This document shows, in pieces, positions 1 through 64,000 of a stretch of DNA of 64,000 nucleotides. Source of the DNA: Pseudoalteromonas nigrifaciens (GTDB lineage: Bacteria; Pseudomonadota; Gammaproteobacteria; Enterobacterales; Alteromonadaceae); the NCBI RefSeq assembly GCF_002221505.1, contig NZ_CP011036.1, positions 2,542,001-2,606,000 of the forward strand. Direction: 5' to 3'. Made by a program: the position numbers and the translations under genes. The notes below the pieces were generated by a model. That model did no database searches, was not told the DNA's origin, and saw only the letters and a program-made list of their open reading frames with translations. Position 1 is the stretch's first letter, and the number at the start of each line of letters is the position of its first letter.

Positions 1-1053
1 CAGCGTTTTATCAATTAAGCTGGCTGGTAGTCCTGCGCCGCCAAAACCTAAACCACTAAACGAGGCCATAACTTCTGCACTATGAAAACTCGGCTCTCGT
101 AATAACTGCATCACCATAGATGGCGCACCATTAAATTGTGTTACTTGCTCTTTTTTGATCAGTTCAATTGCCTCTAGCGGATCCCACTTATGGGTAAACA
201 CTAAGCGCCGCCCGCCACGTAATGCCGACAATAACTGGGCATGTAAACCACTTACATGAAATAACGGCACCGCGGTTAAAATAGTAGGCACCAGTCCTTT
301 TTCCATAATTAGCGCTAATGCTTTAGGTGAGGTCATTGCCGATATTGCACCAATAAAGTCAATATTATAAAGTGCTTGGCACACTGCAATATGGCTCGAC
401 TCAACCGCTTTAGCAACGCTAGTCGCACCTGAGGTAAACAGGACTAAAGCCGCATCGGTTGCTGTTATTGTGGGTGGTTCAATGCTGTGCGCTGAATGAT
501 TAAGTGCCTTTGTAAAGTCTATTGCTGCAGCAGATTGCGATAAATCTAATGCTGTATCGTTTAATACTAAGGTATCGGTTAACCACTCATTACTTTGGCT
601 AATTCGCTGCCATCTTGGGCCATCACAAATTAATAATTTAGGCGCAATACCATTAAGTGCTGTTATTAGCTCTTGCTGCATACCAAAACTATTTAGTGGT
701 GCAGGTACTGCACCTATCAATGCTATCGCGCAAAAAGCAATAACCCATTCAGGTCGGTTACGCATTGCAATAGCAACACGATCTCCTTGCTTTATGCCAT
801 GTTGCTGTAAGTAACTGGCAACATTATCAACGTGTTGAAAAAACTGTTTATAGCTGCAGTGCTCTCCCTGATAAACCAAAAATGATTGCTCATCAGTGCG
901 CCTTGCATCATTAATCACTTGCGCTAAATTAAGCGGCGCATTGCAATACACCTGATAATTTTGACCATTGATTTGCTTATTAGTGACTTCAAATGGTGCG
1001 CCAGGCGCCATTAACTGTGATTTAGTGGCAGTGACTAAATTAAATAAATTCAT
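1..1053 (-). CDS. Class I adenylate-forming acyl-CoA ligase (C-terminal part missing)
   Basis: This is the N-terminal 351 residues of an AMP-binding acyl-CoA synthetase; the reading frame is open to the left edge, so about a third or more of the protein lies outside. It would activate a carboxylic acid to its CoA thioester. Recognisable stretches are the early 'RVAIAMRNRPEW' segment, a P-loop region 'LFTSGATSVAKAV' and a later 'QFNGAPSMV' segment, all in family order. The P-loop departs from the usual TSGTTGxPKG pattern (SGATSVAKA). Its ATG overlaps the stop of the upstream MBL hydrolase gene (ATGA), so the two are translationally coupled and probably share a substrate route. In the setting of the island it may activate a steroid side chain or ring-degradation acid; that is inference. 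Confidence 0.8.
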   Translation of the reverse strand, partial: MNLFNLVTATKSQLMAPGAPFEVTNKQINGQNYQVYCNAPLNLAQVINDARRTDEQSFLVYQGEHCSYKQFFQHVDNVASYLQQHGIKQGDRVAIAMRNRPEWVIAFCAIALIGAVPAPLNSFGMQQELITALNGIAPKLLICDGPRWQRISQSNEWLTDTLVLNDTALDLSQSAAAIDFTKALNHSAHSIEPPTITATDAALVLFTSGATSVAKAVESSHIAVCQALYNIDFIGAISAMTSPKALALIMEKGLVPTILTAVPLFHVSGLHAQLLSALRGGRRLVFTHKWDPLEAIELIKKEQVTQFNGAPSMVMQLLREPSFHSAEVMASFSGLGFGGAGLPASLIDKTL

Positions 1054-2153
1054 AATGTATTCCCAGCTGCTAATTTTTTGTCCGTGAGTAAGTAACTATT
1101 AATGCCAGAATCTGTTTTACGCTGACAAAATAACTCATCATTACTTTCTAACCAATTTAAGTGCGCTAAGGTTTCACCCAATGCCATCATACTTTCTATG
1201 GGTGAAAGAGCGCGTTTAAATAAATGCTTCATTGCCTGATAGGCATTAAATTCAGGGGCTTGCAGTGCAAACGCTCTTAATATATCTAACTGCTCAAGGT
1301 GATGGTCAATCAACTGTTGTACACGTAAATGCATGTGGCGAAATACCGGACCATGGGCAGGTAATACTAAAGTTTGTGAATCGAGCGTGTGTAGTTTTTC
1401 AAGCGAACGTAGCCAGTTTTTTAATGGCTGACCTTGCGGCTCTAACTCAGACACTAAAATATTTGAACTAATATTGGGCAATAACTGATCGCCAGCTAGT
1501 AGTAGTTTGTCGGCTTCACAATAAAGACACGCATGCTCTGGCGAATGCCCCTCCCCTATGACTATTTGCCAGCGGCGCTTGCCTATGGTGAGTACATCCC
1601 CTTCACGCAGACGATTAAATGACGGCGGGCTAAATTTTATAAAAGGATCTTTACGGCAACTAGCAATAATCACGTCTAACTCATCACGTGGTAAACCTGC
1701 ACTATGATAAAAATCTAGTTGGTTGTCACTGCCAAGCGCTGCGGTGTTATTGCTCAGCGTTTTTAGCATGTAAAACTCACCAAAAGTCATATATAGCGGC
1801 ACATTAAACGTGGCCATTAACCAACTAGCTAGGCTGCTATGGTCATAATGAAAATGCGTACAAATAACCCCTTTAACTACTTTTTTGTTGCAATGTTGTT
1901 CTATTACCGTTAACCACAATTGCCGTGTTGTGTCATTATTAAGCCCGGTATCGAGAATATACCAACCGTCGTTATCTTCGAGTAAATAAAGATTTATATG
2001 ATCCAACGACATCGGCATAGGCATGCGTAACCACAATAAACCTTCAGCTATCTCCACTACCGTACCATCCGCATTGGGTGGAGTAATTGGATATTCTAAA
2101 AGGCTATGCAGCTGATGGCCTTGTGATTCTTTGGGTAAAATCATCGATTTCAT
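1050..2153 (-). CDS. MBL-fold metallo-hydrolase
   Basis: A 367-residue metallo-beta-lactamase-fold hydrolase. The metal motif HxHxDH is intact as THFHYDH (H100, H102, D104, H105), followed by a later His in 'GEGHSPEHA', an Asp in 'LLAGDQLLP' and a His in 'VLPAHGP', so a two-metal site is complete. The C-terminal extension after about residue 270 is helical, as in the glyoxalase II-like and acyl-CoA-thioesterase-like branch. ATG at 2153 is preceded by GGAG. The gene overlaps the acyl-CoA ligase by the ATGA junction, and a CoA-thioester or lactone substrate from the same pathway is the simplest guess. No signal peptide is seen, so it is cytoplasmic. The exact reaction cannot be told from the sequence. 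Confidence 0.85.
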   Translation of the reverse strand: MKSMILPKESQGHQLHSLLEYPITPPNADGTVVEIAEGLLWLRMPMPMSLDHINLYLLEDNDGWYILDTGLNNDTTRQLWLTVIEQHCNKKVVKGVICTHFHYDHSSLASWLMATFNVPLYMTFGEFYMLKTLSNNTAALGSDNQLDFYHSAGLPRDELDVIIASCRKDPFIKFSPPSFNRLREGDVLTIGKRRWQIVIGEGHSPEHACLYCEADKLLLAGDQLLPNISSNILVSELEPQGQPLKNWLRSLEKLHTLDSQTLVLPAHGPVFRHMHLRVQQLIDHHLEQLDILRAFALQAPEFNAYQAMKHLFKRALSPIESMMALGETLAHLNWLESNDELFCQRKTDSGINSYLLTDKKLAAGNTL

Positions 2154-2230
2154 TATTTCTCCAAAAATAAGTGATCAGCGCGTTTATATTTTATTAACTT
2201 AATAAGAAGTCATTTAACGATTCTGTAATA

Positions 2231-2246
2231 CGTCCAAAAGGACGAT
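2231..2246. promoter_or_regulatory. Candidate island operator, site A
   Basis: CGTCC-AAAA-GGACGAT, an inverted repeat centred between the divergent MBL/ligase operon (start 2153) and the MFS/Rieske operon (start 2307). It lies about 61 nt before the MFS start. It matches four other sites in the island (7314, 8997, 9184, 21261). The protein that binds it is unknown. Confidence 0.55.
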
Positions 2247-2306
2247 GCTGAAATTATTAGCAAAGTTAAGGTAGCTTAAAACAATATCAAAAAGAGAGAG
2301 CCATAA

Positions 2307-3707
2307 ATGCAAGTAGGTCAAAGTTCATTAAGCGCAGGTCGGACTCGTCTGACGCTATTATTGCTTTCTATTATTTACGTTTTTTCGTATATCGATCGCA
2401 ACTTAATTGCGATTGTTCTTGAGCCAATTAAATTAGAGTTTGGCGTATCAGATACTATTATGGGCGCGGTGAGCGGCCTTGCATTTGCCGTTTTATACTC
2501 TGCGGTTAGCTTTCCGTTAAGCCGTATGGCCGATAGAGGCACCGACCGTAAAAATATTATTGCGGTATGTTGTGGGCTCTGGAGCCTTGCCACTATGGCC
2601 AGTGGTGTTGTTACCCAATTTTGGCAATTTGTGGTTGCCCGTATGACGGTTGCCATTGGTGAAGCAGGCGGTACATCACCTTCTATTTCTATGGTTTCTG
2701 ATTTATACCCTCCACATCGTCGCTCATTTGCGATTAGTTTATATATGTTAGGCCCGCATATTGGCTTATTAGCCGCCATGGCATTAGGTGGTTGGATAGC
2801 CCAAGAACACGGCTGGCGCGCAGTATTCATCTTTTTTGGTATTCCAGGGCTATTACTAGCACTGCTACTTTATGTTTTTGCAAAAGACCCTGGCTTAGGT
2901 GTTTATGACACTGATGCAGAGCGTAATATTCGTGCCCAACCGCAAGAAAACTTTTTTCATGCTGTTGCCGGTATTATGAAACTAAGAGGGTTTTTCTTAA
3001 TTTGTATGGGCACTGCCATTGCTGGCATGGTCGGCTATGGTTACGCCATTTGGGCCCCCACTTTTATGGTACGCAATTATGATATGACACTTTCACACGC
3101 TGGCCTTACCTTTGGTATAGCCAGTGGTGTTTTTGCTGCTGCTGGGTCAATGTTCAGCGGTTATTACTGCGACAAATTAAGCCAAAAAGACTGTCGCTGG
3201 CAATTACGTATGCCTGCAATTGGCGTATTAATTAGTATGCCTTTTGGCTTGGCTTTTTTACTTTGGCCTGCCGACGCCTTTTGGCAATTAGGAAGCCTTA
3301 AAATACCGCACGCAATTATATTTGCTGCTGGCTTTAGCTTTTTTAATAGCTGGTGGCCAACACTTGCATTCGCTGCAGTAAGCCATTTAGTTAACAGCTT
3401 TCAAAGAGCTACCAGCATTGCAATACTAAGTTTATTTTTAACCTTTTTTGGTGCCGGTATTGGCCCACTACTAACCGGCACACTCAGTGACTTATTTTCT
3501 GCTGGTGATGCGGGTGAAGGCCTTAAATACGCCATTGCAGTGATGATTGCTTTATCGTTGTTTTCGGTTTGGTTTTACTACAAAGCCATTGGCCCTTATC
3601 AACAACGAATAGCAAGTAAAGTAAGTGATAACGATAAAACAGCGCAATCTTATAATAATAAAGCAGATTGCACCTCAGACAATAATTCAAGTACATCTAC
3701 TACCTAA
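2307..3707 (+). CDS. Spinster-type MFS transporter
   Basis: A 466-residue major facilitator with about 12 hydrophobic helices. The first helix 'YVFSYIDRNLIAIVLEPIK' and the loop 'SRMADRGTDRKNI' are typical of the Spinster-like branch that often sits in aromatic and steroid catabolic clusters of proteobacteria. ATG at 2307 follows a purine-rich AAAGAGAGAG site. The last 30 residues form a polar Ser/Asp/Asn-rich tail beyond the final helix. Rieske oxygenase follows after 18 bases, so the two form an operon. Likely role is uptake of the island's substrate, or export of an intermediate, across the inner membrane. A second carrier of the same branch lies at 12994. Confidence 0.85.
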   Translation: MQVGQSSLSAGRTRLTLLLLSIIYVFSYIDRNLIAIVLEPIKLEFGVSDTIMGAVSGLAFAVLYSAVSFPLSRMADRGTDRKNIIAVCCGLWSLATMASGVVTQFWQFVVARMTVAIGEAGGTSPSISMVSDLYPPHRRSFAISLYMLGPHIGLLAAMALGGWIAQEHGWRAVFIFFGIPGLLLALLLYVFAKDPGLGVYDTDAERNIRAQPQENFFHAVAGIMKLRGFFLICMGTAIAGMVGYGYAIWAPTFMVRNYDMTLSHAGLTFGIASGVFAAAGSMFSGYYCDKLSQKDCRWQLRMPAIGVLISMPFGLAFLLWPADAFWQLGSLKIPHAIIFAAGFSFFNSWWPTLAFAAVSHLVNSFQRATSIAILSLFLTFFGAGIGPLLTGTLSDLFSAGDAGEGLKYAIAVMIALSLFSVWFYYKAIGPYQQRIASKVSDNDKTAQSYNNKADCTSDNNSSTSTT

Positions 3708-3725
3708 ATATAAAAAGGAATACTT

Positions 3726-4820
3726 ATGGCCACTACACAAGATTATCGCCTCGGCGATTATACATTCCCAAGAGGTTGGTTCATGATAGCTACGGCTGAA
3801 GAGATCAACACGCATAAGCCCCTAGCCGTACGGTTTTTTGGTCGCGATTTCGCACTATATCGCGGTAGAGCAACAGGTCGAGTGGTACTACTCGACGCAT
3901 ATTGCCCGCATATGAAAACGCATTTAGCCGCCGAAAATGATACCTCTTACGTTATTATTGATGGCGGTGGTACCAATATCGAAGGCGATAGCATTCGTTG
4001 TCCTTATCATGCATGGCGTTTTGGCCCTGATGGCCAATGTGACGACATTCCTTACCACGACGGACCAATCCCAAAAACAGCCTGTATTAAAGCGTGGCCT
4101 GTGGCCGAGAGCATGGGTGCAATTTGGATATGGCACGATCCTGAAAATGGCGATCCTGAGTGGGATCACCCAAGTTTGCCACAATGGGACGATAAAGCTT
4201 GGGTACATTGGCGCTTTGACGACTTGGGAATACTTGAGCAGCATCCGCAAGAAGTTATTGATAACATTTGTGATTATAGCCATTTAGCACCAATTCACGG
4301 CTCTACCGTACAGCGCTACGAAAATGAATTTGATGGCCACGAAGCAATTCAACGTCAATGTGGTCCGCACCGTACTTTAGTAGGCGAAGATGGCGCAAGC
4401 CCAGTGCTGCATACAATAACTAAATACCATGGTCCGGGCGTATTAATTTCACATTTGACTGGCTATTACGAGTCTTACTTAATGATAACGCATACCCCTG
4501 TAGAGGATGGTTCAATTAGAGTTTGGCACGCATTATTAGTTAAATCACCGGGTGGCAATGAAGTAGCCACAGTAGAGGATGAAGTAGCAGCACGCCAGTT
4601 CCAAGACGCAAGTAAGTTTGCATTTATGCAAGACTTCCAAGTGTGGACAAATAAAGCACCTTGTTTTAATGGGTTGTTTTTACCAAGCGATGGCCCGTTT
4701 ATGAAAGCGCGTATTTGGTATAAGCAGTTCTTTAATCCAAGAGCGCGTAAAGAAGAGTTCCAAAGTAAAGTAAATGGCGTATATGTGCCTAAAGGCACTG
4801 TAGCTTATACCCAAGAATAA
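3726..4820 (+). CDS. Rieske non-heme iron oxygenase, KshA-like
   Basis: A 364-residue oxygenase component of a Rieske ring-hydroxylating enzyme. The 2Fe-2S ligands are C60-x-H62 and C92-x2-H95 ('CPH' and 'CPYHAWRFG'); 29 residues separate the two halves, about a dozen more than usual, forming a Gly-rich insertion. The mononuclear iron motif D-x3-D-x2-H-x4-H is complete (D179, D183, H186, H191). Size and layout fit the monomeric KshA/oxygenase-only type, which needs a separate flavin-ferredoxin reductase; no such reductase is in the window. RBS AAAAAGGAA precedes ATG. In the context of a Delta4-dehydrogenase-like and a 3-alpha-hydroxysteroid dehydrogenase-like gene, a steroid hydroxylation is plausible. 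Position and substrate are inference. Confidence 0.87.
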   Translation: MATTQDYRLGDYTFPRGWFMIATAEEINTHKPLAVRFFGRDFALYRGRATGRVVLLDAYCPHMKTHLAAENDTSYVIIDGGGTNIEGDSIRCPYHAWRFGPDGQCDDIPYHDGPIPKTACIKAWPVAESMGAIWIWHDPENGDPEWDHPSLPQWDDKAWVHWRFDDLGILEQHPQEVIDNICDYSHLAPIHGSTVQRYENEFDGHEAIQRQCGPHRTLVGEDGASPVLHTITKYHGPGVLISHLTGYYESYLMITHTPVEDGSIRVWHALLVKSPGGNEVATVEDEVAARQFQDASKFAFMQDFQVWTNKAPCFNGLFLPSDGPFMKARIWYKQFFNPRARKEEFQSKVNGVYVPKGTVAYTQE

Positions 4821-4847
4821 TCTATTTTTTAAATAGATTATAGATAC

Positions 4848-4885
4848 AAAAAAGAGCCCCTACTTATTAAGTAGGGGCTCTTTTT
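4848..4885. terminator. Bidirectional rho-independent terminator
   Basis: Perfect 10-bp stem GAGCCCCTAC / GTAGGGGCTC (4854-4863 and 4871-4880), preceded by A6 and followed by T5. It lies between the convergent Rieske gene and the TonB receptor gene and can end both. Confidence 0.92.
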
Positions 4886-4900
4886 AGCTGTAACTCTTTA

Positions 4901-7072
4901 TTAAAATGAGTAAGTTATTTCTGCTCCATAAGTTACTGGGTCGCCATAGTAATTTAAGCCACCAATGAATACCCCTGACGAATCACCCAACGGCACACCG
5001 TTAATTCGGTACTCTTCGTCGGTCATGTTTTTACCCCAAATAGAGGCACTAAAGTCACTGCCGGCAATTCTTTTAAGTGAAACTCGGGCGTTAAGTAAGT
5101 TGTATTTTTCAATCCGAGTATATTGGGCTGAAGGTTGATTATGAAACGCAAAGTGATCGTCCACAAAGCTGTAGTCGGCGCCGGCGCTAAACTCACCAAG
5201 GGCTGTTTCACTAATGTAATTTAATCCAAGCGACCATTTATTTTTTGGACTATAGGGAAACTCGGCACTGTCGGTAACATCGTTTGCTACCCCAGTGTAC
5301 ACATCGTAAGTAATAAACTTGTCGTATTTAGGGTCTAACAAACCGTAATTAAAGTTTAGCGTTAAATCATCGGTTAATGCCGCTACTAATTCAAACTCTA
5401 ACCCCGCCACTTTTGCCGAGCCTACGTTTTGAATATCTGAGTACGCACCTAAGTATTCCGACATTTGCATATTGGTAATATCGTTATAAAACACCGCTAT
5501 ATTGGCTTGAATGCGTTGATCTAACCAGCGCGATTTAAGGCCCCATTCGTAGGCAATTACTTCCTCTGGTGCATAGGGTTTTACTGCTAATGCTTGAGTT
5601 GCTGCTTCACCGTTAAAACCACCCGCTTTCCAGCCTTGTGATACTTTTACATAGCTGTGAATATTGTCGGCTAACTCATAGTTAAGTGATGCCATAGCCG
5701 AGGTGTTATTCCAAGTATCGCCCGCTGTGGTGTATGGCAGTGGGAAAAAATAAGCAAAGCTAAAGTCATCTGGATGTTCTATATAAAATGATTTTTCTTC
5801 TGTGGTCCAACGCAGACCCCCTGCCAACATTAGCTTGTCGCTTAGTCGATATTCTACATTACCATAAGCGGCAACCGAGGTAGACTCAACACCATAATAG
5901 TTATTCACTGTGCCAAAACCCAGTACATACGGGTTGTTTACATCAGATTCTTCTTTAAAGTAAAACAAGCCTGCAACGTAGGTTAAATTATCTATATCGC
6001 CAATAATAAATTGTAGCTCTTGTGATACTTGCTCATGCTCTACATGGCGGTAGGTATGAAAGCCAAGAAAATCAGCGCCATCGTAGTCATTGCCATCATC
6101 GTAATCTATTTCACGTAGTGCCGTAATTGACTTAATAGTTAAGTTATTACTTTGCTGCCATGTAACTGTAAGTGCATGGCCCGAGCTTTTAGAGCGATCG
6201 AATATAGCGCCATCTAATGCAGCACTTTCTTGGCGATCTTTCGTATCTTCTGGCATTGCACCGGCAATATAAACTTGGCCCAACGGAGGAGTGTTTTTTT
6301 TATTACTGCTATCGTAAGTGTAGTAAAACTCTAGATTATCGCTGTGCTCATACAAGGCACCAAAACGCAGTGAGGTAGAATCAAGCTCTTTAAACTTATC
6401 AATATCAGAACTTGTCGAAAGGTTATCGTAAAAGCCGTCGCGCTGTTTTTTATTAGCGGTAAAATTAAAACTGAGTTTGTCGTTAATTTGCGCCGAGTCG
6501 GCAGTAACATAAACATCTGTCATACCGTAGTTACCTGCCCCTACGCGTACTTCGCCGGTAAACTCACCACTGGGTTTACGCGTTACAATATTAAGCGCCC
6601 CACCTATTGTATTTTTACCATAAAGCGTCCCCTGCGGCCCGCGCAGTACTTCAACGCGCTCTATAGCGGCTACATCAAATAAACCACCGACATTTTTAGA
6701 TACAAATACCCCGTCTATATACACACCAGTGGTGGGCTCCCAGGTAACCGCAGGGTTAATTGTAACCGAGCCACGAATAGCAATTGTAGCACCAGTACTG
6801 CCGCCTGGAGTTTCTGATATTTGCATGTTTGGCGTATATACACTGAGATCTTCAACATCTGTAATGCCTTTATCGGCCAATGCTTGGGCATTAAACACGG
6901 TAACTGCCGTAGGTAGCTCTTGTAAGTTTTGTACCCGCTTTTGCGCGGTTACTTGGATCACTTCCAAACCTTCTTTTTTAGTACTTTGCTCTTGAGCCGC
7001 TAGTGTCGAATTTGCCATGCTAATTAAGGCTAACGCTATCGCTGCATTTAGTGGTTTTTTATTAATATTCAC
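4901..7072 (-). CDS. TonB-dependent receptor of the catabolic island
   Basis: A 723-residue outer-membrane receptor. The N-terminus is a signal peptide ending near 'STLAAQE', followed by the TonB box-like 'LEVIQVTAQKR', the plug domain ('LPTAVTVFNAQAL', 'RVEVLRGPQGTLYGKNTIGGALNIVT') and a beta-barrel finishing with the terminal aromatic 'GAEITYSF'. The start is GTG, eight bases after AAGGA. The family resembles the receptors that import hydrophobic or aromatic compounds rather than classic siderophore receptors, but substrate cannot be read directly. Placed between the Rieske and aldehyde dehydrogenase genes, it is the likely outer-membrane entry for the island's substrate. A candidate operator lies 240 bases upstream. 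Confidence 0.9.
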   Translation of the reverse strand: MNINKKPLNAAIALALISMANSTLAAQEQSTKKEGLEVIQVTAQKRVQNLQELPTAVTVFNAQALADKGITDVEDLSVYTPNMQISETPGGSTGATIAIRGSVTINPAVTWEPTTGVYIDGVFVSKNVGGLFDVAAIERVEVLRGPQGTLYGKNTIGGALNIVTRKPSGEFTGEVRVGAGNYGMTDVYVTADSAQINDKLSFNFTANKKQRDGFYDNLSTSSDIDKFKELDSTSLRFGALYEHSDNLEFYYTYDSSNKKNTPPLGQVYIAGAMPEDTKDRQESAALDGAIFDRSKSSGHALTVTWQQSNNLTIKSITALREIDYDDGNDYDGADFLGFHTYRHVEHEQVSQELQFIIGDIDNLTYVAGLFYFKEESDVNNPYVLGFGTVNNYYGVESTSVAAYGNVEYRLSDKLMLAGGLRWTTEEKSFYIEHPDDFSFAYFFPLPYTTAGDTWNNTSAMASLNYELADNIHSYVKVSQGWKAGGFNGEAATQALAVKPYAPEEVIAYEWGLKSRWLDQRIQANIAVFYNDITNMQMSEYLGAYSDIQNVGSAKVAGLEFELVAALTDDLTLNFNYGLLDPKYDKFITYDVYTGVANDVTDSAEFPYSPKNKWSLGLNYISETALGEFSAGADYSFVDDHFAFHNQPSAQYTRIEKYNLLNARVSLKRIAGSDFSASIWGKNMTDEEYRINGVPLGDSSGVFIGGLNYYGDPVTYGAEITYSF

Positions 7073-7313
7073 TATTTAGTCCTTGTTTAAAATTGAACGC
7101 GAGTAAAATTAACTAACAGGAATATCGCCAGTTACGCGCGCTGTACCTAACACTACATAAGTTAATTTTGAGACCGCTTTGCACGGCCTAAAAACTTAAC
7201 GTATTGCGTTTTCATAATTACAAAAAGCAAATTGCTGTATCACGTTATAATCGCGTGTTTATCAACAATAAATGTAAGGTTTTTATCCTCGCACACTATT
7301 ACAAAAACTAAAT

Positions 7314-7329
7314 AGTCCGCATGAACGAT
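7314..7329. promoter_or_regulatory. Candidate island operator, site D
   Basis: AGTCC-GCAT-GAACGAT. It matches site B in the left half and the final ACGAT, and continues with a similar A-rich flank. It lies in the upstream region of the TonB receptor gene, farther from its start (about 240 nt) than the other sites are from theirs. Confidence 0.45.
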
Positions 7330-7387
7330 AACTAAAAATAATGAGAAATAACAAAGACTAAAAGGCAGGAATTAATAAGTAATATTA

Positions 7388-7416
7388 GGCACTGTTATTA
7401 TTAAAGTAACAGTGCC
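7388..7416 (-). terminator. Hairpin after the aldehyde dehydrogenase gene
   Basis: Perfect 10-bp stem GGCACTGTTA / TAACAGTGCC with a 9-base loop, just beyond the aldehyde dehydrogenase stop codon on the minus strand. The T-run after it is poor, so it may be a weak terminator or an mRNA-end stabiliser. Confidence 0.6.
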
Positions 7417-7424
7417 GGTTAACG

Positions 7425-8864
7425 TCAGTCGGCCGTTACTTGCGCGACCATCATGGCTTTAAATTGCTCATGATGCGGCGGTAATAAGCCCCACTCACCA
7501 CGAGGGTCGTGTTTTGGGGCAACAAATACAGTACGCTGATGGCTAAAGGCTAAAAAGCCTTCACGACCATGATAATGCCCCATACCCGATGCACCTACGC
7601 CACCAAATGGCGCATCGTGCATTGCCGCATGCATTAAGCAATCATTTACCGCTACTCCACCCGATGAAGTGTTTGCTAAAAGCTTACTCAGCTCTGCGTC
7701 ATTTTCGCCAAAATAATACAGCGCTAGTGGTTTAGCACGGCTGTTAATATCGTTAATAACGCCATCTATATCATCATAAGGAAGTAGCACTAATGCAGCG
7801 CCAAATATTTCTTGCTGCATAATATCCAGTTCTTTATCTGGGGATATAACTAATTGCAGTGGTAAACGTTTATCGCTTGTGACCAACTCTGCTAAATTAG
7901 CAACCTCATGACTACTAAGAACTTGGCATCCAGCATCGCGAGCTTGCTCAACTAAATCGACAACTCGCTGGCAATGTTGGCGGTTAACGCTAGGTACAAA
8001 ATCTGGATTATGAGTGATTTCTGGATAAAAGTGACGAAAATTTTCGAGTAATAATGCAGCCACTTGATCAAGCTTATTACGCGGTACATAAACAATGTCA
8101 GGGCTAACACACACTTGGCCGCCATTATTACTTTTTGCTAAGGCTAAGCGTTTGCAACTTTCGCTTAAATCGCAATCTTGGCTAAGCACTGCCGGCGATT
8201 TACCGCCAAGCTCTAAGGTAACTGGCACTAAATTTTTAGCCGCTGCCGCCATAATTTTTTTACCTACTTGGGTACTACCAGTAAATACTAAATGATCGAA
8301 CGGCAGTTCGCTAAATTTAGCACCAGTGTCGGCGCCACCTGTAACTACACTCACTAGTAATGGGTCTATGTGTTTGGCAAATAATTGCGCTACTAAGGCC
8401 GCTGTTTTAGGCGTGACCTCAGATGGTTTAAGTATGGCGCGGTTACCCGCCCCTAATACACACGCCAACGGGGCAAATAAGGTATAAAGTGGCGCATTCC
8501 AAGTACCTATAATACCCACACTGCCTTTGGGTTGGTATTCAACCCGTGCGGTACTACCGAGTTGATCATAAGGGGCAAACACTTCGCGGCTTTCACTTTT
8601 AAGCCATGGCTCTAAGTTGTCGCGGGTATATTTAAGGCTGGCTAGCGAGCCGAGCACATCATTCATAATAGAAAAGCCTTGGCTGCGACCATTAAAGTCA
8701 GCTTCTATTGCCTCGGCAAATGCTTGGTGATGCTCTACAAGTAAATTTATAACTTGTTGAATACGCTCTCGCCTTTGCGCTACAGTTACCAACATTTGCA
8801 ATTTATGCGCTTGTTGCTGATGCTGCAGCAAAGCTGCCATTGAACCTGAATCTTTGCTGTTCAT
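7425..8864 (-). CDS. Aldehyde dehydrogenase, coniferyl-aldehyde dehydrogenase-like
   Basis: A 479-residue NAD(P)-dependent aldehyde dehydrogenase. The catalytic set is visible: N123 in 'GTWNAPLY', the nucleotide-binding 'FTGSTQVGKK' near 194-203, E218 in 'LELGGKSP' and the nucleophile C252 in 'NNGGQVCVSPD'. The C-terminal 'PFGGVGASGMGHYHG' is typical of the class 3/coniferyl aldehyde dehydrogenase branch. RBS AAGGATA precedes ATG. It is a single-gene unit, divergent from the flavin reductase operon, with candidate operators in the shared upstream region. It probably oxidises an aldehyde released in the pathway to an acid, possibly the one activated by the acyl-CoA ligase at 1-1053. The substrate is not known. 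Confidence 0.88.
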   Translation of the reverse strand: MNSKDSGSMAALLQHQQQAHKLQMLVTVAQRRERIQQVINLLVEHHQAFAEAIEADFNGRSQGFSIMNDVLGSLASLKYTRDNLEPWLKSESREVFAPYDQLGSTARVEYQPKGSVGIIGTWNAPLYTLFAPLACVLGAGNRAILKPSEVTPKTAALVAQLFAKHIDPLLVSVVTGGADTGAKFSELPFDHLVFTGSTQVGKKIMAAAAKNLVPVTLELGGKSPAVLSQDCDLSESCKRLALAKSNNGGQVCVSPDIVYVPRNKLDQVAALLLENFRHFYPEITHNPDFVPSVNRQHCQRVVDLVEQARDAGCQVLSSHEVANLAELVTSDKRLPLQLVISPDKELDIMQQEIFGAALVLLPYDDIDGVINDINSRAKPLALYYFGENDAELSKLLANTSSGGVAVNDCLMHAAMHDAPFGGVGASGMGHYHGREGFLAFSHQRTVFVAPKHDPRGEWGLLPPHHEQFKAMMVAQVTAD

Positions 8865-8996
8865 GCACTATATCCTTACTAGGTTTTACACTTGCCTGGC
8901 GAACAATATTTGCTTACACACCATATTGCAGCTTTTGCATTGCAAGTAAACTAATTGAGCTGTGCTTCCTTTCTAGCTGTTTTTACTCAAATAAAC

Positions 8997-9014
8997 CTCG
9001 TCCACTTGGACGAG
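8997..9014. promoter_or_regulatory. Candidate island operator, site C
   Basis: CTCGTCC-ACTT-GGACGAG, a perfect 7-bp inverted repeat with a 4-base spacer, the most symmetric of five related sites. It lies 133 nt before the aldehyde dehydrogenase start. Confidence 0.6.
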
Positions 9015-9183
9015 CTCTCGTATTTAAATTATTTAATGTACGGTTGCTGCAGTCACTATTTTGCCCTATTTAAATAGGCCACTTAAAGCTAACCTTCGTA
9101 ATAAAACTTAGCCATTGTTTAATATAAAATAACCTAAATAAATTGCTGAGTAATCATATAAATAGCAAATGCCTGTGTTGTTT

Positions 9184-9199
9184 AGTCCATTAAGACGAT
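9184..9199. promoter_or_regulatory. Candidate island operator, site B
   Basis: AGTCC-ATTA-AGACGAT followed by GATGAAA. It aligns closely with site A, including the flank, and lies 60 nt before the flavin reductase start, the same spacing as site A to the MFS gene and site E to the SDR gene. Confidence 0.55.
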
Positions 9200-9258
9200 G
9201 ATGAAAAATAGCCAGATCATGATACTGAAGTTATATAACAGTAATAAGGCGAGTTAAC

Positions 9259-10239
9259 ATGGCACAAGCAGAATTTGATAGTCAGGCATTTAGACAGGCG
9301 CTCGGTAGTTTTACTACTGGCGTAACAATTATTACTGCCACCGCTCCAGATGGCACCCCTGTTGGTCTTACCGCAAACAGCTTTAATTCTGTTTCGTTAG
9401 ACCCACCTATGGTGCTATGGAGCTTGGCAAAAACCTCTCTTAGTGTGGCTGCCTTTAGCGAGGCCGAGCACTGGAACGTTCATGTTCTCTCGCAGCACCA
9501 ACAAGAGCTGTCAAATAAATTTGCCGCAAAAGGCGAAGACAAATTTAATGACACTAATCTCGAAGCGGGGATTAGCTCTGCACCACTTATTGCCGATTGT
9601 AGCGCGCGTTTTCAGTGTCGTAATATGGTAACGCACGATGGGGGGGATCATCTTATTTTTATAGGTGAAGTACTGGGGTTTGATCATCAAGCACTACCGC
9701 CACTGGTGTTTCAGCAAGGTCAGTACGCAATGACTGCACGTAAACCGTGGGCAGCGGTTAACTTATCTAGTGAACCTACAGCGCCACAGTGCAGATACAA
9801 CGAAGATTTACTAGGTTACTTGCTTGGGCGTTCACATTTTCAAATGCTGTACCGCATGCGTAAAGTACTCGATGAGCAAGCGCTGGAAGATTCACACTTT
9901 TTTGCATTATCGGTATTAAATATTCAGCAAAATCTGAGTTTAGAGCAGCTAAATACCCACCTTGATTATACCGGCCACAGTGTCAATCTTGAAGATATGG
10001 CCTTTTTAGAAAAGCAGGATCTTATTTGCCAAAAAAGCGAAGACAATTACCAACTTACCACCGCTGGGCGAGAAACCTCACTACACCATATTGCGCAAGC
10101 AAAAGTAATTGAAGAAGAGCTCATTACAGAGCTTGGTGCAGGCGACGTAATGGCATTAAAGCTATTACTTAAACGCCTTATTCATCAAACCGATCCTGGC
10201 TTACCTGATCTTTGGTCTACAGAGGATAAAAGCGCATGA
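9259..10239 (+). CDS. Flavin reductase with C-terminal MarR-like domain
   Basis: A 326-residue two-part protein. Residues 1-165 are a flavin reductase of the two-component monooxygenase type ('ALGSFTTGVTIITA', 'GLTANSFNSVSLDPPMVLWSL', 'HDGGDHLIFIGEV'). Residues about 180-320 form a winged-helix MarR-like domain ('LEDMAFLEKQDLICQKSEDNYQLTTAGRE'). This layout matches the reductase C1 of Acinetobacter p-hydroxyphenylacetate hydroxylase, whose MarR-like tail is an effector-sensing autoinhibitory domain. It supplies reduced flavin to a partner oxygenase that is not in this window. In steroid degradation the equivalent is HsaB, partner of the 3-HSA hydroxylase HsaA. It is the first gene of a long operon and overlaps the next gene by ATGA. 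Confidence 0.85.
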   Translation: MAQAEFDSQAFRQALGSFTTGVTIITATAPDGTPVGLTANSFNSVSLDPPMVLWSLAKTSLSVAAFSEAEHWNVHVLSQHQQELSNKFAAKGEDKFNDTNLEAGISSAPLIADCSARFQCRNMVTHDGGDHLIFIGEVLGFDHQALPPLVFQQGQYAMTARKPWAAVNLSSEPTAPQCRYNEDLLGYLLGRSHFQMLYRMRKVLDEQALEDSHFFALSVLNIQQNLSLEQLNTHLDYTGHSVNLEDMAFLEKQDLICQKSEDNYQLTTAGRETSLHHIAQAKVIEEELITELGAGDVMALKLLLKRLIHQTDPGLPDLWSTEDKSA

Positions 10240-11024
10240 GCGAACTACAACAGCATTTAGCACAAATTCTTTATGATGCGCAGCAACAGCGCACACCTAT
10301 TGCGCCATTAATTAAAAATAACCCTGAGCTTACAATCGACGATGCCTATCAAGTGTCGTTAAAAACACTGGCAATACGCACTCAGGCTGGCGAAAAAATC
10401 ATTGGTAAAAAAATTGGTGTTACCAGTGAAGCAGTGCAAAAAATGCTTAATGTGCATCAGCCCGACTTTGGCTTTTTAACCAACACTATGCACCACCCTG
10501 ATGGCAGTAATATTAGCCTTAAAAAATCACATTTAATTCAACCACGCGCCGAAGGCGAAATTGCGTTTTGCCTTAAACACGACTTACAAGGCCCAAACGT
10601 TACCGCAGAGCAAGTACTTGCTGCGACTGATTGGGTGGCACCGTGTTTTGAAATTGTTGATTCGCGTATCGAAAACTGGCAAATCACCATAGTTGATACC
10701 GTGGCCGATAACGCCTCATGCGGGGTATTTGTAATTGGTGATAAACATACCGACCCTAGCACACTCGATTTAGCTGCAGCCACTATGGTAGTTAAACACA
10801 ATGGTAAACAAGCAGTAACCGGTGTGGGCTCAGCAGTACAAGGGCATCCTGCGCAAGCAGTTGCATGGCTGGCAAATACGCTAGGCGAGTATGGTATAGA
10901 GTTTAAAAAAGGCGAAATTATTCTGTCGGGAGCTCTGGCTCCTCTAATAGATGCTAACAGCGGCGATCATTTTAGTATGGAGATCGAAGGTCTCGGTTCA
11001 TGCTCTGTCAGCTTTTGCGATTAA
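10236..11024 (+). CDS. 2-hydroxypenta(hexa)-2,4-dienoate hydratase, HsaE/TesE/MhpD family
   Basis: A 262-residue 2-keto-4-pentenoate hydratase. It adds water to a 2-hydroxydienoate from meta-cleavage to give a 4-hydroxy-2-oxoacid. The family segments 'GKKIGVTSEAVQKMLNV', 'QPRAEGEIAF' (metal-binding Glu residues) and 'VDTVADNASCGVFVIG' are present and the length is normal. The ATG overlaps the flavin reductase stop by 4 bases. Aldehyde dehydrogenase and aldolase genes follow directly, completing the classic three-step lower meta pathway. In a steroid pathway the substrate would be the hexadienoate from rings A/B, in an aromatic pathway the pentadienoate. Confidence 0.92.
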   Translation: MSELQQHLAQILYDAQQQRTPIAPLIKNNPELTIDDAYQVSLKTLAIRTQAGEKIIGKKIGVTSEAVQKMLNVHQPDFGFLTNTMHHPDGSNISLKKSHLIQPRAEGEIAFCLKHDLQGPNVTAEQVLAATDWVAPCFEIVDSRIENWQITIVDTVADNASCGVFVIGDKHTDPSTLDLAAATMVVKHNGKQAVTGVGSAVQGHPAQAVAWLANTLGEYGIEFKKGEIILSGALAPLIDANSGDHFSMEIEGLGSCSVSFCD

Positions 11025-11048
11025 CAGTTAACCCACGAGGGAAGTAAC

Positions 11049-11951
11049 ATGAAAAAGATTAAATGCGCCCTGATCGGTTCAGGAAACATTGGTACTGACT
11101 TACTTTATAAGCTCAAACGCAGTGAGATATTAGAACCCGTTTGGATGGTAGGCATAGACCCAGACTCTGAAGGCTTAGCGCGCGCACGCGAATTAGGTAT
11201 TAAAACCACCGCTGAGGGTATTGATGGCTTAATACCGCATATTGAAGCCGATGAAATCAAAATTGCTTTTGATGCAACCTCAGCCTACGTGCATGGTGAA
11301 AACTCAGCTAAAGTGAATGCAAAAGGCGTGTTGATGATAGATTTAACCCCGGCGGCTATTGGCCCTTTTTGTGTGCCTCCGGTTAACCTAAATCAACTTA
11401 ATGCTGATATTAAAAACGTTAACATGGTGACCTGTGGCGGCCAAGCAACTATTCCTATGGTTGCTGCGGTATCGCGCGTACAGCCGGTTGAATATGGTGA
11501 AATTGTTGCCACTGTTTCATCAAAATCAGTTGGCCCAGGTACACGCCAAAATATTGATGAATTTACTCGCACTACCTCAGGCGCAGTGGAGCAAATTGGT
11601 GGCGCTAAAAAAGGCAAAGCCATTATTATAATTAACCCTGCTGAGCCACCATTATTAATGCGCGACACCATCCATTGCTTAACCGAAACAGAGCCAGATC
11701 AAGCCGCTATCACTGCATCTGTGCATGAAATGATTGCTGAAGTACAAAAGTATGTTCCAGGCTATAAACTAAAAAATGGCCCGGTGTTTGATGGTCGTAA
11801 AGTGTCTATATTTTTAGAGGTTGAAGGTTTGGGCGATTACTTGCCTAAATATGCCGGTAACCTTGACATAATGACCGCGTCGGCCGCGCGTACTGCAGAA
11901 ATGTTTGCACTACAAATGCTAGGTCAATCGCCATCAGATAGTCAATCTTAA
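11049..11951 (+). CDS. Acetaldehyde/propanal dehydrogenase (acylating), HsaG/TesF/MhpF family
   Basis: A 300-residue CoA-acylating aldehyde dehydrogenase. The N-terminal NAD-binding motif is '[13 protein letters not shown]' (8-20) and the catalytic cysteine is C129 in '[13 protein letters not shown]'. It converts the volatile aldehyde from the aldolase to acetyl-CoA or propionyl-CoA, and in this family it forms a channelling complex with the aldolase encoded 11 bases downstream. RBS GAGGGAAG lies before ATG. All three lower-pathway enzymes are complete with no sign of decay. Confidence 0.94.
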
Positions 11952-11962
11952 GGAGTAATATC

Positions 11963-12997
11963 ATGGATTTAAAAGGTAAAAAAGTTACCCTGCACGATAT
12001 GTCATTACGTGATGGTATGCATGCTAAGCAACATCAAATTAGCTTAGATGAAATGGTGTCTATTGCCACTGGCTTAGATCAGGCGGGCATTCCTTTAATT
12101 GAGGTTACCCATGGCGACGGTTTAGGCGGCTCTTCACTTAATTATGGTTTTCCTGCTCATACCGATGAAGAATACCTAAGTGCTGTAGTGCCAAAAATGA
12201 CCCAAGCTAAAGTCTCAGCGTTATTAATTCCGGGCATAGGAACGGTTGATCACTTAAAAATGGCTTATGATCATGGCGTAAGTACAATTCGAGTGGCTAC
12301 TCACTGTACTGAAGCTGACGTTTCAGAGCAGCATATTAGCGCAGCGCGTAAAATGGGTTTAGATACCGTTGGCTTTTTAATGATGGCACATATGATCAGC
12401 CCAGAGGAGCTACTTGCACAGGCTAAACTAATGGAGTCTTACGGTGCTAACTGTATTTACTGTACGGATTCTGCTGGTTACATGTTGCCCGACGACGTAA
12501 GTACCCGTATTGCGTTACTGCGCAGCGAACTTAACAGCGAGACCGAAATTGGCTTTCATGGTCATCATAATTTAGGCATGAGTATTCCAAATTCGCTGGC
12601 GGCAATCGAAATGGGCGCTAACCGCATCGATGGTTCGGTGGCCGGTTTAGGTGCCGGTGCAGGTAATACGCCGTTGGAAGTATTTACCGCGGTACTTGAT
12701 CGTATGGCAGTTAATCACGGTATTGATTTATACAAAATTATGGATGTTGCTGAAGACTTAGTCATGCCAATGATGGATCAACCTATTCGTATTGACCGAA
12801 ACTCATTAACTTTGGGTTATGCAGGTGTTTATTCGTCATTTTTATTATTTGCAGAACGCGCCGAGAAAAAATACGGTGTACCTGCACGTGATATTTTACT
12901 TGAACTCGGGCGCTTAAAAACCGTAGGCGGACAAGAAGATATGATAGACGACACCGCAATGACTATGGCTAAGGCCTTAAAGGCGGCGAAAGCTTGA
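11963..12997 (+). CDS. 4-hydroxy-2-oxovalerate/oxohexanoate aldolase, HsaF/TesG/MhpE family
   Basis: A 344-residue DRE-TIM metallolyase of normal length. The N-terminal '[13 protein letters not shown]' carries the catalytic Arg-Asp pair, and '[11 protein letters not shown]' carries the metal-binding His pair. It splits a 4-hydroxy-2-oxoacid into pyruvate and an aldehyde, which is passed to the partner dehydrogenase encoded just upstream. The end overlaps the next gene's TTG start by 4 bases. Confidence 0.94.
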
Positions 12998-14307
12998 ACA
13001 TAAAAAAATCTAATTGGCGCCAACATGCTTTATTGTTGGTGCTTACTTTATTTTATATAGAAAGTTTTGTTGGGCGACAAATTATGGCGGTGATGATTGA
13101 ACCCATCAAAGCTGAATTTGGCGCCTCAGATGCGCAAATGGGCTTATTAACCGGCCTAGGTTTTGCCATTGTATTTACTTTAACCGGTTTATCGGCCGGC
13201 AGACTTGCTGACAAAGTGAGCCGCACACGTTTGTTAGCCGCCAGCGCATTAGTGTGGGGCATTATTACAGCACTTAGCGGCATAACTGCAGGCTTTATTA
13301 GTTTACTAATAATGCGTATGTTGGTGGCAGTAGCTGAAGCACCGGTTACTTCGGCCTCTTTATCGTTACTTTCGGACAGTTACCCGGTTGAGCGACGCTC
13401 ATTTGCGATTAGCTGTTTTACCTCTGGCGCTACCTTTGCCGCCATTATTGCGCTTACCTTAGGTGCATATTGGGTAGAGCTGTATGGATGGCGAGAAACC
13501 TTTTTTATTATCTCTACTCCCGCTTTGTTTATTTCTTTTTTGCTATTTTTTGTGATGCCCGAACCTAAACGCGGTCAATACGATGATGCCATTAGCTCTC
13601 CAACTTCACCGCTGCAGCCTGCACTAACCACAGGTTTTAGAGCATCAACAAAAGCATTGTTAAAGCGCAAAGATTATCGACTATTAGTTTGCTCAAGCGC
13701 CATTGCAACGTTAGGCGCAAATGCGTTTGGCATGTGGAATGCCACTTTTTTAGTACGCAGCCACGACTTAACACTGAGCCAAGCCGGCATGATGGCAGGC
13801 TTTTTTGGCGGCGGTGCGGCAGCGATTGGAATTCTTTCTAGTGGCTATTTGGCTGATAGAATCGCCAGACGAAAAGGTGTTTTATGGCTACCTATACTAG
13901 GCCATATACTGGGGTGGGTATTTATTGTTATATATTTTTTATGGCCTAAAGGCTTAGGCGATGACCTATTTTTTGCCGGTATTCCATTTGCTATGCTGTT
14001 TTGCACCTTAGCGAGTTTCTTTTCTGTATGGTGGGTTAGCCCTTGTCTCACATTACTCACTTCAATTGTACCGGGCACTCAGCGGGCATTGGCTATTTCA
14101 ATGCAAACCGTGCTGATTACTTTTTTAGGCATAGGTGTTGGGCCTATGTTGGTGGGCGTGCTTAGTGAAGTATTTAGCGAGGTGGCCGGTGTTGAATCCT
14201 TACGTTATGCTTTACTTATTAGTACGAGTACAACATTAATATCGGTATTTTTACTGTTTAAATTAAAATCTTATCAAGCAAAACAACTCATAAAACCCAT
14301 TCAGTAA
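12994..14307 (+). CDS. Spinster-type MFS transporter (second copy)
   Basis: A 437-residue, about 12-helix MFS carrier related to the one at 2307 ('[52 protein letters not shown]'). The start is TTG, overlapping the aldolase stop (TTGA); the next in-frame ATG would remove most of the first helix, so TTG with translational coupling is preferred. It lies inside the long catabolic operon and may carry a different compound, or the opposite direction, from the first carrier. Substrate is not known. Confidence 0.83.
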
Positions 14308-14356
14308 ATTAAACTTTGTTTTAATTACTATTAACCAATAATGCTAGGAGTTTATT

Positions 14357-15124
14357 ATGTCAGTTACCGCAGTTACAGGTTCAGCATCAGGGATTGGCGC
14401 CGCCGTTTGTGAAAAACTACGCGCAGCAGGTCATACTGTGATCGGCATAGACCGCCATCAAGCCGAGGTTAATGCCGATTTATCATCCCCCGAAGGTCGC
14501 GCTAATGCCGCAGAGCAAGTTATCAAATTAGCCAATGGTAAACTAGATGGCCTAGTTTGTTGTGCGGGCCTTGGCGTTACCGCACCAAGTAGCAGTTTAG
14601 TGGTTTCGGTTAATTATTTTGGCTCAACCGAGTTAATTGAATTACTTCAACCTGCACTCGCTAAAGGTGAGCAGCCAGCTATTACCGTTATTGGCTCAGT
14701 GGCCGCCAGTCAACAAGTGGCAGATCCACATCCTATTATTGAGTTAATGCTCAACAATGATGAGCCAGCCGCTCGCGCACTGGCAGATGAACTTGGCCAA
14801 CCACAAATAGCCTATTCGGCATCTAAATACGCACTCACTGTACATTGTCGTCGTTTAGCCGTTAAAACGGGGAGTACCGGCGTACGTATTAACTTAGTTG
14901 CGCCTGGTGCAATTGAAACTCCACTGCACGAAGCCTCTAAGCAAGATCCGCGTTTTGGCGAAGCCGTACGTAACTTTGTTGCACCTATTGGTCGCAATGG
15001 TCAGCCAAGTGAAATTGCCGATGCGGTCAGTTTTTTACAATCAGCCCAAGCCTCTTTTGTGCATGGCAGCATTATTTATGTAGATGGTGGTATGGACGCC
15101 ATGATGCGCAGTGGCAAGTTTTAA
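14357..15124 (+). CDS. SDR oxidoreductase, 3-alpha-hydroxysteroid dehydrogenase/carbonyl reductase-like
   Basis: A 255-residue short-chain dehydrogenase. The cofactor motif is TGSASGIG (7-14) and the active site YSASK lies near 154-158. Beyond the general family, it closely follows my memory of Comamonas testosteroni 3-alpha-HSD/carbonyl reductase (HsdA): the 'GIDRHQAEVNADLS' region, 'CCAGLG', 'VVSVNYFGSTELI', 'APGAIETPL', and the ending 'DGGMDAMMRSGKF'. It would oxidise a 3-alpha-hydroxyl to a 3-ketone. The next gene encodes a Delta4-ketosteroid dehydrogenase-like enzyme, which would use that product. RBS TAGGAG precedes ATG. HsdA-like SDRs also act on other cyclic alcohols, so the substrate is not proven. 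Confidence 0.82.
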   Translation: MSVTAVTGSASGIGAAVCEKLRAAGHTVIGIDRHQAEVNADLSSPEGRANAAEQVIKLANGKLDGLVCCAGLGVTAPSSSLVVSVNYFGSTELIELLQPALAKGEQPAITVIGSVAASQQVADPHPIIELMLNNDEPAARALADELGQPQIAYSASKYALTVHCRRLAVKTGSTGVRINLVAPGAIETPLHEASKQDPRFGEAVRNFVAPIGRNGQPSEIADAVSFLQSAQASFVHGSIIYVDGGMDAMMRSGKF

Positions 15125-15157
15125 ACACTAAATATTAAATACTTATAAGGATATAAC

Positions 15158-16663
15158 TTGAACCCAATACTAAGCACACACAAAGTTCGCGCTTTTGAAT
15201 CGATTAGTCACTTTGATATTAGCACCGACGTACTCGTGTGCGGTTATGGCGGCGCAGGAGCCGCCGCCGCACTAGAAGCTGTAACCTTAGGTGCTAAGGT
15301 TACTATTTTAGAACGTGCCAGTGCTGGGGGTGGCTCGACTGCATTATCAAGCTGTGAAATGTATTTAGGCGGCAGTGGCGGCACTGCATTACAAAAAGAG
15401 TTAGGTTTAGAAGATAGCACCGAAAACATGCTGGCTTATTTACGCGAAGCACTTGGCCCGTATGGCGATGAAGATAAGATGCGTTGTTATGCACAAGGCG
15501 CTGCAGGACATTTTGATTGGGTTGAATCCCTTGGTGTACCTTATAAACGCGCAGCCTTTTTAGAGCGTACAGTAGTGCCACTCAGTGATGAGTCGTTATT
15601 ATTTACCGGTAATGAAAAAGCTCACCCTTTTAATACCATTGCTAAGCCCGTTCCACGCGGTCACGTGCCCTCTAAAGTGGGCGACGAAGGCGGTAAAATA
15701 TTTATGGATGCCATAATGCAGCGCATCGCAGGCGCGGGCGCTGAGGTAATTAATGATTGTCGCGCTATTGCTTTATTAGTAGATAAAAACAATCGTGTTT
15801 GCGGCGTAATTGCTAAGCGCGACAACCGAGAAATTGCGATTCGTGCAACTCGTGGTGTGGTATTAGCCACCGGTGGCTTTGTAATGAACGACACCATGAC
15901 ACGTCAATACATGCCTGATCTACTTGAGTATTGCATACCTTATGGCAACACCTTCGATATGGGGGATGGTATTCAATTAGGCCAAGCAGTCGGCGGGCAA
16001 ACAATTAATATGGAACAGGCTTTTATGTCGTTTCCGCTCTATCCACCAGCAAAGCTAACCTACGGTATTTTACTAAATAAACACGGTCAGCGTTATATAA
16101 ATGAAGATGCGTATTTAGCCAGATTGGCACATTATTCTTGCCAACAAGCTGAGCAAAAGTTTTATTTGTTAGTACAAGAAGAGGATTTTGAGGCGTCGCA
16201 TTATTTACAACGTGCAGCCATTGTTGCCACTGGCGATAGCATAGCAGAAGTTGCCAGTGAAGCGCCCTTCCCGGCCGGTACACTTGAGCAAACTGTTAGC
16301 TACTTTAATCAGCACGCCAGTAATAAACAAGACCCACTATTTCATAAAACCGCCGAGTGGCTAAAACCGTTAAACAAGCCCCCTTTTGCCTTATTAGAAT
16401 ACTCTGCAAGTGAAATGACTGCTGTAATTATGCCCGGCACCAAAGGCCCGCTCATATTTACGCTTGGTGGGCTAAAAACACTCACTACGGGTGAAGTGGT
16501 TAATTTAGACAATGAAATAATAAGTGGGCTTTATGCTGCTGGTCGAGCCACCGCGGGATTACCACGTACAGCCAAGGGATATGCCAGTGGTATGTCGGTT
16601 GGAGATGCCACTTTTTTTGGCAGACTCGCTGGGCGCAGCGCCGCTAAACACCTGGCAATTTAA
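15158..16663 (+). CDS. FAD-dependent 3-ketosteroid Delta4-(5alpha)-dehydrogenase-like oxidoreductase
   Basis: A 501-residue flavoprotein of the KstD/fumarate reductase family. The FAD-binding dinucleotide motif is 'VLVCGYGGAGAAAALEA' near 25-41, and a second FAD segment is 'RGVVLATGGF'. Tyrosine 319 in 'NEDAYLARL' and the Tyr-x-Ser pair 475/477 in 'AKGYASGMSVGDATFFGR' correspond to the catalytic residues I recall for Rhodococcus Delta4-(5alpha)-KSTD (Y319, Y466, S468). That enzyme introduces a double bond at C4-C5 of saturated 3-ketosteroids. The start is TTG with AAGG seven bases upstream. It is the last gene of the operon from 9259. A related urocanate or fumarate reductase-type role is less likely. 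Confidence 0.8.
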   Translation: MNPILSTHKVRAFESISHFDISTDVLVCGYGGAGAAAALEAVTLGAKVTILERASAGGGSTALSSCEMYLGGSGGTALQKELGLEDSTENMLAYLREALGPYGDEDKMRCYAQGAAGHFDWVESLGVPYKRAAFLERTVVPLSDESLLFTGNEKAHPFNTIAKPVPRGHVPSKVGDEGGKIFMDAIMQRIAGAGAEVINDCRAIALLVDKNNRVCGVIAKRDNREIAIRATRGVVLATGGFVMNDTMTRQYMPDLLEYCIPYGNTFDMGDGIQLGQAVGGQTINMEQAFMSFPLYPPAKLTYGILLNKHGQRYINEDAYLARLAHYSCQQAEQKFYLLVQEEDFEASHYLQRAAIVATGDSIAEVASEAPFPAGTLEQTVSYFNQHASNKQDPLFHKTAEWLKPLNKPPFALLEYSASEMTAVIMPGTKGPLIFTLGGLKTLTTGEVVNLDNEIISGLYAAGRATAGLPRTAKGYASGMSVGDATFFGRLAGRSAAKHLAI

Positions 16664-16856
16664 CCTCGAATAATAAACACGCCCTAGCACTTAATTTAAC
16701 AACCGTTATAGCAAACTGCGTAACGGTTTAACTTACTTATTCTGCTTAGGTAATAAATCTGCGTATTAAAAGCAAGTATATTAAGTGCATGCTATAGATT
16801 AAAAATTAGCAGATTGAAATGTCGTGTAGAGGCTGGTAAGTATTAATGAAAGATAT

Positions 16857-16890
16857 AAAAAAGCAGCAGCTGGTTAATTTAAGCTGCTGC
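16857..16890 (-). terminator. Rho-independent terminator
   Basis: 9-bp stem GCAGCAGCT / AGCTGCTGC (16863-16871 and 16882-16890) followed on the minus strand by T6. It lies 13 bases beyond the TauD-type gene stop and ends the aldolase-dioxygenase operon. Confidence 0.9.
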
Positions 16891-16903
16891 AATAGATGTA
16901 AAG

Positions 16904-17830
16904 TTATTCTGTTTTTAACACACGGCCAAGCGTTATATCGCCCTCAATGGTGGTGCGGTTAATAACGCGATTGATCCCAGGCTTAGTGCCGGTAGTGCAG
17001 TGCATTGCACGCCAGTTATCCCACAGTACCATGTCGCCTTCGCGCCATTTATGAAAGTAAGTAAATTCCGGCTTTTGTACATGCGCAACAAGTCGCTCAA
17101 GTAGCTCTATAGATTCATCATTCGATAAACCAAATTGCTGTGGAGTAACAACTCTATCTAAAAACTGCTCTACCACCTCAAGTACTTTACGGCCACTGAT
17201 CGGGTGCGTAACTACCATAGGGTAAGCAGCGTCTGAAAAGTCAGGAAAGCCAATATCGGTTGGTTTTGTTGGGCTGTTAGGGCCAGGCTCATAACCGTCT
17301 AAGTTAACGTAACGCATATGACGGCGCTGCATACTAAAGCTGTAAACCACTTCTAGCTGTTCAATTAAAGCTTTAGTGTCGTCGTCGAGTGCATCGTACG
17401 CTTTTGCTAAATCGCCAAAACCGGTCATGCCATCTTCTGCTGCCACCACCACAGCGCGCAACAGTGCACCATGATTTGGACGCGCTGTATAATGCAAATC
17501 CATGTGCCAATCTAACCGACCCACAATTTCTTCGCCTTTATAAAAAGCAGTTTGAAACTTATCCATAGGGCCACCATTTTGTAGCACAAATAACTCTGGA
17601 TATTTATCACTGGTGGTAACTTTTAACGGATGTAATTCTAACGGGCCAAAAATGCGACTAAACTCAATTTGCTTTTCAGGGCTAATATCCTGATCACGAA
17701 ACACTAAAATAGCGTGTTCGTACCATAGTGCTTTTAGTTCAGCTTTTATTTCATCGGTAAGTGGCTCGTTAATATCGAAACCCGACACTTCTACGCCAAC
17801 ATTATCAAGCGGAGTTACTGTAAGCTTCAT
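16904..17830 (-). CDS. TauD/TfdA-type Fe(II)/2-oxoglutarate dioxygenase
   Basis: A 308-residue alpha-ketoglutarate-dependent dioxygenase. Iron ligands are H109-x-D111 ('DWHMDLHY') and H277 ('NWRAMHCTTG'), with R292 fifteen residues later as the 2-oxoglutarate anchor, the same spacing as in TauD. The N-terminus 'LTVTPLDNVGVEVSGFDINEPL' is typical of the family. It follows the class II aldolase gene by 39 bases and ends at a strong terminator, so the two form an operon. TauD/TfdA enzymes hydroxylate or cleave many substrates, including sulfonates and phenoxyacetates; here a pathway-specific hydroxylation is likely but the substrate is unknown. Confidence 0.88.
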   Translation of the reverse strand: MKLTVTPLDNVGVEVSGFDINEPLTDEIKAELKALWYEHAILVFRDQDISPEKQIEFSRIFGPLELHPLKVTTSDKYPELFVLQNGGPMDKFQTAFYKGEEIVGRLDWHMDLHYTARPNHGALLRAVVVAAEDGMTGFGDLAKAYDALDDDTKALIEQLEVVYSFSMQRRHMRYVNLDGYEPGPNSPTKPTDIGFPDFSDAAYPMVVTHPISGRKVLEVVEQFLDRVVTPQQFGLSNDESIELLERLVAHVQKPEFTYFHKWREGDMVLWDNWRAMHCTTGTKPGINRVINRTTIEGDITLGRVLKTE

Positions 17831-17869
17831 TTTTTATTCCTTCTACTTAGCTAAGTGAATCCGACAAAT

Positions 17870-18640
17870 TTAGTCGACTAAACCTGGATCTAGGCGTAAT
17901 TCTTTACGCGCCATTGCTTCCCAAACAAAAGGGAAACCGTTGTCGTCAGCAATAGACACTTTTTTAACTTCTTCATCACTTAATGGTCGCCCGCCACCTG
18001 CTAATTCCACTTCATACGCGCGTTTACTGCGCCACTCTAAAGTAATTGCTCTTAGGTGTGCTTGGCGCAGATTTTTACCCACCACTAACGAGCCGTGGTT
18101 TGCCAGTAATGCCCACTTAGCATCACCGAGCGCTTCAACTGCTGATAAGCTAGTTGCTTCGTTTTCAAAGGTGCCTTCATATTCATCATAAAGTGGTAAT
18201 TCAACACCACAATAAGCACTTGCTTGGTCATATACTGGCGGCACTTTTTGCATACAAGCCCAAATACCACTCCAATGCGGGTGATTGTGAATAACAACAT
18301 GTACATCAGGTCGCATTGCGTGCAACTGTAAGTGCAAACCTATCGCTGGGGTCACATTCCAATCACTATCAAGCACATTCCCCTTTGGGTCTAGCGTAAC
18401 GATATCGCTGGCGGTTAACTCCCCCCAAGCGAGCTCCCATGGATTAGTTAAAATATTACCGTTTTCTAATCGGTAAGTAATATGCCCTGCAATATGCTCA
18501 TCCCATCCTTCACGAATAAGCATGCGACACATAAGCGCAACTTGCGCTTTTTCGCTTAACTCTGGTAATAATTCTTTGCGACCCGGACGAGTTGCAAAGC
18601 GCTCTAGCATTGATTGATTAAGGCCATCATATTTTTTCAT
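17870..18640 (-). CDS. Class II aldolase/adducin-family protein
   Basis: A 256-residue class II aldolase domain protein. The zinc-binding His cluster is 'VVIHNHPHWSG', with a third His in 'LLANHGSLVVG', and the oxyanion segment 'HIAGHITYRLENGNILTNP' is present. Length fits the adducin-head type found in catabolic clusters, where some members are aldolases or decarboxylases and some lack a known reaction. It is the first gene of a two-gene operon with the TauD-type dioxygenase. The dioxygenase may create the beta-hydroxy-carbonyl that this enzyme cleaves, which is speculative. No candidate operator of the island type was found in front of it. Confidence 0.85.
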   Translation of the reverse strand: MKKYDGLNQSMLERFATRPGRKELLPELSEKAQVALMCRMLIREGWDEHIAGHITYRLENGNILTNPWELAWGELTASDIVTLDPKGNVLDSDWNVTPAIGLHLQLHAMRPDVHVVIHNHPHWSGIWACMQKVPPVYDQASAYCGVELPLYDEYEGTFENEATSLSAVEALGDAKWALLANHGSLVVGKNLRQAHLRAITLEWRSKRAYEVELAGGGRPLSDEEVKKVSIADDNGFPFVWEAMARKELRLDPGLVD

Positions 18641-18767
18641 TATTATTATACCTTCCTGTTGCTGTGCAAAATAAACATGTTAAATCATGGTTAAAATAAT
18701 AGGTCTGAGTGGTTAATAAAGCTTGTCTCATTGCGCCAAGTTGTTATCCGATCTAGCCATTAACTAG

Positions 18768-19787
18768 CTAATAGCGCACCGCAAATAACGCATGGCGAAA
18801 AGCACTTGGCGACAACCCAGTCCATTTTTTAAAAGCGCGATGAAACCCTGAACTATCGGCATACCCAAGTTGCTGACCAATGCGGGTGATTGATAACGTA
18901 GGATCGCTCAAATGTCGCCGCGCATGTATCTCTCGTACTTGATCGATTAATTGTTGATAGCGCCAACCTTGCGCCAATAACTTACGGCTCAAGGTACGGC
19001 AACTACAATGCAGCTTTAGTGCTGCATCGTGCAGCGATGGAGGACTGGCAGGATCTTCAACAATAATTTGCGACAAACGCCATGCTATGTCGCCATGATT
19101 TCGAGTAATGCTTTTTTCTTCGCACAGTTTTTTATAAAAGTTGACACTCTCAGGGCTCGACTGCGGGAGTGGTTGATCCAAAATCGCAGCATCAAAAAAT
19201 AGCTGGGTTACTGGGGCATCAAATTCGACGGGGCAATTAAAAATGGCTTGGTAACGCTCAGCATGTACTGGCGCCGGATAATTACAACGTAGTTTAGTAA
19301 TAGGCAATGCTTGACCAAGCACCCAACGACAAGTCGTGACTATATTGGCAAGTAAATCTTCTATTGCTAATACACGCAATTCACCCAGCTCAGTTTTAGC
19401 GTCAATTTGATAACAGCCTTCGGCTTGAATTTCACTAAAGGAGGTCACTACTAAATTACCAGAAAAGCGGCCTGAGTAATTTTGATATTTAAGCCCAATA
19501 TGGCTGGCATCGCGCAGCGTCGCGCTGCTCATCATTAAATATGCAAGTTGGTCGTGGGTAGCAATAGAGCGTTTTAAACCTAATATGAGTCCAAGATCGC
19601 TGCCCTCATAACACTGCTGTGCATCAGTTAGTAAACCTCGATGCTGTTTAGCATTAATGAGTACATTAGGTTTGTGGAGCTCACTGCGACTGATACCATT
19701 GTTGGCAGCAATGGTGTTGGTATCCATTCCCAAGCTAGATAAAAAATCCAGCAACCAAATAATATAACGCGTATCAGTATTGACCAT
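18768..19787 (-). CDS. AraC-family transcriptional regulator
   Basis: A 339-residue regulator with an N-terminal 'arabinose-binding-like' ligand domain (about 10-190; 'GLILGLKRSIATHDQLAYLMMSSATLRDA') and a C-terminal double helix-turn-helix ('LHDAALKLHCSCRTLSRKLLAQGWRYQQLID' and 'SITRIGQQLGYADSSGFHRAFKKWTGLSPSAFR'). This is the OruR/ArgR-like branch common in catabolic loci. I chose ATG 19787, which has GAGGGG six bases upstream, over an in-frame TTG ten codons earlier. It lies inside the island, between the aldolase operon and the MaoC-SDR operon, and is the only local transcription factor, hence the first candidate to control it. AraC proteins usually bind direct repeats, so the palindromic sites may belong to another protein. 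Confidence 0.87.
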   Translation of the reverse strand: MVNTDTRYIIWLLDFLSSLGMDTNTIAANNGISRSELHKPNVLINAKQHRGLLTDAQQCYEGSDLGLILGLKRSIATHDQLAYLMMSSATLRDASHIGLKYQNYSGRFSGNLVVTSFSEIQAEGCYQIDAKTELGELRVLAIEDLLANIVTTCRWVLGQALPITKLRCNYPAPVHAERYQAIFNCPVEFDAPVTQLFFDAAILDQPLPQSSPESVNFYKKLCEEKSITRNHGDIAWRLSQIIVEDPASPPSLHDAALKLHCSCRTLSRKLLAQGWRYQQLIDQVREIHARRHLSDPTLSITRIGQQLGYADSSGFHRAFKKWTGLSPSAFRHALFAVRY

Positions 19788-19939
19788 GTTACCCCTCGTT
19801 TGTGTAATTAAATCCAACCTTTTATCAATAACCGTTATTCTTAAATTGCACTCTTATATTAAGCAATTTAATACTATTATTTGTAACATAACCGCTAGCT
19901 GTTTAAGTGTTATGCTTTAGTCGTGCTTAACCAAAACAT

Positions 19940-20401
19940 TTAGACAAACGAGTAACGGCTAATGGTATCTACCACGCAGGCTGGCCTTTGTTGCTCTGCC
20001 ACTTCAATGGTTACTCGTGTGATCACTTGCACACTGCCTTTAACTTCTTCCACACTAATTATTTGCCCTGTGCCGCGTACTTTACTGCCCGCTGTAACCA
20101 CATTAGGAAAACGTACTTTATCGCAGCCGTAATTAACTCCCATGGTTATATTTTGCACATCTACCAACTGTGGTAAAAAATAATTAACCAAAGATAAGGT
20201 TAAATAACCATGCGCAATACATGCACCAAATGGGCCTTCTGCAGCTTTAATGGGATCGACATGGATCCATTGATGATCTCCCGTTGCCTCGGCAAACATA
20301 TCAATACGGCTTTGCTCGACTGCAATCCAGTCGCTTACGCCTAAATCAAGTCCGGTTGAAGCGAGTAATTGCGCTTTGCTAGTAATTATTTGATTTGCCA
20401 T
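19940..20401 (-). CDS. MaoC-family (R)-enoyl-CoA hydratase
   Basis: A 153-residue single hot-dog MaoC-like dehydratase. The catalytic hydratase-2 motif is 'FAEATGDHQWIHVDPIKAAEGPFGACIAHGYLTLSL' (Asp and His in the 'GDHQWIHVD' segment). It closely resembles mycobacterial Rv0130/HtdZ-type proteins as I remember them. It would hydrate a 2-enoyl-CoA to the 3R-hydroxyacyl-CoA. The RBS is AGGGGG, and the start lies 8 bases after the SDR stop, so the two genes are one operon and may act in the same beta-oxidation-like sequence. Confidence 0.88.
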   Translation of the reverse strand: MANQIITSKAQLLASTGLDLGVSDWIAVEQSRIDMFAEATGDHQWIHVDPIKAAEGPFGACIAHGYLTLSLVNYFLPQLVDVQNITMGVNYGCDKVRFPNVVTAGSKVRGTGQIISVEEVKGSVQVITRVTIEVAEQQRPACVVDTISRYSFV

Positions 20402-20409
20402 TTTGCCCC

Positions 20410-21195
20410 CTAAGCGCGCTGCGAACTAACAGACACAACTTCGCCTGTCATGTAAGACGAGTAATCGCTGGCTAAAAACATCATCACGTTGGCAATTTCC
20501 CATACTTCGGCAGCACGACCAAAAGCTTCTTTTGAGGCTAATTGCTCAAGTACATCGGCACTTGAGGCTTTTTTAAGAAATTCATGTAAAGCGATTGAAG
20601 GCGATACCGCGTTAATGCGCACTCCATGCTCAGCAGCTTCTAATGCCGAGCAGCGAGTAAATGCCATAACACCGGCTTTAGCAGCGGCGTAATGTGCTTG
20701 CTCTTTTTGTGCTCGCCAACCCAATACTGAGGCATTATTAATGATTACACCTGCCTTGCGTTGTTGCATAAATGGCAGCATTGCACGGGTCATACGAAAT
20801 GTACCGGTAAGAGTAATGTCCATCACCTTACTCCACTGCTCGTCGCTCATATCTACCACTGCGGTTTGACCACCTAGGCCAGCATTATTAATAAGCACAT
20901 CAACACCGGCGAGTTTATCCTCTGCTGCATTGATCAATACCTGAACCTGTTCTTCTTGGCTTACGTCGCACAATTGGCCAAACACCTGTTGCAAACCTGT
21001 TTGCGCTTTTATATTAGCTACAGCTTCATCTAAACGACGTGGATGAATGTCAGATATCATTAATGCCCGGCACCCTTCTTCGGCTGCACGTAATGCGGCT
21101 GAAAAGCCAATGCCCGCGCCTGCGGCGGCCGTTACTAAAACCGATTTCCCGCGTAACAGGTTATGCCCTTCTACGTACTTAGGTGCTGTCGTCAT
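20410..21195 (-). CDS. SDR oxidoreductase, IpdF-like
   Basis: A 261-residue short-chain dehydrogenase. I place the start at ATG 21195, which has GGAG ten bases upstream; a 20-codon longer frame has no such site. The cofactor region is the unusual 'VTAAAGAGIG', with 'NNAGLGGQTAVVDM', the active site 'YAAAK' preceded by 'NNASVLGWRAQ', and 'NAVSPSIALHEFLKKAS'. These are almost word for word what I recall for mycobacterial IpdF (Rv3559c), which oxidises 5-hydroxy-HIP-CoA during steroid C/D ring degradation. If right, this is one of the most pathway-specific markers in the island. It is cotranscribed with the MaoC hydratase, and a candidate operator lies 66 bases upstream. Confidence 0.83.
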   Translation of the reverse strand: MTTAPKYVEGHNLLRGKSVLVTAAAGAGIGFSAALRAAEEGCRALMISDIHPRRLDEAVANIKAQTGLQQVFGQLCDVSQEEQVQVLINAAEDKLAGVDVLINNAGLGGQTAVVDMSDEQWSKVMDITLTGTFRMTRAMLPFMQQRKAGVIINNASVLGWRAQKEQAHYAAAKAGVMAFTRCSALEAAEHGVRINAVSPSIALHEFLKKASSADVLEQLASKEAFGRAAEVWEIANVMMFLASDYSSYMTGEVVSVSSQRA

Positions 21196-21260
21196 TCTTA
21201 TCTCCGATGTCGTGCTTATTAATTTAGCACCCAGCATAAGGCTGACGCTGAGCAACTATC

Positions 21261-21276
21261 ATCGTCAATCTGGACT
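21261..21276. promoter_or_regulatory. Candidate island operator, site E
   Basis: On the minus strand AGTCC-AGAT-TGACGAT followed by GATAG, with TT before AGTCC as in site B. It lies 66 nt before the IpdF-like SDR start, similar to the 60-61 nt spacing at sites A and B. Confidence 0.55.
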
Positions 21277-21390
21277 AACCCGATAACTATTAGCAATATA
21301 AGAATGAAATTGTGGTGTGATACAACAAGCAGCATACTGAGGACTTAAATTAGATAACTAATTAAGGAGATAATTTTAGTGCTTATAGCA

Positions 21391-21431
21391 AAAACCTATG
21401 CTAGGTTTGATAAAAACTCAGCATAGGTTTT
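21391..21431 (-). terminator. Hairpin terminator behind a small ORF
   Basis: Perfect 12-bp stem AAAACCTATGCT / AGCATAGGTTTT (21391-21402 and 21420-21431) with a 17-base loop. On the minus strand it follows the stop of the 39-residue ORF by three bases and runs into a T-rich tail. Confidence 0.7.
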
Positions 21432-21434
21432 GTT

Positions 21435-21554
21435 TTAATAGAGTATTAGCGCAAGCTCGCTAGCATGGGCTTGGTTAAACCATGCCGATACTCCTAAAAT
21501 TATAATAGATATAACCACTAAACTTAATTTAACGCCGCCCTGATTAGACTTCAT
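21435..21554 (-). CDS. Small single-helix membrane protein, 39 residues
   Basis: A short frame not large enough for routine calling: it starts 'MKSNQGGVKLSLVVISIII' and ends 'SELALILY'. It has a positively charged, polar N-terminus, one hydrophobic stretch (about residues 9-24) and a short tail; the 'AHA' near residue 30 also resembles a signal peptidase site. A GAG-containing purine stretch lies before ATG. A perfect 12-bp hairpin follows three bases after the stop. It stands alone between the IpdF-like SDR and the GhrA-like reductase. I do not recognise a family; coding status rests on start signal, helix and terminator. Confidence 0.5.
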   Translation of the reverse strand: MKSNQGGVKLSLVVISIIILGVSAWFNQAHASELALILY

Positions 21555-21653
21555 AGTATTCTCGATATTATTTTTATTAGTAAGAATAAGTTTCATACAA
21601 TAATAAAAATTACACCTGTTAACAAGATGTTTATCAAATCATTTTCTTTGTGG

Positions 21654-22574
21654 CTAATAGCCTTTGGTTCTATCAACCCGGTTTTTAAGTGGTGTGCCAT
21701 TAGTTAAGCATTGAATACTCACTTCAATTTGTTCAATAACGCAGTTAACATCTGATAATGCAGCGCAATGTGGTGTTATGGTTATTTTAGGATGCAGCCA
21801 ATATGGATGCTCACTTGGCAATGGCTCTTGATCGAATGCATCAAGCGTGGCGGCGCGTAAACTGTCACTATTAAGTGCCTGTAATAAATCAGCTTCTATT
21901 ACGTGCTGGCCGCGTGCCGCATTTACTAATACTGCATGGGCGGGTAATTTAGCCAATAAATCTTTGTTAATAATTCCGGCCGTGTTTTCGGTCAGCGGTA
22001 ATAAGCACACTAAATAATCTGTATTAGGCAGCATTTCGTTTAGCCCATGTTCTCCATAATACATGGTCACGTTATTCACGTCTTTATGGCTTTGTGCCCA
22101 CGCGCTCACGCTAAAGCCATTATCAACGAGTCTTTGCGCACAAGCTCTGCCTAATTGACCAAAGCCTAAAATAGCCACTTTGTTGTGACTTAATACCCTA
22201 TTTGGTTTCCATTGCGTTGCGGCTTGTTTTTGATAATATTCTTTTAATTGTAGTTTTTGCGCCAATACGTGAGTAAGTACATACTCGGCCATATCTACTT
22301 CTAATTGGGAGTCAACAATACGCACTACTTCAACATGCTCTGGCAGCAAGTCTAAATCAATGCTATCAACCCCAGCACCAAACGACGACACCACTTTTAA
22401 ATTAGGTAATTGTGCCCATAGTTCTTTTGGTGCATACCAGGCTAATACAAACTCAACTTTACTGAAATCTTCACACTGTGAATATTGCTCAATGTGTATA
22501 TTAGGTAAGCGTGCTTGTAACTGCGACACCAGCTTAGAATTATCACGATCCCCTATAGCAACCAAAACAGACAT
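21654..22574 (-). CDS. D-2-hydroxyacid dehydrogenase, GhrA-like glyoxylate/hydroxypyruvate reductase
   Basis: A 306-residue NAD(P)-dependent D-isomer-specific 2-hydroxyacid dehydrogenase. The dinucleotide motif is 'VAILGFGQLGRACAQRL', the substrate-binding Arg lies in 'VNAARGQHVIE', the catalytic Glu in 'DAFDQEPLPSEHPYW' and the catalytic His in 'ITPHCAALSD'. The size and the short N-terminal domain match GhrA. It would reduce glyoxylate or hydroxypyruvate in the cytoplasm. RBS AAGGAA lies before ATG. The MATE gene ends 50 bases upstream in the same direction, so cotranscription is possible. Confidence 0.88.
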   Translation of the reverse strand: MSVLVAIGDRDNSKLVSQLQARLPNIHIEQYSQCEDFSKVEFVLAWYAPKELWAQLPNLKVVSSFGAGVDSIDLDLLPEHVEVVRIVDSQLEVDMAEYVLTHVLAQKLQLKEYYQKQAATQWKPNRVLSHNKVAILGFGQLGRACAQRLVDNGFSVSAWAQSHKDVNNVTMYYGEHGLNEMLPNTDYLVCLLPLTENTAGIINKDLLAKLPAHAVLVNAARGQHVIEADLLQALNSDSLRAATLDAFDQEPLPSEHPYWLHPKITITPHCAALSDVNCVIEQIEVSIQCLTNGTPLKNRVDRTKGY

Positions 22575-22624
22575 AGTTATTCCTTATAAAATTAATTATA
22601 CGGCAGCAAACCCCACCGCAATGT

Positions 22625-24043
22625 TTAGTGACTGCCTTCTTCGATGAAAGCTTCTTGGCTAATTTTAGCTATGTCTTTGTCTTCTTTGGTTAAAATAGTT
22701 TTTTGCCACGAACCTTGAGCAAACCACGCATAGGTAATAAGCGCAATAACTACGTTGGTAATGGCAAATGAATACCAAATACCGTGATCTCCTAATTGCG
22801 TATGTTTAGATAAAATATACGCCGCAGGAAACTGTACAACCCCCTGTGATAACAGGGCAACTAACATAGCATTAAGCATATTGCCTGATGCCCTAAAAGC
22901 AGCCACGACACAAAGTTGTACACCAATTCCCCCCCAAGTTAAACACATTATGCGAATAAATTTTGCGCCTTTAGCGATTACAGCCCCATCATCGGGAATA
23001 AAAAATGCAACTAAATGCTCGGCAAAATAATAGGCTACCCCTCCCACAAACGACAGGCCTAGTAAGCCCCATAAACTAGCAAGCTGAGTTATTTGCGCAG
23101 CGCGTTTGGGGTTTCCTGCGCCCATATTTTGCCCCACTAATGTAGACACAGCCATCGACAAACCCATTGCTGGGATCATCACCATTTGTAAAACATTGGA
23201 GCCAACACCGTAAGATGCAATCGTTTGCGTGCCAAAACTTGCCACTAAAAAAGACATGATAATTAAACCAAAAGCACGAGCCGACAATTCAATTGAACCC
23301 GGAGCGCCTAAAAAGAAGGCTTGTTTTATATATTGCCAATCGGGGTAAAAACTTTTTAGCTGTAATTGAATACCATGACGGCCGCGTAAAAATATAATTA
23401 CCCCAGCAAGTGCAGCTAAGCTCTGCGTTACTAAAGTTGCCAGTGCAGCTCCCATTACCCCTAAGCCTTGAAAACTGCCATAGCCAAAAATAAATAACGG
23501 ATCGAGTACAAAATTAAGCAACACGGTCACGCTCACAATAATTAGCGGTACTTTTGTTTGGCCAATACCACGCATTAACGATTGGAACATGGCATAAATA
23601 AATACAAAAATAACCCCAATAAACGATACATGCATAAACTTAAGTGCATCGCCATAAACAGCGTCTTCTACGCCTAAAAGGGTTAAAAAATAAGGCGATA
23701 GCATATAACCTATGCCCCCCAGCACTATGGCTGTTAGCGTCACCATTAACATAGTTTGCGCGGCAACATGATTTACTTTGTCTTGCTGCCCTGCTCCCAT
23801 ATATTGCGCCGATAAAATAGCCCCCGCCATCGCCAAACCTGCACCTATGGCAATGACTAAAAAAGTAACAGGCATACTAATAGACACAGCAGCAACTTGC
23901 GCAGCCCCTAAACGCCCCACCCAAAAAGCGTCAGTGAGTTGATACGCCGACTGTAAAACATTGATTAAAATTATAGGAATACCTAACTTAAGCAGCGCTT
24001 TAGAAATTGAACCATGAAGAAACAGCTGCTGGGTAGCGTTCAT
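22625..24043 (-). CDS. MATE-family efflux transporter
   Basis: A 472-residue multidrug and toxin extrusion protein with about 12 membrane helices in two related halves ('PIILINVLQSAYQLTDAFWVGRLGAAQVAAVSISMP' in the first and 'GAPGSIELSARAFGLIIMSFLVASFGTQTIASYGVG' in the second). It exports cationic or aromatic compounds using a sodium or proton gradient. The C-terminus is a polar tail. ATG has AGGT seven bases upstream. The substrate cannot be inferred from its surroundings. Confidence 0.9.
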   Translation of the reverse strand: MNATQQLFLHGSISKALLKLGIPIILINVLQSAYQLTDAFWVGRLGAAQVAAVSISMPVTFLVIAIGAGLAMAGAILSAQYMGAGQQDKVNHVAAQTMLMVTLTAIVLGGIGYMLSPYFLTLLGVEDAVYGDALKFMHVSFIGVIFVFIYAMFQSLMRGIGQTKVPLIIVSVTVLLNFVLDPLFIFGYGSFQGLGVMGAALATLVTQSLAALAGVIIFLRGRHGIQLQLKSFYPDWQYIKQAFFLGAPGSIELSARAFGLIIMSFLVASFGTQTIASYGVGSNVLQMVMIPAMGLSMAVSTLVGQNMGAGNPKRAAQITQLASLWGLLGLSFVGGVAYYFAEHLVAFFIPDDGAVIAKGAKFIRIMCLTWGGIGVQLCVVAAFRASGNMLNAMLVALLSQGVVQFPAAYILSKHTQLGDHGIWYSFAITNVVIALITYAWFAQGSWQKTILTKEDKDIAKISQEAFIEEGSH

Positions 24044-24159
24044 TTAACCTGCTTAATATTGAAAAGGAGACATAAAGATAAGTTTAACAAACTTGGCTGA
24101 TTTTATTCTGAATATTACCTAAATAAGTCAATAGCTTTTGTTATGTACTGTGGAGAAAC

Positions 24160-24173
24160 TTAATCTAAATCAA
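24160..24173. promoter_or_regulatory. FNR-like site, distal
   Basis: TTAAT-CTAA-ATCAA differs from the FNR consensus TTGAT-N4-ATCAA at one position. It is centred exactly 50 bp upstream of a second FNR-like site before ompW. Confidence 0.5.
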
Positions 24174-24209
24174 TAAATGATTTTGCTAACTTCAAACATT
24201 TCTGAAACC

Positions 24210-24223
24210 TTGATCTAAAACAA
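24210..24223. promoter_or_regulatory. FNR-like site, proximal
   Basis: TTGAT-CTAA-AACAA differs from the FNR consensus at one position. A TAATAAT -10-like box at 24245-24251 places the predicted start near 24258, which puts this site at about -41.5, the class II activator position. Confidence 0.55.
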
Positions 24224-24285
24224 GTTATTGCTTGTGTTAATGAATAATAATAGCGGCAATCACAAAGTAGTTCTTGGAGAACAAC

Positions 24286-24939
24286 ATGAAAACTAAATTA
24301 AGCATTGCATTACTCACCTCTTTATTAGCACTCTCTCCTGCTGCACACGCTAACTTTAGCGTAAACGTGGGTGCTATAAACGTAAACCCTGATAGTACTA
24401 GCTCACCAATTAACGAAAATTCTGCTCTAGGACTTAATCCGGGTTCAGATACTCAGTTAGGTATTACTGTTGATTATGCTTTTAATGAGCAATGGGTGTT
24501 AGAGTTAATTGCAGCTACACCGTTTTCACATGATATAAATGGCGCGGGTGGTTTAGCGGGCAATAAAATAGCTAACATTAAGCATTTACCTCCTTCGTTA
24601 GTAGCGCAATATCACTTTTTAGATTCAAGCTACGCGTTTCGCCCTTTTGTTGGTGTAGGTGTTAACTATACAACTTTCTTTGATGAGCAACCTTCTCAAG
24701 CACTAAAAACAGTACTTGGAACAGATGATGTAGAAGTTAAACTTGATGATTCGTTTGGCTTTGTAGCGCAAGTGGGTGCTAACTATAAAATAGATGAAAA
24801 ATGGGGCCTACACGCTATGGTTTCAATTATGGATATTGAAACTGATGCAACTGTCTATGCCGATGGCGCTCAAGCATTAACGTCAACTGTTAAAATTGAC
24901 CCAATTGTGGCGATGTTTGGGGTTAAATACAGCTTTTAA
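24286..24939 (+). CDS. ompW: OmpW family outer-membrane protein
   Basis: A 217-residue small eight-stranded beta-barrel. A signal peptide ends at 'SPAAHA', followed by 'NFSVNVGAINVNPDS' and the family's 'NEQWVLELIAATPFSHDI' and 'YHFLDSSYAFRPFVGVGVNYTTF' segments; the C-terminus ends in Phe ('VKYSF'). I use ATG 24286, with GGAGAAC just before it, not the TTG four codons earlier inside the Shine-Dalgarno region. OmpW proteins form narrow hydrophobic channels. Two FNR-like sites upstream suggest oxygen-dependent control, as for E. coli ompW. Confidence 0.93.
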   Translation: MKTKLSIALLTSLLALSPAAHANFSVNVGAINVNPDSTSSPINENSALGLNPGSDTQLGITVDYAFNEQWVLELIAATPFSHDINGAGGLAGNKIANIKHLPPSLVAQYHFLDSSYAFRPFVGVGVNYTTFFDEQPSQALKTVLGTDDVEVKLDDSFGFVAQVGANYKIDEKWGLHAMVSIMDIETDATVYADGAQALTSTVKIDPIVAMFGVKYSF

Positions 24940-24960
24940 TAGTAATAAGCATGTGTGTTA

Positions 24961-24985
24961 AAAAGGCCGTAAGGCCTTTTTTTTT
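24961..24985 (+). terminator. Rho-independent terminator of ompW
   Basis: 8-bp stem AAAAGGCC / GGCCTTTT with a GTAA tetraloop and a long T-run. The A-rich left arm also lets it act on the convergent thioesterase transcript. Confidence 0.92.
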
Positions 24986-25034
24986 CAACTATTGATTATT
25001 ACTCATAACTAACCAGAGCTCAGGTTAACTATTA

Positions 25035-25571
25035 TTATCGTGGTAAATTAGTTACTTTTTTCTGCTCTAACATTTCTTTCCAGTGCATTACTTCACTTGG
25101 TAAAATAGGGGCTACACCTTTAAAGTCAGCTACTTCCAGCATTTCTTCAATGCTAATTATGCCCTTTTTACTTTTAAATACGCCGCGCACATAAGCAATT
25201 GCGTGTAAGCCACGCTGAGAGTGAAATTTTTGCTCTATATAAAAGTACTTATGATCCCAGCCCACTAAACGGGTGCTAATTGTATAACGCTGCATAGGTT
25301 TTATATCGCGAATATAAGTAATAGCAGTCGCGTTTACAATTGGAAACCAACGACGTTTTAATATGTGCTTTAATAAACCCACCCGCTCTGTCATCCAAGT
25401 GCGCGATAAATCCATCATAGCCAAGTAACGTGAATTAGTTAAATGTAAGTTTATATCGCAATCTGTAGGTAGGGCTTTGTAATCAATATCTACCGTATCA
25501 AGTAAATGTTGATAGTCATGGTTACGTTTAATTTTAAAAAACAATAAAATAAGTCGAATGTATAAGTTCAC
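25035..25571 (-). CDS. Acyl-CoA thioesterase-like hot-dog protein
   Basis: A 178-residue single hot-dog domain of the 4HBT/THEM6-like group: 'TDCDINLHLTNSRYLAMMDLSRTWM' carries the Asp-containing catalytic turn and the N-H-L-N/T-like stretch, followed by 'RYTISTRLVGWDHKYFYIEQKF'. The first 15 residues are hydrophobic and may associate with the membrane. The start is GTG at 25571 with a weak ribosome site; a later start is possible. The natural acyl substrate is unknown. It ends against ompW's terminator. Confidence 0.8.
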   Translation of the reverse strand: MNLYIRLILLFFKIKRNHDYQHLLDTVDIDYKALPTDCDINLHLTNSRYLAMMDLSRTWMTERVGLLKHILKRRWFPIVNATAITYIRDIKPMQRYTISTRLVGWDHKYFYIEQKFHSQRGLHAIAYVRGVFKSKKGIISIEEMLEVADFKGVAPILPSEVMHWKEMLEQKKVTNLPR

Positions 25572-25641
25572 GGCAGAGGTCTTACCAGTTAAAGTTAAAT
25601 TAAGTGTATCACACGCGTTTAGCCAAAGTTTACTTTATTAA

Positions 25642-25691
25642 AGTAAATAACTATAAGCTACCCGCGCACGTTTAAGCTTATAGTTATTACT
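25642..25691. terminator. AT-rich hairpin between tyrR and the thioesterase gene
   Basis: Arms AATAACTATAAGCT and AGCTTATAGTTATT with a 15-base loop, just beyond the tyrR stop on the minus strand. The stem is long but AT-rich and the tail is only moderately T-rich. Confidence 0.5.
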
Positions 25692-25699
25692 TTGCGTTA

Positions 25700-27256
25700 C
25701 TAAACTTTTACTGTTTTACGATTAATACCATAATCACGTAACTTGTTTGCCACCGCGGTGTGGCTTAAACCAAGGCGCTTTGCTAGTTGGCGTGAGCTAG
25801 GATAAGCAGGATATAGCTTACGTAATAACGTAGCTTCAAAGCGTTTAACTGCTTGATCAAGTGAGCCTTCAAAATCTGATTCTAAATACCCTAAATCATG
25901 GGTAAATGTAGGGAGCTGTAAATGCTCAACGCGTAATTCACTGTCATCTAACAAAGACACAGCACGGTAAATTGCGTTTTCTAATTGGCGCACATTACCC
26001 GGCCACGGATAATCTTGTAAAAAGCTTAAACACTCTTGTGATAACAACGGCACGTCATGACCATTTTGCTGTGCGTACTTTTGAATAAAGTGCTCAGCAA
26101 GCGGCCCCACATCGGCTTTGCGATCTCTCAGTGGTGCTATTTCTAGCGTTAAAACGTTAATACGGTAATATAAGTCTTCCCTAAAAACCCCCTCTTGTAC
26201 CATAGCAGGTAAGTCTTTTTGAGTGGCAGCAACAATACGTACATTAACTTTTACTTCGTTTTCATCGCCTACTTTTCTAAATGTGCCATCTTGTAAAAAG
26301 CGCAGTAACTTGGTTTGTAATTGAGTAGACATTTCGCCCACTTCATCCAAAAATACAGTACCGCCATCGGCTTGTTCAAGTACGCCACGTTTTGGCGCGG
26401 CGTTTTCTTCGTAACCGGCATAACCAAATAATTCAGATTCGGCCACATCATCGGGTAGCGAAGCACACGACAAAGCAATAAAAGGCTTAACAGAGCGATT
26501 AGAAGCGTAATGACATGCACGTGCGAGCAACTCTTTACCAGTACCGGTTTCGCCAGTAATTAAAATAGGCGCTTCTAACTGCGCCATTTTACGTGCTTCA
26601 CGCACTACTCGGCGCATTGCAGTGCTAAAGTTATGAATAGTAGCAAAGCTCTCTTGTCCATAGCGTCTAAAAGCACTTACTTGTTGGCCTAAGCGACTTT
26701 GCGATTTAATATTTATTACCGCCCCGGCTAACACATCGCCTTCGTTACTTTGCGGAACAGCAATGGGTAAAATATCCGCAATAAAATCTTCACCTGCCAC
26801 TTCTACGCGCGTAGTTTGGCCAAGTACTTCTTTACCCTCAAGCCAGCGAGTAAAATTAAAACCTTTAAGTAAGTTATTAATATTGGCACCAATAACTTCT
26901 TTTTCTGTTAGTTGTAAATCTTTGCACGCTGCGTCATTACATAAACGCACCCAACCTTTGGCATCTATTGAAATAACGCCATCGGGTAGTGCTCTTAGTA
27001 GTGTATTTAATTCGTTATGTTCACGCTCTGAGGGTAAAAATGCCGTGGTGCGTACATCATGCACACCATCAATTAAGCGAATTGATGGCATGATTTTTTG
27101 AAACTGCTCAAATTCTATTTCAGGAAAGCTAACATACATACGACAATTAACTGAGTCGACTTCAATCCCTTTTAAATCAACATTATAGTTAACTAAAATA
27201 TTAAGGATTTCTTGAGCAATACCAACTCGATCCGCACAATGAATATCTAAACGCAT
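25700..27256 (-). CDS. tyrR: Transcriptional regulator TyrR
   Basis: A 518-residue aromatic amino acid-responsive regulator. Domain order is N-terminal ACT ('MRLDIHCADRVGIAQEILNIL'), PAS (about 80-185), AAA+ with Walker A GETGTGKE (235-242) and Walker B 'VFLDE' (301-305), and a C-terminal Fis-like helix-turn-helix ('SSRQLAKRLGLSHTAVANKLRDYGI'). The GAFTGA loop that contacts sigma54 is missing: the position reads 'ELFGYAGYEENAAPKRG'. This is as in E. coli TyrR, which works with sigma70. It probably senses tyrosine or phenylalanine. The hppD and fah genes in this window are natural targets, although I could not find a clear TGTAAA-N6-TTTACA box before them. Confidence 0.94.
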   Translation of the reverse strand: MRLDIHCADRVGIAQEILNILVNYNVDLKGIEVDSVNCRMYVSFPEIEFEQFQKIMPSIRLIDGVHDVRTTAFLPSEREHNELNTLLRALPDGVISIDAKGWVRLCNDAACKDLQLTEKEVIGANINNLLKGFNFTRWLEGKEVLGQTTRVEVAGEDFIADILPIAVPQSNEGDVLAGAVINIKSQSRLGQQVSAFRRYGQESFATIHNFSTAMRRVVREARKMAQLEAPILITGETGTGKELLARACHYASNRSVKPFIALSCASLPDDVAESELFGYAGYEENAAPKRGVLEQADGGTVFLDEVGEMSTQLQTKLLRFLQDGTFRKVGDENEVKVNVRIVAATQKDLPAMVQEGVFREDLYYRINVLTLEIAPLRDRKADVGPLAEHFIQKYAQQNGHDVPLLSQECLSFLQDYPWPGNVRQLENAIYRAVSLLDDSELRVEHLQLPTFTHDLGYLESDFEGSLDQAVKRFEATLLRKLYPAYPSSRQLAKRLGLSHTAVANKLRDYGINRKTVKV

Positions 27257-27384
27257 ACAGCCTCAAATAAGGGGAAACTATTTGCGCTGAATAATACGCT
27301 AACTCTGATCAGCTGGATAGTTTAATGTAAACAAATTTGGACATATATGCATTTTTTTTGCTTGAGCTAAATATAAAAAATAAC

Positions 27385-28962
27385 TCACCCTCGGGGATAT
27401 AAAGTCCACTCACCGCCATCTAATTGAATATATGGACGTTTATTAACATACATCATTATTGTTCCGGCGTTTTCTGCTACTTTTTGCGAAGTGGGTAACT
27501 GGCTCACTAATTCTGCCATATTATTACTTTTCCCTGCAAAGTAATTACTCTTCATCACCTTAGTTATCAGCTCAGATAGAGCAAAGTAGCTGCTTGTATT
27601 TGTCACTGTTATTTGCGACATACGAGGCAAGTCAGGACCTATAAACTTAATTGCCGCTGGCACTGTTACTATTGAAGGGCTTGGTATTTCGCGCAGCCCT
27701 GCAAATTGTACTTTGTCGCCTTGCAGTGCAGCGCCATGCTCTGGCACTAACATTAGCATCACGTTGCGGCCGCGTTTTTCTAAGTTTTTAATAAACTGAT
27801 TAATATCTGAAAATAAATTTTGTTGTCTAACAGGATAACTTTCATCACTATTCATGCGCCTGCTATTAGCCAATTGATTGCCATCGTGCAAGCTAATCGT
27901 ATTGTAATACATAGCGCATGGTGCGCAGCTATCGCCTTGCTCTTCAAGCCAACTATTTAGCACCGCCTCGTCTGAATAAATAGGTTTACTGTCAAAGCTA
28001 TACTGCACAACAGGTAATGATGTGGTGTCAAATAGTGGGCTATTTAGCTTACCTTGTTTTTTCACTAAATCTTTAAAGCCGTCAAAATGGCCATCATGAT
28101 TCATAACTAAATGACTGTCGTATCCTAGCTTTTCTAGGTTATTAAATAAGTGACATTGCTCTGGCGCATCATCAAACAGTGCTGGTTGGCTTGTTTGCCC
28201 ACAACTTGCTCGCAGTAACCTAATAGCGGCAGGACCACTGTAGGATGTAGCTGAATTAAAATCAGAAAACACAATATCAAAATCACTATAAACATCATCT
28301 AAACTAACGCCTATAGCGTTTAAGTCTGCAATAGCTAGGGAGCATATATTTAAAACAACAACGTCAAATTGCGTGCCGTTATACTCATCTGGAAAGTAGC
28401 TAACTAATTGGCTCTGCTGCTTATAAAAATCATTTAATTGCTGATCTGCTGAATCTAGCTTTTGGGTAACTACAGCAGTATTACTAAACTCTTGCTCTTG
28501 ATTAGGCGCATTTTGCACCGACACTGCCATATCATTTGGCTTTAACGCCCCCTGGTAACCTATAAAAATTAATCCAGCTATTGTTACTGTAGTAAAGCGG
28601 ATCCACTGCGAGGTATACCAAAAACAAATAACAATAATAAATAAGCCCAACAGCATATCGTAATTAACTATGCGGCCAAACAACTCAACAAAATAACCTA
28701 AACTAAAATCTTGAATATTTCCCGCTTGTTTGGTTAATCTATCAATTGGAGGTAACCATGAATCTTTATAAAGCAATACAATCGCAAACACCGCGCCAAT
28801 AAAGTGCTTTAGCTTATCTACTTGTGAATTACTAAAGGTAAGTGCAAATAAGGCAGCTAAAGCAGCATTACTTAAAAAATCAAATTTTATGGCACCATAA
28901 TAAAAAAGTACAAACTTTACTAAAAAATAGAGATTCCAAATACCTAAACCCGATAACTTCAC
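27385..28962 (-). CDS. bcsG: Cellulose biosynthesis protein BcsG (phosphoethanolamine transferase)
   Basis: A 525-residue inner-membrane enzyme that adds phosphoethanolamine to nascent cellulose. Four to five N-terminal helices (to about residue 140) are followed by a periplasmic alkaline phosphatase-like domain. 'LNICSLAIADL' places the nucleophile at S208, equivalent to S278 of E. coli BcsG, and 'VPEHGAALQGD' carries the Glu-His metal ligands. The start is GTG, overlapping the bcsF stop as GTGA, which implies tight translational coupling. It is somewhat shorter than the E. coli protein. It is the last gene of bcsEFG. Confidence 0.93.
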   Translation of the reverse strand: MKLSGLGIWNLYFLVKFVLFYYGAIKFDFLSNAALAALFALTFSNSQVDKLKHFIGAVFAIVLLYKDSWLPPIDRLTKQAGNIQDFSLGYFVELFGRIVNYDMLLGLFIIVICFWYTSQWIRFTTVTIAGLIFIGYQGALKPNDMAVSVQNAPNQEQEFSNTAVVTQKLDSADQQLNDFYKQQSQLVSYFPDEYNGTQFDVVVLNICSLAIADLNAIGVSLDDVYSDFDIVFSDFNSATSYSGPAAIRLLRASCGQTSQPALFDDAPEQCHLFNNLEKLGYDSHLVMNHDGHFDGFKDLVKKQGKLNSPLFDTTSLPVVQYSFDSKPIYSDEAVLNSWLEEQGDSCAPCAMYYNTISLHDGNQLANSRRMNSDESYPVRQQNLFSDINQFIKNLEKRGRNVMLMLVPEHGAALQGDKVQFAGLREIPSPSIVTVPAAIKFIGPDLPRMSQITVTNTSSYFALSELITKVMKSNYFAGKSNNMAELVSQLPTSQKVAENAGTIMMYVNKRPYIQLDGGEWTLYPRG

Positions 28963-29135
28963 GGTTTGTCCTTTTCATTTTTTTTAAACATGTACGGCTC
29001 TAAAACTTGGTGTTTAAAAGTGAGCTGTAGATAGTATGTTTTTAATTTAGATAATATAAACGAACCCGCTAGGCACAATATACCACCGAGCAACATTGCC
29101 AATAAGGTCGTAATAATAAATTGATTCATGCTCAT
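28959..29135 (-). CDS. bcsF: Cellulose biosynthesis protein BcsF
   Basis: A 58-residue one-helix protein, too short for the usual cutoff. It starts 'MSMNQFIITTLLAMLLGGIL', giving a membrane helix around residues 6-28, followed by a basic cytoplasmic tail ending 'KKNEKDKP'. Size, topology and place between bcsE and bcsG match E. coli BcsF, the membrane adaptor that recruits BcsE and helps BcsG. AAGGATG inside the end of bcsE serves as its ribosome site; its stop overlaps the bcsG GTG start. Sequence identity to E. coli BcsF is low, so the call rests mainly on synteny and topology. Confidence 0.85.
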   Translation of the reverse strand: MSMNQFIITTLLAMLLGGILCLAGSFILSKLKTYYLQLTFKHQVLEPYMFKKNEKDKP

Positions 29136-29138
29136 AAT

Positions 29139-30755
29139 TTACATCCTTAGCTTCATTACAATAGGCGTTGCATCTGCGCGCTCTGTAATAACAAGTTCGG
29201 GGCTGTCTATATCAATAGCTGAATTATTAATAAAACTCGGGGCAAACTCATAACTGTTGTTTTCTGTTAGCTGCTCAGAATAATCGATAACGCTTTTATC
29301 TTTATAAAAACGCCTAAGTTGCTTACATTCTTGTTGAATATAAAAATGCTCCGACATCAAATTTTGCTGTACAAAAAAGTCACTGATTTCTAACTTAAAT
29401 AAATGTTTAATCGCATTATCTACATCGTTTTCTCTACACGCGTGTAAATATAAATAAATTGTATTTTCAGCCACACTTAACACATCCCCTTCGCGCTTTA
29501 TGTGAAATAAATGCAGCGGATGTATAGGGTCTATTCTTGGTAATAGCTCTAATTTGACTAACACACCACTCACTCCTAAATTAACCGCGGAGTTGCTGTG
29601 TATTTCAACCTGGCGAGTAAATTCTATAAAAGGTAAATACCCCTTCGAAAAAGTATTTTCTGTGTACTGCAGTACATGCTCAACAGAAGGCGGTAAGGGT
29701 CTGGAGAATTGAAAACCTTGAATTGACTGAATTTGCGATAATAATCGTGACGGCTCAGAAAAACTATATAAAATAAGGTTTACTCCAAGAGTTAAAAATA
29801 AACACTCATCTTGATGACGAATAATACCATCAACATTTTGAATTACTAACTTTAGCCAACGACCACAGTGTTTTCTTAATTCAAAACAATGTGTTGCTAG
29901 TTGTTTTAGATCAGTATATCGGGTTACCGAAAAAACAAGCGTAGCAGCTTCTATTCTAGGGCCTTTTTTATATAGGTCTTTATTATCATCCACAATGCGA
30001 TAATGTGCTGGCAACTTAGTCCCCTCAGGAACTGCATTTTGTACAAGCCACACATCATCTTCATCAAAAAAGTTCTTACTACCGGGCTTTTCTACTTCGT
30101 TACCTATAGCTTGCTTTGCTATTAATTTATTGTGTTTAAAAACCAACTGATATTGCTCGTTAGCTAATATACCTGTGCTATGGCGCCAGTAATCATAGTC
30201 GATGGTACGTATTGCAGCATCATTATCAATAAAAACACTGCCATCGAATAATTTATTTAAACGCCTGATTAAAAAGCGATACTTAACAACTTCAGGCCCA
30301 GAAACTAATAGTAACAAAGTTGCATTAGTGCGCTTAGTAAACTTCGTAAAGTACTCCATCAGCTGTTCAACTTCTGGCTCTTTTATAGACTCTAATTGCA
30401 TCGTACTTAAATGAATAAACACTAAGGATTCGGTTATTTCTGAGTAAATACTTAGTTCACTGAGCATTTTTTTTACTAACTCTTTAATACCAAAATCTTT
30501 ATTTTGTGCGCTAAATGAAAATGAATGCACCTGCTTATTTTCATAAGCTGTAATTAAATTAGTTGAGGAAGGAAGCTCAAAAAAAGATTCAATCTGCGCA
30601 GATGCAATAAATATATTGCCTGCGCAACTTTCGTTAACTATTTGTAACGAAAACTCGATAACTATATTGTCTTGAGGCGCTAAAACAGCATAGTTTGAGG
30701 CCGTTTGTAGCTCTTTGGCAAAAGGCTCTAATCCCGATATATTAAGCTGATGCAA
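29139..30755 (-). CDS. bcsE: Cellulose biosynthesis c-di-GMP-binding protein BcsE
   Basis: A 538-residue soluble protein. Its position as first gene of a minus-strand unit with bcsF and bcsG, diverging from bcsRQABZC, identifies it as BcsE; the degenerate P-loop-like, REC-like and GGDEF-like parts are only weakly visible. In the last third, 'HIKREGDVLSV' contains R421-x-x-D424, an RxxD inhibitory-site motif of the kind that binds c-di-GMP in E. coli BcsE (R415-D418). It boosts cellulose synthase output through c-di-GMP relay to BcsA. The bcsF start lies three bases beyond its stop. Confidence 0.85.
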   Translation of the reverse strand: MHQLNISGLEPFAKELQTASNYAVLAPQDNIVIEFSLQIVNESCAGNIFIASAQIESFFELPSSTNLITAYENKQVHSFSFSAQNKDFGIKELVKKMLSELSIYSEITESLVFIHLSTMQLESIKEPEVEQLMEYFTKFTKRTNATLLLLVSGPEVVKYRFLIRRLNKLFDGSVFIDNDAAIRTIDYDYWRHSTGILANEQYQLVFKHNKLIAKQAIGNEVEKPGSKNFFDEDDVWLVQNAVPEGTKLPAHYRIVDDNKDLYKKGPRIEAATLVFSVTRYTDLKQLATHCFELRKHCGRWLKLVIQNVDGIIRHQDECLFLTLGVNLILYSFSEPSRLLSQIQSIQGFQFSRPLPPSVEHVLQYTENTFSKGYLPFIEFTRQVEIHSNSAVNLGVSGVLVKLELLPRIDPIHPLHLFHIKREGDVLSVAENTIYLYLHACRENDVDNAIKHLFKLEISDFFVQQNLMSEHFYIQQECKQLRRFYKDKSVIDYSEQLTENNSYEFAPSFINNSAIDIDSPELVITERADATPIVMKLRM

Positions 30756-30873
30756 TTAAAAACCCTTATTTTAAAATACTTTTTCACTAGTTTTAAGCGC
30801 TATTCTATATATAATAGCTAAATAAAGTCCACTTTAAAAAATAAAGTCTATTAACAAAGCAGTATAACTATCA
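30756..30873. promoter_or_regulatory. Divergent promoter region of the cellulose operons
   Basis: 118 bases between bcsE and bcsR hold both promoters. A TATATATAATAG stretch near 30807-30818 is a likely -10 region. I see no clear operator. Confidence 0.5.
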
Positions 30874-31059
30874 ATGAGAAGTTTAGCTTTTAAAGAGTCA
30901 AAAACGTTAACATCTAATGACATTAAAAACTTATCGCATCGCTTTGGCGGCCAAAGTGACGATTATGTCGAAATAGTTAATCAACAACAAAATATAAAAA
31001 CAATAAATAAGTATCCTTTATTAAAGGAAATAGACAGTGCAGTTAATGCCACAAAATAA
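30874..31059 (+). CDS. bcsR: Cellulose biosynthesis protein BcsR
   Basis: A 61-residue protein. The C-terminal half 'YVEIVNQQQNIKTINKYPLLKEID' matches the BcsR (YhjR) pattern of a short 'DYxDI' segment followed by a helix with 'WPLLxE'. BcsR pairs with BcsQ and stabilises the cellulose synthase complex. It is the first gene of the plus-strand operon and lies 17 bases before bcsQ, the usual enterobacterial order. Confidence 0.83.
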   Translation: MRSLAFKESKTLTSNDIKNLSHRFGGQSDDYVEIVNQQQNIKTINKYPLLKEIDSAVNATK

Positions 31060-31076
31060 ATAGGTAGCTTAATAAA

Positions 31077-31790
31077 GTGCAAAGAGTTTTTATAAAAGGG
31101 ATAAAAGGCGGTACAGGAGGCACATCTATTGTAGCCAACCTCGCATGCGCACTTAAAAAATCAGATGTTGATGTTATTGCTATCGACTTAGACGCAAAAA
31201 GTGATTTAAGCTTACATTTTGGTTTACCTTGGACACAAACTCTTGGTTGGAGTAACGCTGAAACATTTAATGATGCGCTGTCAATGTTTCAACAAGATAG
31301 TAATAGCATTATATTTCTGCCCTTTGGCGATAATTCAGCCACAACAAATGATGTTATAGATACAGTAAATAGCTGCCAGCAATTAGACCTTGCTCCTGAT
31401 ACATGGATGCTATACGACTGCCCTTCACATATAGATATTACGCATTACAGTTTAAATCACGACGATATTTTTGTTGAGTTAGTAAACTGTGATGCAACTT
31501 GCCACAGCTTAATTCACAAACGCTTAGTAACACTTAAGGAGTCTAACATTGACTGGAAACATTATTTTTTAGTCAATAAATACAATTCAGCTTCATTACT
31601 TGAGTTTGATTTATTTGCACTGTGGCAAACAACACTGCCGCGAATAGCGCCATTTTTTATTAATCATGATGAAGTTGTTAAAGAGGCGACAGCTTATCGC
31701 AATGTTGCATTTAATTGCGCCCCCTATAGTGTGGCGAATGACGACTTTGAAACACTTGCTGGCTGGTTGGTCAGCAAGGCAGCGTTATAG
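31077..31790 (+). CDS. bcsQ: Cellulose synthase operon ParA-like ATPase BcsQ
   Basis: A 237-residue MinD/ParA-like SIMIBI ATPase. The deviant Walker A is 'KGGTGGTS' near residue 10; 'VIAIDLDAKSDLSLHFG' is the Walker A'-like Asp region. BcsQ with BcsR binds the cytoplasmic side of BcsA and is needed for cellulose secretion. The start is GTG at 31077; the surrounding frame shows no upstream ATG. It ends two bases before bcsA. Confidence 0.9.
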   Translation: MQRVFIKGIKGGTGGTSIVANLACALKKSDVDVIAIDLDAKSDLSLHFGLPWTQTLGWSNAETFNDALSMFQQDSNSIIFLPFGDNSATTNDVIDTVNSCQQLDLAPDTWMLYDCPSHIDITHYSLNHDDIFVELVNCDATCHSLIHKRLVTLKESNIDWKHYFLVNKYNSASLLEFDLFALWQTTLPRIAPFFINHDEVVKEATAYRNVAFNCAPYSVANDDFETLAGWLVSKAAL

Positions 31791-31792
31791 TT

Positions 31793-34456
31793 ATGAGTAC
31801 CTTAAATAGACGCCCATTAGATCGTACTTTATATTTACTTTTGCGCCTTTTATTTACAGAAAAGCTAGCTCGCTTCGTGATGTTTAAATTTCATTGTTAT
31901 TTTAATCAACACAAAATGAATGTAGTAGAAGCGTTTTCATTTCCTTTTATAACGCTTATTAGCTCGTTATTTATAAAGTTTAACCCTCATAAATTAACTA
32001 CTCATAACTTTTTGCGTACATATTACCCACACTTAAAATTACCTTATCGCAGCTTTATTTACTCAAATAGCCTGCGCTTTGTATTACAAAGTTTATTTTT
32101 ATTGTTTTTTAAATATGAGCCTAAAAATAGCGCTGTAAAAGAGCCTATTACTCATTATTTTTACTCATCAGTAAACTATACATTTAGACAACTACGCTGG
32201 ATTGACTTAAAGCTAGGAAAGTTACTAAAAAGTTTATTATCTAAAAGCACTAAAAAAACAAAAAAAAGCGCATTTAAAACAATGGCATATGCGAGTATCT
32301 GGCAAAATAAGCTTATAAAATATATTGCTATTACATTTATATTATTTTTAATGGCTATTTTTATCACTATTCCGTTTAGCTTAGAGGCTCAAGCTGTATT
32401 TATTAGTTTTATTTTATTGGTAGCCTATTCACTAAGACGAGTAAAAGGGCAAATGGCGACTATTATCATGATCACCCTATCGGTCACTACCTCCTCGCGC
32501 TATTTATGGTGGCGGTACACTGAAACACTAAATTGGGATGATCCTCTCGCTTTATTCCTAGGTTTGGGCTTATTGCTTGCTGAAACCTATGCTTGGCTAG
32601 TACTAATTCTTGGTTTTTTCCAAACTATTAACCCGCTTGAGCGTAAACCTATTGCCATGCCTAAAAATACCGACCTGTGGCCAACCGTAGACGTTTATAT
32701 TCCAACCTATAATGAACCTCTGAGCGTAGTGAAACCCACTACACTCGCGGCGATGAGCATTGATTGGCCCGCAGATAAGCTTAATGTATACATATTAGAT
32801 GATGGCAAACGCCCTGAGTTTGCTCAATTTGCTGAACAAGTTGGCGTAGGCTATTTAACTCGCCCTGATAATAATCATGCCAAAGCGGGTAATATGAATA
32901 GTGCGATGCGCTATACAGATGGCGAATACATTGCTATTTTTGATTGCGACCACGTTCCTGCTCGATCATTTTTACAAATGACCATGGGGCAGTTTTTAAA
33001 AGATAGTAAGGTATGCTTAGTGCAAACCCCGCATCACTTTTTTTCAGCCGATCCCTTTGAAAGAAATTTAAATAACCACAGTCAAGTCCCTAACGAAAAC
33101 ATGCTGTTTTATGGCCTAATTCAAGATGGAAATGATATGTGGGACGCGACCTTCTTTTGTGGCTCGTGTGCGGTATTAAAACGCCAAGCACTTGATGATA
33201 TAGGCGGCTTTGCGTTTGAAACCGTAACTGAAGACGCGCACACCGCACTAAGAATGCAGCGCGCAGGTTATAAAACAGCTTATATTAATATTCCACAAGC
33301 CGCGGGATTAGCCACCGACAGTTTATCGGCTCATATTGGCCAACGAATTCGTTGGGCGCGTGGTATGGCGCAAATATTTCGTCTTGATAACCCGCTATTA
33401 GGCAAAGGGTTAAACCTGCCACAACGACTGTGCTATATAAATGCCATGCTACACTTTTTATCTGGGGTTCCTCGCATTGTATTTTTAACCGCTCCTTTAG
33501 CACTCATCTATTTCAACGCTTATATTATCTATGCACCATTTTTAGCCATATTTATTTATGTTGTACCCACACTCATTCAAGTAAAAGCGACTAACTCACG
33601 TATTCAAGGTAAATACAGGTACTCATTTTGGGGTGAAGTTTACGAAACAGTACTGGCTTGGTATATATTAAAACCCACCACAGTTGCTTTATTTAACCCA
33701 AATAAAGGTAAGTTTAATGTAACTGAAAAAGGGGGACTTAATAATAAAGAGCATTATGATTGGGGGATTTCTAAACCCTATATGGTATTACTCGCGATTA
33801 ACTTATTAGGCATTATTGTGGGTACTTTAAGAGCCTTTTTTGGTGAGCCAAATCAAATTGGAGTGCTAATTATTAGTATGGCATGGGCCACCTATAATAT
33901 TATTATTTTAGGTGCTGCCGTCGCGGTAGCAGCTGAAGCTCGTCAAGTAAGAAACTCACACCGCGTAAAAGCAAACTTTCCGGCGGGTATTCGTTTAGCG
34001 AATGGACATACTTTAAAAGTTAAAATTACCGACTACTCTGATAACGGAGTAGGTATTGAAACCGAGCATGCGCATTTATGCAGGGTTAACGATAAAATAG
34101 AGCTATTAATGAGCAGAGGTAATAAGCAGTTTTCGTTTACTACCTATGTAACTAATACTCGGGAGAAGCAATTTGGTCTTACACTCAAAGATCTCAGTAT
34201 AGAAAAGCAACTGGCGTTTATTCAGTGTACTTTTTCAAGAGCTGATGCTTGGTTAGATTGGCAAAACAATTTTAAACATGATCGCCCATCTTATAGCTTT
34301 AAAGAAGTTAAAAAAACAAGTTTACGAGGGTTTACTAATATATTGTTTCACGCACCAAGACAACTTCAACCTATTATTAAGTTTATGACTAATTTAGTTA
34401 TTTACGTAAATTCATTCATTCCCAAAAAACCGATAGTGCAGAATAATTATGATTAA
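31793..34456 (+). CDS. bcsA: Cellulose synthase catalytic subunit BcsA
   Basis: An 887-residue GT2 glycosyltransferase in the inner membrane that polymerises UDP-glucose and threads the chain out. Catalytic motifs are all present: D336-D337 in 'ILDDGKR', D384-x-D386 in 'FDCDHVP', 'FFCGSC' (454-459), TED (479-481) and Q517-RIRW. Hydrophobic helices lie at about 180-280 and 545-710. The C-terminal PilZ domain has R720-x3-R724 ('RNSHR') and D747-x-S-x2-G752, so c-di-GMP activation should be intact. An N-terminal region of about 170 residues precedes the first core helices, as in E. coli BcsA. It overlaps bcsB by 8 bases. Confidence 0.97.
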   Translation: MSTLNRRPLDRTLYLLLRLLFTEKLARFVMFKFHCYFNQHKMNVVEAFSFPFITLISSLFIKFNPHKLTTHNFLRTYYPHLKLPYRSFIYSNSLRFVLQSLFLLFFKYEPKNSAVKEPITHYFYSSVNYTFRQLRWIDLKLGKLLKSLLSKSTKKTKKSAFKTMAYASIWQNKLIKYIAITFILFLMAIFITIPFSLEAQAVFISFILLVAYSLRRVKGQMATIIMITLSVTTSSRYLWWRYTETLNWDDPLALFLGLGLLLAETYAWLVLILGFFQTINPLERKPIAMPKNTDLWPTVDVYIPTYNEPLSVVKPTTLAAMSIDWPADKLNVYILDDGKRPEFAQFAEQVGVGYLTRPDNNHAKAGNMNSAMRYTDGEYIAIFDCDHVPARSFLQMTMGQFLKDSKVCLVQTPHHFFSADPFERNLNNHSQVPNENMLFYGLIQDGNDMWDATFFCGSCAVLKRQALDDIGGFAFETVTEDAHTALRMQRAGYKTAYINIPQAAGLATDSLSAHIGQRIRWARGMAQIFRLDNPLLGKGLNLPQRLCYINAMLHFLSGVPRIVFLTAPLALIYFNAYIIYAPFLAIFIYVVPTLIQVKATNSRIQGKYRYSFWGEVYETVLAWYILKPTTVALFNPNKGKFNVTEKGGLNNKEHYDWGISKPYMVLLAINLLGIIVGTLRAFFGEPNQIGVLIISMAWATYNIIILGAAVAVAAEARQVRNSHRVKANFPAGIRLANGHTLKVKITDYSDNGVGIETEHAHLCRVNDKIELLMSRGNKQFSFTTYVTNTREKQFGLTLKDLSIEKQLAFIQCTFSRADAWLDWQNNFKHDRPSYSFKEVKKTSLRGFTNILFHAPRQLQPIIKFMTNLVIYVNSFIPKKPIVQNNYD

Positions 34457-36698
34457 AAAGTTGCTTAATACACTCACCCTACTTCTGTTTACTAGTACGG
34501 CGTGGCACGTTATTGCTATCGAACCTATGCCAAATAAATCACTTTTTGCAAATGGTTACCCCGAAAGTGCAGCCGTATCGGGCTTAAAACTTGATTTTAA
34601 TGCTTTAGGTTTTACTAACTATAAACTAGATGGAGTAAACAATAATTCTCGCGTCGATTTTACCAACAGTATAGATAAACTAAGCAAAAACTTAATGCTT
34701 AACTTTTCTTATACTAATTCGCCATCATTGCTTGCTAATGTTTCACACTTAAAAGTATATTTTAATGAAAACTTAGTCACAGTATTACCTGTTAATAAAC
34801 AGCTTAGTACCGTTGAAAACTTAATTACGCATAACATTCAACTCAATTCAAAATACATACAAGACTTTAATCAAATTCGTTTTGAGTTAGTGGGCTATTA
34901 CGACTTGACCTGTCATGATTACCATAATCGCTCTATTTGGGTTGAAATAAGTAAATCAAGCAATATTACTCTTGATCAGACTGAGCTGGCTATTGATAGT
35001 CGTTTAGAGTATTTACCTGAACCCTTTTTTGATAGTAAAGATTTTAGTAAATTAAACCTGCCATTTATATTTGCTACAACGCCAAACAAAGAAGCCATTG
35101 AAGCTGCCGCCACTTTATCTAGCTGGTTTGGTGCACAAGCCGATTGGCGCGGAGCACAATTTCCGTTATTAAAAAATAAAGCACCTAATGAACATAGCGT
35201 GGTGTTTATCACTAACGACTCTAAGCCTGATTTTTTACGTGACTACCCTGATGTTGATAAACCAACAATTGAAATTATTTCTAACCCACTCCATCGCTAT
35301 AAAAAAATGTTACTTATAGTGGGCAAAGACACTGCTGATTTAAAAACTGCAGTAACGGGTTTAGCATTTGGTCATAAACTGATGACTGGTCGCACCGCTA
35401 GTATAGAGGCTATTAATCAGCTCCCGCTAAGAGAAGCATATGATGCTCCTCGCTGGTTAAGAGGCGATCGCCCCGTACATTTTGATGAGTTAATTGACTA
35501 CCCAAAACAATTACAAGCTCAGGGCTTAAATAATGGCCCGGTAAAATTAAACGTACGCCTTGCACCCGATTTATTTACTTGGCGCGAAAAAGGCATCCCA
35601 ATTACGCTGCAATATAGAAATACGCCTGAGAGCAGCATGCTTGACTCACGCCTAAACATGCTAATTAATCAAGAGTTTATTAGTGGTTTTTTACTCAGTA
35701 AAAATGATTCATTACTAAGTAAAACCAAAACAATTATGCCTTTAATTGGTAATACAGATACCACAAAAAACGCAGAAGATTTTTCCTTAAATGGGATTAA
35801 CTTAGCAATTAGAAATGAGCTTAACTTTGACTTTCGCTTTGGTGTACTTAAAAAGGGAGAATGCTCTGTTGTACCTGCAGGAGGGGAGTATGGCGTAATA
35901 GATGGTAATTCAAATATTGATGTTAGTGGGTTTCATCATTACATTGCCCTACCCGATTTAAATGTATTTGCTAATAGCGGTTTCCCATTTACTAAATATG
36001 CCGACTTACATCAAACCTTGGTTATTTTAGATGATAATCCAACACCTGAAGCAATCACTTTACTACTCAATTTAACCGGTCGCTTTGGTGCTATCACAGG
36101 CTACCCTGGACACCGTTTAGAAATACAATCAGTCAGTGACGATAATAGTAATTATGATGACAAAGATATTATGATTATTACCGCCGCAAATACAGCGGTG
36201 AGTGACATTGATGAGAACGCGCCCACCAGTAAGCTTTTAAAAAATAACCACAGAATTATAAAGCAAGCTTTTTATAATGGCGCCTATGATGCTGATACAA
36301 CAGAAGATGTACAGGTAAGCTTAGTTAGTAGCGGAGACTTAGCCGTTATTGCAGGGTTTCAATCGCCATTTGACTCTGAGCGCTCAATCGTGTCGTTAAC
36401 CGCCAGTACTAATAAAGCGTACACACTACTAGATACTGCATTTAACGAGTCGCAATGGTTATCGCAAATTAAAGGCAGCGCTGCCGTTATTACTAGCCAA
36501 GGCGTAAGCTCTGTTAAGGCAGATGATACGTATTTTGTGGGGTATGTACCTGTGTATACTTTAATTTGGTTTCATTTATCTGATCATCCATTTTGGCTAG
36601 CTTTTTTATCTATTTTAACCCTGTTACTTATTTCATTTATAATTTGGCGCTTACTACAGGCCCTTACCTACAAACGTTTAGCTGAAGGAGATAAATAA
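34449..36698 (+). CDS. bcsB: Cellulose synthase periplasmic subunit BcsB
   Basis: A 749-residue periplasmic protein held by one C-terminal membrane helix ('PFWLAFLSILTLLLISFIIW'). A signal peptide covers about residues 1-24. The interior has alternating carbohydrate-binding and flavodoxin-like parts, including 'DLTCHDYHNRSIWVEI' and 'LKKGECSVVPAGGEYGVIDGNS'. BcsB guides the glucan chain from BcsA across the periplasm and is needed for catalysis. The ATG lies inside the end of bcsA, and the stop overlaps the bcsZ start (TAATG). Confidence 0.95.
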   Translation: MIKKLLNTLTLLLFTSTAWHVIAIEPMPNKSLFANGYPESAAVSGLKLDFNALGFTNYKLDGVNNNSRVDFTNSIDKLSKNLMLNFSYTNSPSLLANVSHLKVYFNENLVTVLPVNKQLSTVENLITHNIQLNSKYIQDFNQIRFELVGYYDLTCHDYHNRSIWVEISKSSNITLDQTELAIDSRLEYLPEPFFDSKDFSKLNLPFIFATTPNKEAIEAAATLSSWFGAQADWRGAQFPLLKNKAPNEHSVVFITNDSKPDFLRDYPDVDKPTIEIISNPLHRYKKMLLIVGKDTADLKTAVTGLAFGHKLMTGRTASIEAINQLPLREAYDAPRWLRGDRPVHFDELIDYPKQLQAQGLNNGPVKLNVRLAPDLFTWREKGIPITLQYRNTPESSMLDSRLNMLINQEFISGFLLSKNDSLLSKTKTIMPLIGNTDTTKNAEDFSLNGINLAIRNELNFDFRFGVLKKGECSVVPAGGEYGVIDGNSNIDVSGFHHYIALPDLNVFANSGFPFTKYADLHQTLVILDDNPTPEAITLLLNLTGRFGAITGYPGHRLEIQSVSDDNSNYDDKDIMIITAANTAVSDIDENAPTSKLLKNNHRIIKQAFYNGAYDADTTEDVQVSLVSSGDLAVIAGFQSPFDSERSIVSLTASTNKAYTLLDTAFNESQWLSQIKGSAAVITSQGVSSVKADDTYFVGYVPVYTLIWFHLSDHPFWLAFLSILTLLLISFIIWRLLQALTYKRLAEGDK

Positions 36699-37828
36699 TG
36701 AAATTGTTTATAACTAAAGCATTTATAATGCTGATTTTATTTACTCCTTTGAGCCACGCACAACAATGTGCGCCTTGGCAGCAATGGCAAACGTTTAAAA
36801 CACACTTTATGAGTGATGATGGCCGAATAATCGACTTAGGCAGCGAGCAAAATATTACCACTTCTGAAGGGCAATCCTATGCGCTATTTTTTGCGCTAAT
36901 TGCCAATGATAAAACCGCTTTTGATAAAGTATTAAACTGGACTGAAGAGCATTTAGCCGAAGGCGATTTAAGTACTCGCCTACCTGCATGGCTATGGGGA
37001 GTTAATAAAAACAACGTAGGTAATATTCTTGACTCAAACCCAGCATCTGACTCTGATTTATGGATTGCTTATAGCTTATCGCAAGCAGCTATACTTTGGG
37101 ATGACCGCCGTTACCGTATTTTAGCAGCCGTGCTCGCACAGCGTATAATGCGCGAAGAAACAGCGTATATTAAAGGACTTGGTTTATCTTTATTACCCGC
37201 ACCTAGCGGCTTTGAGTTTGATAACAAGCGCTATAAATTAAATCCAAGCTATTCGCCGCTGTTTATTTATCAGCAATTTAGCAAACTTTATCCTCATTCA
37301 CCATGGCAAGAGCTGCATGACAGTTCTGCCAACCTAATTCTTGAAACAAGTAAGCAAGGTGTTAGCCCTGATTGGATTATGTTTGATACTAACAAGGGCT
37401 TTTACTTTGATAAAAAAGTAACCGACTTGGGAAGCTATAATGCAATTAGAGTCTATTTGTGGGCAAGTATGATGGCAGAGGATGCACCTTACAAAAAGCA
37501 ATTAGTCGCACAGTTTGCTCCTTTCATTAAAACGATAAATAAGCGTGGTTATGTGCCTTTAAATACCTATGCACAAACGGGGAACTCAGATAAAAGAGGA
37601 CCTGTTGGCTTTAATGCCGCATTACTGCCTTTACTAGCAACAGCAAATAATGACAATGACGCTGTAACAATGTCGATTCAACAAAAGTTAATGGTTGATA
37701 AATCATTTAGCAAATCGCGTTATTACGATAGTGTATTAAATTTATTTGGTAGCAGTACCTTAGATAAACGCTTTGCAATTTTAGCAGACGGGACGCTGCA
37801 ACCTAACTGGAGCGATGAATGTCGTTAA
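36698..37828 (+). CDS. bcsZ: Periplasmic endo-beta-1,4-glucanase BcsZ (GH8)
   Basis: A 376-residue family 8 glycosyl hydrolase. A signal peptide ends at about 'LSHA'. The proton donor is E57 in 'TTSEGQSYALFFAL', and the 'DSNPASDSDLWIAYSL' segment (112-126) is the conserved substrate-binding part. BcsZ trims cellulose in the periplasm and is needed for normal output. It overlaps both neighbours (1 base with bcsB, 10 with bcsC), typical of the core operon. Confidence 0.95.
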   Translation: MKLFITKAFIMLILFTPLSHAQQCAPWQQWQTFKTHFMSDDGRIIDLGSEQNITTSEGQSYALFFALIANDKTAFDKVLNWTEEHLAEGDLSTRLPAWLWGVNKNNVGNILDSNPASDSDLWIAYSLSQAAILWDDRRYRILAAVLAQRIMREETAYIKGLGLSLLPAPSGFEFDNKRYKLNPSYSPLFIYQQFSKLYPHSPWQELHDSSANLILETSKQGVSPDWIMFDTNKGFYFDKKVTDLGSYNAIRVYLWASMMAEDAPYKKQLVAQFAPFIKTINKRGYVPLNTYAQTGNSDKRGPVGFNAALLPLLATANNDNDAVTMSIQQKLMVDKSFSKSRYYDSVLNLFGSSTLDKRFAILADGTLQPNWSDECR

Positions 37829-40800
37829 GGTTTAGCTTAGTTTATGCCTTAGTAGCGTGCTCAACGTTAAGTGCTAAAACAGTCGACGATATAGACACTC
37901 AGTCTGTCGCATGGCTATTAAAGCAGATAAATATTGGCAAAGGGCAAGAAAATAAAAAGCTCGTTGAAGATAGCTTACGTAAGCTCGTTGCTATAGCCCC
38001 ACTGCGCATTGAAACCCAATGTGCTTTAGCACGTAATTACTTTGCTACCGGCGCAACTAATGAAGCAACCTTATTACTAAACCAGCTTGATAATGGCGCA
38101 GCAAAACAACACCCATGTATTGAGCAACTTCGAGTTATTGCCCGTATTGAAACAACCGACAAACCATTAGTACAACAAGCAAAATTACTAGCAAGAGCTG
38201 GACAATATGTTCAAGCTCGGCAAATTTATAACACCCTTTTTGATACAGCCTACCCCGAGCTTAGTTATGAGCTTGAACATTTAAACTGGTATGCGCAAGA
38301 CAGTGCCCAATGGCAGCAGGTTAATAAAGGCTATTTGCGCTTAATAGAGCAATACCCTGATGTAGCCCTAATCGAAATAGCTTATGCGACGCACCTGTTT
38401 AAACGCTCTGCGCTCGATAAACATGCGACTGATGTTTTTAGTAAATATGGCGTAACTGGACGTTTTAGCAACCAAATTGAGGATGCTTGGCTAAGAACAT
38501 TGGCATTTATGCCTATTGAGAGTAGTACTGAGCAACAGTATCAGCGTTACTTTCTTGTGTATCCCTTTAGCAGTAAAGGGGAATTACAATATCAAGATTT
38601 CAAAAAGAAGTTTAGCGCTCGTCAAGCCTTGCTAGGTGATCCTGCTTATCAACTTTGGCAAAAAGGTAATGAACTACTTGAAAACAATAAGTTAAATGCC
38701 GCTGAACCTCTTTTATTACGAGCGTTAAAAGGCCGCCCAGCTGATTCTCAAGTTATGCATAGTTTAGGTGTGCTCTACTTACGCTCAGGTGAGCATCAAA
38801 AAGCAGATAACTACTTTACTCGCGCATTAAAATACACCTCAGAGTTTAATGAGCGTGAAATACTCAAAGGCTTAGCCAAAACTGCCAATTTTTGGCTGTA
38901 TATTCGCCAGACTAAAGAAGCCATAAATAACGCAGAGTTTAGAACGGCAGCACTCAAACTAAATTTAGCAGCTGCATTACAAGAAAACCCTAACACCATT
39001 TTATTTTATAAGGGCGAGCTTTTATTTGCTCAAGGGCAGTACTCTCAAGCTGCTACTTTTTATCAAAGTGTTTTAAAAAATGAACCGCTTAACTCAAGTG
39101 CATTATTAAGCTTACTTAAAATAGCCGAACTTGAGCAAAGTGAAAAAGCGTTAAATGCTTTTTATAATAACCTTAGTTCTTTGCAAAAACAGCAAGTAAA
39201 GTCAGCTTACGCGGCCGCTGTTAGCAAGCAACTAAGAGAAAAAGCGACTCGATTTTATGATGCTGGCGAATTAAACACCGCTAGAAAAACCTTAGAATAT
39301 GCCATTGAGTTAACTCCTCAACAACCCTGGTTATACTATGATCTTGCTTTAATTTATCAGCAACAAGGTTTAACTCAGCAAGCCCGATCTTTATTTAACA
39401 ATGTGTTATGGCAATTTCCACTTAACTCTTCACTGCGTTATAGCCATGCACTTTTTCTGCGCTCTATAGATGACTATAAAGGTGCACAAGCGACGTTAAA
39501 GTATATTCCGGTTAAAGATAGAGATGCCGATATTTTAGTGCTCGAACAACAGTTACATATTAATGAGTCGCTTAATCAAAGCGAGCAACTCTTAAATACT
39601 AACAATAAAGCAGTCGCGGTTTACCATTTAAGTAGTTTAGAAGCGCAAGATTTAACACCTTTAATGCAAGCAAAACTAGCAAGTAGTTGGTATAAAATTG
39701 CAGAGCAACAATACGCACTTAACTCACTTAATAAAGCTTTAACAAGCGCGCCAACTCTCGCCCCATATTGGCATATGCTTTATGGTGAATGGCTTTTAGA
39801 GCAAGGCATTGAAGAGAAAACGCATAACTGGTTTACAAGTTACACATTGCCAGAGAGCGCAACTGAAAACGAAATCACTCAATATGTGCAATTACATAAT
39901 AATTATATAAATCAATATTACAGCGGTAGCGATTTAATCGCTAAGCTAAACCAGCTTGACCAAAAATATAAAAATACGTCGGCGATAACTACCGCTCTTA
40001 TAAATGCTAACTTAGCACTTGAGCAACGTGAAGCGGCAATTATTTTATATCAGCAAAAAATACAAAATAAACAAACTCTTGAGCCCCAAGCTTTAATGGC
40101 TATTGCCACCGCTTATAGAGAGCTTGGCGATGACTATCAGGCAAAGCAGGTTACGCAACAGGCTATAAATCAAAGTTCATCTCAAAAGGGGTACTTACAA
40201 CGACAAATAATGGCATCCCTTAATGAGTTTAATTACGCGGGTGATGCGCTGTATCTTGCGAAGCAATTAGTTGATAAATCGCCAAACGATCAAGAACTTC
40301 GGTACCTAGGAGCTCAAGTTGCCGATAAGTTTAACAATGTCGAGCAAGCAAATACCTGGTATCAGCAAACACTGTCGCCTAACCAAGCTCTCAATGATGA
40401 ACAGCTATACAGTAGCCTAGCGCGTATTAACGACACTGACCCTTGGTATATTAATGGCGCAAAACGTGAGTTAATAAATCAACAAAATAAAAACCAAGCT
40501 TATATTGCCATTGGGGTTAATTTTAGTGGCCAAACAAGTACCCAAAGCGAAGCAACGCTGGGAGCTGGCTTAATGCCTATGGAAGCTTATTTTTCGCTTT
40601 GGCAAGGCCATGGATTTATTAAAGTCGACCCTACAACTATAAGCGCACAAACAACACGATTTGATGAGCAATTTGCAGGTAGCCGCTATGGACAAGGTGC
40701 ATTGTGTATTTTTACCTGTTCATTAGATGAAGTAAGCCCTGAGGAAAGTGGCGTTGATATTGGTATAGGTTGGCAAAATGAAAACTGGCGTGTTGATATT

Positions 40801-41637
40801 GGTACTACCCCACTTGGTTTTTTAATTGAAGACATAGTGTGGGGCATAAACTACGCAGACGATTTTGGCGACTTTGGATACAGCCTAGAACTTGAAAAAC
40901 GCCCTGTTACCAGCTCGGTACTCTCCTATGCTGGTTTAACCGATATAAACTCAGGTAAAGTTTGGGGTGGCGTGCGCTCAACTGGCCTAACCGCCAATTT
41001 ATCGCACGACTTGGGTGGTAATTGGGGGTTTTGGTCAAGTGCCGACTTTCAATTATATAAAGGTCAAAACGTAAAAGACAATCAACGTTATCGGCTAATG
41101 GGTGGCAGTTACTATCGCGTTATTAGTAACCAAGAGCGTGAATTTACCGCAGGTGTCAGTTTATTGCATTGGTCTTATAAGTTTAATTTAAGCGAAGAAA
41201 CCTATGGTCATGGCGGATATTACAGCCCGCAAAACTATATAGGTATTTCATTACCATTAAGTTATGACGCACGTTGGGGAGATGATTTTGTTTATCGAAT
41301 TAAAACAGGTATTTCTTACTCACAAACTAAATCGAACGCGATTGACTTTTTCCCAAACGATCCCGACTTACAAGCCCAAGCATTCGTAAGCCAGCTTGAA
41401 ACAGGCGTCGTTCCTGCTTTTAACGGTGATACTAGCGCCGGTGTTTCGTATAACTTAGAAGGCAGTTTTGAGTACCGAGTAACCCCGCATTGGTTTTTTG
41501 GAGGCTACTTAGCAATTGACCGCTCTGACTTTTATGAGCCTAACTTTGGACAACTTTATGTACGTTACTATTTCAATCCTGTTTACGGCACATTAGCATT
41601 CCCAGGCAAACCTATAATACCTTATGCTGACTTTTAA
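37819..41637 (+). CDS. bcsC: Cellulose export outer-membrane protein BcsC
   Basis: A 1272-residue protein with signal peptide, a long array of TPR helices (about 60-890; e.g. 'SQVMHSLGVLYLRSGEHQKADNYFTRAL') and a C-terminal outer-membrane beta-barrel from about residue 900 to the final Phe. The TPR part spans the periplasm and probably binds the synthase; the barrel lets the polymer out. Length compares well with E. coli BcsC (about 1157) with a few more repeats. It is the last gene of the operon. Confidence 0.95.
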   Translation: MSLRFSLVYALVACSTLSAKTVDDIDTQSVAWLLKQINIGKGQENKKLVEDSLRKLVAIAPLRIETQCALARNYFATGATNEATLLLNQLDNGAAKQHPCIEQLRVIARIETTDKPLVQQAKLLARAGQYVQARQIYNTLFDTAYPELSYELEHLNWYAQDSAQWQQVNKGYLRLIEQYPDVALIEIAYATHLFKRSALDKHATDVFSKYGVTGRFSNQIEDAWLRTLAFMPIESSTEQQYQRYFLVYPFSSKGELQYQDFKKKFSARQALLGDPAYQLWQKGNELLENNKLNAAEPLLLRALKGRPADSQVMHSLGVLYLRSGEHQKADNYFTRALKYTSEFNEREILKGLAKTANFWLYIRQTKEAINNAEFRTAALKLNLAAALQENPNTILFYKGELLFAQGQYSQAATFYQSVLKNEPLNSSALLSLLKIAELEQSEKALNAFYNNLSSLQKQQVKSAYAAAVSKQLREKATRFYDAGELNTARKTLEYAIELTPQQPWLYYDLALIYQQQGLTQQARSLFNNVLWQFPLNSSLRYSHALFLRSIDDYKGAQATLKYIPVKDRDADILVLEQQLHINESLNQSEQLLNTNNKAVAVYHLSSLEAQDLTPLMQAKLASSWYKIAEQQYALNSLNKALTSAPTLAPYWHMLYGEWLLEQGIEEKTHNWFTSYTLPESATENEITQYVQLHNNYINQYYSGSDLIAKLNQLDQKYKNTSAITTALINANLALEQREAAIILYQQKIQNKQTLEPQALMAIATAYRELGDDYQAKQVTQQAINQSSSQKGYLQRQIMASLNEFNYAGDALYLAKQLVDKSPNDQELRYLGAQVADKFNNVEQANTWYQQTLSPNQALNDEQLYSSLARINDTDPWYINGAKRELINQQNKNQAYIAIGVNFSGQTSTQSEATLGAGLMPMEAYFSLWQGHGFIKVDPTTISAQTTRFDEQFAGSRYGQGALCIFTCSLDEVSPEESGVDIGIGWQNENWRVDIGTTPLGFLIEDIVWGINYADDFGDFGYSLELEKRPVTSSVLSYAGLTDINSGKVWGGVRSTGLTANLSHDLGGNWGFWSSADFQLYKGQNVKDNQRYRLMGGSYYRVISNQEREFTAGVSLLHWSYKFNLSEETYGHGGYYSPQNYIGISLPLSYDARWGDDFVYRIKTGISYSQTKSNAIDFFPNDPDLQAQAFVSQLETGVVPAFNGDTSAGVSYNLEGSFEYRVTPHWFFGGYLAIDRSDFYEPNFGQLYVRYYFNPVYGTLAFPGKPIIPYADF

Positions 41638-41893
41638 CAAGGTTTATTGTGTTTAAACCATAAAGCTTAACACTTCCCCTCGCACTAAGGTCTATGTATA
41701 CTAATGCGCAATTGTAGCTAGGATAAGGGTGTGACTCTTACCTACAGCTTTACTACCTTAACGGCAAACCATTACCTTAGCTGCATTAAACAATACTGAT
41801 GGTCGAGCATTTAGCGTGTAATACATGGCGCTAAATAGCTAAAGCAAAAATATATAAGGCCATTACAACAATACTTAAAGTTAGGAAGTAAAT
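41638..41893. other. Intergenic region between bcsC and the peptide transporter
   Basis: 256 bases containing the transporter promoter. I see no strong terminator, only a weak AT-rich hairpin around 41642-41663, and no coding frame. Confidence 0.5.
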
Positions 41894-43384
41894 ATGAGTT
41901 CAGCTCCAGATAGTGGTTGGTTTGGCCACCCTAAAGGACTTTCAACCTTGTTTTTCACCGAAATGTGGGAACGAATGAGTTATTACGGTATGCGAGCTAT
42001 GCTCGTATTATTCATGACAGCAAGTTTACAACAAGAAGGCTTAGCCTTCACCGTTGCTTCAGCTGCTGCTATTTACGGTTTGTACACAGGCGCAGTATAC
42101 TTTTTAGGCTTACCTGGTGGTTGGCTAGCTGATAGATTATTCGGCGGTCAAAAAGCGGTTTGGTATGGCGGTATTATTATTATGTGTGGCCACATTATTT
42201 TGGCTATTCCACATGATTACTCATTTTTTATTGGTTTAATTTTTGTAGCAACGGGTACCGGCTTACTAAAACCAAATATCAGCGCTATGGTTGGACAACT
42301 ATACAGTGATGCTGATGAACGTCGTGATGGCGGGTATGCTATTTACTACATGGGTATTAACTTAGGTTCATTAATTGGTTATTACGTTTGTGGTTACTTT
42401 ATGGAAAATCTAGGTTGGCACTGGGCGTTTGGTGCTGCAGCTGTTGGTATGGCTATTGGCTTAGTGCAATACAAGCGCTCACTTAAAAACTTACCTGAGC
42501 ATAGTGCTCTACCAGCTAATCCTTTAGGTCCTAAAGGTACTGCTCGCGCATGGGGCAGTATTGCTATATTTATCATTATAGCGGCTGCTATCACTACCGC
42601 CGCTATGACTGGCGCTATAATTATTAATCCAACGGTAGTTGCAGGTTATACTGCGATTGCATTCACTATTATTTTCTTTGTTTATTTTGGTCTTATCTAC
42701 TTTAAAGGTAAGTTAACCGATGCTGAGAAACAAAGAATGTGGGCACTGTTTTTAGTATGTATAGCTTCTGCCTGTTTTTGGTCTGGCTTTGAGCAAGCAG
42801 GTTCATCATTAAACTTATTTGCACGTGATTATACTGACCGTCTTATTGGTACTTTTGAAATCCCTACAACTTGGTTTCAGTCATTAAACTCGCTGTTTAT
42901 TATTGCGCTATCACCATTTTTTGCAGCGCTTTGGATTAATATGTCAAAGCGTCTTGTTTCACCATCTTATAGTGCAAAATGTGCTGTTGGTTTAATTATA
43001 ATGGCAACAGGTTTCTTAGTTATGTTTATGGCAGCGCATTATGCGGCTGAAGGCCTAAAAGTAGCACCTTACTGGCTTGTTACTACCTACTTTTTACACA
43101 CTGTGGGTGAGCTTTGTTTGAGCCCTGTGGCATTAAGTGCTGTAAGTAAGTTATCGCCTCGTCGCTACACAGGCCAAATGATGGGCGTATTTGTATTAAC
43201 TTATTCTATCGGTAATATCATTGCAGGATTACTTGCTGGTAACTTCGATCCAAATAATGTTGATGAAATACCTAACTTATACCTACAAATAGCATTATTT
43301 AGTATTGGTGTTGGTGTTATTTTAGTACTAATGACCTTTAAATCTAAAGTGTGGGAAAGACAGGGACTAAGTGAGGAAGCCTAG
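41894..43384 (+). CDS. POT/PTR-family proton-dependent oligopeptide transporter
   Basis: A 496-residue transporter with about 12-14 membrane helices. The E-x2-E-R-x2-Y-Y-G motif is intact at E23-MWERMSYYG, and the second signature 'GLLKPNISAMVGQLY' is present. It imports di- and tripeptides with protons, like DtpA/YdgR. The gene stands alone, preceded by a GGAAG ribosome site and followed by two hairpins. Confidence 0.94.
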   Translation: MSSAPDSGWFGHPKGLSTLFFTEMWERMSYYGMRAMLVLFMTASLQQEGLAFTVASAAAIYGLYTGAVYFLGLPGGWLADRLFGGQKAVWYGGIIIMCGHIILAIPHDYSFFIGLIFVATGTGLLKPNISAMVGQLYSDADERRDGGYAIYYMGINLGSLIGYYVCGYFMENLGWHWAFGAAAVGMAIGLVQYKRSLKNLPEHSALPANPLGPKGTARAWGSIAIFIIIAAAITTAAMTGAIIINPTVVAGYTAIAFTIIFFVYFGLIYFKGKLTDAEKQRMWALFLVCIASACFWSGFEQAGSSLNLFARDYTDRLIGTFEIPTTWFQSLNSLFIIALSPFFAALWINMSKRLVSPSYSAKCAVGLIIMATGFLVMFMAAHYAAEGLKVAPYWLVTTYFLHTVGELCLSPVALSAVSKLSPRRYTGQMMGVFVLTYSIGNIIAGLLAGNFDPNNVDEIPNLYLQIALFSIGVGVILVLMTFKSKVWERQGLSEEA

Positions 43385-43391
43385 TAGTTAA

Positions 43392-43425
43392 GGTATTTAA
43401 TTAAAATATTTGTTAATTAAATACC
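43392..43425 (+). terminator. AT-rich 13-bp hairpin after the peptide transporter gene
   Basis: Perfect stem GGTATTTAATTAA / TTAATTAAATACC with an 8-base loop, starting 8 bases after the stop codon. It lacks GC content and a T-run, so it may stabilise the mRNA end rather than terminate. Confidence 0.5.
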
Positions 43426-43444
43426 TATTACCCAACTTTTAATT

Positions 43445-43478
43445 ACTTCCCCATAGCAGTATGGGGAAGTTTCCTCTT
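43445..43478 (+). terminator. Rho-independent terminator
   Basis: 11-bp stem ACTTCCCCATA / TATGGGGAAGT with a GCAG tetraloop, followed by TTCCTCTT. It is the likely true terminator of the peptide transporter transcript. Confidence 0.75.
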
Positions 43479-43559
43479 GGTAATCTTTTATTGCTTAGTT
43501 GTTAACTGGTATTATATAGCCAATTGATTACTGATTAGATTTTTAGGGATAGCGGGTAG

Positions 43560-46292
43560 ATGCAATTGTTCACTTTATATAAAGTAATTTTAGTTGTTTT
43601 TTTCATTGGTTTTTTATCTGCTTGTGGTGGCGCTGGCGATCAAGTTACTCCTAATCCTAATAACCCTTCCACTCCCCAAGCTAACGTATTACTTATTACT
43701 GGTGCAGGTTTATCTGCCACTATTAACGATAACTTTAAAATTGAAATTCCTGCCAATAGTGTTAACTCTGATACAGAGCTTACTTATATTAGTATTGAGC
43801 AAGACGAAACGTCGCAGAATCAAAATATTATTTCTAATCTACATAGCTTAACTCCCGCAGGGCTTTCACTAAGTAATCCTTTTACAATTTCCTTAAAAAT
43901 CCCTGACGATTACGCATTAGGCGGCCAACTTTATATTGCCCGTTTAAACGCTACAACTTGGGAAACTATAGAGAACTCTCGTGTTTTAAATGGTTTTGTT
44001 ACAGCTCAAGTTAATCAGTTAGGCACATATGCCATAAAAATGCAGCGTAAAGAACGCACTGCCAGTATAGGCCCTACCTGTGATGTAAACAGCACTGAGC
44101 AATCTATTCGCTTTGTACATATTGCCGACTTACATGCTCGATTTGGTTATCAAGAGCAATTTTTTAGCCGAATTAAGGCATATCATAAAAAGGCTTTAAG
44201 CGAATCACCTTATACTTTATTTACCGATGGTGGAGATGATTACGAAAAAGGCACTGTAGCTGAGCAAATATCACAAGGTTTAGCGACCGATGAAGCCGTA
44301 AAAGCAATGAAGTTCGATCTTCGTGTAATAGGTAACCATGACTATGCTTGGGGGCCTGAAAAATTATTAGGCTTCTCAAAGGATGATAATGCCATTGTAC
44401 TTGCCAGTAATACACGCTACGAAGGCGAACAAACACAAGATTTTGCAGCAGTAGGTTTTGCTAAAGTACAAGTAGGCTGCATTACACTCGGCGTATTTGG
44501 TATGACATCGGTCCCGTGGAACGAGCTAGATAGACCACTACAAGATGACCCTATTCCTGATTTTATCAAACAATTTAAAATGAGCTGGCAATGGCAACAA
44601 ATAGCACAAAGTATTGTTAGTCAGTACAGCGATAAAGTAGATTATATGGTGATGTTAAGTCATTTAGGTGAAGGCCTTGATACTAGAATCGCACAAAGTG
44701 TGAGTGGTATTGATTTGGTTTTAGGCGGTCATACCCATGGCGGTGAGAGCTTTAATACCCTTGATAATGGCGCTATTGTTATTCAGCCTAACTTTTACGC
44801 TAAGGGCATAACCGACTTAAACTTAACGTTCGACACTAGTAATAAAACGCTCAAAAATGTTGACTACAAAACAGTAAAAACCGACACCATTACTGAGCGA
44901 GACACAACCACACAACAAGCCATCGACACAATTATGGGCCGTTATGCTCCCGATGCACAAACTGAAATTGCAATATCAGAAAACTACTTAAATGCAATGC
45001 AATTAGCAGCAGTCACCGCTGCAGCCGCTCAGCACTCAAGCAGCACTATTTCAGCAGCTTTACTCAACCCTGAGTTAGTGCAAAAACGTTGGACCCCTGG
45101 CGCCCTAACACAAGAGGACTTTCATAAAGCTTACTACGTAGAAAGGCAGCCATCTAACACCCCAGGCTTTAACTCTTTATATAAAGTCACGGTTAGCGGC
45201 AATGATTTAAATGCTATGTTAGCCAATCAAGCTGATTGGTTTTTACTAGCGCCTGAAAATATTCAAGCATCAAATAACTACAGTGTCGCACTTTTTAAAG
45301 GGGCAGCTCTTAATCCTGATTTATTTTTTAATGGGGTTACTTTTAATGATGTAGCACCGATAGCCGAAGCTTGGTGGCTTCTGGATCAATACGCACGTCA
45401 TAGAACCACTCAATGCTTGCATATTGATACAAATACGCCACTCAATGCCTGCCAAGACATTGCTAATATCACTATTTGGAACTTTGATGATGTTAGCGAT
45501 CCGCTTAAAGCCGACTTAGGCCCATCAATTCTTAGTTACTTCGATCCTGACAATAAAGGCTGGGGTCCTAAAAAGACCACCTTTGCTAGTACTAGCGCAT
45601 TTAATATTAGTGATTTAGCTGATGGCGCATCAACTGTAATGGCATTTACCGATCACTCTCCTAACGAAGGGCTAAAGATTGAGTTAAATACCGCGCCAAA
45701 TGGGGATTTTGCAAACCAAGGAATGGTGTCTGACTACACTTTAGTGATGGACATTTATTGGCCTTTTGCAGCAAAAGAAATATACAGAGCACTAGTTCAA
45801 ACCGATGCAACAAATGATTTGAATAACGACGCCGACATATTTATTAATCCTATTGGTGGGTTAGGTGCATCAACCAGCGATAGTGGTTATTTTGGCACAT
45901 CTGAGCCTGATACCTGGCACCGTATAGCTTTTGTATTTTATACCGCACCAAGCAATGGCGTATTTGAAGTGTATATTGATGGTGAATTTGCGGGTGTTAA
46001 AAGAGACGGTGAAATAGGTAAACGCTGGGCACTCGATCAAGCCGTATTATTATTAACTGATAATAACTACGAAACCGAACCGGGTTATTTAAACGCACTG
46101 CTTTATGCTGGTCGCGCAATGACTCGCAGTGAAATAAAAAGTATGGGTAACGCGCAACAAAAGCTGACTTTTAAGCAAACAACCCGAGAGCTCAATCAAA
46201 GTGTTGAACGCCATTACCAACTTGCACCCGCAATAAAACCTAATTTATGGTTAGAGCAACGTAGCAAGTTCTTTAACAATAGCAAACCGTAA
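43560..46292 (+). CDS. Metallophosphoesterase lipoprotein, 5'-nucleotidase-like, with ZU5-like and LamG-like domains
   Basis: A 910-residue surface or periplasmic lipoprotein. The lipobox is 'FLSACGG', with the acylated Cys at 22. Residues about 40-165 look like a ZU5-type beta domain ('FKIEIPANSV...TPAGLSLSNPFTISLKIP'). Residues about 180-440 are a calcineurin-like phosphoesterase with all metal motifs ('HIADLHARFG', 'TDGGDDYEKG', 'VIGNHDYAWG', 'MLSHLGEG', 'GGHTHG'). A 5'-nucleotidase C-terminal domain follows to about 620, and residues about 640-860 resemble a concanavalin/LamG fold ('DTWHRIAFVFYTAP...FEVYIDGEFAG'). It probably releases phosphate from nucleotides outside the cytoplasm. The domain combination is uncommon in my memory. 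Confidence 0.85.
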   Translation: MQLFTLYKVILVVFFIGFLSACGGAGDQVTPNPNNPSTPQANVLLITGAGLSATINDNFKIEIPANSVNSDTELTYISIEQDETSQNQNIISNLHSLTPAGLSLSNPFTISLKIPDDYALGGQLYIARLNATTWETIENSRVLNGFVTAQVNQLGTYAIKMQRKERTASIGPTCDVNSTEQSIRFVHIADLHARFGYQEQFFSRIKAYHKKALSESPYTLFTDGGDDYEKGTVAEQISQGLATDEAVKAMKFDLRVIGNHDYAWGPEKLLGFSKDDNAIVLASNTRYEGEQTQDFAAVGFAKVQVGCITLGVFGMTSVPWNELDRPLQDDPIPDFIKQFKMSWQWQQIAQSIVSQYSDKVDYMVMLSHLGEGLDTRIAQSVSGIDLVLGGHTHGGESFNTLDNGAIVIQPNFYAKGITDLNLTFDTSNKTLKNVDYKTVKTDTITERDTTTQQAIDTIMGRYAPDAQTEIAISENYLNAMQLAAVTAAAAQHSSSTISAALLNPELVQKRWTPGALTQEDFHKAYYVERQPSNTPGFNSLYKVTVSGNDLNAMLANQADWFLLAPENIQASNNYSVALFKGAALNPDLFFNGVTFNDVAPIAEAWWLLDQYARHRTTQCLHIDTNTPLNACQDIANITIWNFDDVSDPLKADLGPSILSYFDPDNKGWGPKKTTFASTSAFNISDLADGASTVMAFTDHSPNEGLKIELNTAPNGDFANQGMVSDYTLVMDIYWPFAAKEIYRALVQTDATNDLNNDADIFINPIGGLGASTSDSGYFGTSEPDTWHRIAFVFYTAPSNGVFEVYIDGEFAGVKRDGEIGKRWALDQAVLLLTDNNYETEPGYLNALLYAGRAMTRSEIKSMGNAQQKLTFKQTTRELNQSVERHYQLAPAIKPNLWLEQRSKFFNNSKP

Positions 46293-46605
46293 ACAATTAA
46301 ATACAAAAAACCTTGTTTTTACTACAGTAAAAAAAGAGATTTAAGTTAGCTTAAATCTCTTTATAAAAAATAAACCACAACAAAATCAATAGCTAAAACT
46401 TAAAATGCCGCACTTATTCAAACGTTTTAATACATACGCGTATTTAAAGCACTCAGCAAAAAAGTAACTTACTGCTAACCGTCCTATAAAATTTACACAC
46501 GCGCTGTTTACTAAATAACAACGCCCTCTTCCCCAAAGTACAAATTTAGTTAATCATCTACAGCAATACGACAACAAATAATCGCAGTGCTTAATTGCGG
46601 GAGTA
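46293..46605. other. Intergenic region before hppD
   Basis: 313 bases with a terminator-like hairpin (46333-46362), a short 18-base AT-rich palindrome around 46316-46333 and the hppD promoter. No coding frame and no convincing TyrR box were found. Confidence 0.5.
46333..46368 (+). terminator. Terminator-like hairpin
   Basis: 13-bp stem AAAGAGATTTAAG / CTTAAATCTCTTT with a TTAG loop, 40 bases beyond the metallophosphoesterase stop. The tail TTATAAAAAA is weak on the plus strand. Confidence 0.6.
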
Positions 46606-46611
46606 ATGATA

Positions 46612-47658
46612 ATGAGTGAAGTAAATAACCCTTTAGGTTTAGTTGGTATCGAATTTACCGAATATGCAACACCTGATGCAGATTACATGGATAAAGTATT
46701 TACCGACTTTGGCTTTTCAAAGCTAAAAAAATTCAAAGGTAAAGACATTGTTTATTACAATCAAAACGATATTCATTTTTTATTAAATAACGAGCGTGAT
46801 GGTTTTTCGGCACAGTTTGCTAAAGATCATGGCCCGGCTATTTGCTCTATGGGTTGGCGAGTAGAGAATGCACAAAAAGCATTTGAAGCAGCGGTAGAGC
46901 GCGGTGCAAAACCAGCAACCGACTCGGCAAATAAAGATTTACCTTACCCTGCAATTTATGGCATTGGCGACAGCTTAATTTACTTTATTGAGCAATTTGG
47001 CGAAAAAGGCTCTATTTACGCACAAGACTTTGAAGATCTAGCCGAGCAAAACGTGGTTGACGATAAAGGCTTTATTCGCATCGACCATTTAACTAATAAT
47101 GTTTATAAAGGCACCATGGAAAAATGGGCTAACTTTTATAAAGATGTATTTGGTTTTACAGAAGTTCGCTACTTCGACATTAAAGGCCAAAAAACAGCGT
47201 TAATTTCGTATGCGCTTAAATCGCCTTGTGGCACTTTCTCTATTCCTATTAACGAAGGTAAAGGCAACGATAATAACCAAATCGATGAATACCTTGGTGA
47301 ATACAATGGCCCTGGCGTACAGCATTTAGCATTTTTAACTGACGACTTAGTAAGCTCACTTGATAAGCTTGATAAATCGACTATTGCAACTTTAGATATT
47401 ATTCCTGAGTACTACGATACTATTTTTGACCGTGTACCTTGGGTTGCTGAAGACAAAGAAAAAATTCGTGAGCATCAAATTCTAGTAGATAGCCAAAGTG
47501 AAAACTGTTACTTACTACAAATTTTCTCTAAAAACCTATTTGGTCCTATTTTTATTGAAATGATTCAGCGAGTTGACGATGGTGGCTTTGGTGAAGGTAA
47601 CTTCCAAGCACTATTTGAATCAATTGAACGCGACCAAGAGCGCCGTGGCGTTTTATAA
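46612..47658 (+). CDS. hppD: 4-hydroxyphenylpyruvate dioxygenase
   Basis: A 348-residue two-domain VOC-fold enzyme. It turns 4-hydroxyphenylpyruvate into homogentisate, the second step of tyrosine degradation. Iron ligands are H159 ('RIDHLTNNV'), H238 ('GVQHLAFLTDD') and E316 ('FIEMIQR'), all intact. I use ATG 46612 rather than 46606, because GGGAG at 46599-46603 lies eight bases before it but only two before the earlier ATG. It has its own terminator and is followed by fah 212 bases later; a homogentisate dioxygenase gene is not between them. TyrR at 25700 is a likely regulator. Confidence 0.96.
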   Translation: MSEVNNPLGLVGIEFTEYATPDADYMDKVFTDFGFSKLKKFKGKDIVYYNQNDIHFLLNNERDGFSAQFAKDHGPAICSMGWRVENAQKAFEAAVERGAKPATDSANKDLPYPAIYGIGDSLIYFIEQFGEKGSIYAQDFEDLAEQNVVDDKGFIRIDHLTNNVYKGTMEKWANFYKDVFGFTEVRYFDIKGQKTALISYALKSPCGTFSIPINEGKGNDNNQIDEYLGEYNGPGVQHLAFLTDDLVSSLDKLDKSTIATLDIIPEYYDTIFDRVPWVAEDKEKIREHQILVDSQSENCYLLQIFSKNLFGPIFIEMIQRVDDGGFGEGNFQALFESIERDQERRGVL

Positions 47659-47678
47659 GTAGTTAGCATTTATATTTT

Positions 47679-47706
47679 AAAAGCAGCGTAACTCGCTGCT
47701 TTTTGT
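47679..47706 (+). terminator. Rho-independent terminator of hppD
   Basis: 10-bp stem AAAAGCAGCG / CGCTGCTTTT with a 5-base loop and trailing T-run, 20 bases after the hppD stop. Confidence 0.92.
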
Positions 47707-47870
47707 CGTTTTACGCTGATATTGAGTAACAATTCTACTCTGTCTGTTTAAATCGTGCTATTCATCACCATATAAGCTGTTAATAATAGATGTTTTTAAT
47801 CTTTATATGCTTATTTAATAAATTGATATTTATACTGATTAGCACGACCAACTAAACCAAAGGAAATGTA

Positions 47871-49184
47871 ATGAGTTTAATTAACGAAACCCATGATATA
47901 AATTTAACAAGCTGGGTAGCCTCTGCAAACGTTGCAGATTGCGACTTCCCTATTCAAAATCTACCTTTTGCTGAAGTTCGTCGTAAAAATAGCAACGAAG
48001 CTTTTCGTGGCGCTGTCGCTATTGGCGATCAGGTTATCGATTTAGCAAAACTAAATGAACTCGCTATTTTTAGTGGTGATGCGCAAACAGCCATTGCTGC
48101 TGCAAGTAACACAACATTAAATGAATTTATGAGCCTTGGGCAGCAATATTGGTCAGCACTGCGTTTAGCATTATCTAAAGCGCTGCGTGAAGGCTCTGAG
48201 CATCAGACTAAATTAAGCGAAGCGCTTATTGCACAGGCTGATATTGAGTTTGCATTGCCGTGTCGCATTGGTGATTACACCGACTTTTACACCTCTATTT
48301 ACCATGCAACTGCTGTGGGTAGCTTGTTTCGCCCAGACAACCCACTACTACCTAACTATAAATGGGTACCTATTGGTTATCATGGTCGCTCATCATCTAT
48401 TGGTGTATCGGGCCAACAATTTCATCGCCCTAAAGGCCAAACCAAAGCGCCAGATGCTGAAGTACCATCGTTTGGCCCGTGTAAACGCCTTGATTATGAA
48501 CTAGAAGTAGGTATTTACTTAGGTAAAGGTAACGCGTTAGGTGATGCTATAGCGATTGAAAATGCTGAAAACCATGTATTTGGCTTTTGTGTCTTTAACG
48601 ATTGGTCAGCACGTGATTTACAAGCGTGGGAATATCAGCCGTTAGGGCCGTTTTTAGCTAAAAACTTTGCATCAACGGTATCTCCTTGGATAGTGACAAC
48701 TGAAGCGCTAGCACCATTTAGAACAAGCTGGACACGAGATGAAAACGATCCACAACCATTGGATTATTTAGAATCTAAAGCGAACCGTGAACAAGGCGCG
48801 TTTGATATTCAAATGGATGTAAAAATTCAAACTCAGCAAATGCGTGATGAAGGTCATACACCAACGCGTGTATCAACCTCAAGCTTTAAGCACTCATACT
48901 GGACAGTTGCGCAAATGGTAACGCACCATACTGTGAATGGTTGTAACTTTATGCCAGGTGATATGCTGGGCTCGGGTACGCAATCTGGCCCAACCCATGA
49001 AGAAGCGGGTTCGTTACTTGAGCTTTCTCGTGGTGGTAAAGAAAAAATCACGCTGAGCAATGGCCAACAACGTAGCTTTTTAGAAGACGGCGATAACGTT
49101 ATTATGCGTGGCTGGTGTGAAAAAGAAGGTTACGCACGCATTGGTTTTGGCTGTGTAGAGAGTACTGTACTCGCTGCAAAATAA
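47871..49184 (+). CDS. fahA: Fumarylacetoacetase
   Basis: A 437-residue fumarylacetoacetate hydrolase of the long, eukaryote-like type. It performs the last step of tyrosine degradation, giving fumarate and acetoacetate. The N-terminal SH3-like domain (to about 120) is followed by the active-site segment 'GDYTDFYTSIYHATAVGSLFRP', with the catalytic His and metal-binding Asp, then 'VPIGYHGRSSSIGVSG', 'LDYELEVGIYLG' and 'NDWSARDLQAWEYQPLGPFLAKNF'. ATG follows AAAGGAAATGTA. It has its own promoter region, being separated from hppD by a terminator. Confidence 0.96.
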   Translation: MSLINETHDINLTSWVASANVADCDFPIQNLPFAEVRRKNSNEAFRGAVAIGDQVIDLAKLNELAIFSGDAQTAIAAASNTTLNEFMSLGQQYWSALRLALSKALREGSEHQTKLSEALIAQADIEFALPCRIGDYTDFYTSIYHATAVGSLFRPDNPLLPNYKWVPIGYHGRSSSIGVSGQQFHRPKGQTKAPDAEVPSFGPCKRLDYELEVGIYLGKGNALGDAIAIENAENHVFGFCVFNDWSARDLQAWEYQPLGPFLAKNFASTVSPWIVTTEALAPFRTSWTRDENDPQPLDYLESKANREQGAFDIQMDVKIQTQQMRDEGHTPTRVSTSSFKHSYWTVAQMVTHHTVNGCNFMPGDMLGSGTQSGPTHEEAGSLLELSRGGKEKITLSNGQQRSFLEDGDNVIMRGWCEKEGYARIGFGCVESTVLAAK

Positions 49185-49210
49185 TTTAAAGAATAAATTG
49201 TTTTGCTAAA

Positions 49211-49240
49211 AAGGATGGCATTTATTGCCGTCCTTTTTTA
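49211..49240 (+). terminator. Rho-independent terminator of fah
   Basis: 10-bp stem AAGGATGGCA / TGCCGTCCTT (one G-T pair) with T6 behind it. It shows that a longer frame of the next gene beginning inside it (49225) is not the real start. Confidence 0.9.
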
Positions 49241-49326
49241 TTAATTCAGTCATAGTTACAATTTTTTCTAGCTTTTTAAACTCAAATTGCTATCTTAGCT
49301 TGGTTAATAGCCAGTATTTATGTGTC

Positions 49327-50490
49327 ATGCCTATATTTATAAAGTCTTTTTTTGAACAGTTTTTCCCCTCTCGTCAACTACTTATTCGCCAAAATGGTGA
49401 AGTTAAGCATGTGGTTTTGGCGCCTTGGCTGCAAGTTTTTATCGTATTACTTGTATTAGTTACTCTTAGTTGGGTAAGTATTTCGAGCTTTCGGGTTTAC
49501 TCACAAACTACAAAAATATCAGATATTGAGCAAACTCAACTCGATGAGCAAAAACAATGGCAACAGCAAGTCAGCGAGCAAAAAACACGCCATGACGAAC
49601 AAATAGCACAATTAGCTGAGCTTGAACAAAAACAAGCTTTACTCCAAAGCATGATCGAATCTCTTCCTGCTTCTCTTAGTAAAGATGTTATAAAGCTGGG
49701 TGACGAACTTGAATCTCCTATTGAAGAAGAGCAAAGCGAGTTTCATGAACCTTTAGTCGATGACAGCGCTCAAAGTAAACAGGTGCAAAATACGCCCCCT
49801 AGTACATTCGCTGCTCGCTATGCACAGCTAAATCAATACTACGAGCAAAATTTTTTATCGCTTGAAAGTCAAATTACCCAACGTCATAACGCCATTTTAG
49901 CCATGCTTAAAGGTGCAGGGCTAGAGTCTGCATTAGCGCAACATTTAGCATTAAGCGAGCAAACAACCGCTCAAGGTGGTCCGTTAGATGTATTCGATGA
50001 AGCAAAAATTCCTGGCACATTTTTAGCTATTGCCGATAAATTATTACTACTAAATAATTTAGAAAACTTTTTAAATGAACTGCCTAATACCTTACCGCTG
50101 CCAGCTGCAAAGTATTATATTTCTAGCAACTTTGGATTGCGAAAAGATCCAATGAACAGTCGCCGCGCCTTTCATAAGGGCGTTGATTTAGCCGGCTGGC
50201 ATAAAACTGAAATATTTGCTCCTGCCGACGGTACTGTACTGCGCGCTGGGCGCAATGGCGGTTATGGTAACTTTATAGAACTTGAACATAAAAATGGCTT
50301 AGTCACTCGCTTTGGTCATTTAAATAAAGTTAAAGTAAAAAAAGGCCAAGCAGTCACTAAGTACGATGTAATAGGCTTAATGGGCAGCACCGGCAGAAGT
50401 ACCAGCACTCACTTACATTATGAAGTGCTTATTGATGGCAAGCATGTCAATCCTCTTAAAATAACAAAGGCGCTCTCTCGTGTTTGGTAA
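49327..50490 (+). CDS. M23-family peptidoglycan endopeptidase, membrane-anchored
   Basis: A 387-residue protein with one membrane helix ('LQVFIVLLVLVTLSWVSIS', about 35-53), a coiled coil (about 60-115) and a C-terminal LytM/M23 domain. Zinc ligands H283 and D287 ('AFHKGVDLAG') and H362-x-H364 ('THLHYEV') are intact, as is H331, so it should be an active endopeptidase cutting peptide cross-links. The start is ATG 49327; the frame is open further up, but that part overlaps the fah terminator. The end overlaps the bactofilin gene by 11 bases, a link known from other bacteria where bactofilin positions an M23 enzyme to shape the wall. Confidence 0.9.
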   Translation: MPIFIKSFFEQFFPSRQLLIRQNGEVKHVVLAPWLQVFIVLLVLVTLSWVSISSFRVYSQTTKISDIEQTQLDEQKQWQQQVSEQKTRHDEQIAQLAELEQKQALLQSMIESLPASLSKDVIKLGDELESPIEEEQSEFHEPLVDDSAQSKQVQNTPPSTFAARYAQLNQYYEQNFLSLESQITQRHNAILAMLKGAGLESALAQHLALSEQTTAQGGPLDVFDEAKIPGTFLAIADKLLLLNNLENFLNELPNTLPLPAAKYYISSNFGLRKDPMNSRRAFHKGVDLAGWHKTEIFAPADGTVLRAGRNGGYGNFIELEHKNGLVTRFGHLNKVKVKKGQAVTKYDVIGLMGSTGRSTSTHLHYEVLIDGKHVNPLKITKALSRVW

Positions 50491-50962
50491 AAAAAAGCAA
50501 GTAACAAATAACGCTTCATTAAAACGCGTTAATCACGCTCCTTCTATTATTTCAGAAGATATGCGCCTTACCGGGTCAATAATAAGCCAAGGTGAAGTGC
50601 AACTTGATGGCCGCATTGATGGCGACATTAAAGCTACTCATTTAGTAATTGGCACTACAGGCGTAGTTGAGGGTATTGTTGAAGCGACAAGCGTGATTGT
50701 TAAGGGCAAAATAATTGGTTCATTAAATGCCAGTGAAGTTAACATTAAAAATAACGCTCATGTGCATGGTGATATTTTTCACGATACGCTTAGTATAGAA
50801 GCTGGTGCAATTATTGAAGGTAATTTAAAACAGCGCTTTGAAAAAGAAAGCTTAACACTCATTAATGATGAGTCAAAGCCGGTGAGCGATGTAAAACCAT
50901 TAATTAACGAGGACGATATCGGCTTGTCATTCGTAAATAAACAAGCCTCTAATAAAAGCTAG
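50480..50962 (+). CDS. Bactofilin
   Basis: A 160-residue cytoskeletal protein of the bactofilin (CcmA) family: the right-handed beta-helix core 'MRLTGSIISQGEVQLDGRIDGDIKATHLVIGTTGVVEGIVEATSVIVKGKI' spans about residues 28-125, flanked by polar tails. The start is GTG, inside the end of the M23 gene, so the two are translationally coupled. It polymerises into filaments at the membrane and probably scaffolds the endopeptidase. Confidence 0.93.
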   Translation: MFGKKKQVTNNASLKRVNHAPSIISEDMRLTGSIISQGEVQLDGRIDGDIKATHLVIGTTGVVEGIVEATSVIVKGKIIGSLNASEVNIKNNAHVHGDIFHDTLSIEAGAIIEGNLKQRFEKESLTLINDESKPVSDVKPLINEDDIGLSFVNKQASNKS

Positions 50963-51436
50963 TTACTTTTTAGCTGTAATGTACATAGTAATATCTGCAG
51001 TGAATACTAGTTCATTGCGGGTATTATATAATTTTACTGGCACCACTAAGTCTTCTTTATCTAGCCACTGGTGCGGTAAATCAATCTCTGCAATAGCGGT
51101 TACATCGGTATCTACTTTAGCTAAATACTGTACCGTCATACCTTTTGGGATCCAACGGTGAGTTTTAACCGGTACCGTGGCATCCACCATCACTCCAGCA
51201 CATAACTCGGCCAAATTACACTGCGCTATTGCATGTATTGTACCTATGTGATTATGAACCCTACGCCGGTTTTTAACCCGCGCACTACAATGTCCTGCTT
51301 TTAAATTAAGTATGTAAGGCTTCATCGAGCCAAAGTATGGCGCTTTAAAACAGACTATTTTAGTAAATAGCCAGTGCCCAAAGGGTAGCTTTTTAACAAT
51401 GCGCCATGCTGTTAAAACTGAAGATTTATTGCTCAT
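50963..51436 (-). CDS. DUF4442 hot-dog thioesterase-like protein
   Basis: A 157-residue protein with a DUF4442 hot-dog fold ('LPFGHWLFTKIVCFKAPYFGSMKPYILNLKAGHCSARVKNRRRVHNHIGTIHAIAQCNLAELCAGVM'). The 'NHIGTIHA' and 'NLAELCAG' segments are the family's active-site region. I use ATG 51436, because the 13-codon longer frame begins with no ribosome site. It probably hydrolyses an acyl-CoA or a similar thioester. It ends convergently against the bactofilin gene with no gap. Confidence 0.82.
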   Translation of the reverse strand: MSNKSSVLTAWRIVKKLPFGHWLFTKIVCFKAPYFGSMKPYILNLKAGHCSARVKNRRRVHNHIGTIHAIAQCNLAELCAGVMVDATVPVKTHRWIPKGMTVQYLAKVDTDVTAIAEIDLPHQWLDKEDLVVPVKLYNTRNELVFTADITMYITAKK

Positions 51437-51816
51437 TATTATTTTCCATCGTTCATTCTTTTGTAAAAGTAACACATCAGACCAGTTTGAGGTAGTGTCT
51501 TTAAAAGTCCCTTTTAGCTATTTAACCTTAACTTTGGTGAAGAGATTTACTAACGTATTGAATCATAGTTATATTTAAATTTATTTTTTCTAACCAGTGA
51601 TTTTCAGTGACAATAAGGCGAATTTACGCGTCAACTGCTGATCTATTACAAGTAAATTCAGCGCAGTTAGCGCTGAAAATATCTGCTTGAGATAAATTTA
51701 TTACCCAGAGTTCATGTTATTTAAATTAAAAAATATCAATGTCGACGATACTAAGGGTCATAAGCCCTTTCTTTTTTATTAGTCCCCCCCTAAAATACGC
51801 GACAAAAGGAGAACTA
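51437..51816. other. Intergenic region before the Bcr/CflA exporter
   Basis: 380 bases of AT-rich DNA with one 8-bp hairpin TTCAGCGC / GCGCTGAA at 51657-51677 and the promoters of the two divergent genes. A frame reaching in from the exporter (from 51739) has no ribosome site. Nothing else is recognised. Confidence 0.5.
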
Positions 51817-53010
51817 ATGCAAACACAGCCCGCTAAACCAAACTTAACTTTATTACTTATATTAGCGTTACTCGTTATTTTTTGCCCTATGGCTATTGAT
51901 ATTTACCTACCTGCATTTCCAACTATTGCTGAGCAATTTGCTGTTTCAGAGCAGCAAGTACAACAAAGTGTTGCTATTTTTATGCTCACTGTAGGCTTAG
52001 GGCAATTAATTGCAGGCCCCCTTGCTGATAAGTTTGGTCGTAAACCGGTCGCTGTCATTGGTATTAGCCTGTATGCGGGCTCTGCCTTGTTAGCCTATTA
52101 TGCTCCTTCATTTAATATATTGCTGCTCGCGCGTGCTTTACAAGGATTAGGAGCATGTGCCACTTTTGTGGTTGCTTTTGCCATAGTACGTGATAAATAC
52201 GGTGCACAGCGAAGTGGGCAAATGATCACTTATTTAAATGGTATTATTTGTTTTATTCCAGCATTAGCGCCCATTTTAGGGGCATGGTTAACCGTGCAGT
52301 TTGGCTGGCGGATGAATTTTTTATTTTTAACTTTTTTTGCTATTTTTGGCTTAGTTATAACCTTATTATTTTTTAAAGAAACACGCCCAGCAGACAGCTA
52401 CTATCAAGGCCATATTTTAGATTTACGCCGTTTTATGCCCATTATTAGCACTCCTATATTTTTATTTAATAGCTTACTTTGTATGGTCGCAATGTCGGCA
52501 ATACTGGTGTACGTAACACTTGCGCCGGGTTGGTTAATTACTCACTTAGGCGGTACAGTTGCTGACTTTACTTTTTGGTTTACACTCAATGCGGTATGTA
52601 GCATTGTGGCGAGTTTTATAGCGCCTATGTATATTAAAAATAATAGCCAGCGTGCTTTGCGTCTTGGGGTTGGTTTATTGATTTTTTCGGGGTTATTAAT
52701 GCTTGCGCTTAGCACCATACAAACCGCGCTGGCACTTATGTTACCTATGCTTATTGCTGCACTTGGTTTTGCTTTAAGTTTAGGCTCTGCAGCTGGTATG
52801 GCACTTTCTCGCTTTGCAAAACAAGCCGGAACCGCTTCAGCGCTACTTGGCGCAATGCAAATGAGTGGTGCGAGTATATTAGTGTTTGCAACACAGTTTT
52901 TAGGGTTAACTACACCATGGCTAATAGCCTTTCATTTACTATTGTTACTTCCTCTTTGGCTTATTTTAATAAGTAAAAAAGGACATGCTTTACACCCAAC
53001 TCAAGGCTGA
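51817..53010 (+). CDS. Bcr/CflA-family MFS drug exporter
   Basis: A 397-residue, 12-helix major facilitator of the Bcr/CflA branch: 'PMAIDIYLPAFPTIAEQFAVSEQQVQQSVAIFMLTVGLGQLIAGPLADKFGRKPV' carries the branch's motifs. I use ATG 51817 with AAAGGAG seven bases before it, removing 26 codons from the longest frame. It exports drugs such as bicyclomycin or metabolites. The LysE gene starts three bases after its stop. Confidence 0.92.
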   Translation: MQTQPAKPNLTLLLILALLVIFCPMAIDIYLPAFPTIAEQFAVSEQQVQQSVAIFMLTVGLGQLIAGPLADKFGRKPVAVIGISLYAGSALLAYYAPSFNILLLARALQGLGACATFVVAFAIVRDKYGAQRSGQMITYLNGIICFIPALAPILGAWLTVQFGWRMNFLFLTFFAIFGLVITLLFFKETRPADSYYQGHILDLRRFMPIISTPIFLFNSLLCMVAMSAILVYVTLAPGWLITHLGGTVADFTFWFTLNAVCSIVASFIAPMYIKNNSQRALRLGVGLLIFSGLLMLALSTIQTALALMLPMLIAALGFALSLGSAAGMALSRFAKQAGTASALLGAMQMSGASILVFATQFLGLTTPWLIAFHLLLLLPLWLILISKKGHALHPTQG

Positions 53011-53012
53011 TC

Positions 53013-53645
53013 ATGATAAACCCTGATTTTTTAGTTTCTTTTTTACTGGCTAGCTTTTTAATTGCGGTGGCCCCAGGGCCTTCTAATGCCTTTTTAATGG
53101 CACAAACCTTTGCTAATGGCCGTACGGCAGGAATGCAAAGTGCGTTTGGTTTTGCCCTCGGTGGAGTAGTACATACATTTTTTGCTGTTGTTGGCTTAAC
53201 CGCCATACTTAAAGCCTCTGAGGTAGCTTATAGTGCAGTGCAATATGCAGGCGCTGCTTATTTGTGCTACTTAGGGATAATGATGCTTAAAAGCACTTTT
53301 ATAAAAGAGCCTATTGAGCAATCAGACAAACCACATATAACTACGAAGAAAAGTAAAAATGTAATGTTTCAAGCCATGATGACCGAAGTACTTAACCCTA
53401 AAGTAGCATTATTTTTTATCGCGTTTATTCCACAATTTGTTGATCCAGCACTTTCTTCGGCTACTTTTCAGCTCGCCTTTTTTGGTTTGCTGTATCCGCT
53501 TTTTGCTTTTCCGATTGATTGCGCTTATATTTATTTTGGCGATAAAATTGCGCGCTTTTTTAGAGATAACCCAAATAGCCAAACTTGGATAGATAGGATC
53601 ACCGGCATTGTTTTCATTGCCCTTGCTATTAACTTATTACTTTAA
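53013..53645 (+). CDS. LysE/RhtB-family amino acid exporter
   Basis: A 210-residue, six-helix exporter ('VAPGPSNAFLMAQTFANGRTAGMQSAFGFALGG' at the start, 'TEVLNPKVALFFIAFIPQFVDPA' in the middle). RhtB-type proteins pump homoserine, threonine or similar amino acids out. It is cotranscribed with the Bcr/CflA exporter and probably mgsA, 18 bases downstream. Confidence 0.92.
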   Translation: MINPDFLVSFLLASFLIAVAPGPSNAFLMAQTFANGRTAGMQSAFGFALGGVVHTFFAVVGLTAILKASEVAYSAVQYAGAAYLCYLGIMMLKSTFIKEPIEQSDKPHITTKKSKNVMFQAMMTEVLNPKVALFFIAFIPQFVDPALSSATFQLAFFGLLYPLFAFPIDCAYIYFGDKIARFFRDNPNSQTWIDRITGIVFIALAINLLL

Positions 53646-53663
53646 CAATAAAAAGAATTTTTT

Positions 53664-54128
53664 ATGGACCAAAAAATACAATCGCTACCGGCTAAAAAAA
53701 ATATTGCACTAGTAGCGCACGATGGTAAAAAAGCGGCTTTAAAATTATGGTGTATAAAACACCTAAACGCACTGAGCGAGCATACATTATATGCCACAGG
53801 CACCACAGGGCATTTAATCAATAAAACCACAGGGCTAGATGTAATTCAATTGCTTAGCGGCCCAATGGGTGGCGATCAGCAATTAGGGGCTAAAATTGCT
53901 GAGCATGAAATACATATGCTGGTGTTTTTTTGGGACCCGCTGGCATCGCAACCCCACGACCCAGATGTAAAAGCACTACTACGCTTAGCGGCAGTGTGGA
54001 ACATACCAGTAGCCTGTAATGAAGTAAGTGCTGACATGCTCCTAAGCTCGCCATTAATGAATGTTGAGCTTGAACGCACCTTGCCAGATTACGAAAAGTA
54101 TTTAGCAACCCGACAAATAGATATTTAA
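53664..54128 (+). CDS. mgsA: Methylglyoxal synthase
   Basis: A 154-residue enzyme converting dihydroxyacetone phosphate to methylglyoxal and phosphate. All known catalytic residues fall at their E. coli positions: H19, D20, D71 in 'GGDQQ', D91, H98 and D101 ('[11 protein letters not shown]'). Length is normal. It follows the LysE gene closely and converges on the yegD-like gene. It forms a glycolytic bypass under phosphate limitation in the family. Confidence 0.96.
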
Positions 54129-54139
54129 TATTTAATGGC

Positions 54140-55504
54140 TTAGCTGTAAAGCATGCTAGCCCATTTAGTTAAGCCGGCGGTTACACTACCAAAGTGATCG
54201 CCATTAACCATTTTAATATCACCTAAATGTTGGCTAAGCGCCGCTTTAATAAGAGGCGACTGTGCACTACCACCGGTTAAATAAATAACATCGGGCGTAG
54301 TATCTGCATCATTTATAGCTTGCTTCGCTAAAGTGACTATTTGGCTAATGCTATCATCTACCGCTAATGCTAAATCACTGACTGAAACATCTTTACTTAA
54401 TGACGCATCTAAAAAGCTAAGATCGCAGTTATAATTAGTGGCTGAAGTTAATGCTATTTTAGCAGCCTCAGCTTGTTGTACTAATTGATGCCCTTGCCTA
54501 TTTTGCTGCAAATGTATTAATCGTTTAAATAGCTCTGGCGCGCTTACATCACGCAATTGTGCGCTAAGTTCTCTATAATGGTTAGCACTATAAAATTGGC
54601 TTTGTAAGTTTACATCGTTAATTTTACAGGCTTGCCAAAAAGCTTGATTAGGCAAAGGTAGCCCTGATTTAAACGTACTGCCTAAGCCTAAAAGCGGCAT
54701 CAAGCCATAGTAACTTAAAGCTATGTCTAAATCGTTTCCACCAATACGCTTACCGCTGTGAGCTAAAAAGTCAGCGTCACGGTCGTTTTTATCCCGAAAG
54801 CTTGGCCCCATTTGCACAAACGAGCAATCGCTGGTACCGCCACCAATATCAATAACCAGTACTTTTTGGTTTTGTGTTAAGTTGCTCTCGTAATCAATAC
54901 CGGCCGCCAGTGGCTCGTATAAAAATGCGACTTCTTTAAAGCCGGCACGTTTTGCAGCGCGCTCTAAAATACCAATTGCTTGCTGATTTGACTCCTCACC
55001 GCCTACCGCCTGAAAGTTAACCGGACGACCAATAACGGTTTGGGTTAACGTTTTGCTTAGTGATTGCTCAGCACGTTGTTTTATTTTTAAAATCATTGCG
55101 GTGGCAATGTCTTCAAAAAAGTTAATTTGTCCTTGTTTTAAACCCGTAGCGCCAAAAAATGATTTTGGTGATTTAACAAAATAACCCTCTTCAGGAAATT
55201 GCACATACTCGCTAATTGCTTCGCGGCCAACAAATAAGGTTTCGTCTGTGGGGATTAAATCTAAGTCAGATTTAATCCGTGGTAATGAATTTAGCAATGC
55301 TTGGCGCTGGGTTTTAAATGCAAGCTCATCGCTGCTACCTTGTAAATGCTTGGCAACATAGTCAACTACCAACGCACTATGGTGGGTATAAAGTGTTGAA
55401 GGTAGGTAATGTTTTCCTTGCTCTAACGGCACTAATTGAACGTTACCCTCGTTCATTACACCCATAGCACAATTAGAACTACCATAATCAAAACCAACAA
55501 ACAT
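54140..55504 (-). CDS. yegD: Hsp70-family protein, YegD-like
   Basis: A 454-residue actin-fold ATPase related to DnaK without a substrate-binding domain. The phosphate 1 motif is 'GFDYGSSNCAMGVM', the phosphate 2 region 'VLVIDIGGGTSDCSFV' and the adenosine motif 'VIYLTGGSAQSPLI'. E. coli YegD is the same size and is called a putative chaperone; its function is unknown. Confidence 0.9.
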   Translation of the reverse strand: MFVGFDYGSSNCAMGVMNEGNVQLVPLEQGKHYLPSTLYTHHSALVVDYVAKHLQGSSDELAFKTQRQALLNSLPRIKSDLDLIPTDETLFVGREAISEYVQFPEEGYFVKSPKSFFGATGLKQGQINFFEDIATAMILKIKQRAEQSLSKTLTQTVIGRPVNFQAVGGEESNQQAIGILERAAKRAGFKEVAFLYEPLAAGIDYESNLTQNQKVLVIDIGGGTSDCSFVQMGPSFRDKNDRDADFLAHSGKRIGGNDLDIALSYYGLMPLLGLGSTFKSGLPLPNQAFWQACKINDVNLQSQFYSANHYRELSAQLRDVSAPELFKRLIHLQQNRQGHQLVQQAEAAKIALTSATNYNCDLSFLDASLSKDVSVSDLALAVDDSISQIVTLAKQAINDADTTPDVIYLTGGSAQSPLIKAALSQHLGDIKMVNGDHFGSVTAGLTKWASMLYS

Positions 55505-55586
55505 ATATCACCATACATCACTAAAAAGGCCGCGCAATTTAGCATACCTAGCAATAAATATATACTCATATAGGGCTGAATAATTG

Positions 55587-56429
55587 TTAGGGTGACTCTC
55601 TCACGCGTAAAAAACTAGCAAAACGAGGTAAGCCATTTTTTGTTAAACCATGGAATCGATAAGTAATGGTGCTACCCAATGCTGGCGGGCTTTCGCGCTC
55701 GGCGTCGCTAAATCCGGTGCCAATTGAAAACAGTTGCCCTTGCGGTGTTTTTACTCTTAACGCTCCTAACATGCCTTGGTATTTACCTTTACCCGGTAGG
55801 TATGCAATCACTATTGCTTCAGCATCTAAGTAGGGCTTTAATTTTAATAGCGCATCGCTGCGCCCATCGGCATGTTTTGCGCTTGCTAAATGCAGCATAA
55901 CGCCTTCGCCACCTTGCGCTGTTATATTTTTAAAATAGTTAGTTAATAATTGGTTATTAGTAAACTGATGCTGCTTTATAGCTTTTATATGAGGTGAATT
56001 TAAACCAGCAACAAGGTGGCTGTAATTGCTGTAGCGCTGGCTAAAAGGCACGTTTGCATCAGGCATATCAAATACTTGATACGTAATACTTTGCCAATCA
56101 TGATTATTGGGAGTTTTAGTGCGCACAATGCCACTGAGCACCGCAAAGTGCTGATGTTTAGTCCACAGTTCACCATCAAGCCATACTTTAGGTAAGGGCG
56201 CTGTAAACCATTCAGGCGCGTTTATTACATTACCTTGTCGGGTAACAAACTGTTTGCCTGTCCAAATAGCCCTTACACCATCAAACTTTTCACTAACTAA
56301 ATAGTTACTTACATCGCTGTGCTTAGTTTCATCATACACTTTAGCAAGCAGCACCTTGGGCAATGTTGCATTCACAATAGAGCTAAAAAGTACTGCTGTG
56401 ATTAAAGTAATTAATTTTATATAAAACAT
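55587..56429 (-). CDS. ATP-dependent DNA ligase, periplasmic Lig E type
   Basis: A 280-residue minimal ligase. The N-terminus is a signal peptide ('MFYIKLITLITAVLFSSIVNA') that should send it to the periplasm, as is typical of Lig E. The adenylated lysine is K48 in 'EKFDGVRAIW'. The nucleotidyltransferase domain covers about 25-200, and the OB-fold follows with 'YLPGKGKYQGMLGALRV'. I use ATG 56429; a TTG four codons earlier is the alternative. The natural job of these ligases is not settled; a role in DNA uptake or extracellular DNA has been proposed. Confidence 0.9.
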   Translation of the reverse strand: MFYIKLITLITAVLFSSIVNATLPKVLLAKVYDETKHSDVSNYLVSEKFDGVRAIWTGKQFVTRQGNVINAPEWFTAPLPKVWLDGELWTKHQHFAVLSGIVRTKTPNNHDWQSITYQVFDMPDANVPFSQRYSNYSHLVAGLNSPHIKAIKQHQFTNNQLLTNYFKNITAQGGEGVMLHLASAKHADGRSDALLKLKPYLDAEAIVIAYLPGKGKYQGMLGALRVKTPQGQLFSIGTGFSDAERESPPALGSTITYRFHGLTKNGLPRFASFLRVRESP

Positions 56430-56461
56430 CAGCGCGTCCAAGCAAGGTAATGTGGCTTAAA

Positions 56462-57118
56462 CTATAGTTGAAATTGCAGCCATTGCCAAAACTCTTGCAG
56501 ATCATCCATACGGTAACTGGCTTGGCTAAAGTCATGGTTTTGCGTATGGCTATTAGCAATCGCCACAACACTTACAGCGGCGTTGTTTGCTGCAGTTACT
56601 CCGGTAAAGGTATCTTCTACTGCAATGGCATCTTTAGCAGCTACATTTATCTGCTTGAGTGCTAATAAGTAAGGATCTCCGGCTGGCTTTGGATTAATAA
56701 CATCATCTTTAGTGACTACTGCGTCAAATAGATCATAAAAGCCAAGCCCTTTTAATATTGGTTCTGCTTCGTGGCGAGCGCTGCCTGTTACTAACGCCAT
56801 TTTTAAGCCGCTGCTTTTAACCGCTATTAATGCTTGTTCTGCAAAAGGCATTAGTGCTGGTAAATTGGTTTTTACATATTGTGCAAATAAACGGTATTTT
56901 TCATCGGCTAAATAGTCACTGCTAACCGATAAGTTATGCTGTTGCTTTATTTCACTTGCAGCTTCGAGCGTTGGCCGCCCCGAAAAACGCTGACAAAACT
57001 CACCCTCTTCGTAGTTTACATTAAATGGCGCAAGTACCTGGCTCCAACATGCAAAGTGTATGCTTTCAGAGTCGACTAACGTGCCATCCATATCAAATAA
57101 TACTGCTTTTAAAGTCAT
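56462..57118 (-). CDS. HAD-family phosphatase, beta-phosphoglucomutase-like
   Basis: A 218-residue haloacid dehalogenase-type phosphatase. The nucleophile Asp pair is D9 and D11 ('VLFDMDGTLVDSE'), with the Thr motif 'MALVTGSARHE', the Lys motif 'KPAGDPYLLAL' and the acidic motif 'AVEDTFTGVTAA' all in order. The helical cap between motifs 1 and 2 is the subclass IA type seen in beta-phosphoglucomutases and sugar phosphatases. RBS AAGGAA precedes ATG. Substrate unknown. Confidence 0.92.
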   Translation of the reverse strand: MTLKAVLFDMDGTLVDSESIHFACWSQVLAPFNVNYEEGEFCQRFSGRPTLEAASEIKQQHNLSVSSDYLADEKYRLFAQYVKTNLPALMPFAEQALIAVKSSGLKMALVTGSARHEAEPILKGLGFYDLFDAVVTKDDVINPKPAGDPYLLALKQINVAAKDAIAVEDTFTGVTAANNAAVSVVAIANSHTQNHDFSQASYRMDDLQEFWQWLQFQL

Positions 57119-57141
57119 TTTTATTCCTTATCACAGCGCTA

Positions 57142-57165
57142 AAAAAGACGCCTAAGCGCCTTTAA
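57142..57165 (-). terminator. Rho-independent terminator
   Basis: 8-bp stem AAAGGCGC / GCGTCTTT (one G-T pair) on the minus strand with a TTAG loop and T-rich tail, behind the 99-residue gene. Confidence 0.85.
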
Positions 57166-57177
57166 TATGTTTATAAA

Positions 57178-57477
57178 TTACTCCGTTAAACCCGCCGGTG
57201 GCTCACCAGTGGCTTCTTCACCTGTTTCAACATCAACCAACTCATAACCACGCGCTTTACGCGCCACTTTTAAAACAGGTTTTTCAAACGCTGTTTTTAA
57301 TCGCTCAGAATCAGCTTTTAATTCATCAAGCGATGTACCAAAAGGAGCTGCTCCGGTTTCAGACCAATTAGTTACTTTACCATTAAGGTTATATTCTACT
57401 TCATGTATTTGATACTGCGCTGCTTCATCTTTTGTGGCTTCACAAAAAATCACTCGGTAGTTCCAAAATCCAGCCAT
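57178..57477 (-). CDS. Conserved small protein of unknown function
   Basis: A 99-residue soluble protein. The first half ('FWNYRVIFCEATKDEAAQYQIHEVEYNLNGKVTNWSETGAAPFGTSLDELKADSERLKTAF') resembles a widespread family of short proteins with a 'Y-x-I-H-E-V-x-Y' beta strand and 'G-x-S-x-E-E-L' helix that I have seen only as hypothetical. The C-terminus is acidic and Gly/Pro-rich. RBS GAGATG is good and it has its own terminator, so it is a real gene. Function not known. Confidence 0.8.
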   Translation of the reverse strand: MAGFWNYRVIFCEATKDEAAQYQIHEVEYNLNGKVTNWSETGAAPFGTSLDELKADSERLKTAFEKPVLKVARKARGYELVDVETGEEATGEPPAGLTE

Positions 57478-57543
57478 TTTTCATCTCTTTATTTTGCAAA
57501 TCAATTAACGCTACTTTAGCAGTAATATTAATGAATATAAACG

Positions 57544-57568
57544 AAAAAGCCCGCTATAAAAGCGGGCT
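57544..57568 (-). terminator. Rho-independent terminator of the second TonB receptor gene
   Basis: 7-bp stem AGCCCGC / GCGGGCT (57548-57554 and 57562-57568), followed on the minus strand by T5. Confidence 0.9.
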
Positions 57569-57598
57569 CTGTAGTATTTTTACTATTAGTGTTTAAGC

Positions 57599-59872
57599 TT
57601 AAAAGAAGTTAACTTTAAACTCTACACCAACGTAACGCTCTTCATTAACCATTACAGTATTATTGTTGAAGTCTACGCCACCAATAGATTGTTGCTCGTC
57701 AAATAAGTTACGCACAAATGCTGACACTTGGTATTCATAGTCGCCATCTGCCCATGCGTAACCGGCACGTAAGCCAGTTTCAACAAGCGGCTTACCTTCA
57801 AACTCAACTGATTCATATAAGAAAAAGTTAATTTTACTACGATAAGAAACATCGCCATAAGCAAAGAATTCACCATCAGCTAGCTCTTTGGTATAACGTA
57901 ATGTGAAGTTAGAAATCCACTCTGGAGCATGCGGTAAGCTGTTACCATCGAGTAATACTTTACCATTTACTACTGGGTTAGTAATTGTCAACGTTGGGCG
58001 GCTTGGAGCTGCTATGCTAAGCGTGTCATCTTTAAGCTCAGTTTTGTTATAACTTAAGTTGAATGTAGCATTTAGCTCATCACTTAACACCCACTCAGAA
58101 TCTAGCTCAAAACCATAACCTGTGGTTTTATCAACATTTAACAAACGGTTAAAGTTAGCGCCACCACCTACAGCTGTTAACTGTTGGTCACTCATTGTGT
58201 AGTAAAAAACAGTGGCGTTAACACGGCCTTGACCGTCTAGTACGTCTGACTTAATACCTGTTTCGTATGAAGTTACTGTTTCTGATTTAGCTGTGGTTAC
58301 TTCATCACCAAATAAAATACGCCCTTGCAAGCTAGGTGCACGGAAGCTATTAGCAATACGCGTGTACCAGTTTACGTCGTCATTTACTTTATAGCTTGTT
58401 GAAATATCCCAGCTAATATGATCATCGCTAACATCACGTTTAATCGCTAATGGACCTACAGGAGGAAACCTTGGATCTAGAGTACGATTTGCTGAAAACT
58501 CTTTATCATCATCAGAGTAACGCAGACCAGCAGTTACTTTTAAATCATCAGAAATAGTGTAATCAATTGAGCCAAATACTGCCCATGCCTTAGTATCTTG
58601 CTGCTGTATTACGTAACCGTTTAACTCGCCCGCAGGTGATGAAAACGTATCATAGCTGTAATTTTCAATTGTTAGCGCTTCATCAAAGTAGAACACACCA
58701 ACTTGGTAGTTTACGTCGCCAGCAAAGTTACTCGATAAACGTAACTCTTGGGTATACTGATCATGATCTGGAATACCATCAGCACTTTCTGATGAAAATG
58801 GGATAAAACCTGGTCCCATATAACCAGGAATATATGATGCACCGTAACCACCATCGATATCTGCACGAGAATATATTTCTGCACTTTCCCACGCCGAAAT
58901 AGACGTTAGTGTGTGGTTATTAAAATCCCACTCAAGCTTTAAGCTCGCACCTTCTGACTCAACTTGCTGCGTCGCACGTGATGCCGCATCGTGATATACC
59001 ACGTCATTTTCAAAGTCATCAACTAAATCGTTAGTACCAGGCTTAATTGAGTTTGCGAAAAAGGCAATTGGTTTACCGTCCATATCACGCACGTGGTAGT
59101 TAAATAAACCAGTGAAGTCATCGCCTTCGTATAAAAACTGAATACGGGCTGCTTTATCTGTGTAACCGCCTAGCGCATCTTTTTGTTCAAACCCTGGAGC
59201 ACGATTATCAATGTAATCGTCTTTATCTTGCCAAAGCACTGATACACGCGTAGATAAACGGTCAGTTAAACCACCGCCTACCGCACCTTCAAAATCTACA
59301 GCGCCACGGCTACCGTAAGATACCGAGCCGTAACCTTCAAATTCTTGGCTTGGTTTTACTGAGTCAAATTTAACAAGGCCCGCAGGCGTGTTACGACCAA
59401 ACAAAGTACCTTGTGGTCCACGTAGTACTTCTACACGTGAAACGTCAAATACTGGAAAGCCTTTTAAAATAGCGTTTTCTTGTACTACTTCATCTACAAC
59501 CAATGATACCGGTTGTGATGCGTTTAAATCGAAATCTGTATTACCTAAACCACGTACATAAAAGCGTGGGAATGAACGACCAAATGAAGACTCAATTGAT
59601 AAACTTGGGATTTTCGCATTCATAAAACGAATATCCATACCAGCAGAGCTGTAAGCATCCAAGCTATCGCCTTGCAGTGCAGAAACAGCTACTGGTACTT
59701 CTTGTGCATTTTCTACACGTTTACGAGCAGTAACTTGAATAACTTCTAATTGATTTTTCTTTACCGCTGGCGCTTGCTCAGCAGCAATAGTAGAAAATGA
59801 AGTGCCTGCTACGGCAGAGAGTAACGCTGCATTTACTAGGGTTGCTAACGTAGATCTTTTCATTGCTTTCAT
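57599..59872 (-). CDS. TonB-dependent receptor
   Basis: A 757-residue outer-membrane receptor. I use ATG 59872, where 'MKAMKRSTLATLVNAALLSAVAGTSFSTIAAEQ' forms a signal peptide, with cleavage near 'TIAA'. A TonB-box-like 'LEVIQVTARKR' and the plug ('VPVAVSALQGDSLDAY', 'RVEVLRGPQGTLFGRNTPAGLVKF') follow, then a barrel ending in Phe ('VGVEFKVNFF'). The frame is open for another 75 codons upstream, but that part lacks a signal peptide at its start. It belongs to the same broad branch as the receptor at 4901. No iron or sugar genes lie next to it, so the substrate is unknown. Confidence 0.9.
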   Translation of the reverse strand: MKAMKRSTLATLVNAALLSAVAGTSFSTIAAEQAPAVKKNQLEVIQVTARKRVENAQEVPVAVSALQGDSLDAYSSAGMDIRFMNAKIPSLSIESSFGRSFPRFYVRGLGNTDFDLNASQPVSLVVDEVVQENAILKGFPVFDVSRVEVLRGPQGTLFGRNTPAGLVKFDSVKPSQEFEGYGSVSYGSRGAVDFEGAVGGGLTDRLSTRVSVLWQDKDDYIDNRAPGFEQKDALGGYTDKAARIQFLYEGDDFTGLFNYHVRDMDGKPIAFFANSIKPGTNDLVDDFENDVVYHDAASRATQQVESEGASLKLEWDFNNHTLTSISAWESAEIYSRADIDGGYGASYIPGYMGPGFIPFSSESADGIPDHDQYTQELRLSSNFAGDVNYQVGVFYFDEALTIENYSYDTFSSPAGELNGYVIQQQDTKAWAVFGSIDYTISDDLKVTAGLRYSDDDKEFSANRTLDPRFPPVGPLAIKRDVSDDHISWDISTSYKVNDDVNWYTRIANSFRAPSLQGRILFGDEVTTAKSETVTSYETGIKSDVLDGQGRVNATVFYYTMSDQQLTAVGGGANFNRLLNVDKTTGYGFELDSEWVLSDELNATFNLSYNKTELKDDTLSIAAPSRPTLTITNPVVNGKVLLDGNSLPHAPEWISNFTLRYTKELADGEFFAYGDVSYRSKINFFLYESVEFEGKPLVETGLRAGYAWADGDYEYQVSAFVRNLFDEQQSIGGVDFNNNTVMVNEERYVGVEFKVNFF

Positions 59873-60264
59873 GTCGGGGATTAACCTTTTTAGTGCACTC
59901 TTGTTCAACGGTTGATGTGTTGCGCCACTTACAATAGCGGACTCAGGCAATTTTTCGCGATACGCTACGCGGACCTCTTTCTCGAGAGTGCAAAACGAAT
60001 TAAAGAGGCTGAATGAGTGGTTAATATTATAACACCCTGACGCTCTTTTACTGCATAAAAGAAACATAAAAAAAACAATTTGTGCAAAAAAATACATCTC
60101 TTAAAATAATTAAAAATAAACCCTTTAAAAAATAAAAATAGCGGACATTTGACCTGTTTCAAATTAAAATTATGCTATATAGACTTAATATTAAACTTGT
60201 TTGACCCTGCTAATAACAATAGCTACCTTATCTGGGCGCTCATACTATTTACTTAAGGATTAAA
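59873..60264. other. Divergent upstream region of the TonB receptor and hdeD-like genes
   Basis: 392 bases. On the TonB receptor side, 8-bp complementary arms TGCACTCT (59894-59901) and AGAGTGCA (59985-59992) could close a leader stem-loop around an inner CGCG-containing hairpin. The remainder is AT-rich promoter DNA. Confidence 0.45.
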
Positions 60265-60813
60265 ATGAATCTTACGAATACACTCACCAAAAACTGGTCG
60301 TTACTTTTACTTCGTGGTGTTATAGCCATACTGTTTGGTTTAATAACCTGGTTTGCACCTGAGGCGTCGTTGCAAGTTATGTTATTAGTTTTTGCTGGCT
60401 ACTTTTTATTTGATGGCTTATTAAGAGTTTGGGTTGCCATAACATCAAAAAAATCAAATCCCTTTTGGATGCTATTATTAATTGGTGGCTTACTGAGTAT
60501 TATTGCCGCTTTTGTCACTTTACTTGCACCAAACCTTACCGCCTTATTGTTACTTTATTATGTTGCTGCGTGGGCGATTGCAATTGGTGTAGTAGAAATA
60601 TTTTTAGCCCAAAAGTTACGTAATGAAATTAGTAACGAATGGATTTTAATTATTAGTGGTTTTATTTCTATAATATTTGGACTGTACTTAGTATTTAACC
60701 CAGGTGCAGGCATTTTAACCTTGCTTTGGTTAGTTGCTGCATACGCTATAGTATTTGGCGCGCTTATAGTTGGTTTAGCGCTTAAATTAAAAAAATTAAA
60801 TCAAAGCCGCTAA
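60265..60813 (+). CDS. HdeD/DUF308-family membrane protein
   Basis: A 182-residue protein with six hydrophobic helices arranged as three similar pairs ('SLLLLRGVIAILFGLITWFAP', 'PFWMLLLIGGLLSIIAAFVTLLAP', 'EWILIISGFISIIFGLYLVFNPGAG'). This repeat pattern is typical of HdeD, linked to acid stress in E. coli. RBS AAGGATTAAA precedes ATG. Its exact function is unknown. Confidence 0.9.
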   Translation: MNLTNTLTKNWSLLLLRGVIAILFGLITWFAPEASLQVMLLVFAGYFLFDGLLRVWVAITSKKSNPFWMLLLIGGLLSIIAAFVTLLAPNLTALLLLYYVAAWAIAIGVVEIFLAQKLRNEISNEWILIISGFISIIFGLYLVFNPGAGILTLLWLVAAYAIVFGALIVGLALKLKKLNQSR

Positions 60814-60819
60814 TTCAGT

Positions 60820-60854
60820 TGGCTTAGCACCAAAATGCTAAGCCACTTTTCTTT
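60820..60854 (+). terminator. Rho-independent terminator of the hdeD-like gene
   Basis: 10-bp stem TGGCTTAGCA / TGCTAAGCCA (60820-60829 and 60836-60845) with a 6-base loop and CTTTTCTTT tail. Confidence 0.88.
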
Positions 60855-60872
60855 ATATTTAATGGGTGCTAA

Positions 60873-61733
60873 TTACAGTGGCGTATTGAATTTTTTATCA
60901 TCAATATGAATAATACGTTGTGGCAAGGCAATTTTAATATTATTTAACTTAAACTGCTTATAAAGACTAAAACGAATATCGCTGCGAACTTGGCGCAACA
61001 TCGTTTCAGACTCTGCATACACCCAAAAATAAGCACTAAACATCATCGCGCTTTCAGCAAAGTCATCTAACAACACCGCTTTTGGTAAGGTGGGTAATAT
61101 TGCCGGATGATCTGCAAGCACTTGTTGCATCAGTTTTTCAACCAATTCAACATCTGAGCCATACATTACACCCACATTAACCGAGGTACGTGCATTACGA
61201 TCAATTAGCGTCCAGTTAGTTACTGTATTTTCTAATAATTGGCTGTTTGGTACTAGCATATGTACGCCATCGTTACGGCGAATACGGGTTGAGCGAGTGT
61301 TTATCGTTTCAACTACGCCCTTGGCATTACCCACCTCTAAAAAATCACCAATACGAATTGGTCGCTCCCACATTAATATCCAGCCACTAATAAAGTTATT
61401 AATGATATTTTGCGCACCAAAACCAACACCTATCGCAATAGCACCCGATACAAAAGCAAAAGCGGTAAGCGGTATATTTAACACCTCTAAAGAAGTGAAA
61501 ATTAAAATTGCGATACTTAAAATAAAATAAATTCGCGTAAACAATAGCACCGCATCAGGGTTCATTTTACGTTTAAGTAATGATTTTTTTATTAACTTAC
61601 CAATACGAGTAACCACAAACCACATAGTAAATAATATCAATGGGATCTGAATTACTTTTACCACTGTAATTTGCACATCGTTGTAACTAAAAAGTACAAA
61701 AGCAAGCATTTGATTTAATTGTTCTAGTGTCAT
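60873..61733 (-). CDS. MscS-family small-conductance mechanosensitive channel
   Basis: A 286-residue channel. Three to four membrane helices include the Gly/Ala-rich pore helix ('FVSGAIAIGVGFGAQNIINNFISGWILMWERPIRIGD'), followed by the beta domain ('GVVETINTRSTRIRRNDGVHMLVPNSQLL') and the alpha/beta C-terminal domain. It opens under membrane tension to release solutes after osmotic downshock. The size matches E. coli MscS. RBS GGATAA precedes ATG. Confidence 0.94.
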   Translation of the reverse strand: MTLEQLNQMLAFVLFSYNDVQITVVKVIQIPLILFTMWFVVTRIGKLIKKSLLKRKMNPDAVLLFTRIYFILSIAILIFTSLEVLNIPLTAFAFVSGAIAIGVGFGAQNIINNFISGWILMWERPIRIGDFLEVGNAKGVVETINTRSTRIRRNDGVHMLVPNSQLLENTVTNWTLIDRNARTSVNVGVMYGSDVELVEKLMQQVLADHPAILPTLPKAVLLDDFAESAMMFSAYFWVYAESETMLRQVRSDIRFSLYKQFKLNNIKIALPQRIIHIDDKKFNTPL

Positions 61734-61922
61734 TTATTATCCAAATAAGTAAGAAGATACCGCTCTATAAACGTGTGTCTAAAATAAAAGTAAAACTGGT
61801 TCAGGGTTCGCTAAGTTTAGCACGTCATAATATTAGGGGAATAAAATCAATTTATACAATCAACTAACCTTTTATGGTACTTAGTGCTATATAAATAGTG
61901 TACTTGCACTGGAGATAACATT

Positions 61923-62132
61923 ATGACGCAACTAACTTTAGCTCAAAAACTAGCAACCTTGCAGCCGCAGGTTGACCTTAATTTATTTGAAACTAGCCTC
62001 GAATACCGTAATAAAATTTTATCTTTACTCGCTCAACAAGAACAAGCACTGGCAACTATTAATCAAGAATTTGGCCAGCAGCAACCGGTAAACTTTAGCT
62101 CTGATAAAAAGTTTGTACTGGGTTACAATTAA
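61923..62132 (+). CDS. Small protein of unknown function, 69 residues
   Basis: A short soluble helical protein ('MTQLTLAQKLATLQ', 'FETSLEYRNKILSLLAQQEQALATIN'). It has an excellent GGAGATAAC ribosome site and a downstream hairpin, so it is probably a real gene. No family recognised; the middle could form a two-helix hairpin or coiled coil. Confidence 0.65.
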   Translation: MTQLTLAQKLATLQPQVDLNLFETSLEYRNKILSLLAQQEQALATINQEFGQQQPVNFSSDKKFVLGYN

Positions 62133-62167
62133 AATTTGGATACTTTTTTTGCTTATTTACTTAACTA

Positions 62168-62202
62168 AGTAGCTCAAACGTTTATATTTAGAGCTACTTT
62201 TA
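62168..62202 (+). terminator. Rho-independent terminator
   Basis: 8-bp stem AGTAGCTC / GAGCTACT (62168-62175 and 62191-62198) with a T-rich tail, 36 bases after the small gene. Confidence 0.75.
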
Positions 62203-62350
62203 CCCACCTTTTCCTCTATTATTCGCTAATTTGCGTTTAAATCCCGCTTAATACCGATAAACATGATTGTATATAACTCTAAATTTGATAAGTTAACTGT
62301 GTTTTTCGACTCGCACAGCCTATTTCGGCTAATATTTTTATGGAGTTACT

Positions 62351-64000
62351 ATGCGTAAAACATTGATCGCCACTACTATTGCTAGTGTTTTAGTATTATC
62401 TGCCTGTACATCAAACGATTCAAACAACATGGCAAAAGAGAGCGTTACACAAGTGCAAAACATTAACGCAAACAATGTATTGTTCAAATCAAGCCCATTA
62501 CAATATATGGCACCAGAATTTAATAAGTTCTCTACTAAAGATTACGAAGCTGCTTTCGATGCCGGTATTGCTCAGCATAAAGCACAAGTATTAGCAATTG
62601 CTAACAACCCTGCCCCAGCTACATTTAAAAATACGTTAGTTGAAATGGAGCTTTCGGGTGAGTTATTAAATCGCGTATCTACTGCGTTTTATAACTTATC
62701 AGGATTAATTTCTGACAGTGAATATCAACGTATCGATGAGAAAATGGCGCCTGTACTTTCAGCGCACTCAGACGACATTTACTTAAATGGCGCATTATTT
62801 AAACGCGTACAAACTATTTACGACAATAAAAGCAAACTAAATGCAGAAGATCAGCGTCTTGTTGATTTTTACTACAAACAGTTTGTTAAAGCGGGTGCCA
62901 AATTAAACGACGCTGAAAAAGCAAAAATGCGTGAAATTAACTCTGAGCTTGCTAAGCTTTCAACGGCATTTTCACAAAACGTTTTAAAATCGTTTAAAGA
63001 AGACGTAATTGTTGTTACCGATAAAAGTAAATTAGCCGGTCTTTCTGAAGGCGAAATTGCAAGTCTAGCCGATGCAGCTAAAAAAGCAGGCAAAACCGGT
63101 TACATGATCACTTTAGTAAACACCACGCAGCAGCCAATTTTAAGTAGCCTAGAAAACCGCGACTTACGCGAGCAAGTGTTTACAGCTTCAACTAAGCGTG
63201 CGGCTAAAACTAACGGCCCTATTATTATTAAAGAAACCAACCTACGCGCTCAAAAAGCAGAGCTTTTAGGCTATAAAGATTGGGCTTCTTATGTAATGAC
63301 TTCGCGTATGGCGCAAACCACTGAAAATGTTTACGGCATTTTAGATGACCTTGCACCTAAAGCAGTTGAAAAAGCAAAAATTGAAGCTGCAGCAATTCAA
63401 AAAGTAATTAACGATTCTGGCGAAAGTTTTGAACTTAAACCGTGGGATTGGGCTTTTTACGCTGAAAAAGTACGTGCTGAAAAGTACAACCTAGACCCAG
63501 CCCTAGTTAAACCTTACTTTGAATTACAATCGGTAATTCATAATGGTTTATTCTTCGCTATGGAAAAACTATACGGTATTACCTTTAAAGAACGTAAAGA
63601 TCTGCCGGTTTACCACGAAGATGTAACTACCTTTGAAGTATTTAATGCTGATGGCAGTGCAATTGGTTTATTTTACATGGACCCATACGCACGTGAAGGT
63701 AAGCGTGGCGGTGCTTGGATGAGTGCATACGTAGGACAAAGTGGTTTAAAAAACACTAAACCTGTTATCTACAACGCGCAAAACATTCCAAAACCAGCAG
63801 CAGGTCAGCCTACATTATTAACCTTTGACGAAGTATCTACTTTGTTCCATGAGTTTGGTCATGCGGCGCATGGTTTATTCTCAGATGTTAAGTACCCAAG
63901 CCTAGCGGGCACAGCAACAGCGCGTGACTTTGTTGAGTTTCCTTCTCAAGCAAATGAAGACTGGATGATTGAACCGACTGTATTAGCTAACTACGCTAAG
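62351..64000 (+). CDS. M3-family oligopeptidase lipoprotein, Dcp-like (C-terminus missing)
   Basis: The first 550 residues of a thimet-type metallopeptidase, cut by the right edge. The N-terminus is a lipoprotein signal ('SVLVLSACTSN', acylated Cys at 19), so it works in the periplasm on a membrane anchor. The zinc motif HEFGH is at residues 500-504 ('FHEFGHAAHG'), preceded by 'GKRGGAWMSAYVGQSG'. It matches the dipeptidyl carboxypeptidase Dcp branch, which trims dipeptides from peptide C-termini. About 150-170 residues should follow. ATG has GGAG five bases upstream. Confidence 0.93.
   Translation, partial: MRKTLIATTIASVLVLSACTSNDSNNMAKESVTQVQNINANNVLFKSSPLQYMAPEFNKFSTKDYEAAFDAGIAQHKAQVLAIANNPAPATFKNTLVEMELSGELLNRVSTAFYNLSGLISDSEYQRIDEKMAPVLSAHSDDIYLNGALFKRVQTIYDNKSKLNAEDQRLVDFYYKQFVKAGAKLNDAEKAKMREINSELAKLSTAFSQNVLKSFKEDVIVVTDKSKLAGLSEGEIASLADAAKKAGKTGYMITLVNTTQQPILSSLENRDLREQVFTASTKRAAKTNGPIIIKETNLRAQKAELLGYKDWASYVMTSRMAQTTENVYGILDDLAPKAVEKAKIEAAAIQKVINDSGESFELKPWDWAFYAEKVRAEKYNLDPALVKPYFELQSVIHNGLFFAMEKLYGITFKERKDLPVYHEDVTTFEVFNADGSAIGLFYMDPYAREGKRGGAWMSAYVGQSGLKNTKPVIYNAQNIPKPAAGQPTLLTFDEVSTLFHEFGHAAHGLFSDVKYPSLAGTATARDFVEFPSQANEDWMIEPTVLANYAK

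What the first reader, a model, noticed from the sequence alone, without database searches (positions are those of the whole stretch)
2231..21276. A recurring dyad before five transcription units of the island
Sites at 2231, 7314, 8997, 9184 and 21261 share (A/C)GTCC-N4-(G/A/T)(G/A)ACGA(T/G). Three of them lie 60-66 nt from a start codon, and similarity extends into the flank (GATG and A-rich). Site C is a perfect 7-bp inverted repeat. The sites cover the MBL/ligase, MFS/Rieske, TonB, ALDH, flavin reductase and SDR/MaoC units. This looks like an operator for a dimeric repressor or activator not yet identified; no TetR or similar gene is in the window.
Basis: seen in the sequence. Interest (0 to 1): 0.75.

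Follow-up and report, generated by a model that had tools for sequence, protein, structure and literature searches.

The report
Shared switch for bacterial steroid-eating genes
Short mirror-symmetric DNA sites in front of steroid-degradation genes recur, typically at the same distance from a predicted promoter element, in many bacteria that carry one particular regulator gene, so they are very probably the docking sites through which that regulator switches on steroid breakdown.

Summary
The dyad is real and the island is an aerobic steroid-degradation cluster. Cluster 2 has four further promoter dyads and encodes a LuxR-type (GerE-HTH) regulator, P0001. In 80 loci encoding P0001 relatives, GTCY-N4-RGAC has 76 distinct non-coding contexts, against 3-14 at every other spacer from 0 to 20; 61 of 80 loci have one. 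Of 369 gammaproteobacterial genomes, the two with the regulator have 5 and 8 exact motif hits, the other 367 have 0-2; three KshA-positive genomes without the regulator have none. In 51 aligned promoters a -10-like hexamer is enriched 31-32 nt after the dyad centre, placing the dyad near -42.5: LuxR-type class II activator geometry.

Best explanation: an activator operator (TMGTCY-N4-RGACGATG) bound by the P0001 family, not a TetR/GntR/IclR repressor site. Site B is doubtful, and the window does hold a regulator gene (AraC). Binding and expression are not shown. No operator motif for this family appeared in the open-access papers searched. Whether P0001 is the orthologue of Comamonas TeiR/TesR was not tested.

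The parts
2231..2246 (+). Site A, perfect dyad CGTCC-AAAA-GGACG followed by ATG; between the divergent MBL/CoA-ligase and MFS/KshA units
   Evidence: 28.9 bits; centre 69.5 nt from MFS start and 84.5 nt from MBL start
2267..2272 (+). Possible -10 (TAAGGT) for MFS/KshA at +30 from the centre of A; weak, and TAGCTT at +35 scores higher
   Evidence: rank 2 of 54 offsets
7314..7327 (+). Site B, weakest dyad (AGTCC-GCAT-GAACG), doubtful member
   Evidence: (17.7 bits)
8997..9014 (-). Site C, perfect 7-bp inverted repeat CTCGTCC-N4-GGACGAG; GGACGAGG half faces the ALDH gene
   Evidence: 22.9 bits; centre 141.5 nt from ALDH start
8970..8975 (-). Possible -10 (TAGAAA) for ALDH at +31 from the centre of C
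   Evidence: 0.4 bits, rank 6 of 54
9184..9197 (+). Site D, AGTCC-ATTA-AGACG then ATGATG; before the flavin-reductase operon
   Evidence: 23.9 bits; centre 68.5 nt from start
9221..9226 (+). Possible -10 (GATACT) at +31 from the centre of D
   Evidence: 3.6 bits, rank 2 of 54
21263..21276 (-). Site E, AGTCC-AGAT-TGACG then ATGAT on the minus strand; before SDR/MaoC/AraC/aldolase/TauD
   Evidence: 25.8 bits; centre 73.5 nt from ATG at 21196
21233..21238 (-). Possible -10 (TATGCT) at +32 from the centre of E
   Evidence: 5.0 bits, rank 2 of 54
1..2153 (-). Acyl-CoA ligase (cut by the window; best NCBIfam match steroid-24-oyl-CoA synthetase, below its cut-off) and MBL-fold hydrolase
2307..4820 (+). 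MFS transporter and Rieske oxygenase with KshA_C domain
4901..7072 (-). TonB-dependent receptor
7425..8864 (-). Aldehyde dehydrogenase
9259..16663 (+). Flavin reductase, hydratase, acetaldehyde dehydrogenase, aldolase, MFS, SDR and FAD-binding dehydrogenase genes, one orientation
16904..21196 (-). SDR, MaoC, AraC-family regulator (18768-19817), class II aldolase and TauD genes, one orientation

Best explanation
The sites are operators of a steroid-catabolism regulon, consensus T(A/C)GTC(C/T)-N4-(G/A)GACGATG: two hexameric half-sites with a fixed 4-nt spacer. A dimer of the LuxR-type (GerE-HTH) regulator encoded in the second steroid cluster of the same genome (P0001, C1:974081-975241) binds them. 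The dyad centre sits near -42.5 of the transcription start, the GATG half lies next to RNA polymerase, and no conserved -35 is seen. The protein therefore most likely works as a class II activator that recruits polymerase when its N-terminal region (predicted GAF/PAS-like, weak model) perceives a steroid or a breakdown product. Shown by computation: the sites, their conservation, spacing, orientation, co-occurrence with the regulator and the register of a -10-like hexamer. Inferred: physical binding, activation, transcription start and ligand.
For: Second steroid cluster with the same dyads before its genes. Genus: of 108 genomes only G000 and G101 have full-length P0001 and they have 8 and 9 motif hits (up to 1 mismatch) against 0-6 in the other 106. 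80 regulator loci: N4 spacer 76 distinct non-coding contexts, others 3-14; 61 of 80 loci have one. Unbiased dyad search lists the same register in each of five clades. Class: regulator in 2 of 369, exact motif 5 and 8 hits there, 0-2 in the other 367; KshA_C in 5 of 369, the 3 without regulator have 0 motif hits. GATG half faces the gene in 26 of 29 scored cases. -10-like hexamer at 31-32 nt in 51 promoters and best-scoring there in 5 of 8 G331 sites. HTH block nearly invariant over 92 relatives. N4-spaced hexamer inverted repeats are the canonical sites of ComA, a LuxR-type HTH (passages of PMC4797271).
Against: No binding or expression data. 19 of 80 loci have no non-coding N4 dyad of this form. 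Coding-labelled DNA also has an excess at N4 (64 against 10-48), unexplained. By noncoding/coding ratio the motif ranked only 38th and 21st of 640 in betaproteobacteria and Pseudomonas. In the home genome alone only 3 of 10 promoters have their best -10 at 30-32, A toward MBL and H2 rank 8 of 54, and two of four wrong-direction controls (ranks 5 and 7) fall in the same range. The regulator-versus-pathway separation rests on three genomes. The 80 loci were chosen for having the regulator, so they cannot by themselves separate it from another factor of the same clusters. 24 of 30 ORFs of cluster 2 were scanned for domains.
Confidence: 0.82

Rival explanations
1. The same dyad is an operator of a different, unidentified dimeric factor (for example TetR type) that co-occurs with the P0001 regulator and represses the steroid genes.
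For: Palindromes before promoters are typical of such repressors (recalled; also said of TetR in a PMC12882949 passage); the regulator gene and other cluster genes travel together.
Against: The only regulator domains among 24 of 30 cluster-2 ORFs scanned are those of P0001; motif abundance follows P0001 across the class sample; the -42.5 position upstream of the -10, without a -35, fits an activator.
Confidence: 0.1
2. The operator is bound by the AraC-family protein encoded in the island (18768-19817).
For: Its gene lies in the island, in the unit downstream of site E.
Against: AraC relatives at E 1e-10 are found in 9 of 83 loci examined, at 31-35% identity over about 180 residues, all in Pseudomonas, while dyads are found in 61 of 80; AraC proteins bind direct repeats (passage of PMC12882949), and this site is an inverted repeat.
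Confidence: 0.04
3. Chance: the five sites are a coincidence picked from a large window, or in part other elements (C as a terminator hairpin).
For: C scores as a terminator-like hairpin on the minus strand. B is weak.
Against: Spacer scan, genus and class co-occurrence, G331 sites and -10 register exclude chance for the set; a minus-strand terminator at C would lie upstream of the ALDH gene.
Confidence: 0.02

Closest known systems
TeiR/TesR of Comamonas testosteroni and the TeiR-like proteins of Pseudomonas stutzeri Chol1
   Same: LuxR-type positive regulators of steroid degradation encoded in steroid gene clusters (passages of PMC8399759, PMC6678751, PMC8700777). A Stutzerimonas stutzeri K1 locus is among the P0001 relatives, with a dyad (L161).
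   Different: Sequence orthology with TeiR was not tested. TeiR is reported as a polar membrane protein with kinase activity (passage); here the anatomy suggests a DNA-binding class II activator. No operator for TeiR appeared in the passages seen.
LuxR quorum-sensing activators and the lux box
   Same: GerE-type HTH; imperfect dyad 42.5 nt upstream of the transcription start (passage of PMC7585371).
   Different: Different half-site sequence; the N-terminal part of P0001 has no Pfam match, so no acyl-homoserine-lactone domain was recognised.
ComA of Bacillus subtilis
   Same: LuxR-type HTH dimer on hexameric inverted repeats with an optimal 4-nt spacer (passages of PMC4797271).
   Different: Half-site TTGCGG rather than T(A/C)GTCY; different signal input (quorum response).
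KstR/KstR2 (actinobacterial cholesterol repressors)
   Same: Control steroid catabolic regulons.
   Different: TetR-type repressors; [quoted passage not shown]
EdcR operator of Caenibius tardaugens
   Same: Palindrome in promoters of a steroid (estrogen) degradation cluster.
   Different: Consensus TnnCnnTACnAnTnGTAnnGnnA overlapping the -10 and bound by a repressor (PMC8700777 passages).

Membership tests
LuxR-type (GerE-HTH) class II activator operator | Dyad of two half-sites with a fixed spacer | tested here: met
   N4 76 distinct non-coding contexts against 3-14 for spacers 0-3 and 5-20
LuxR-type (GerE-HTH) class II activator operator | Centre near -42.5 from the transcription start | tested here: inconclusive
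   -10-like hexamer at +31/32 in 51 promoters, far above shuffles, but starts were not mapped and home sites alone are weaker
LuxR-type (GerE-HTH) class II activator operator | A GerE-HTH protein accompanies the sites | tested here: met
LuxR-type (GerE-HTH) class II activator operator | Physical binding and activation | not testable with these tools
   needs gel shift and reporter assays
TeiR/TesR regulators | Sequence orthology with Comamonas TeiR/TesR | not tested
   No Comamonas sequence reached: paper not held, none in the plasmid collection, none named in the 120 rows listed of each protein search
TeiR/TesR regulators | Gene inside a steroid degradation cluster | tested here: met
TetR-type (KstR-like) operator | A TetR gene in the clusters | tested here: not met
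   None among 18 ORFs scanned in window 1-21255 or 24 of 30 ORFs of cluster 2; 6 ORFs and the rest of the genome not scanned
AraC-type site | Direct-repeat half-sites | tested here: not met
   Sites are inverted repeats
EdcR operator | TnnCnnTACnAnTnGTAnnGnnA overlapping the -10 | tested here: not met
   Different consensus and position by comparison passages

The most novel reading that the evidence does not exclude
One LuxR-type one-component steroid sensor and one operator, T(A/C)GTCY-N4-RGACGATG at -42.5, control aerobic steroid catabolism across Alpha-, Beta- and Gammaproteobacteria. That would make the TeiR class direct ligand-responsive class II activators rather than membrane kinases, and would let the regulon, including steroid genes not yet recognised, be read off any genome.
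Probability: 0.55. Interest if true: 0.75.

Novelty: new member of a known kind. Interest (0 to 1): 0.66.

Why it matters
Regulatory mechanisms of bile-acid and steroid degradation in Proteobacteria are called largely unknown in a 2021 review (passage of PMC8399759). A conserved operator, a candidate cognate regulator and a predicted transcription-start register turn this into simple experiments (gel shift, reporter, 5'-end mapping, deletion). They also give a genome-reading rule for finding unassigned steroid genes and a possible basis for steroid biosensors.

Tried and rejected
Rejected: a TetR/GntR/IclR repressor, the island's AraC as the binder, and chance (see rival explanations). Site B as a TonB operator was left as doubtful; the terminator reading of C was judged unlikely. 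The noncoding/coding ratio ranking of 640 dyads was a poor statistic: target 4th overall, 1st in the marine set, 3rd Marinobacterium/Halomonas, 2nd Vibrio/Endozoicomonas, 38th betaproteobacteria, 21st Pseudomonas; top ranks were mostly AT-rich or few-copy dyads. The spacer scan replaced it. Conservation in G101 says little because flanks are 95-99% identical too; D carries one change there. Attempts to reach Comamonas TeiR failed. Structure models (pLDDT 70 and 73, pTM 0.45 and 0.47) and Foldseek (top 50 rows mainly GAF/PAS sensor proteins, TM 0.17-0.36) give only a weak hint at a GAF/PAS sensor; the profile search of solved structures gave 0 hits.

Limits: the place lists were cut, so for G101 only motif counts (6+3) were seen there. 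Counts take a palindrome twice where both strands match. The 51 promoters are the home sites plus those with a home-homologous gene start 55-125 nt downstream, after a redundancy filter; the rest of the sites were not used. The orientation count leaves out 14 divergent sites, 41 without a qualifying gene and those with tied flanks. Non-coding DNA was defined by my own ORF masking, with the first 60 nt of ORFs left unmasked. Papers: PMC8399759, PMC6678751, PMC8700777, PMC12882949, PMC13101464, PMC4810484, PMC7585371 and PMC4797271 were seen as find passages; other papers as search listings with the start of the abstract; none was read whole.
Full report
What is there. The five sites exist at the stated places. 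The window is 2542001-2606000 of contig C1 of a 4.27 Mb genome. The genes around the sites belong to aerobic steroid degradation: a Rieske oxygenase with the KshA C-terminal domain, a flavin reductase, hydratase/acetaldehyde dehydrogenase/aldolase genes (TesEFG-like by recalled pathway order), an FAD-binding dehydrogenase, SDR and MaoC genes, a TonB receptor and MFS transporters. An AraC-family gene lies in the unit below site E.

Second cluster. One new place, 969441, led to a second steroid cluster 1.57 Mb away, which begins just after secG and a tRNA-Leu gene. It encodes an HsaA-type oxygenase (best NCBIfam match, below its cut-off), a reductase, ChsH2-domain proteins, acyl-CoA dehydrogenases, a BphC-type dioxygenase, a hydrolase, a CoA transferase and others. 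A matrix built from nine sites, five in the window and four in cluster 2, gives strong intergenic dyads in cluster 2 at 969441, 976230/976236, 988528, 988569 and 994236. Only 988528 (21.4 bits) was not a training site; the other four were first found with patterns built on the window's sites. In the 11 other stretches scanned nothing exceeded 15.1 bits. With up to two mismatches to MGTCCANNNKGACGATGMTG, 7 of 9 genome rows (6 dyads) lie in the two clusters; the others are 1127666 and window 30948. A/B-ring and C/D-ring genes in separate clusters were reported for Pseudoalteromonas haloplanktis (passage of PMC4810484).

Regulator. Cluster 2 encodes P0001, 386 aa, whose Pfam matches are both C-terminal HTH models. 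In the genus 2 of 108 genomes have it at full length (G000, G101); the strongest match elsewhere is E 1e-6 and covers the HTH end. Those two have 8 and 9 motif hits with up to one mismatch; the other 106 have 0-6. KshA_C was found in 4 of 108: these two strongly, G018 and G038 more weakly.

Conservation. Twenty-three aligned relatives were used to fetch the best 80 of 424 loci from genomes of Thalassotalea, Glaciecola, Shewanella, Marinobacterium, Halomonas, Vibrio, Endozoicomonas, Thauera, Aromatoleum, Azoarcus, Zoogloea, Pseudomonas and others. There GTCY-N4-RGAC has 76 distinct non-coding contexts; each spacer from 0 to 3 and 5 to 20 gives 3-14 (mean 6.85). 61 of 80 loci have at least one. 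Coding-labelled DNA also shows an excess at N4 (64 against 10-48), which may partly reflect miscalled starts; I did not resolve it. A dyad search with no prior motif lists the same register among the printed top rows of each of five clades (TCGTC-N6-GACGA or GTCCG-N2-CGGAC). Several downstream genes are orthologues of home steroid genes: the ECH/SDR divergent pair, HsaA-like and SDR genes, TonB receptors. Among 29 scored one-sided cases the GATG half faces the gene in 26.

Class test. Of 369 gammaproteobacterial genomes, 2 have the regulator at E <= 1e-40: G000 and G331, the latter with two copies. Exact TAGTCYNNNNNGACGATG counts are 5 and 8; the other 367 have 0-2, and 59 of 369 have any. G000 helped to define the pattern, so G331 is the independent case. 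KshA_C is in 5 of 369; the three without the regulator (G124, G268, G351; G351 is 84% complete) have no motif hit. Of 18 background hits for which loci were given, 16 are in coding DNA and none has a home steroid homologue in its 3 kb. In G331, 4 of 8 sites precede orthologues of home cluster-2 proteins; the other four showed no such hit in the 3 kb fetched.

Mechanism. In 51 promoters aligned on the dyad centre a -10-like hexamer is enriched at 31-32 nt: mean best score at offsets 30-32 is 2.91 bits against a maximum of -0.42 in 2000 shuffles; it is the best hexamer in 26 of 51, shuffle mean 2.8, maximum 9. Columns 11-29 are almost unconserved and A is commonest at +43 (30 of 51). If +43 is the start, the centre is at -42.5, the lux-box position (passage of PMC7585371). 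In G331, 5 of 8 sites have their best hexamer at 31/32. Home-only support is thinner: the best hexamer is at 30-32 in 3 of 10; right-direction ranks run from 1 to 8 of 54, and two of four wrong-direction controls rank 5 and 7 (the others 22 and 27). Half-site length and spacer match ComA, a LuxR-type HTH whose inverted repeat is optimal at N4 (passages of PMC4797271).

Further afield. Plasmid-borne relatives (20 records) were sampled in Cupriavidus, Caballeronia and Sphingobium. N4 dyads number 4, 6 and 2; other spacers 0-12 give at most 2 in the first two, but 6 at N0 and 3 at N2 and N12 in Sphingobium. Several have a -10 at 30-32. The Sphingobium regulator is 31.6% identical to P0001 and lies beside KshA and an extradiol dioxygenase. 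This is suggestive only for Alphaproteobacteria.

Literature. Review passages say that TeiR/TesR of Comamonas is a positive LuxR-type regulator, that TeiR-like genes occur in P. stutzeri Chol1 and that mechanisms in Proteobacteria are largely unknown. Searches of the open-access library listed no paper that announces an operator motif for this family; most listed papers were not opened, and the original TeiR paper is not held.

Verdict. An ordinary kind of element (an activator operator), but one that seems undescribed, is widely conserved and has a strong candidate for its protein.

Noticed in passing
window 18768-19817 (minus): AraC-family regulator gene (Arabinose_bd plus HTH_18) between MaoC and class II aldolase genes, in the unit downstream of site E, so it may itself belong to the regulon.
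   Followed up: partly
L027:4871-5640 (genome C1 964871-965640): The second steroid cluster begins right after secG and a tRNA-Leu (GAG) gene, which looks like an insertion beside a tRNA.
   Followed up: no
genome C1 1725631, 1736057, 2075653, 2256761, 2273252, 3421371: The identical 14-mer CGTCAATTAGGACG recurs at six places, presumably in some repeated element.
   Followed up: no
window 30948-30961: Dyad-like CGGCC-AAAG-TGACG 121 nt before an ORF, outside the steroid island; 13.8 bits, no -10 at 31-32.
   Followed up: partly
L027:9182-9201: Degenerate dyad (10.4 bits) before the cluster-2 TonB receptor, where several relatives have a good site; the home copy may have decayed.
   Followed up: no
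G331:C1 1676858 and 2840957: Two diverged copies of the regulator in one genome, each with motif hits within about 110 kb; they may serve different parts of the regulon.
   Followed up: no
window 27385-28962: BcsG-type cellulose biosynthesis gene beyond the island, beside a sigma-54 activator gene with PAS and ACT domains at 25700-27256.
   Followed up: no
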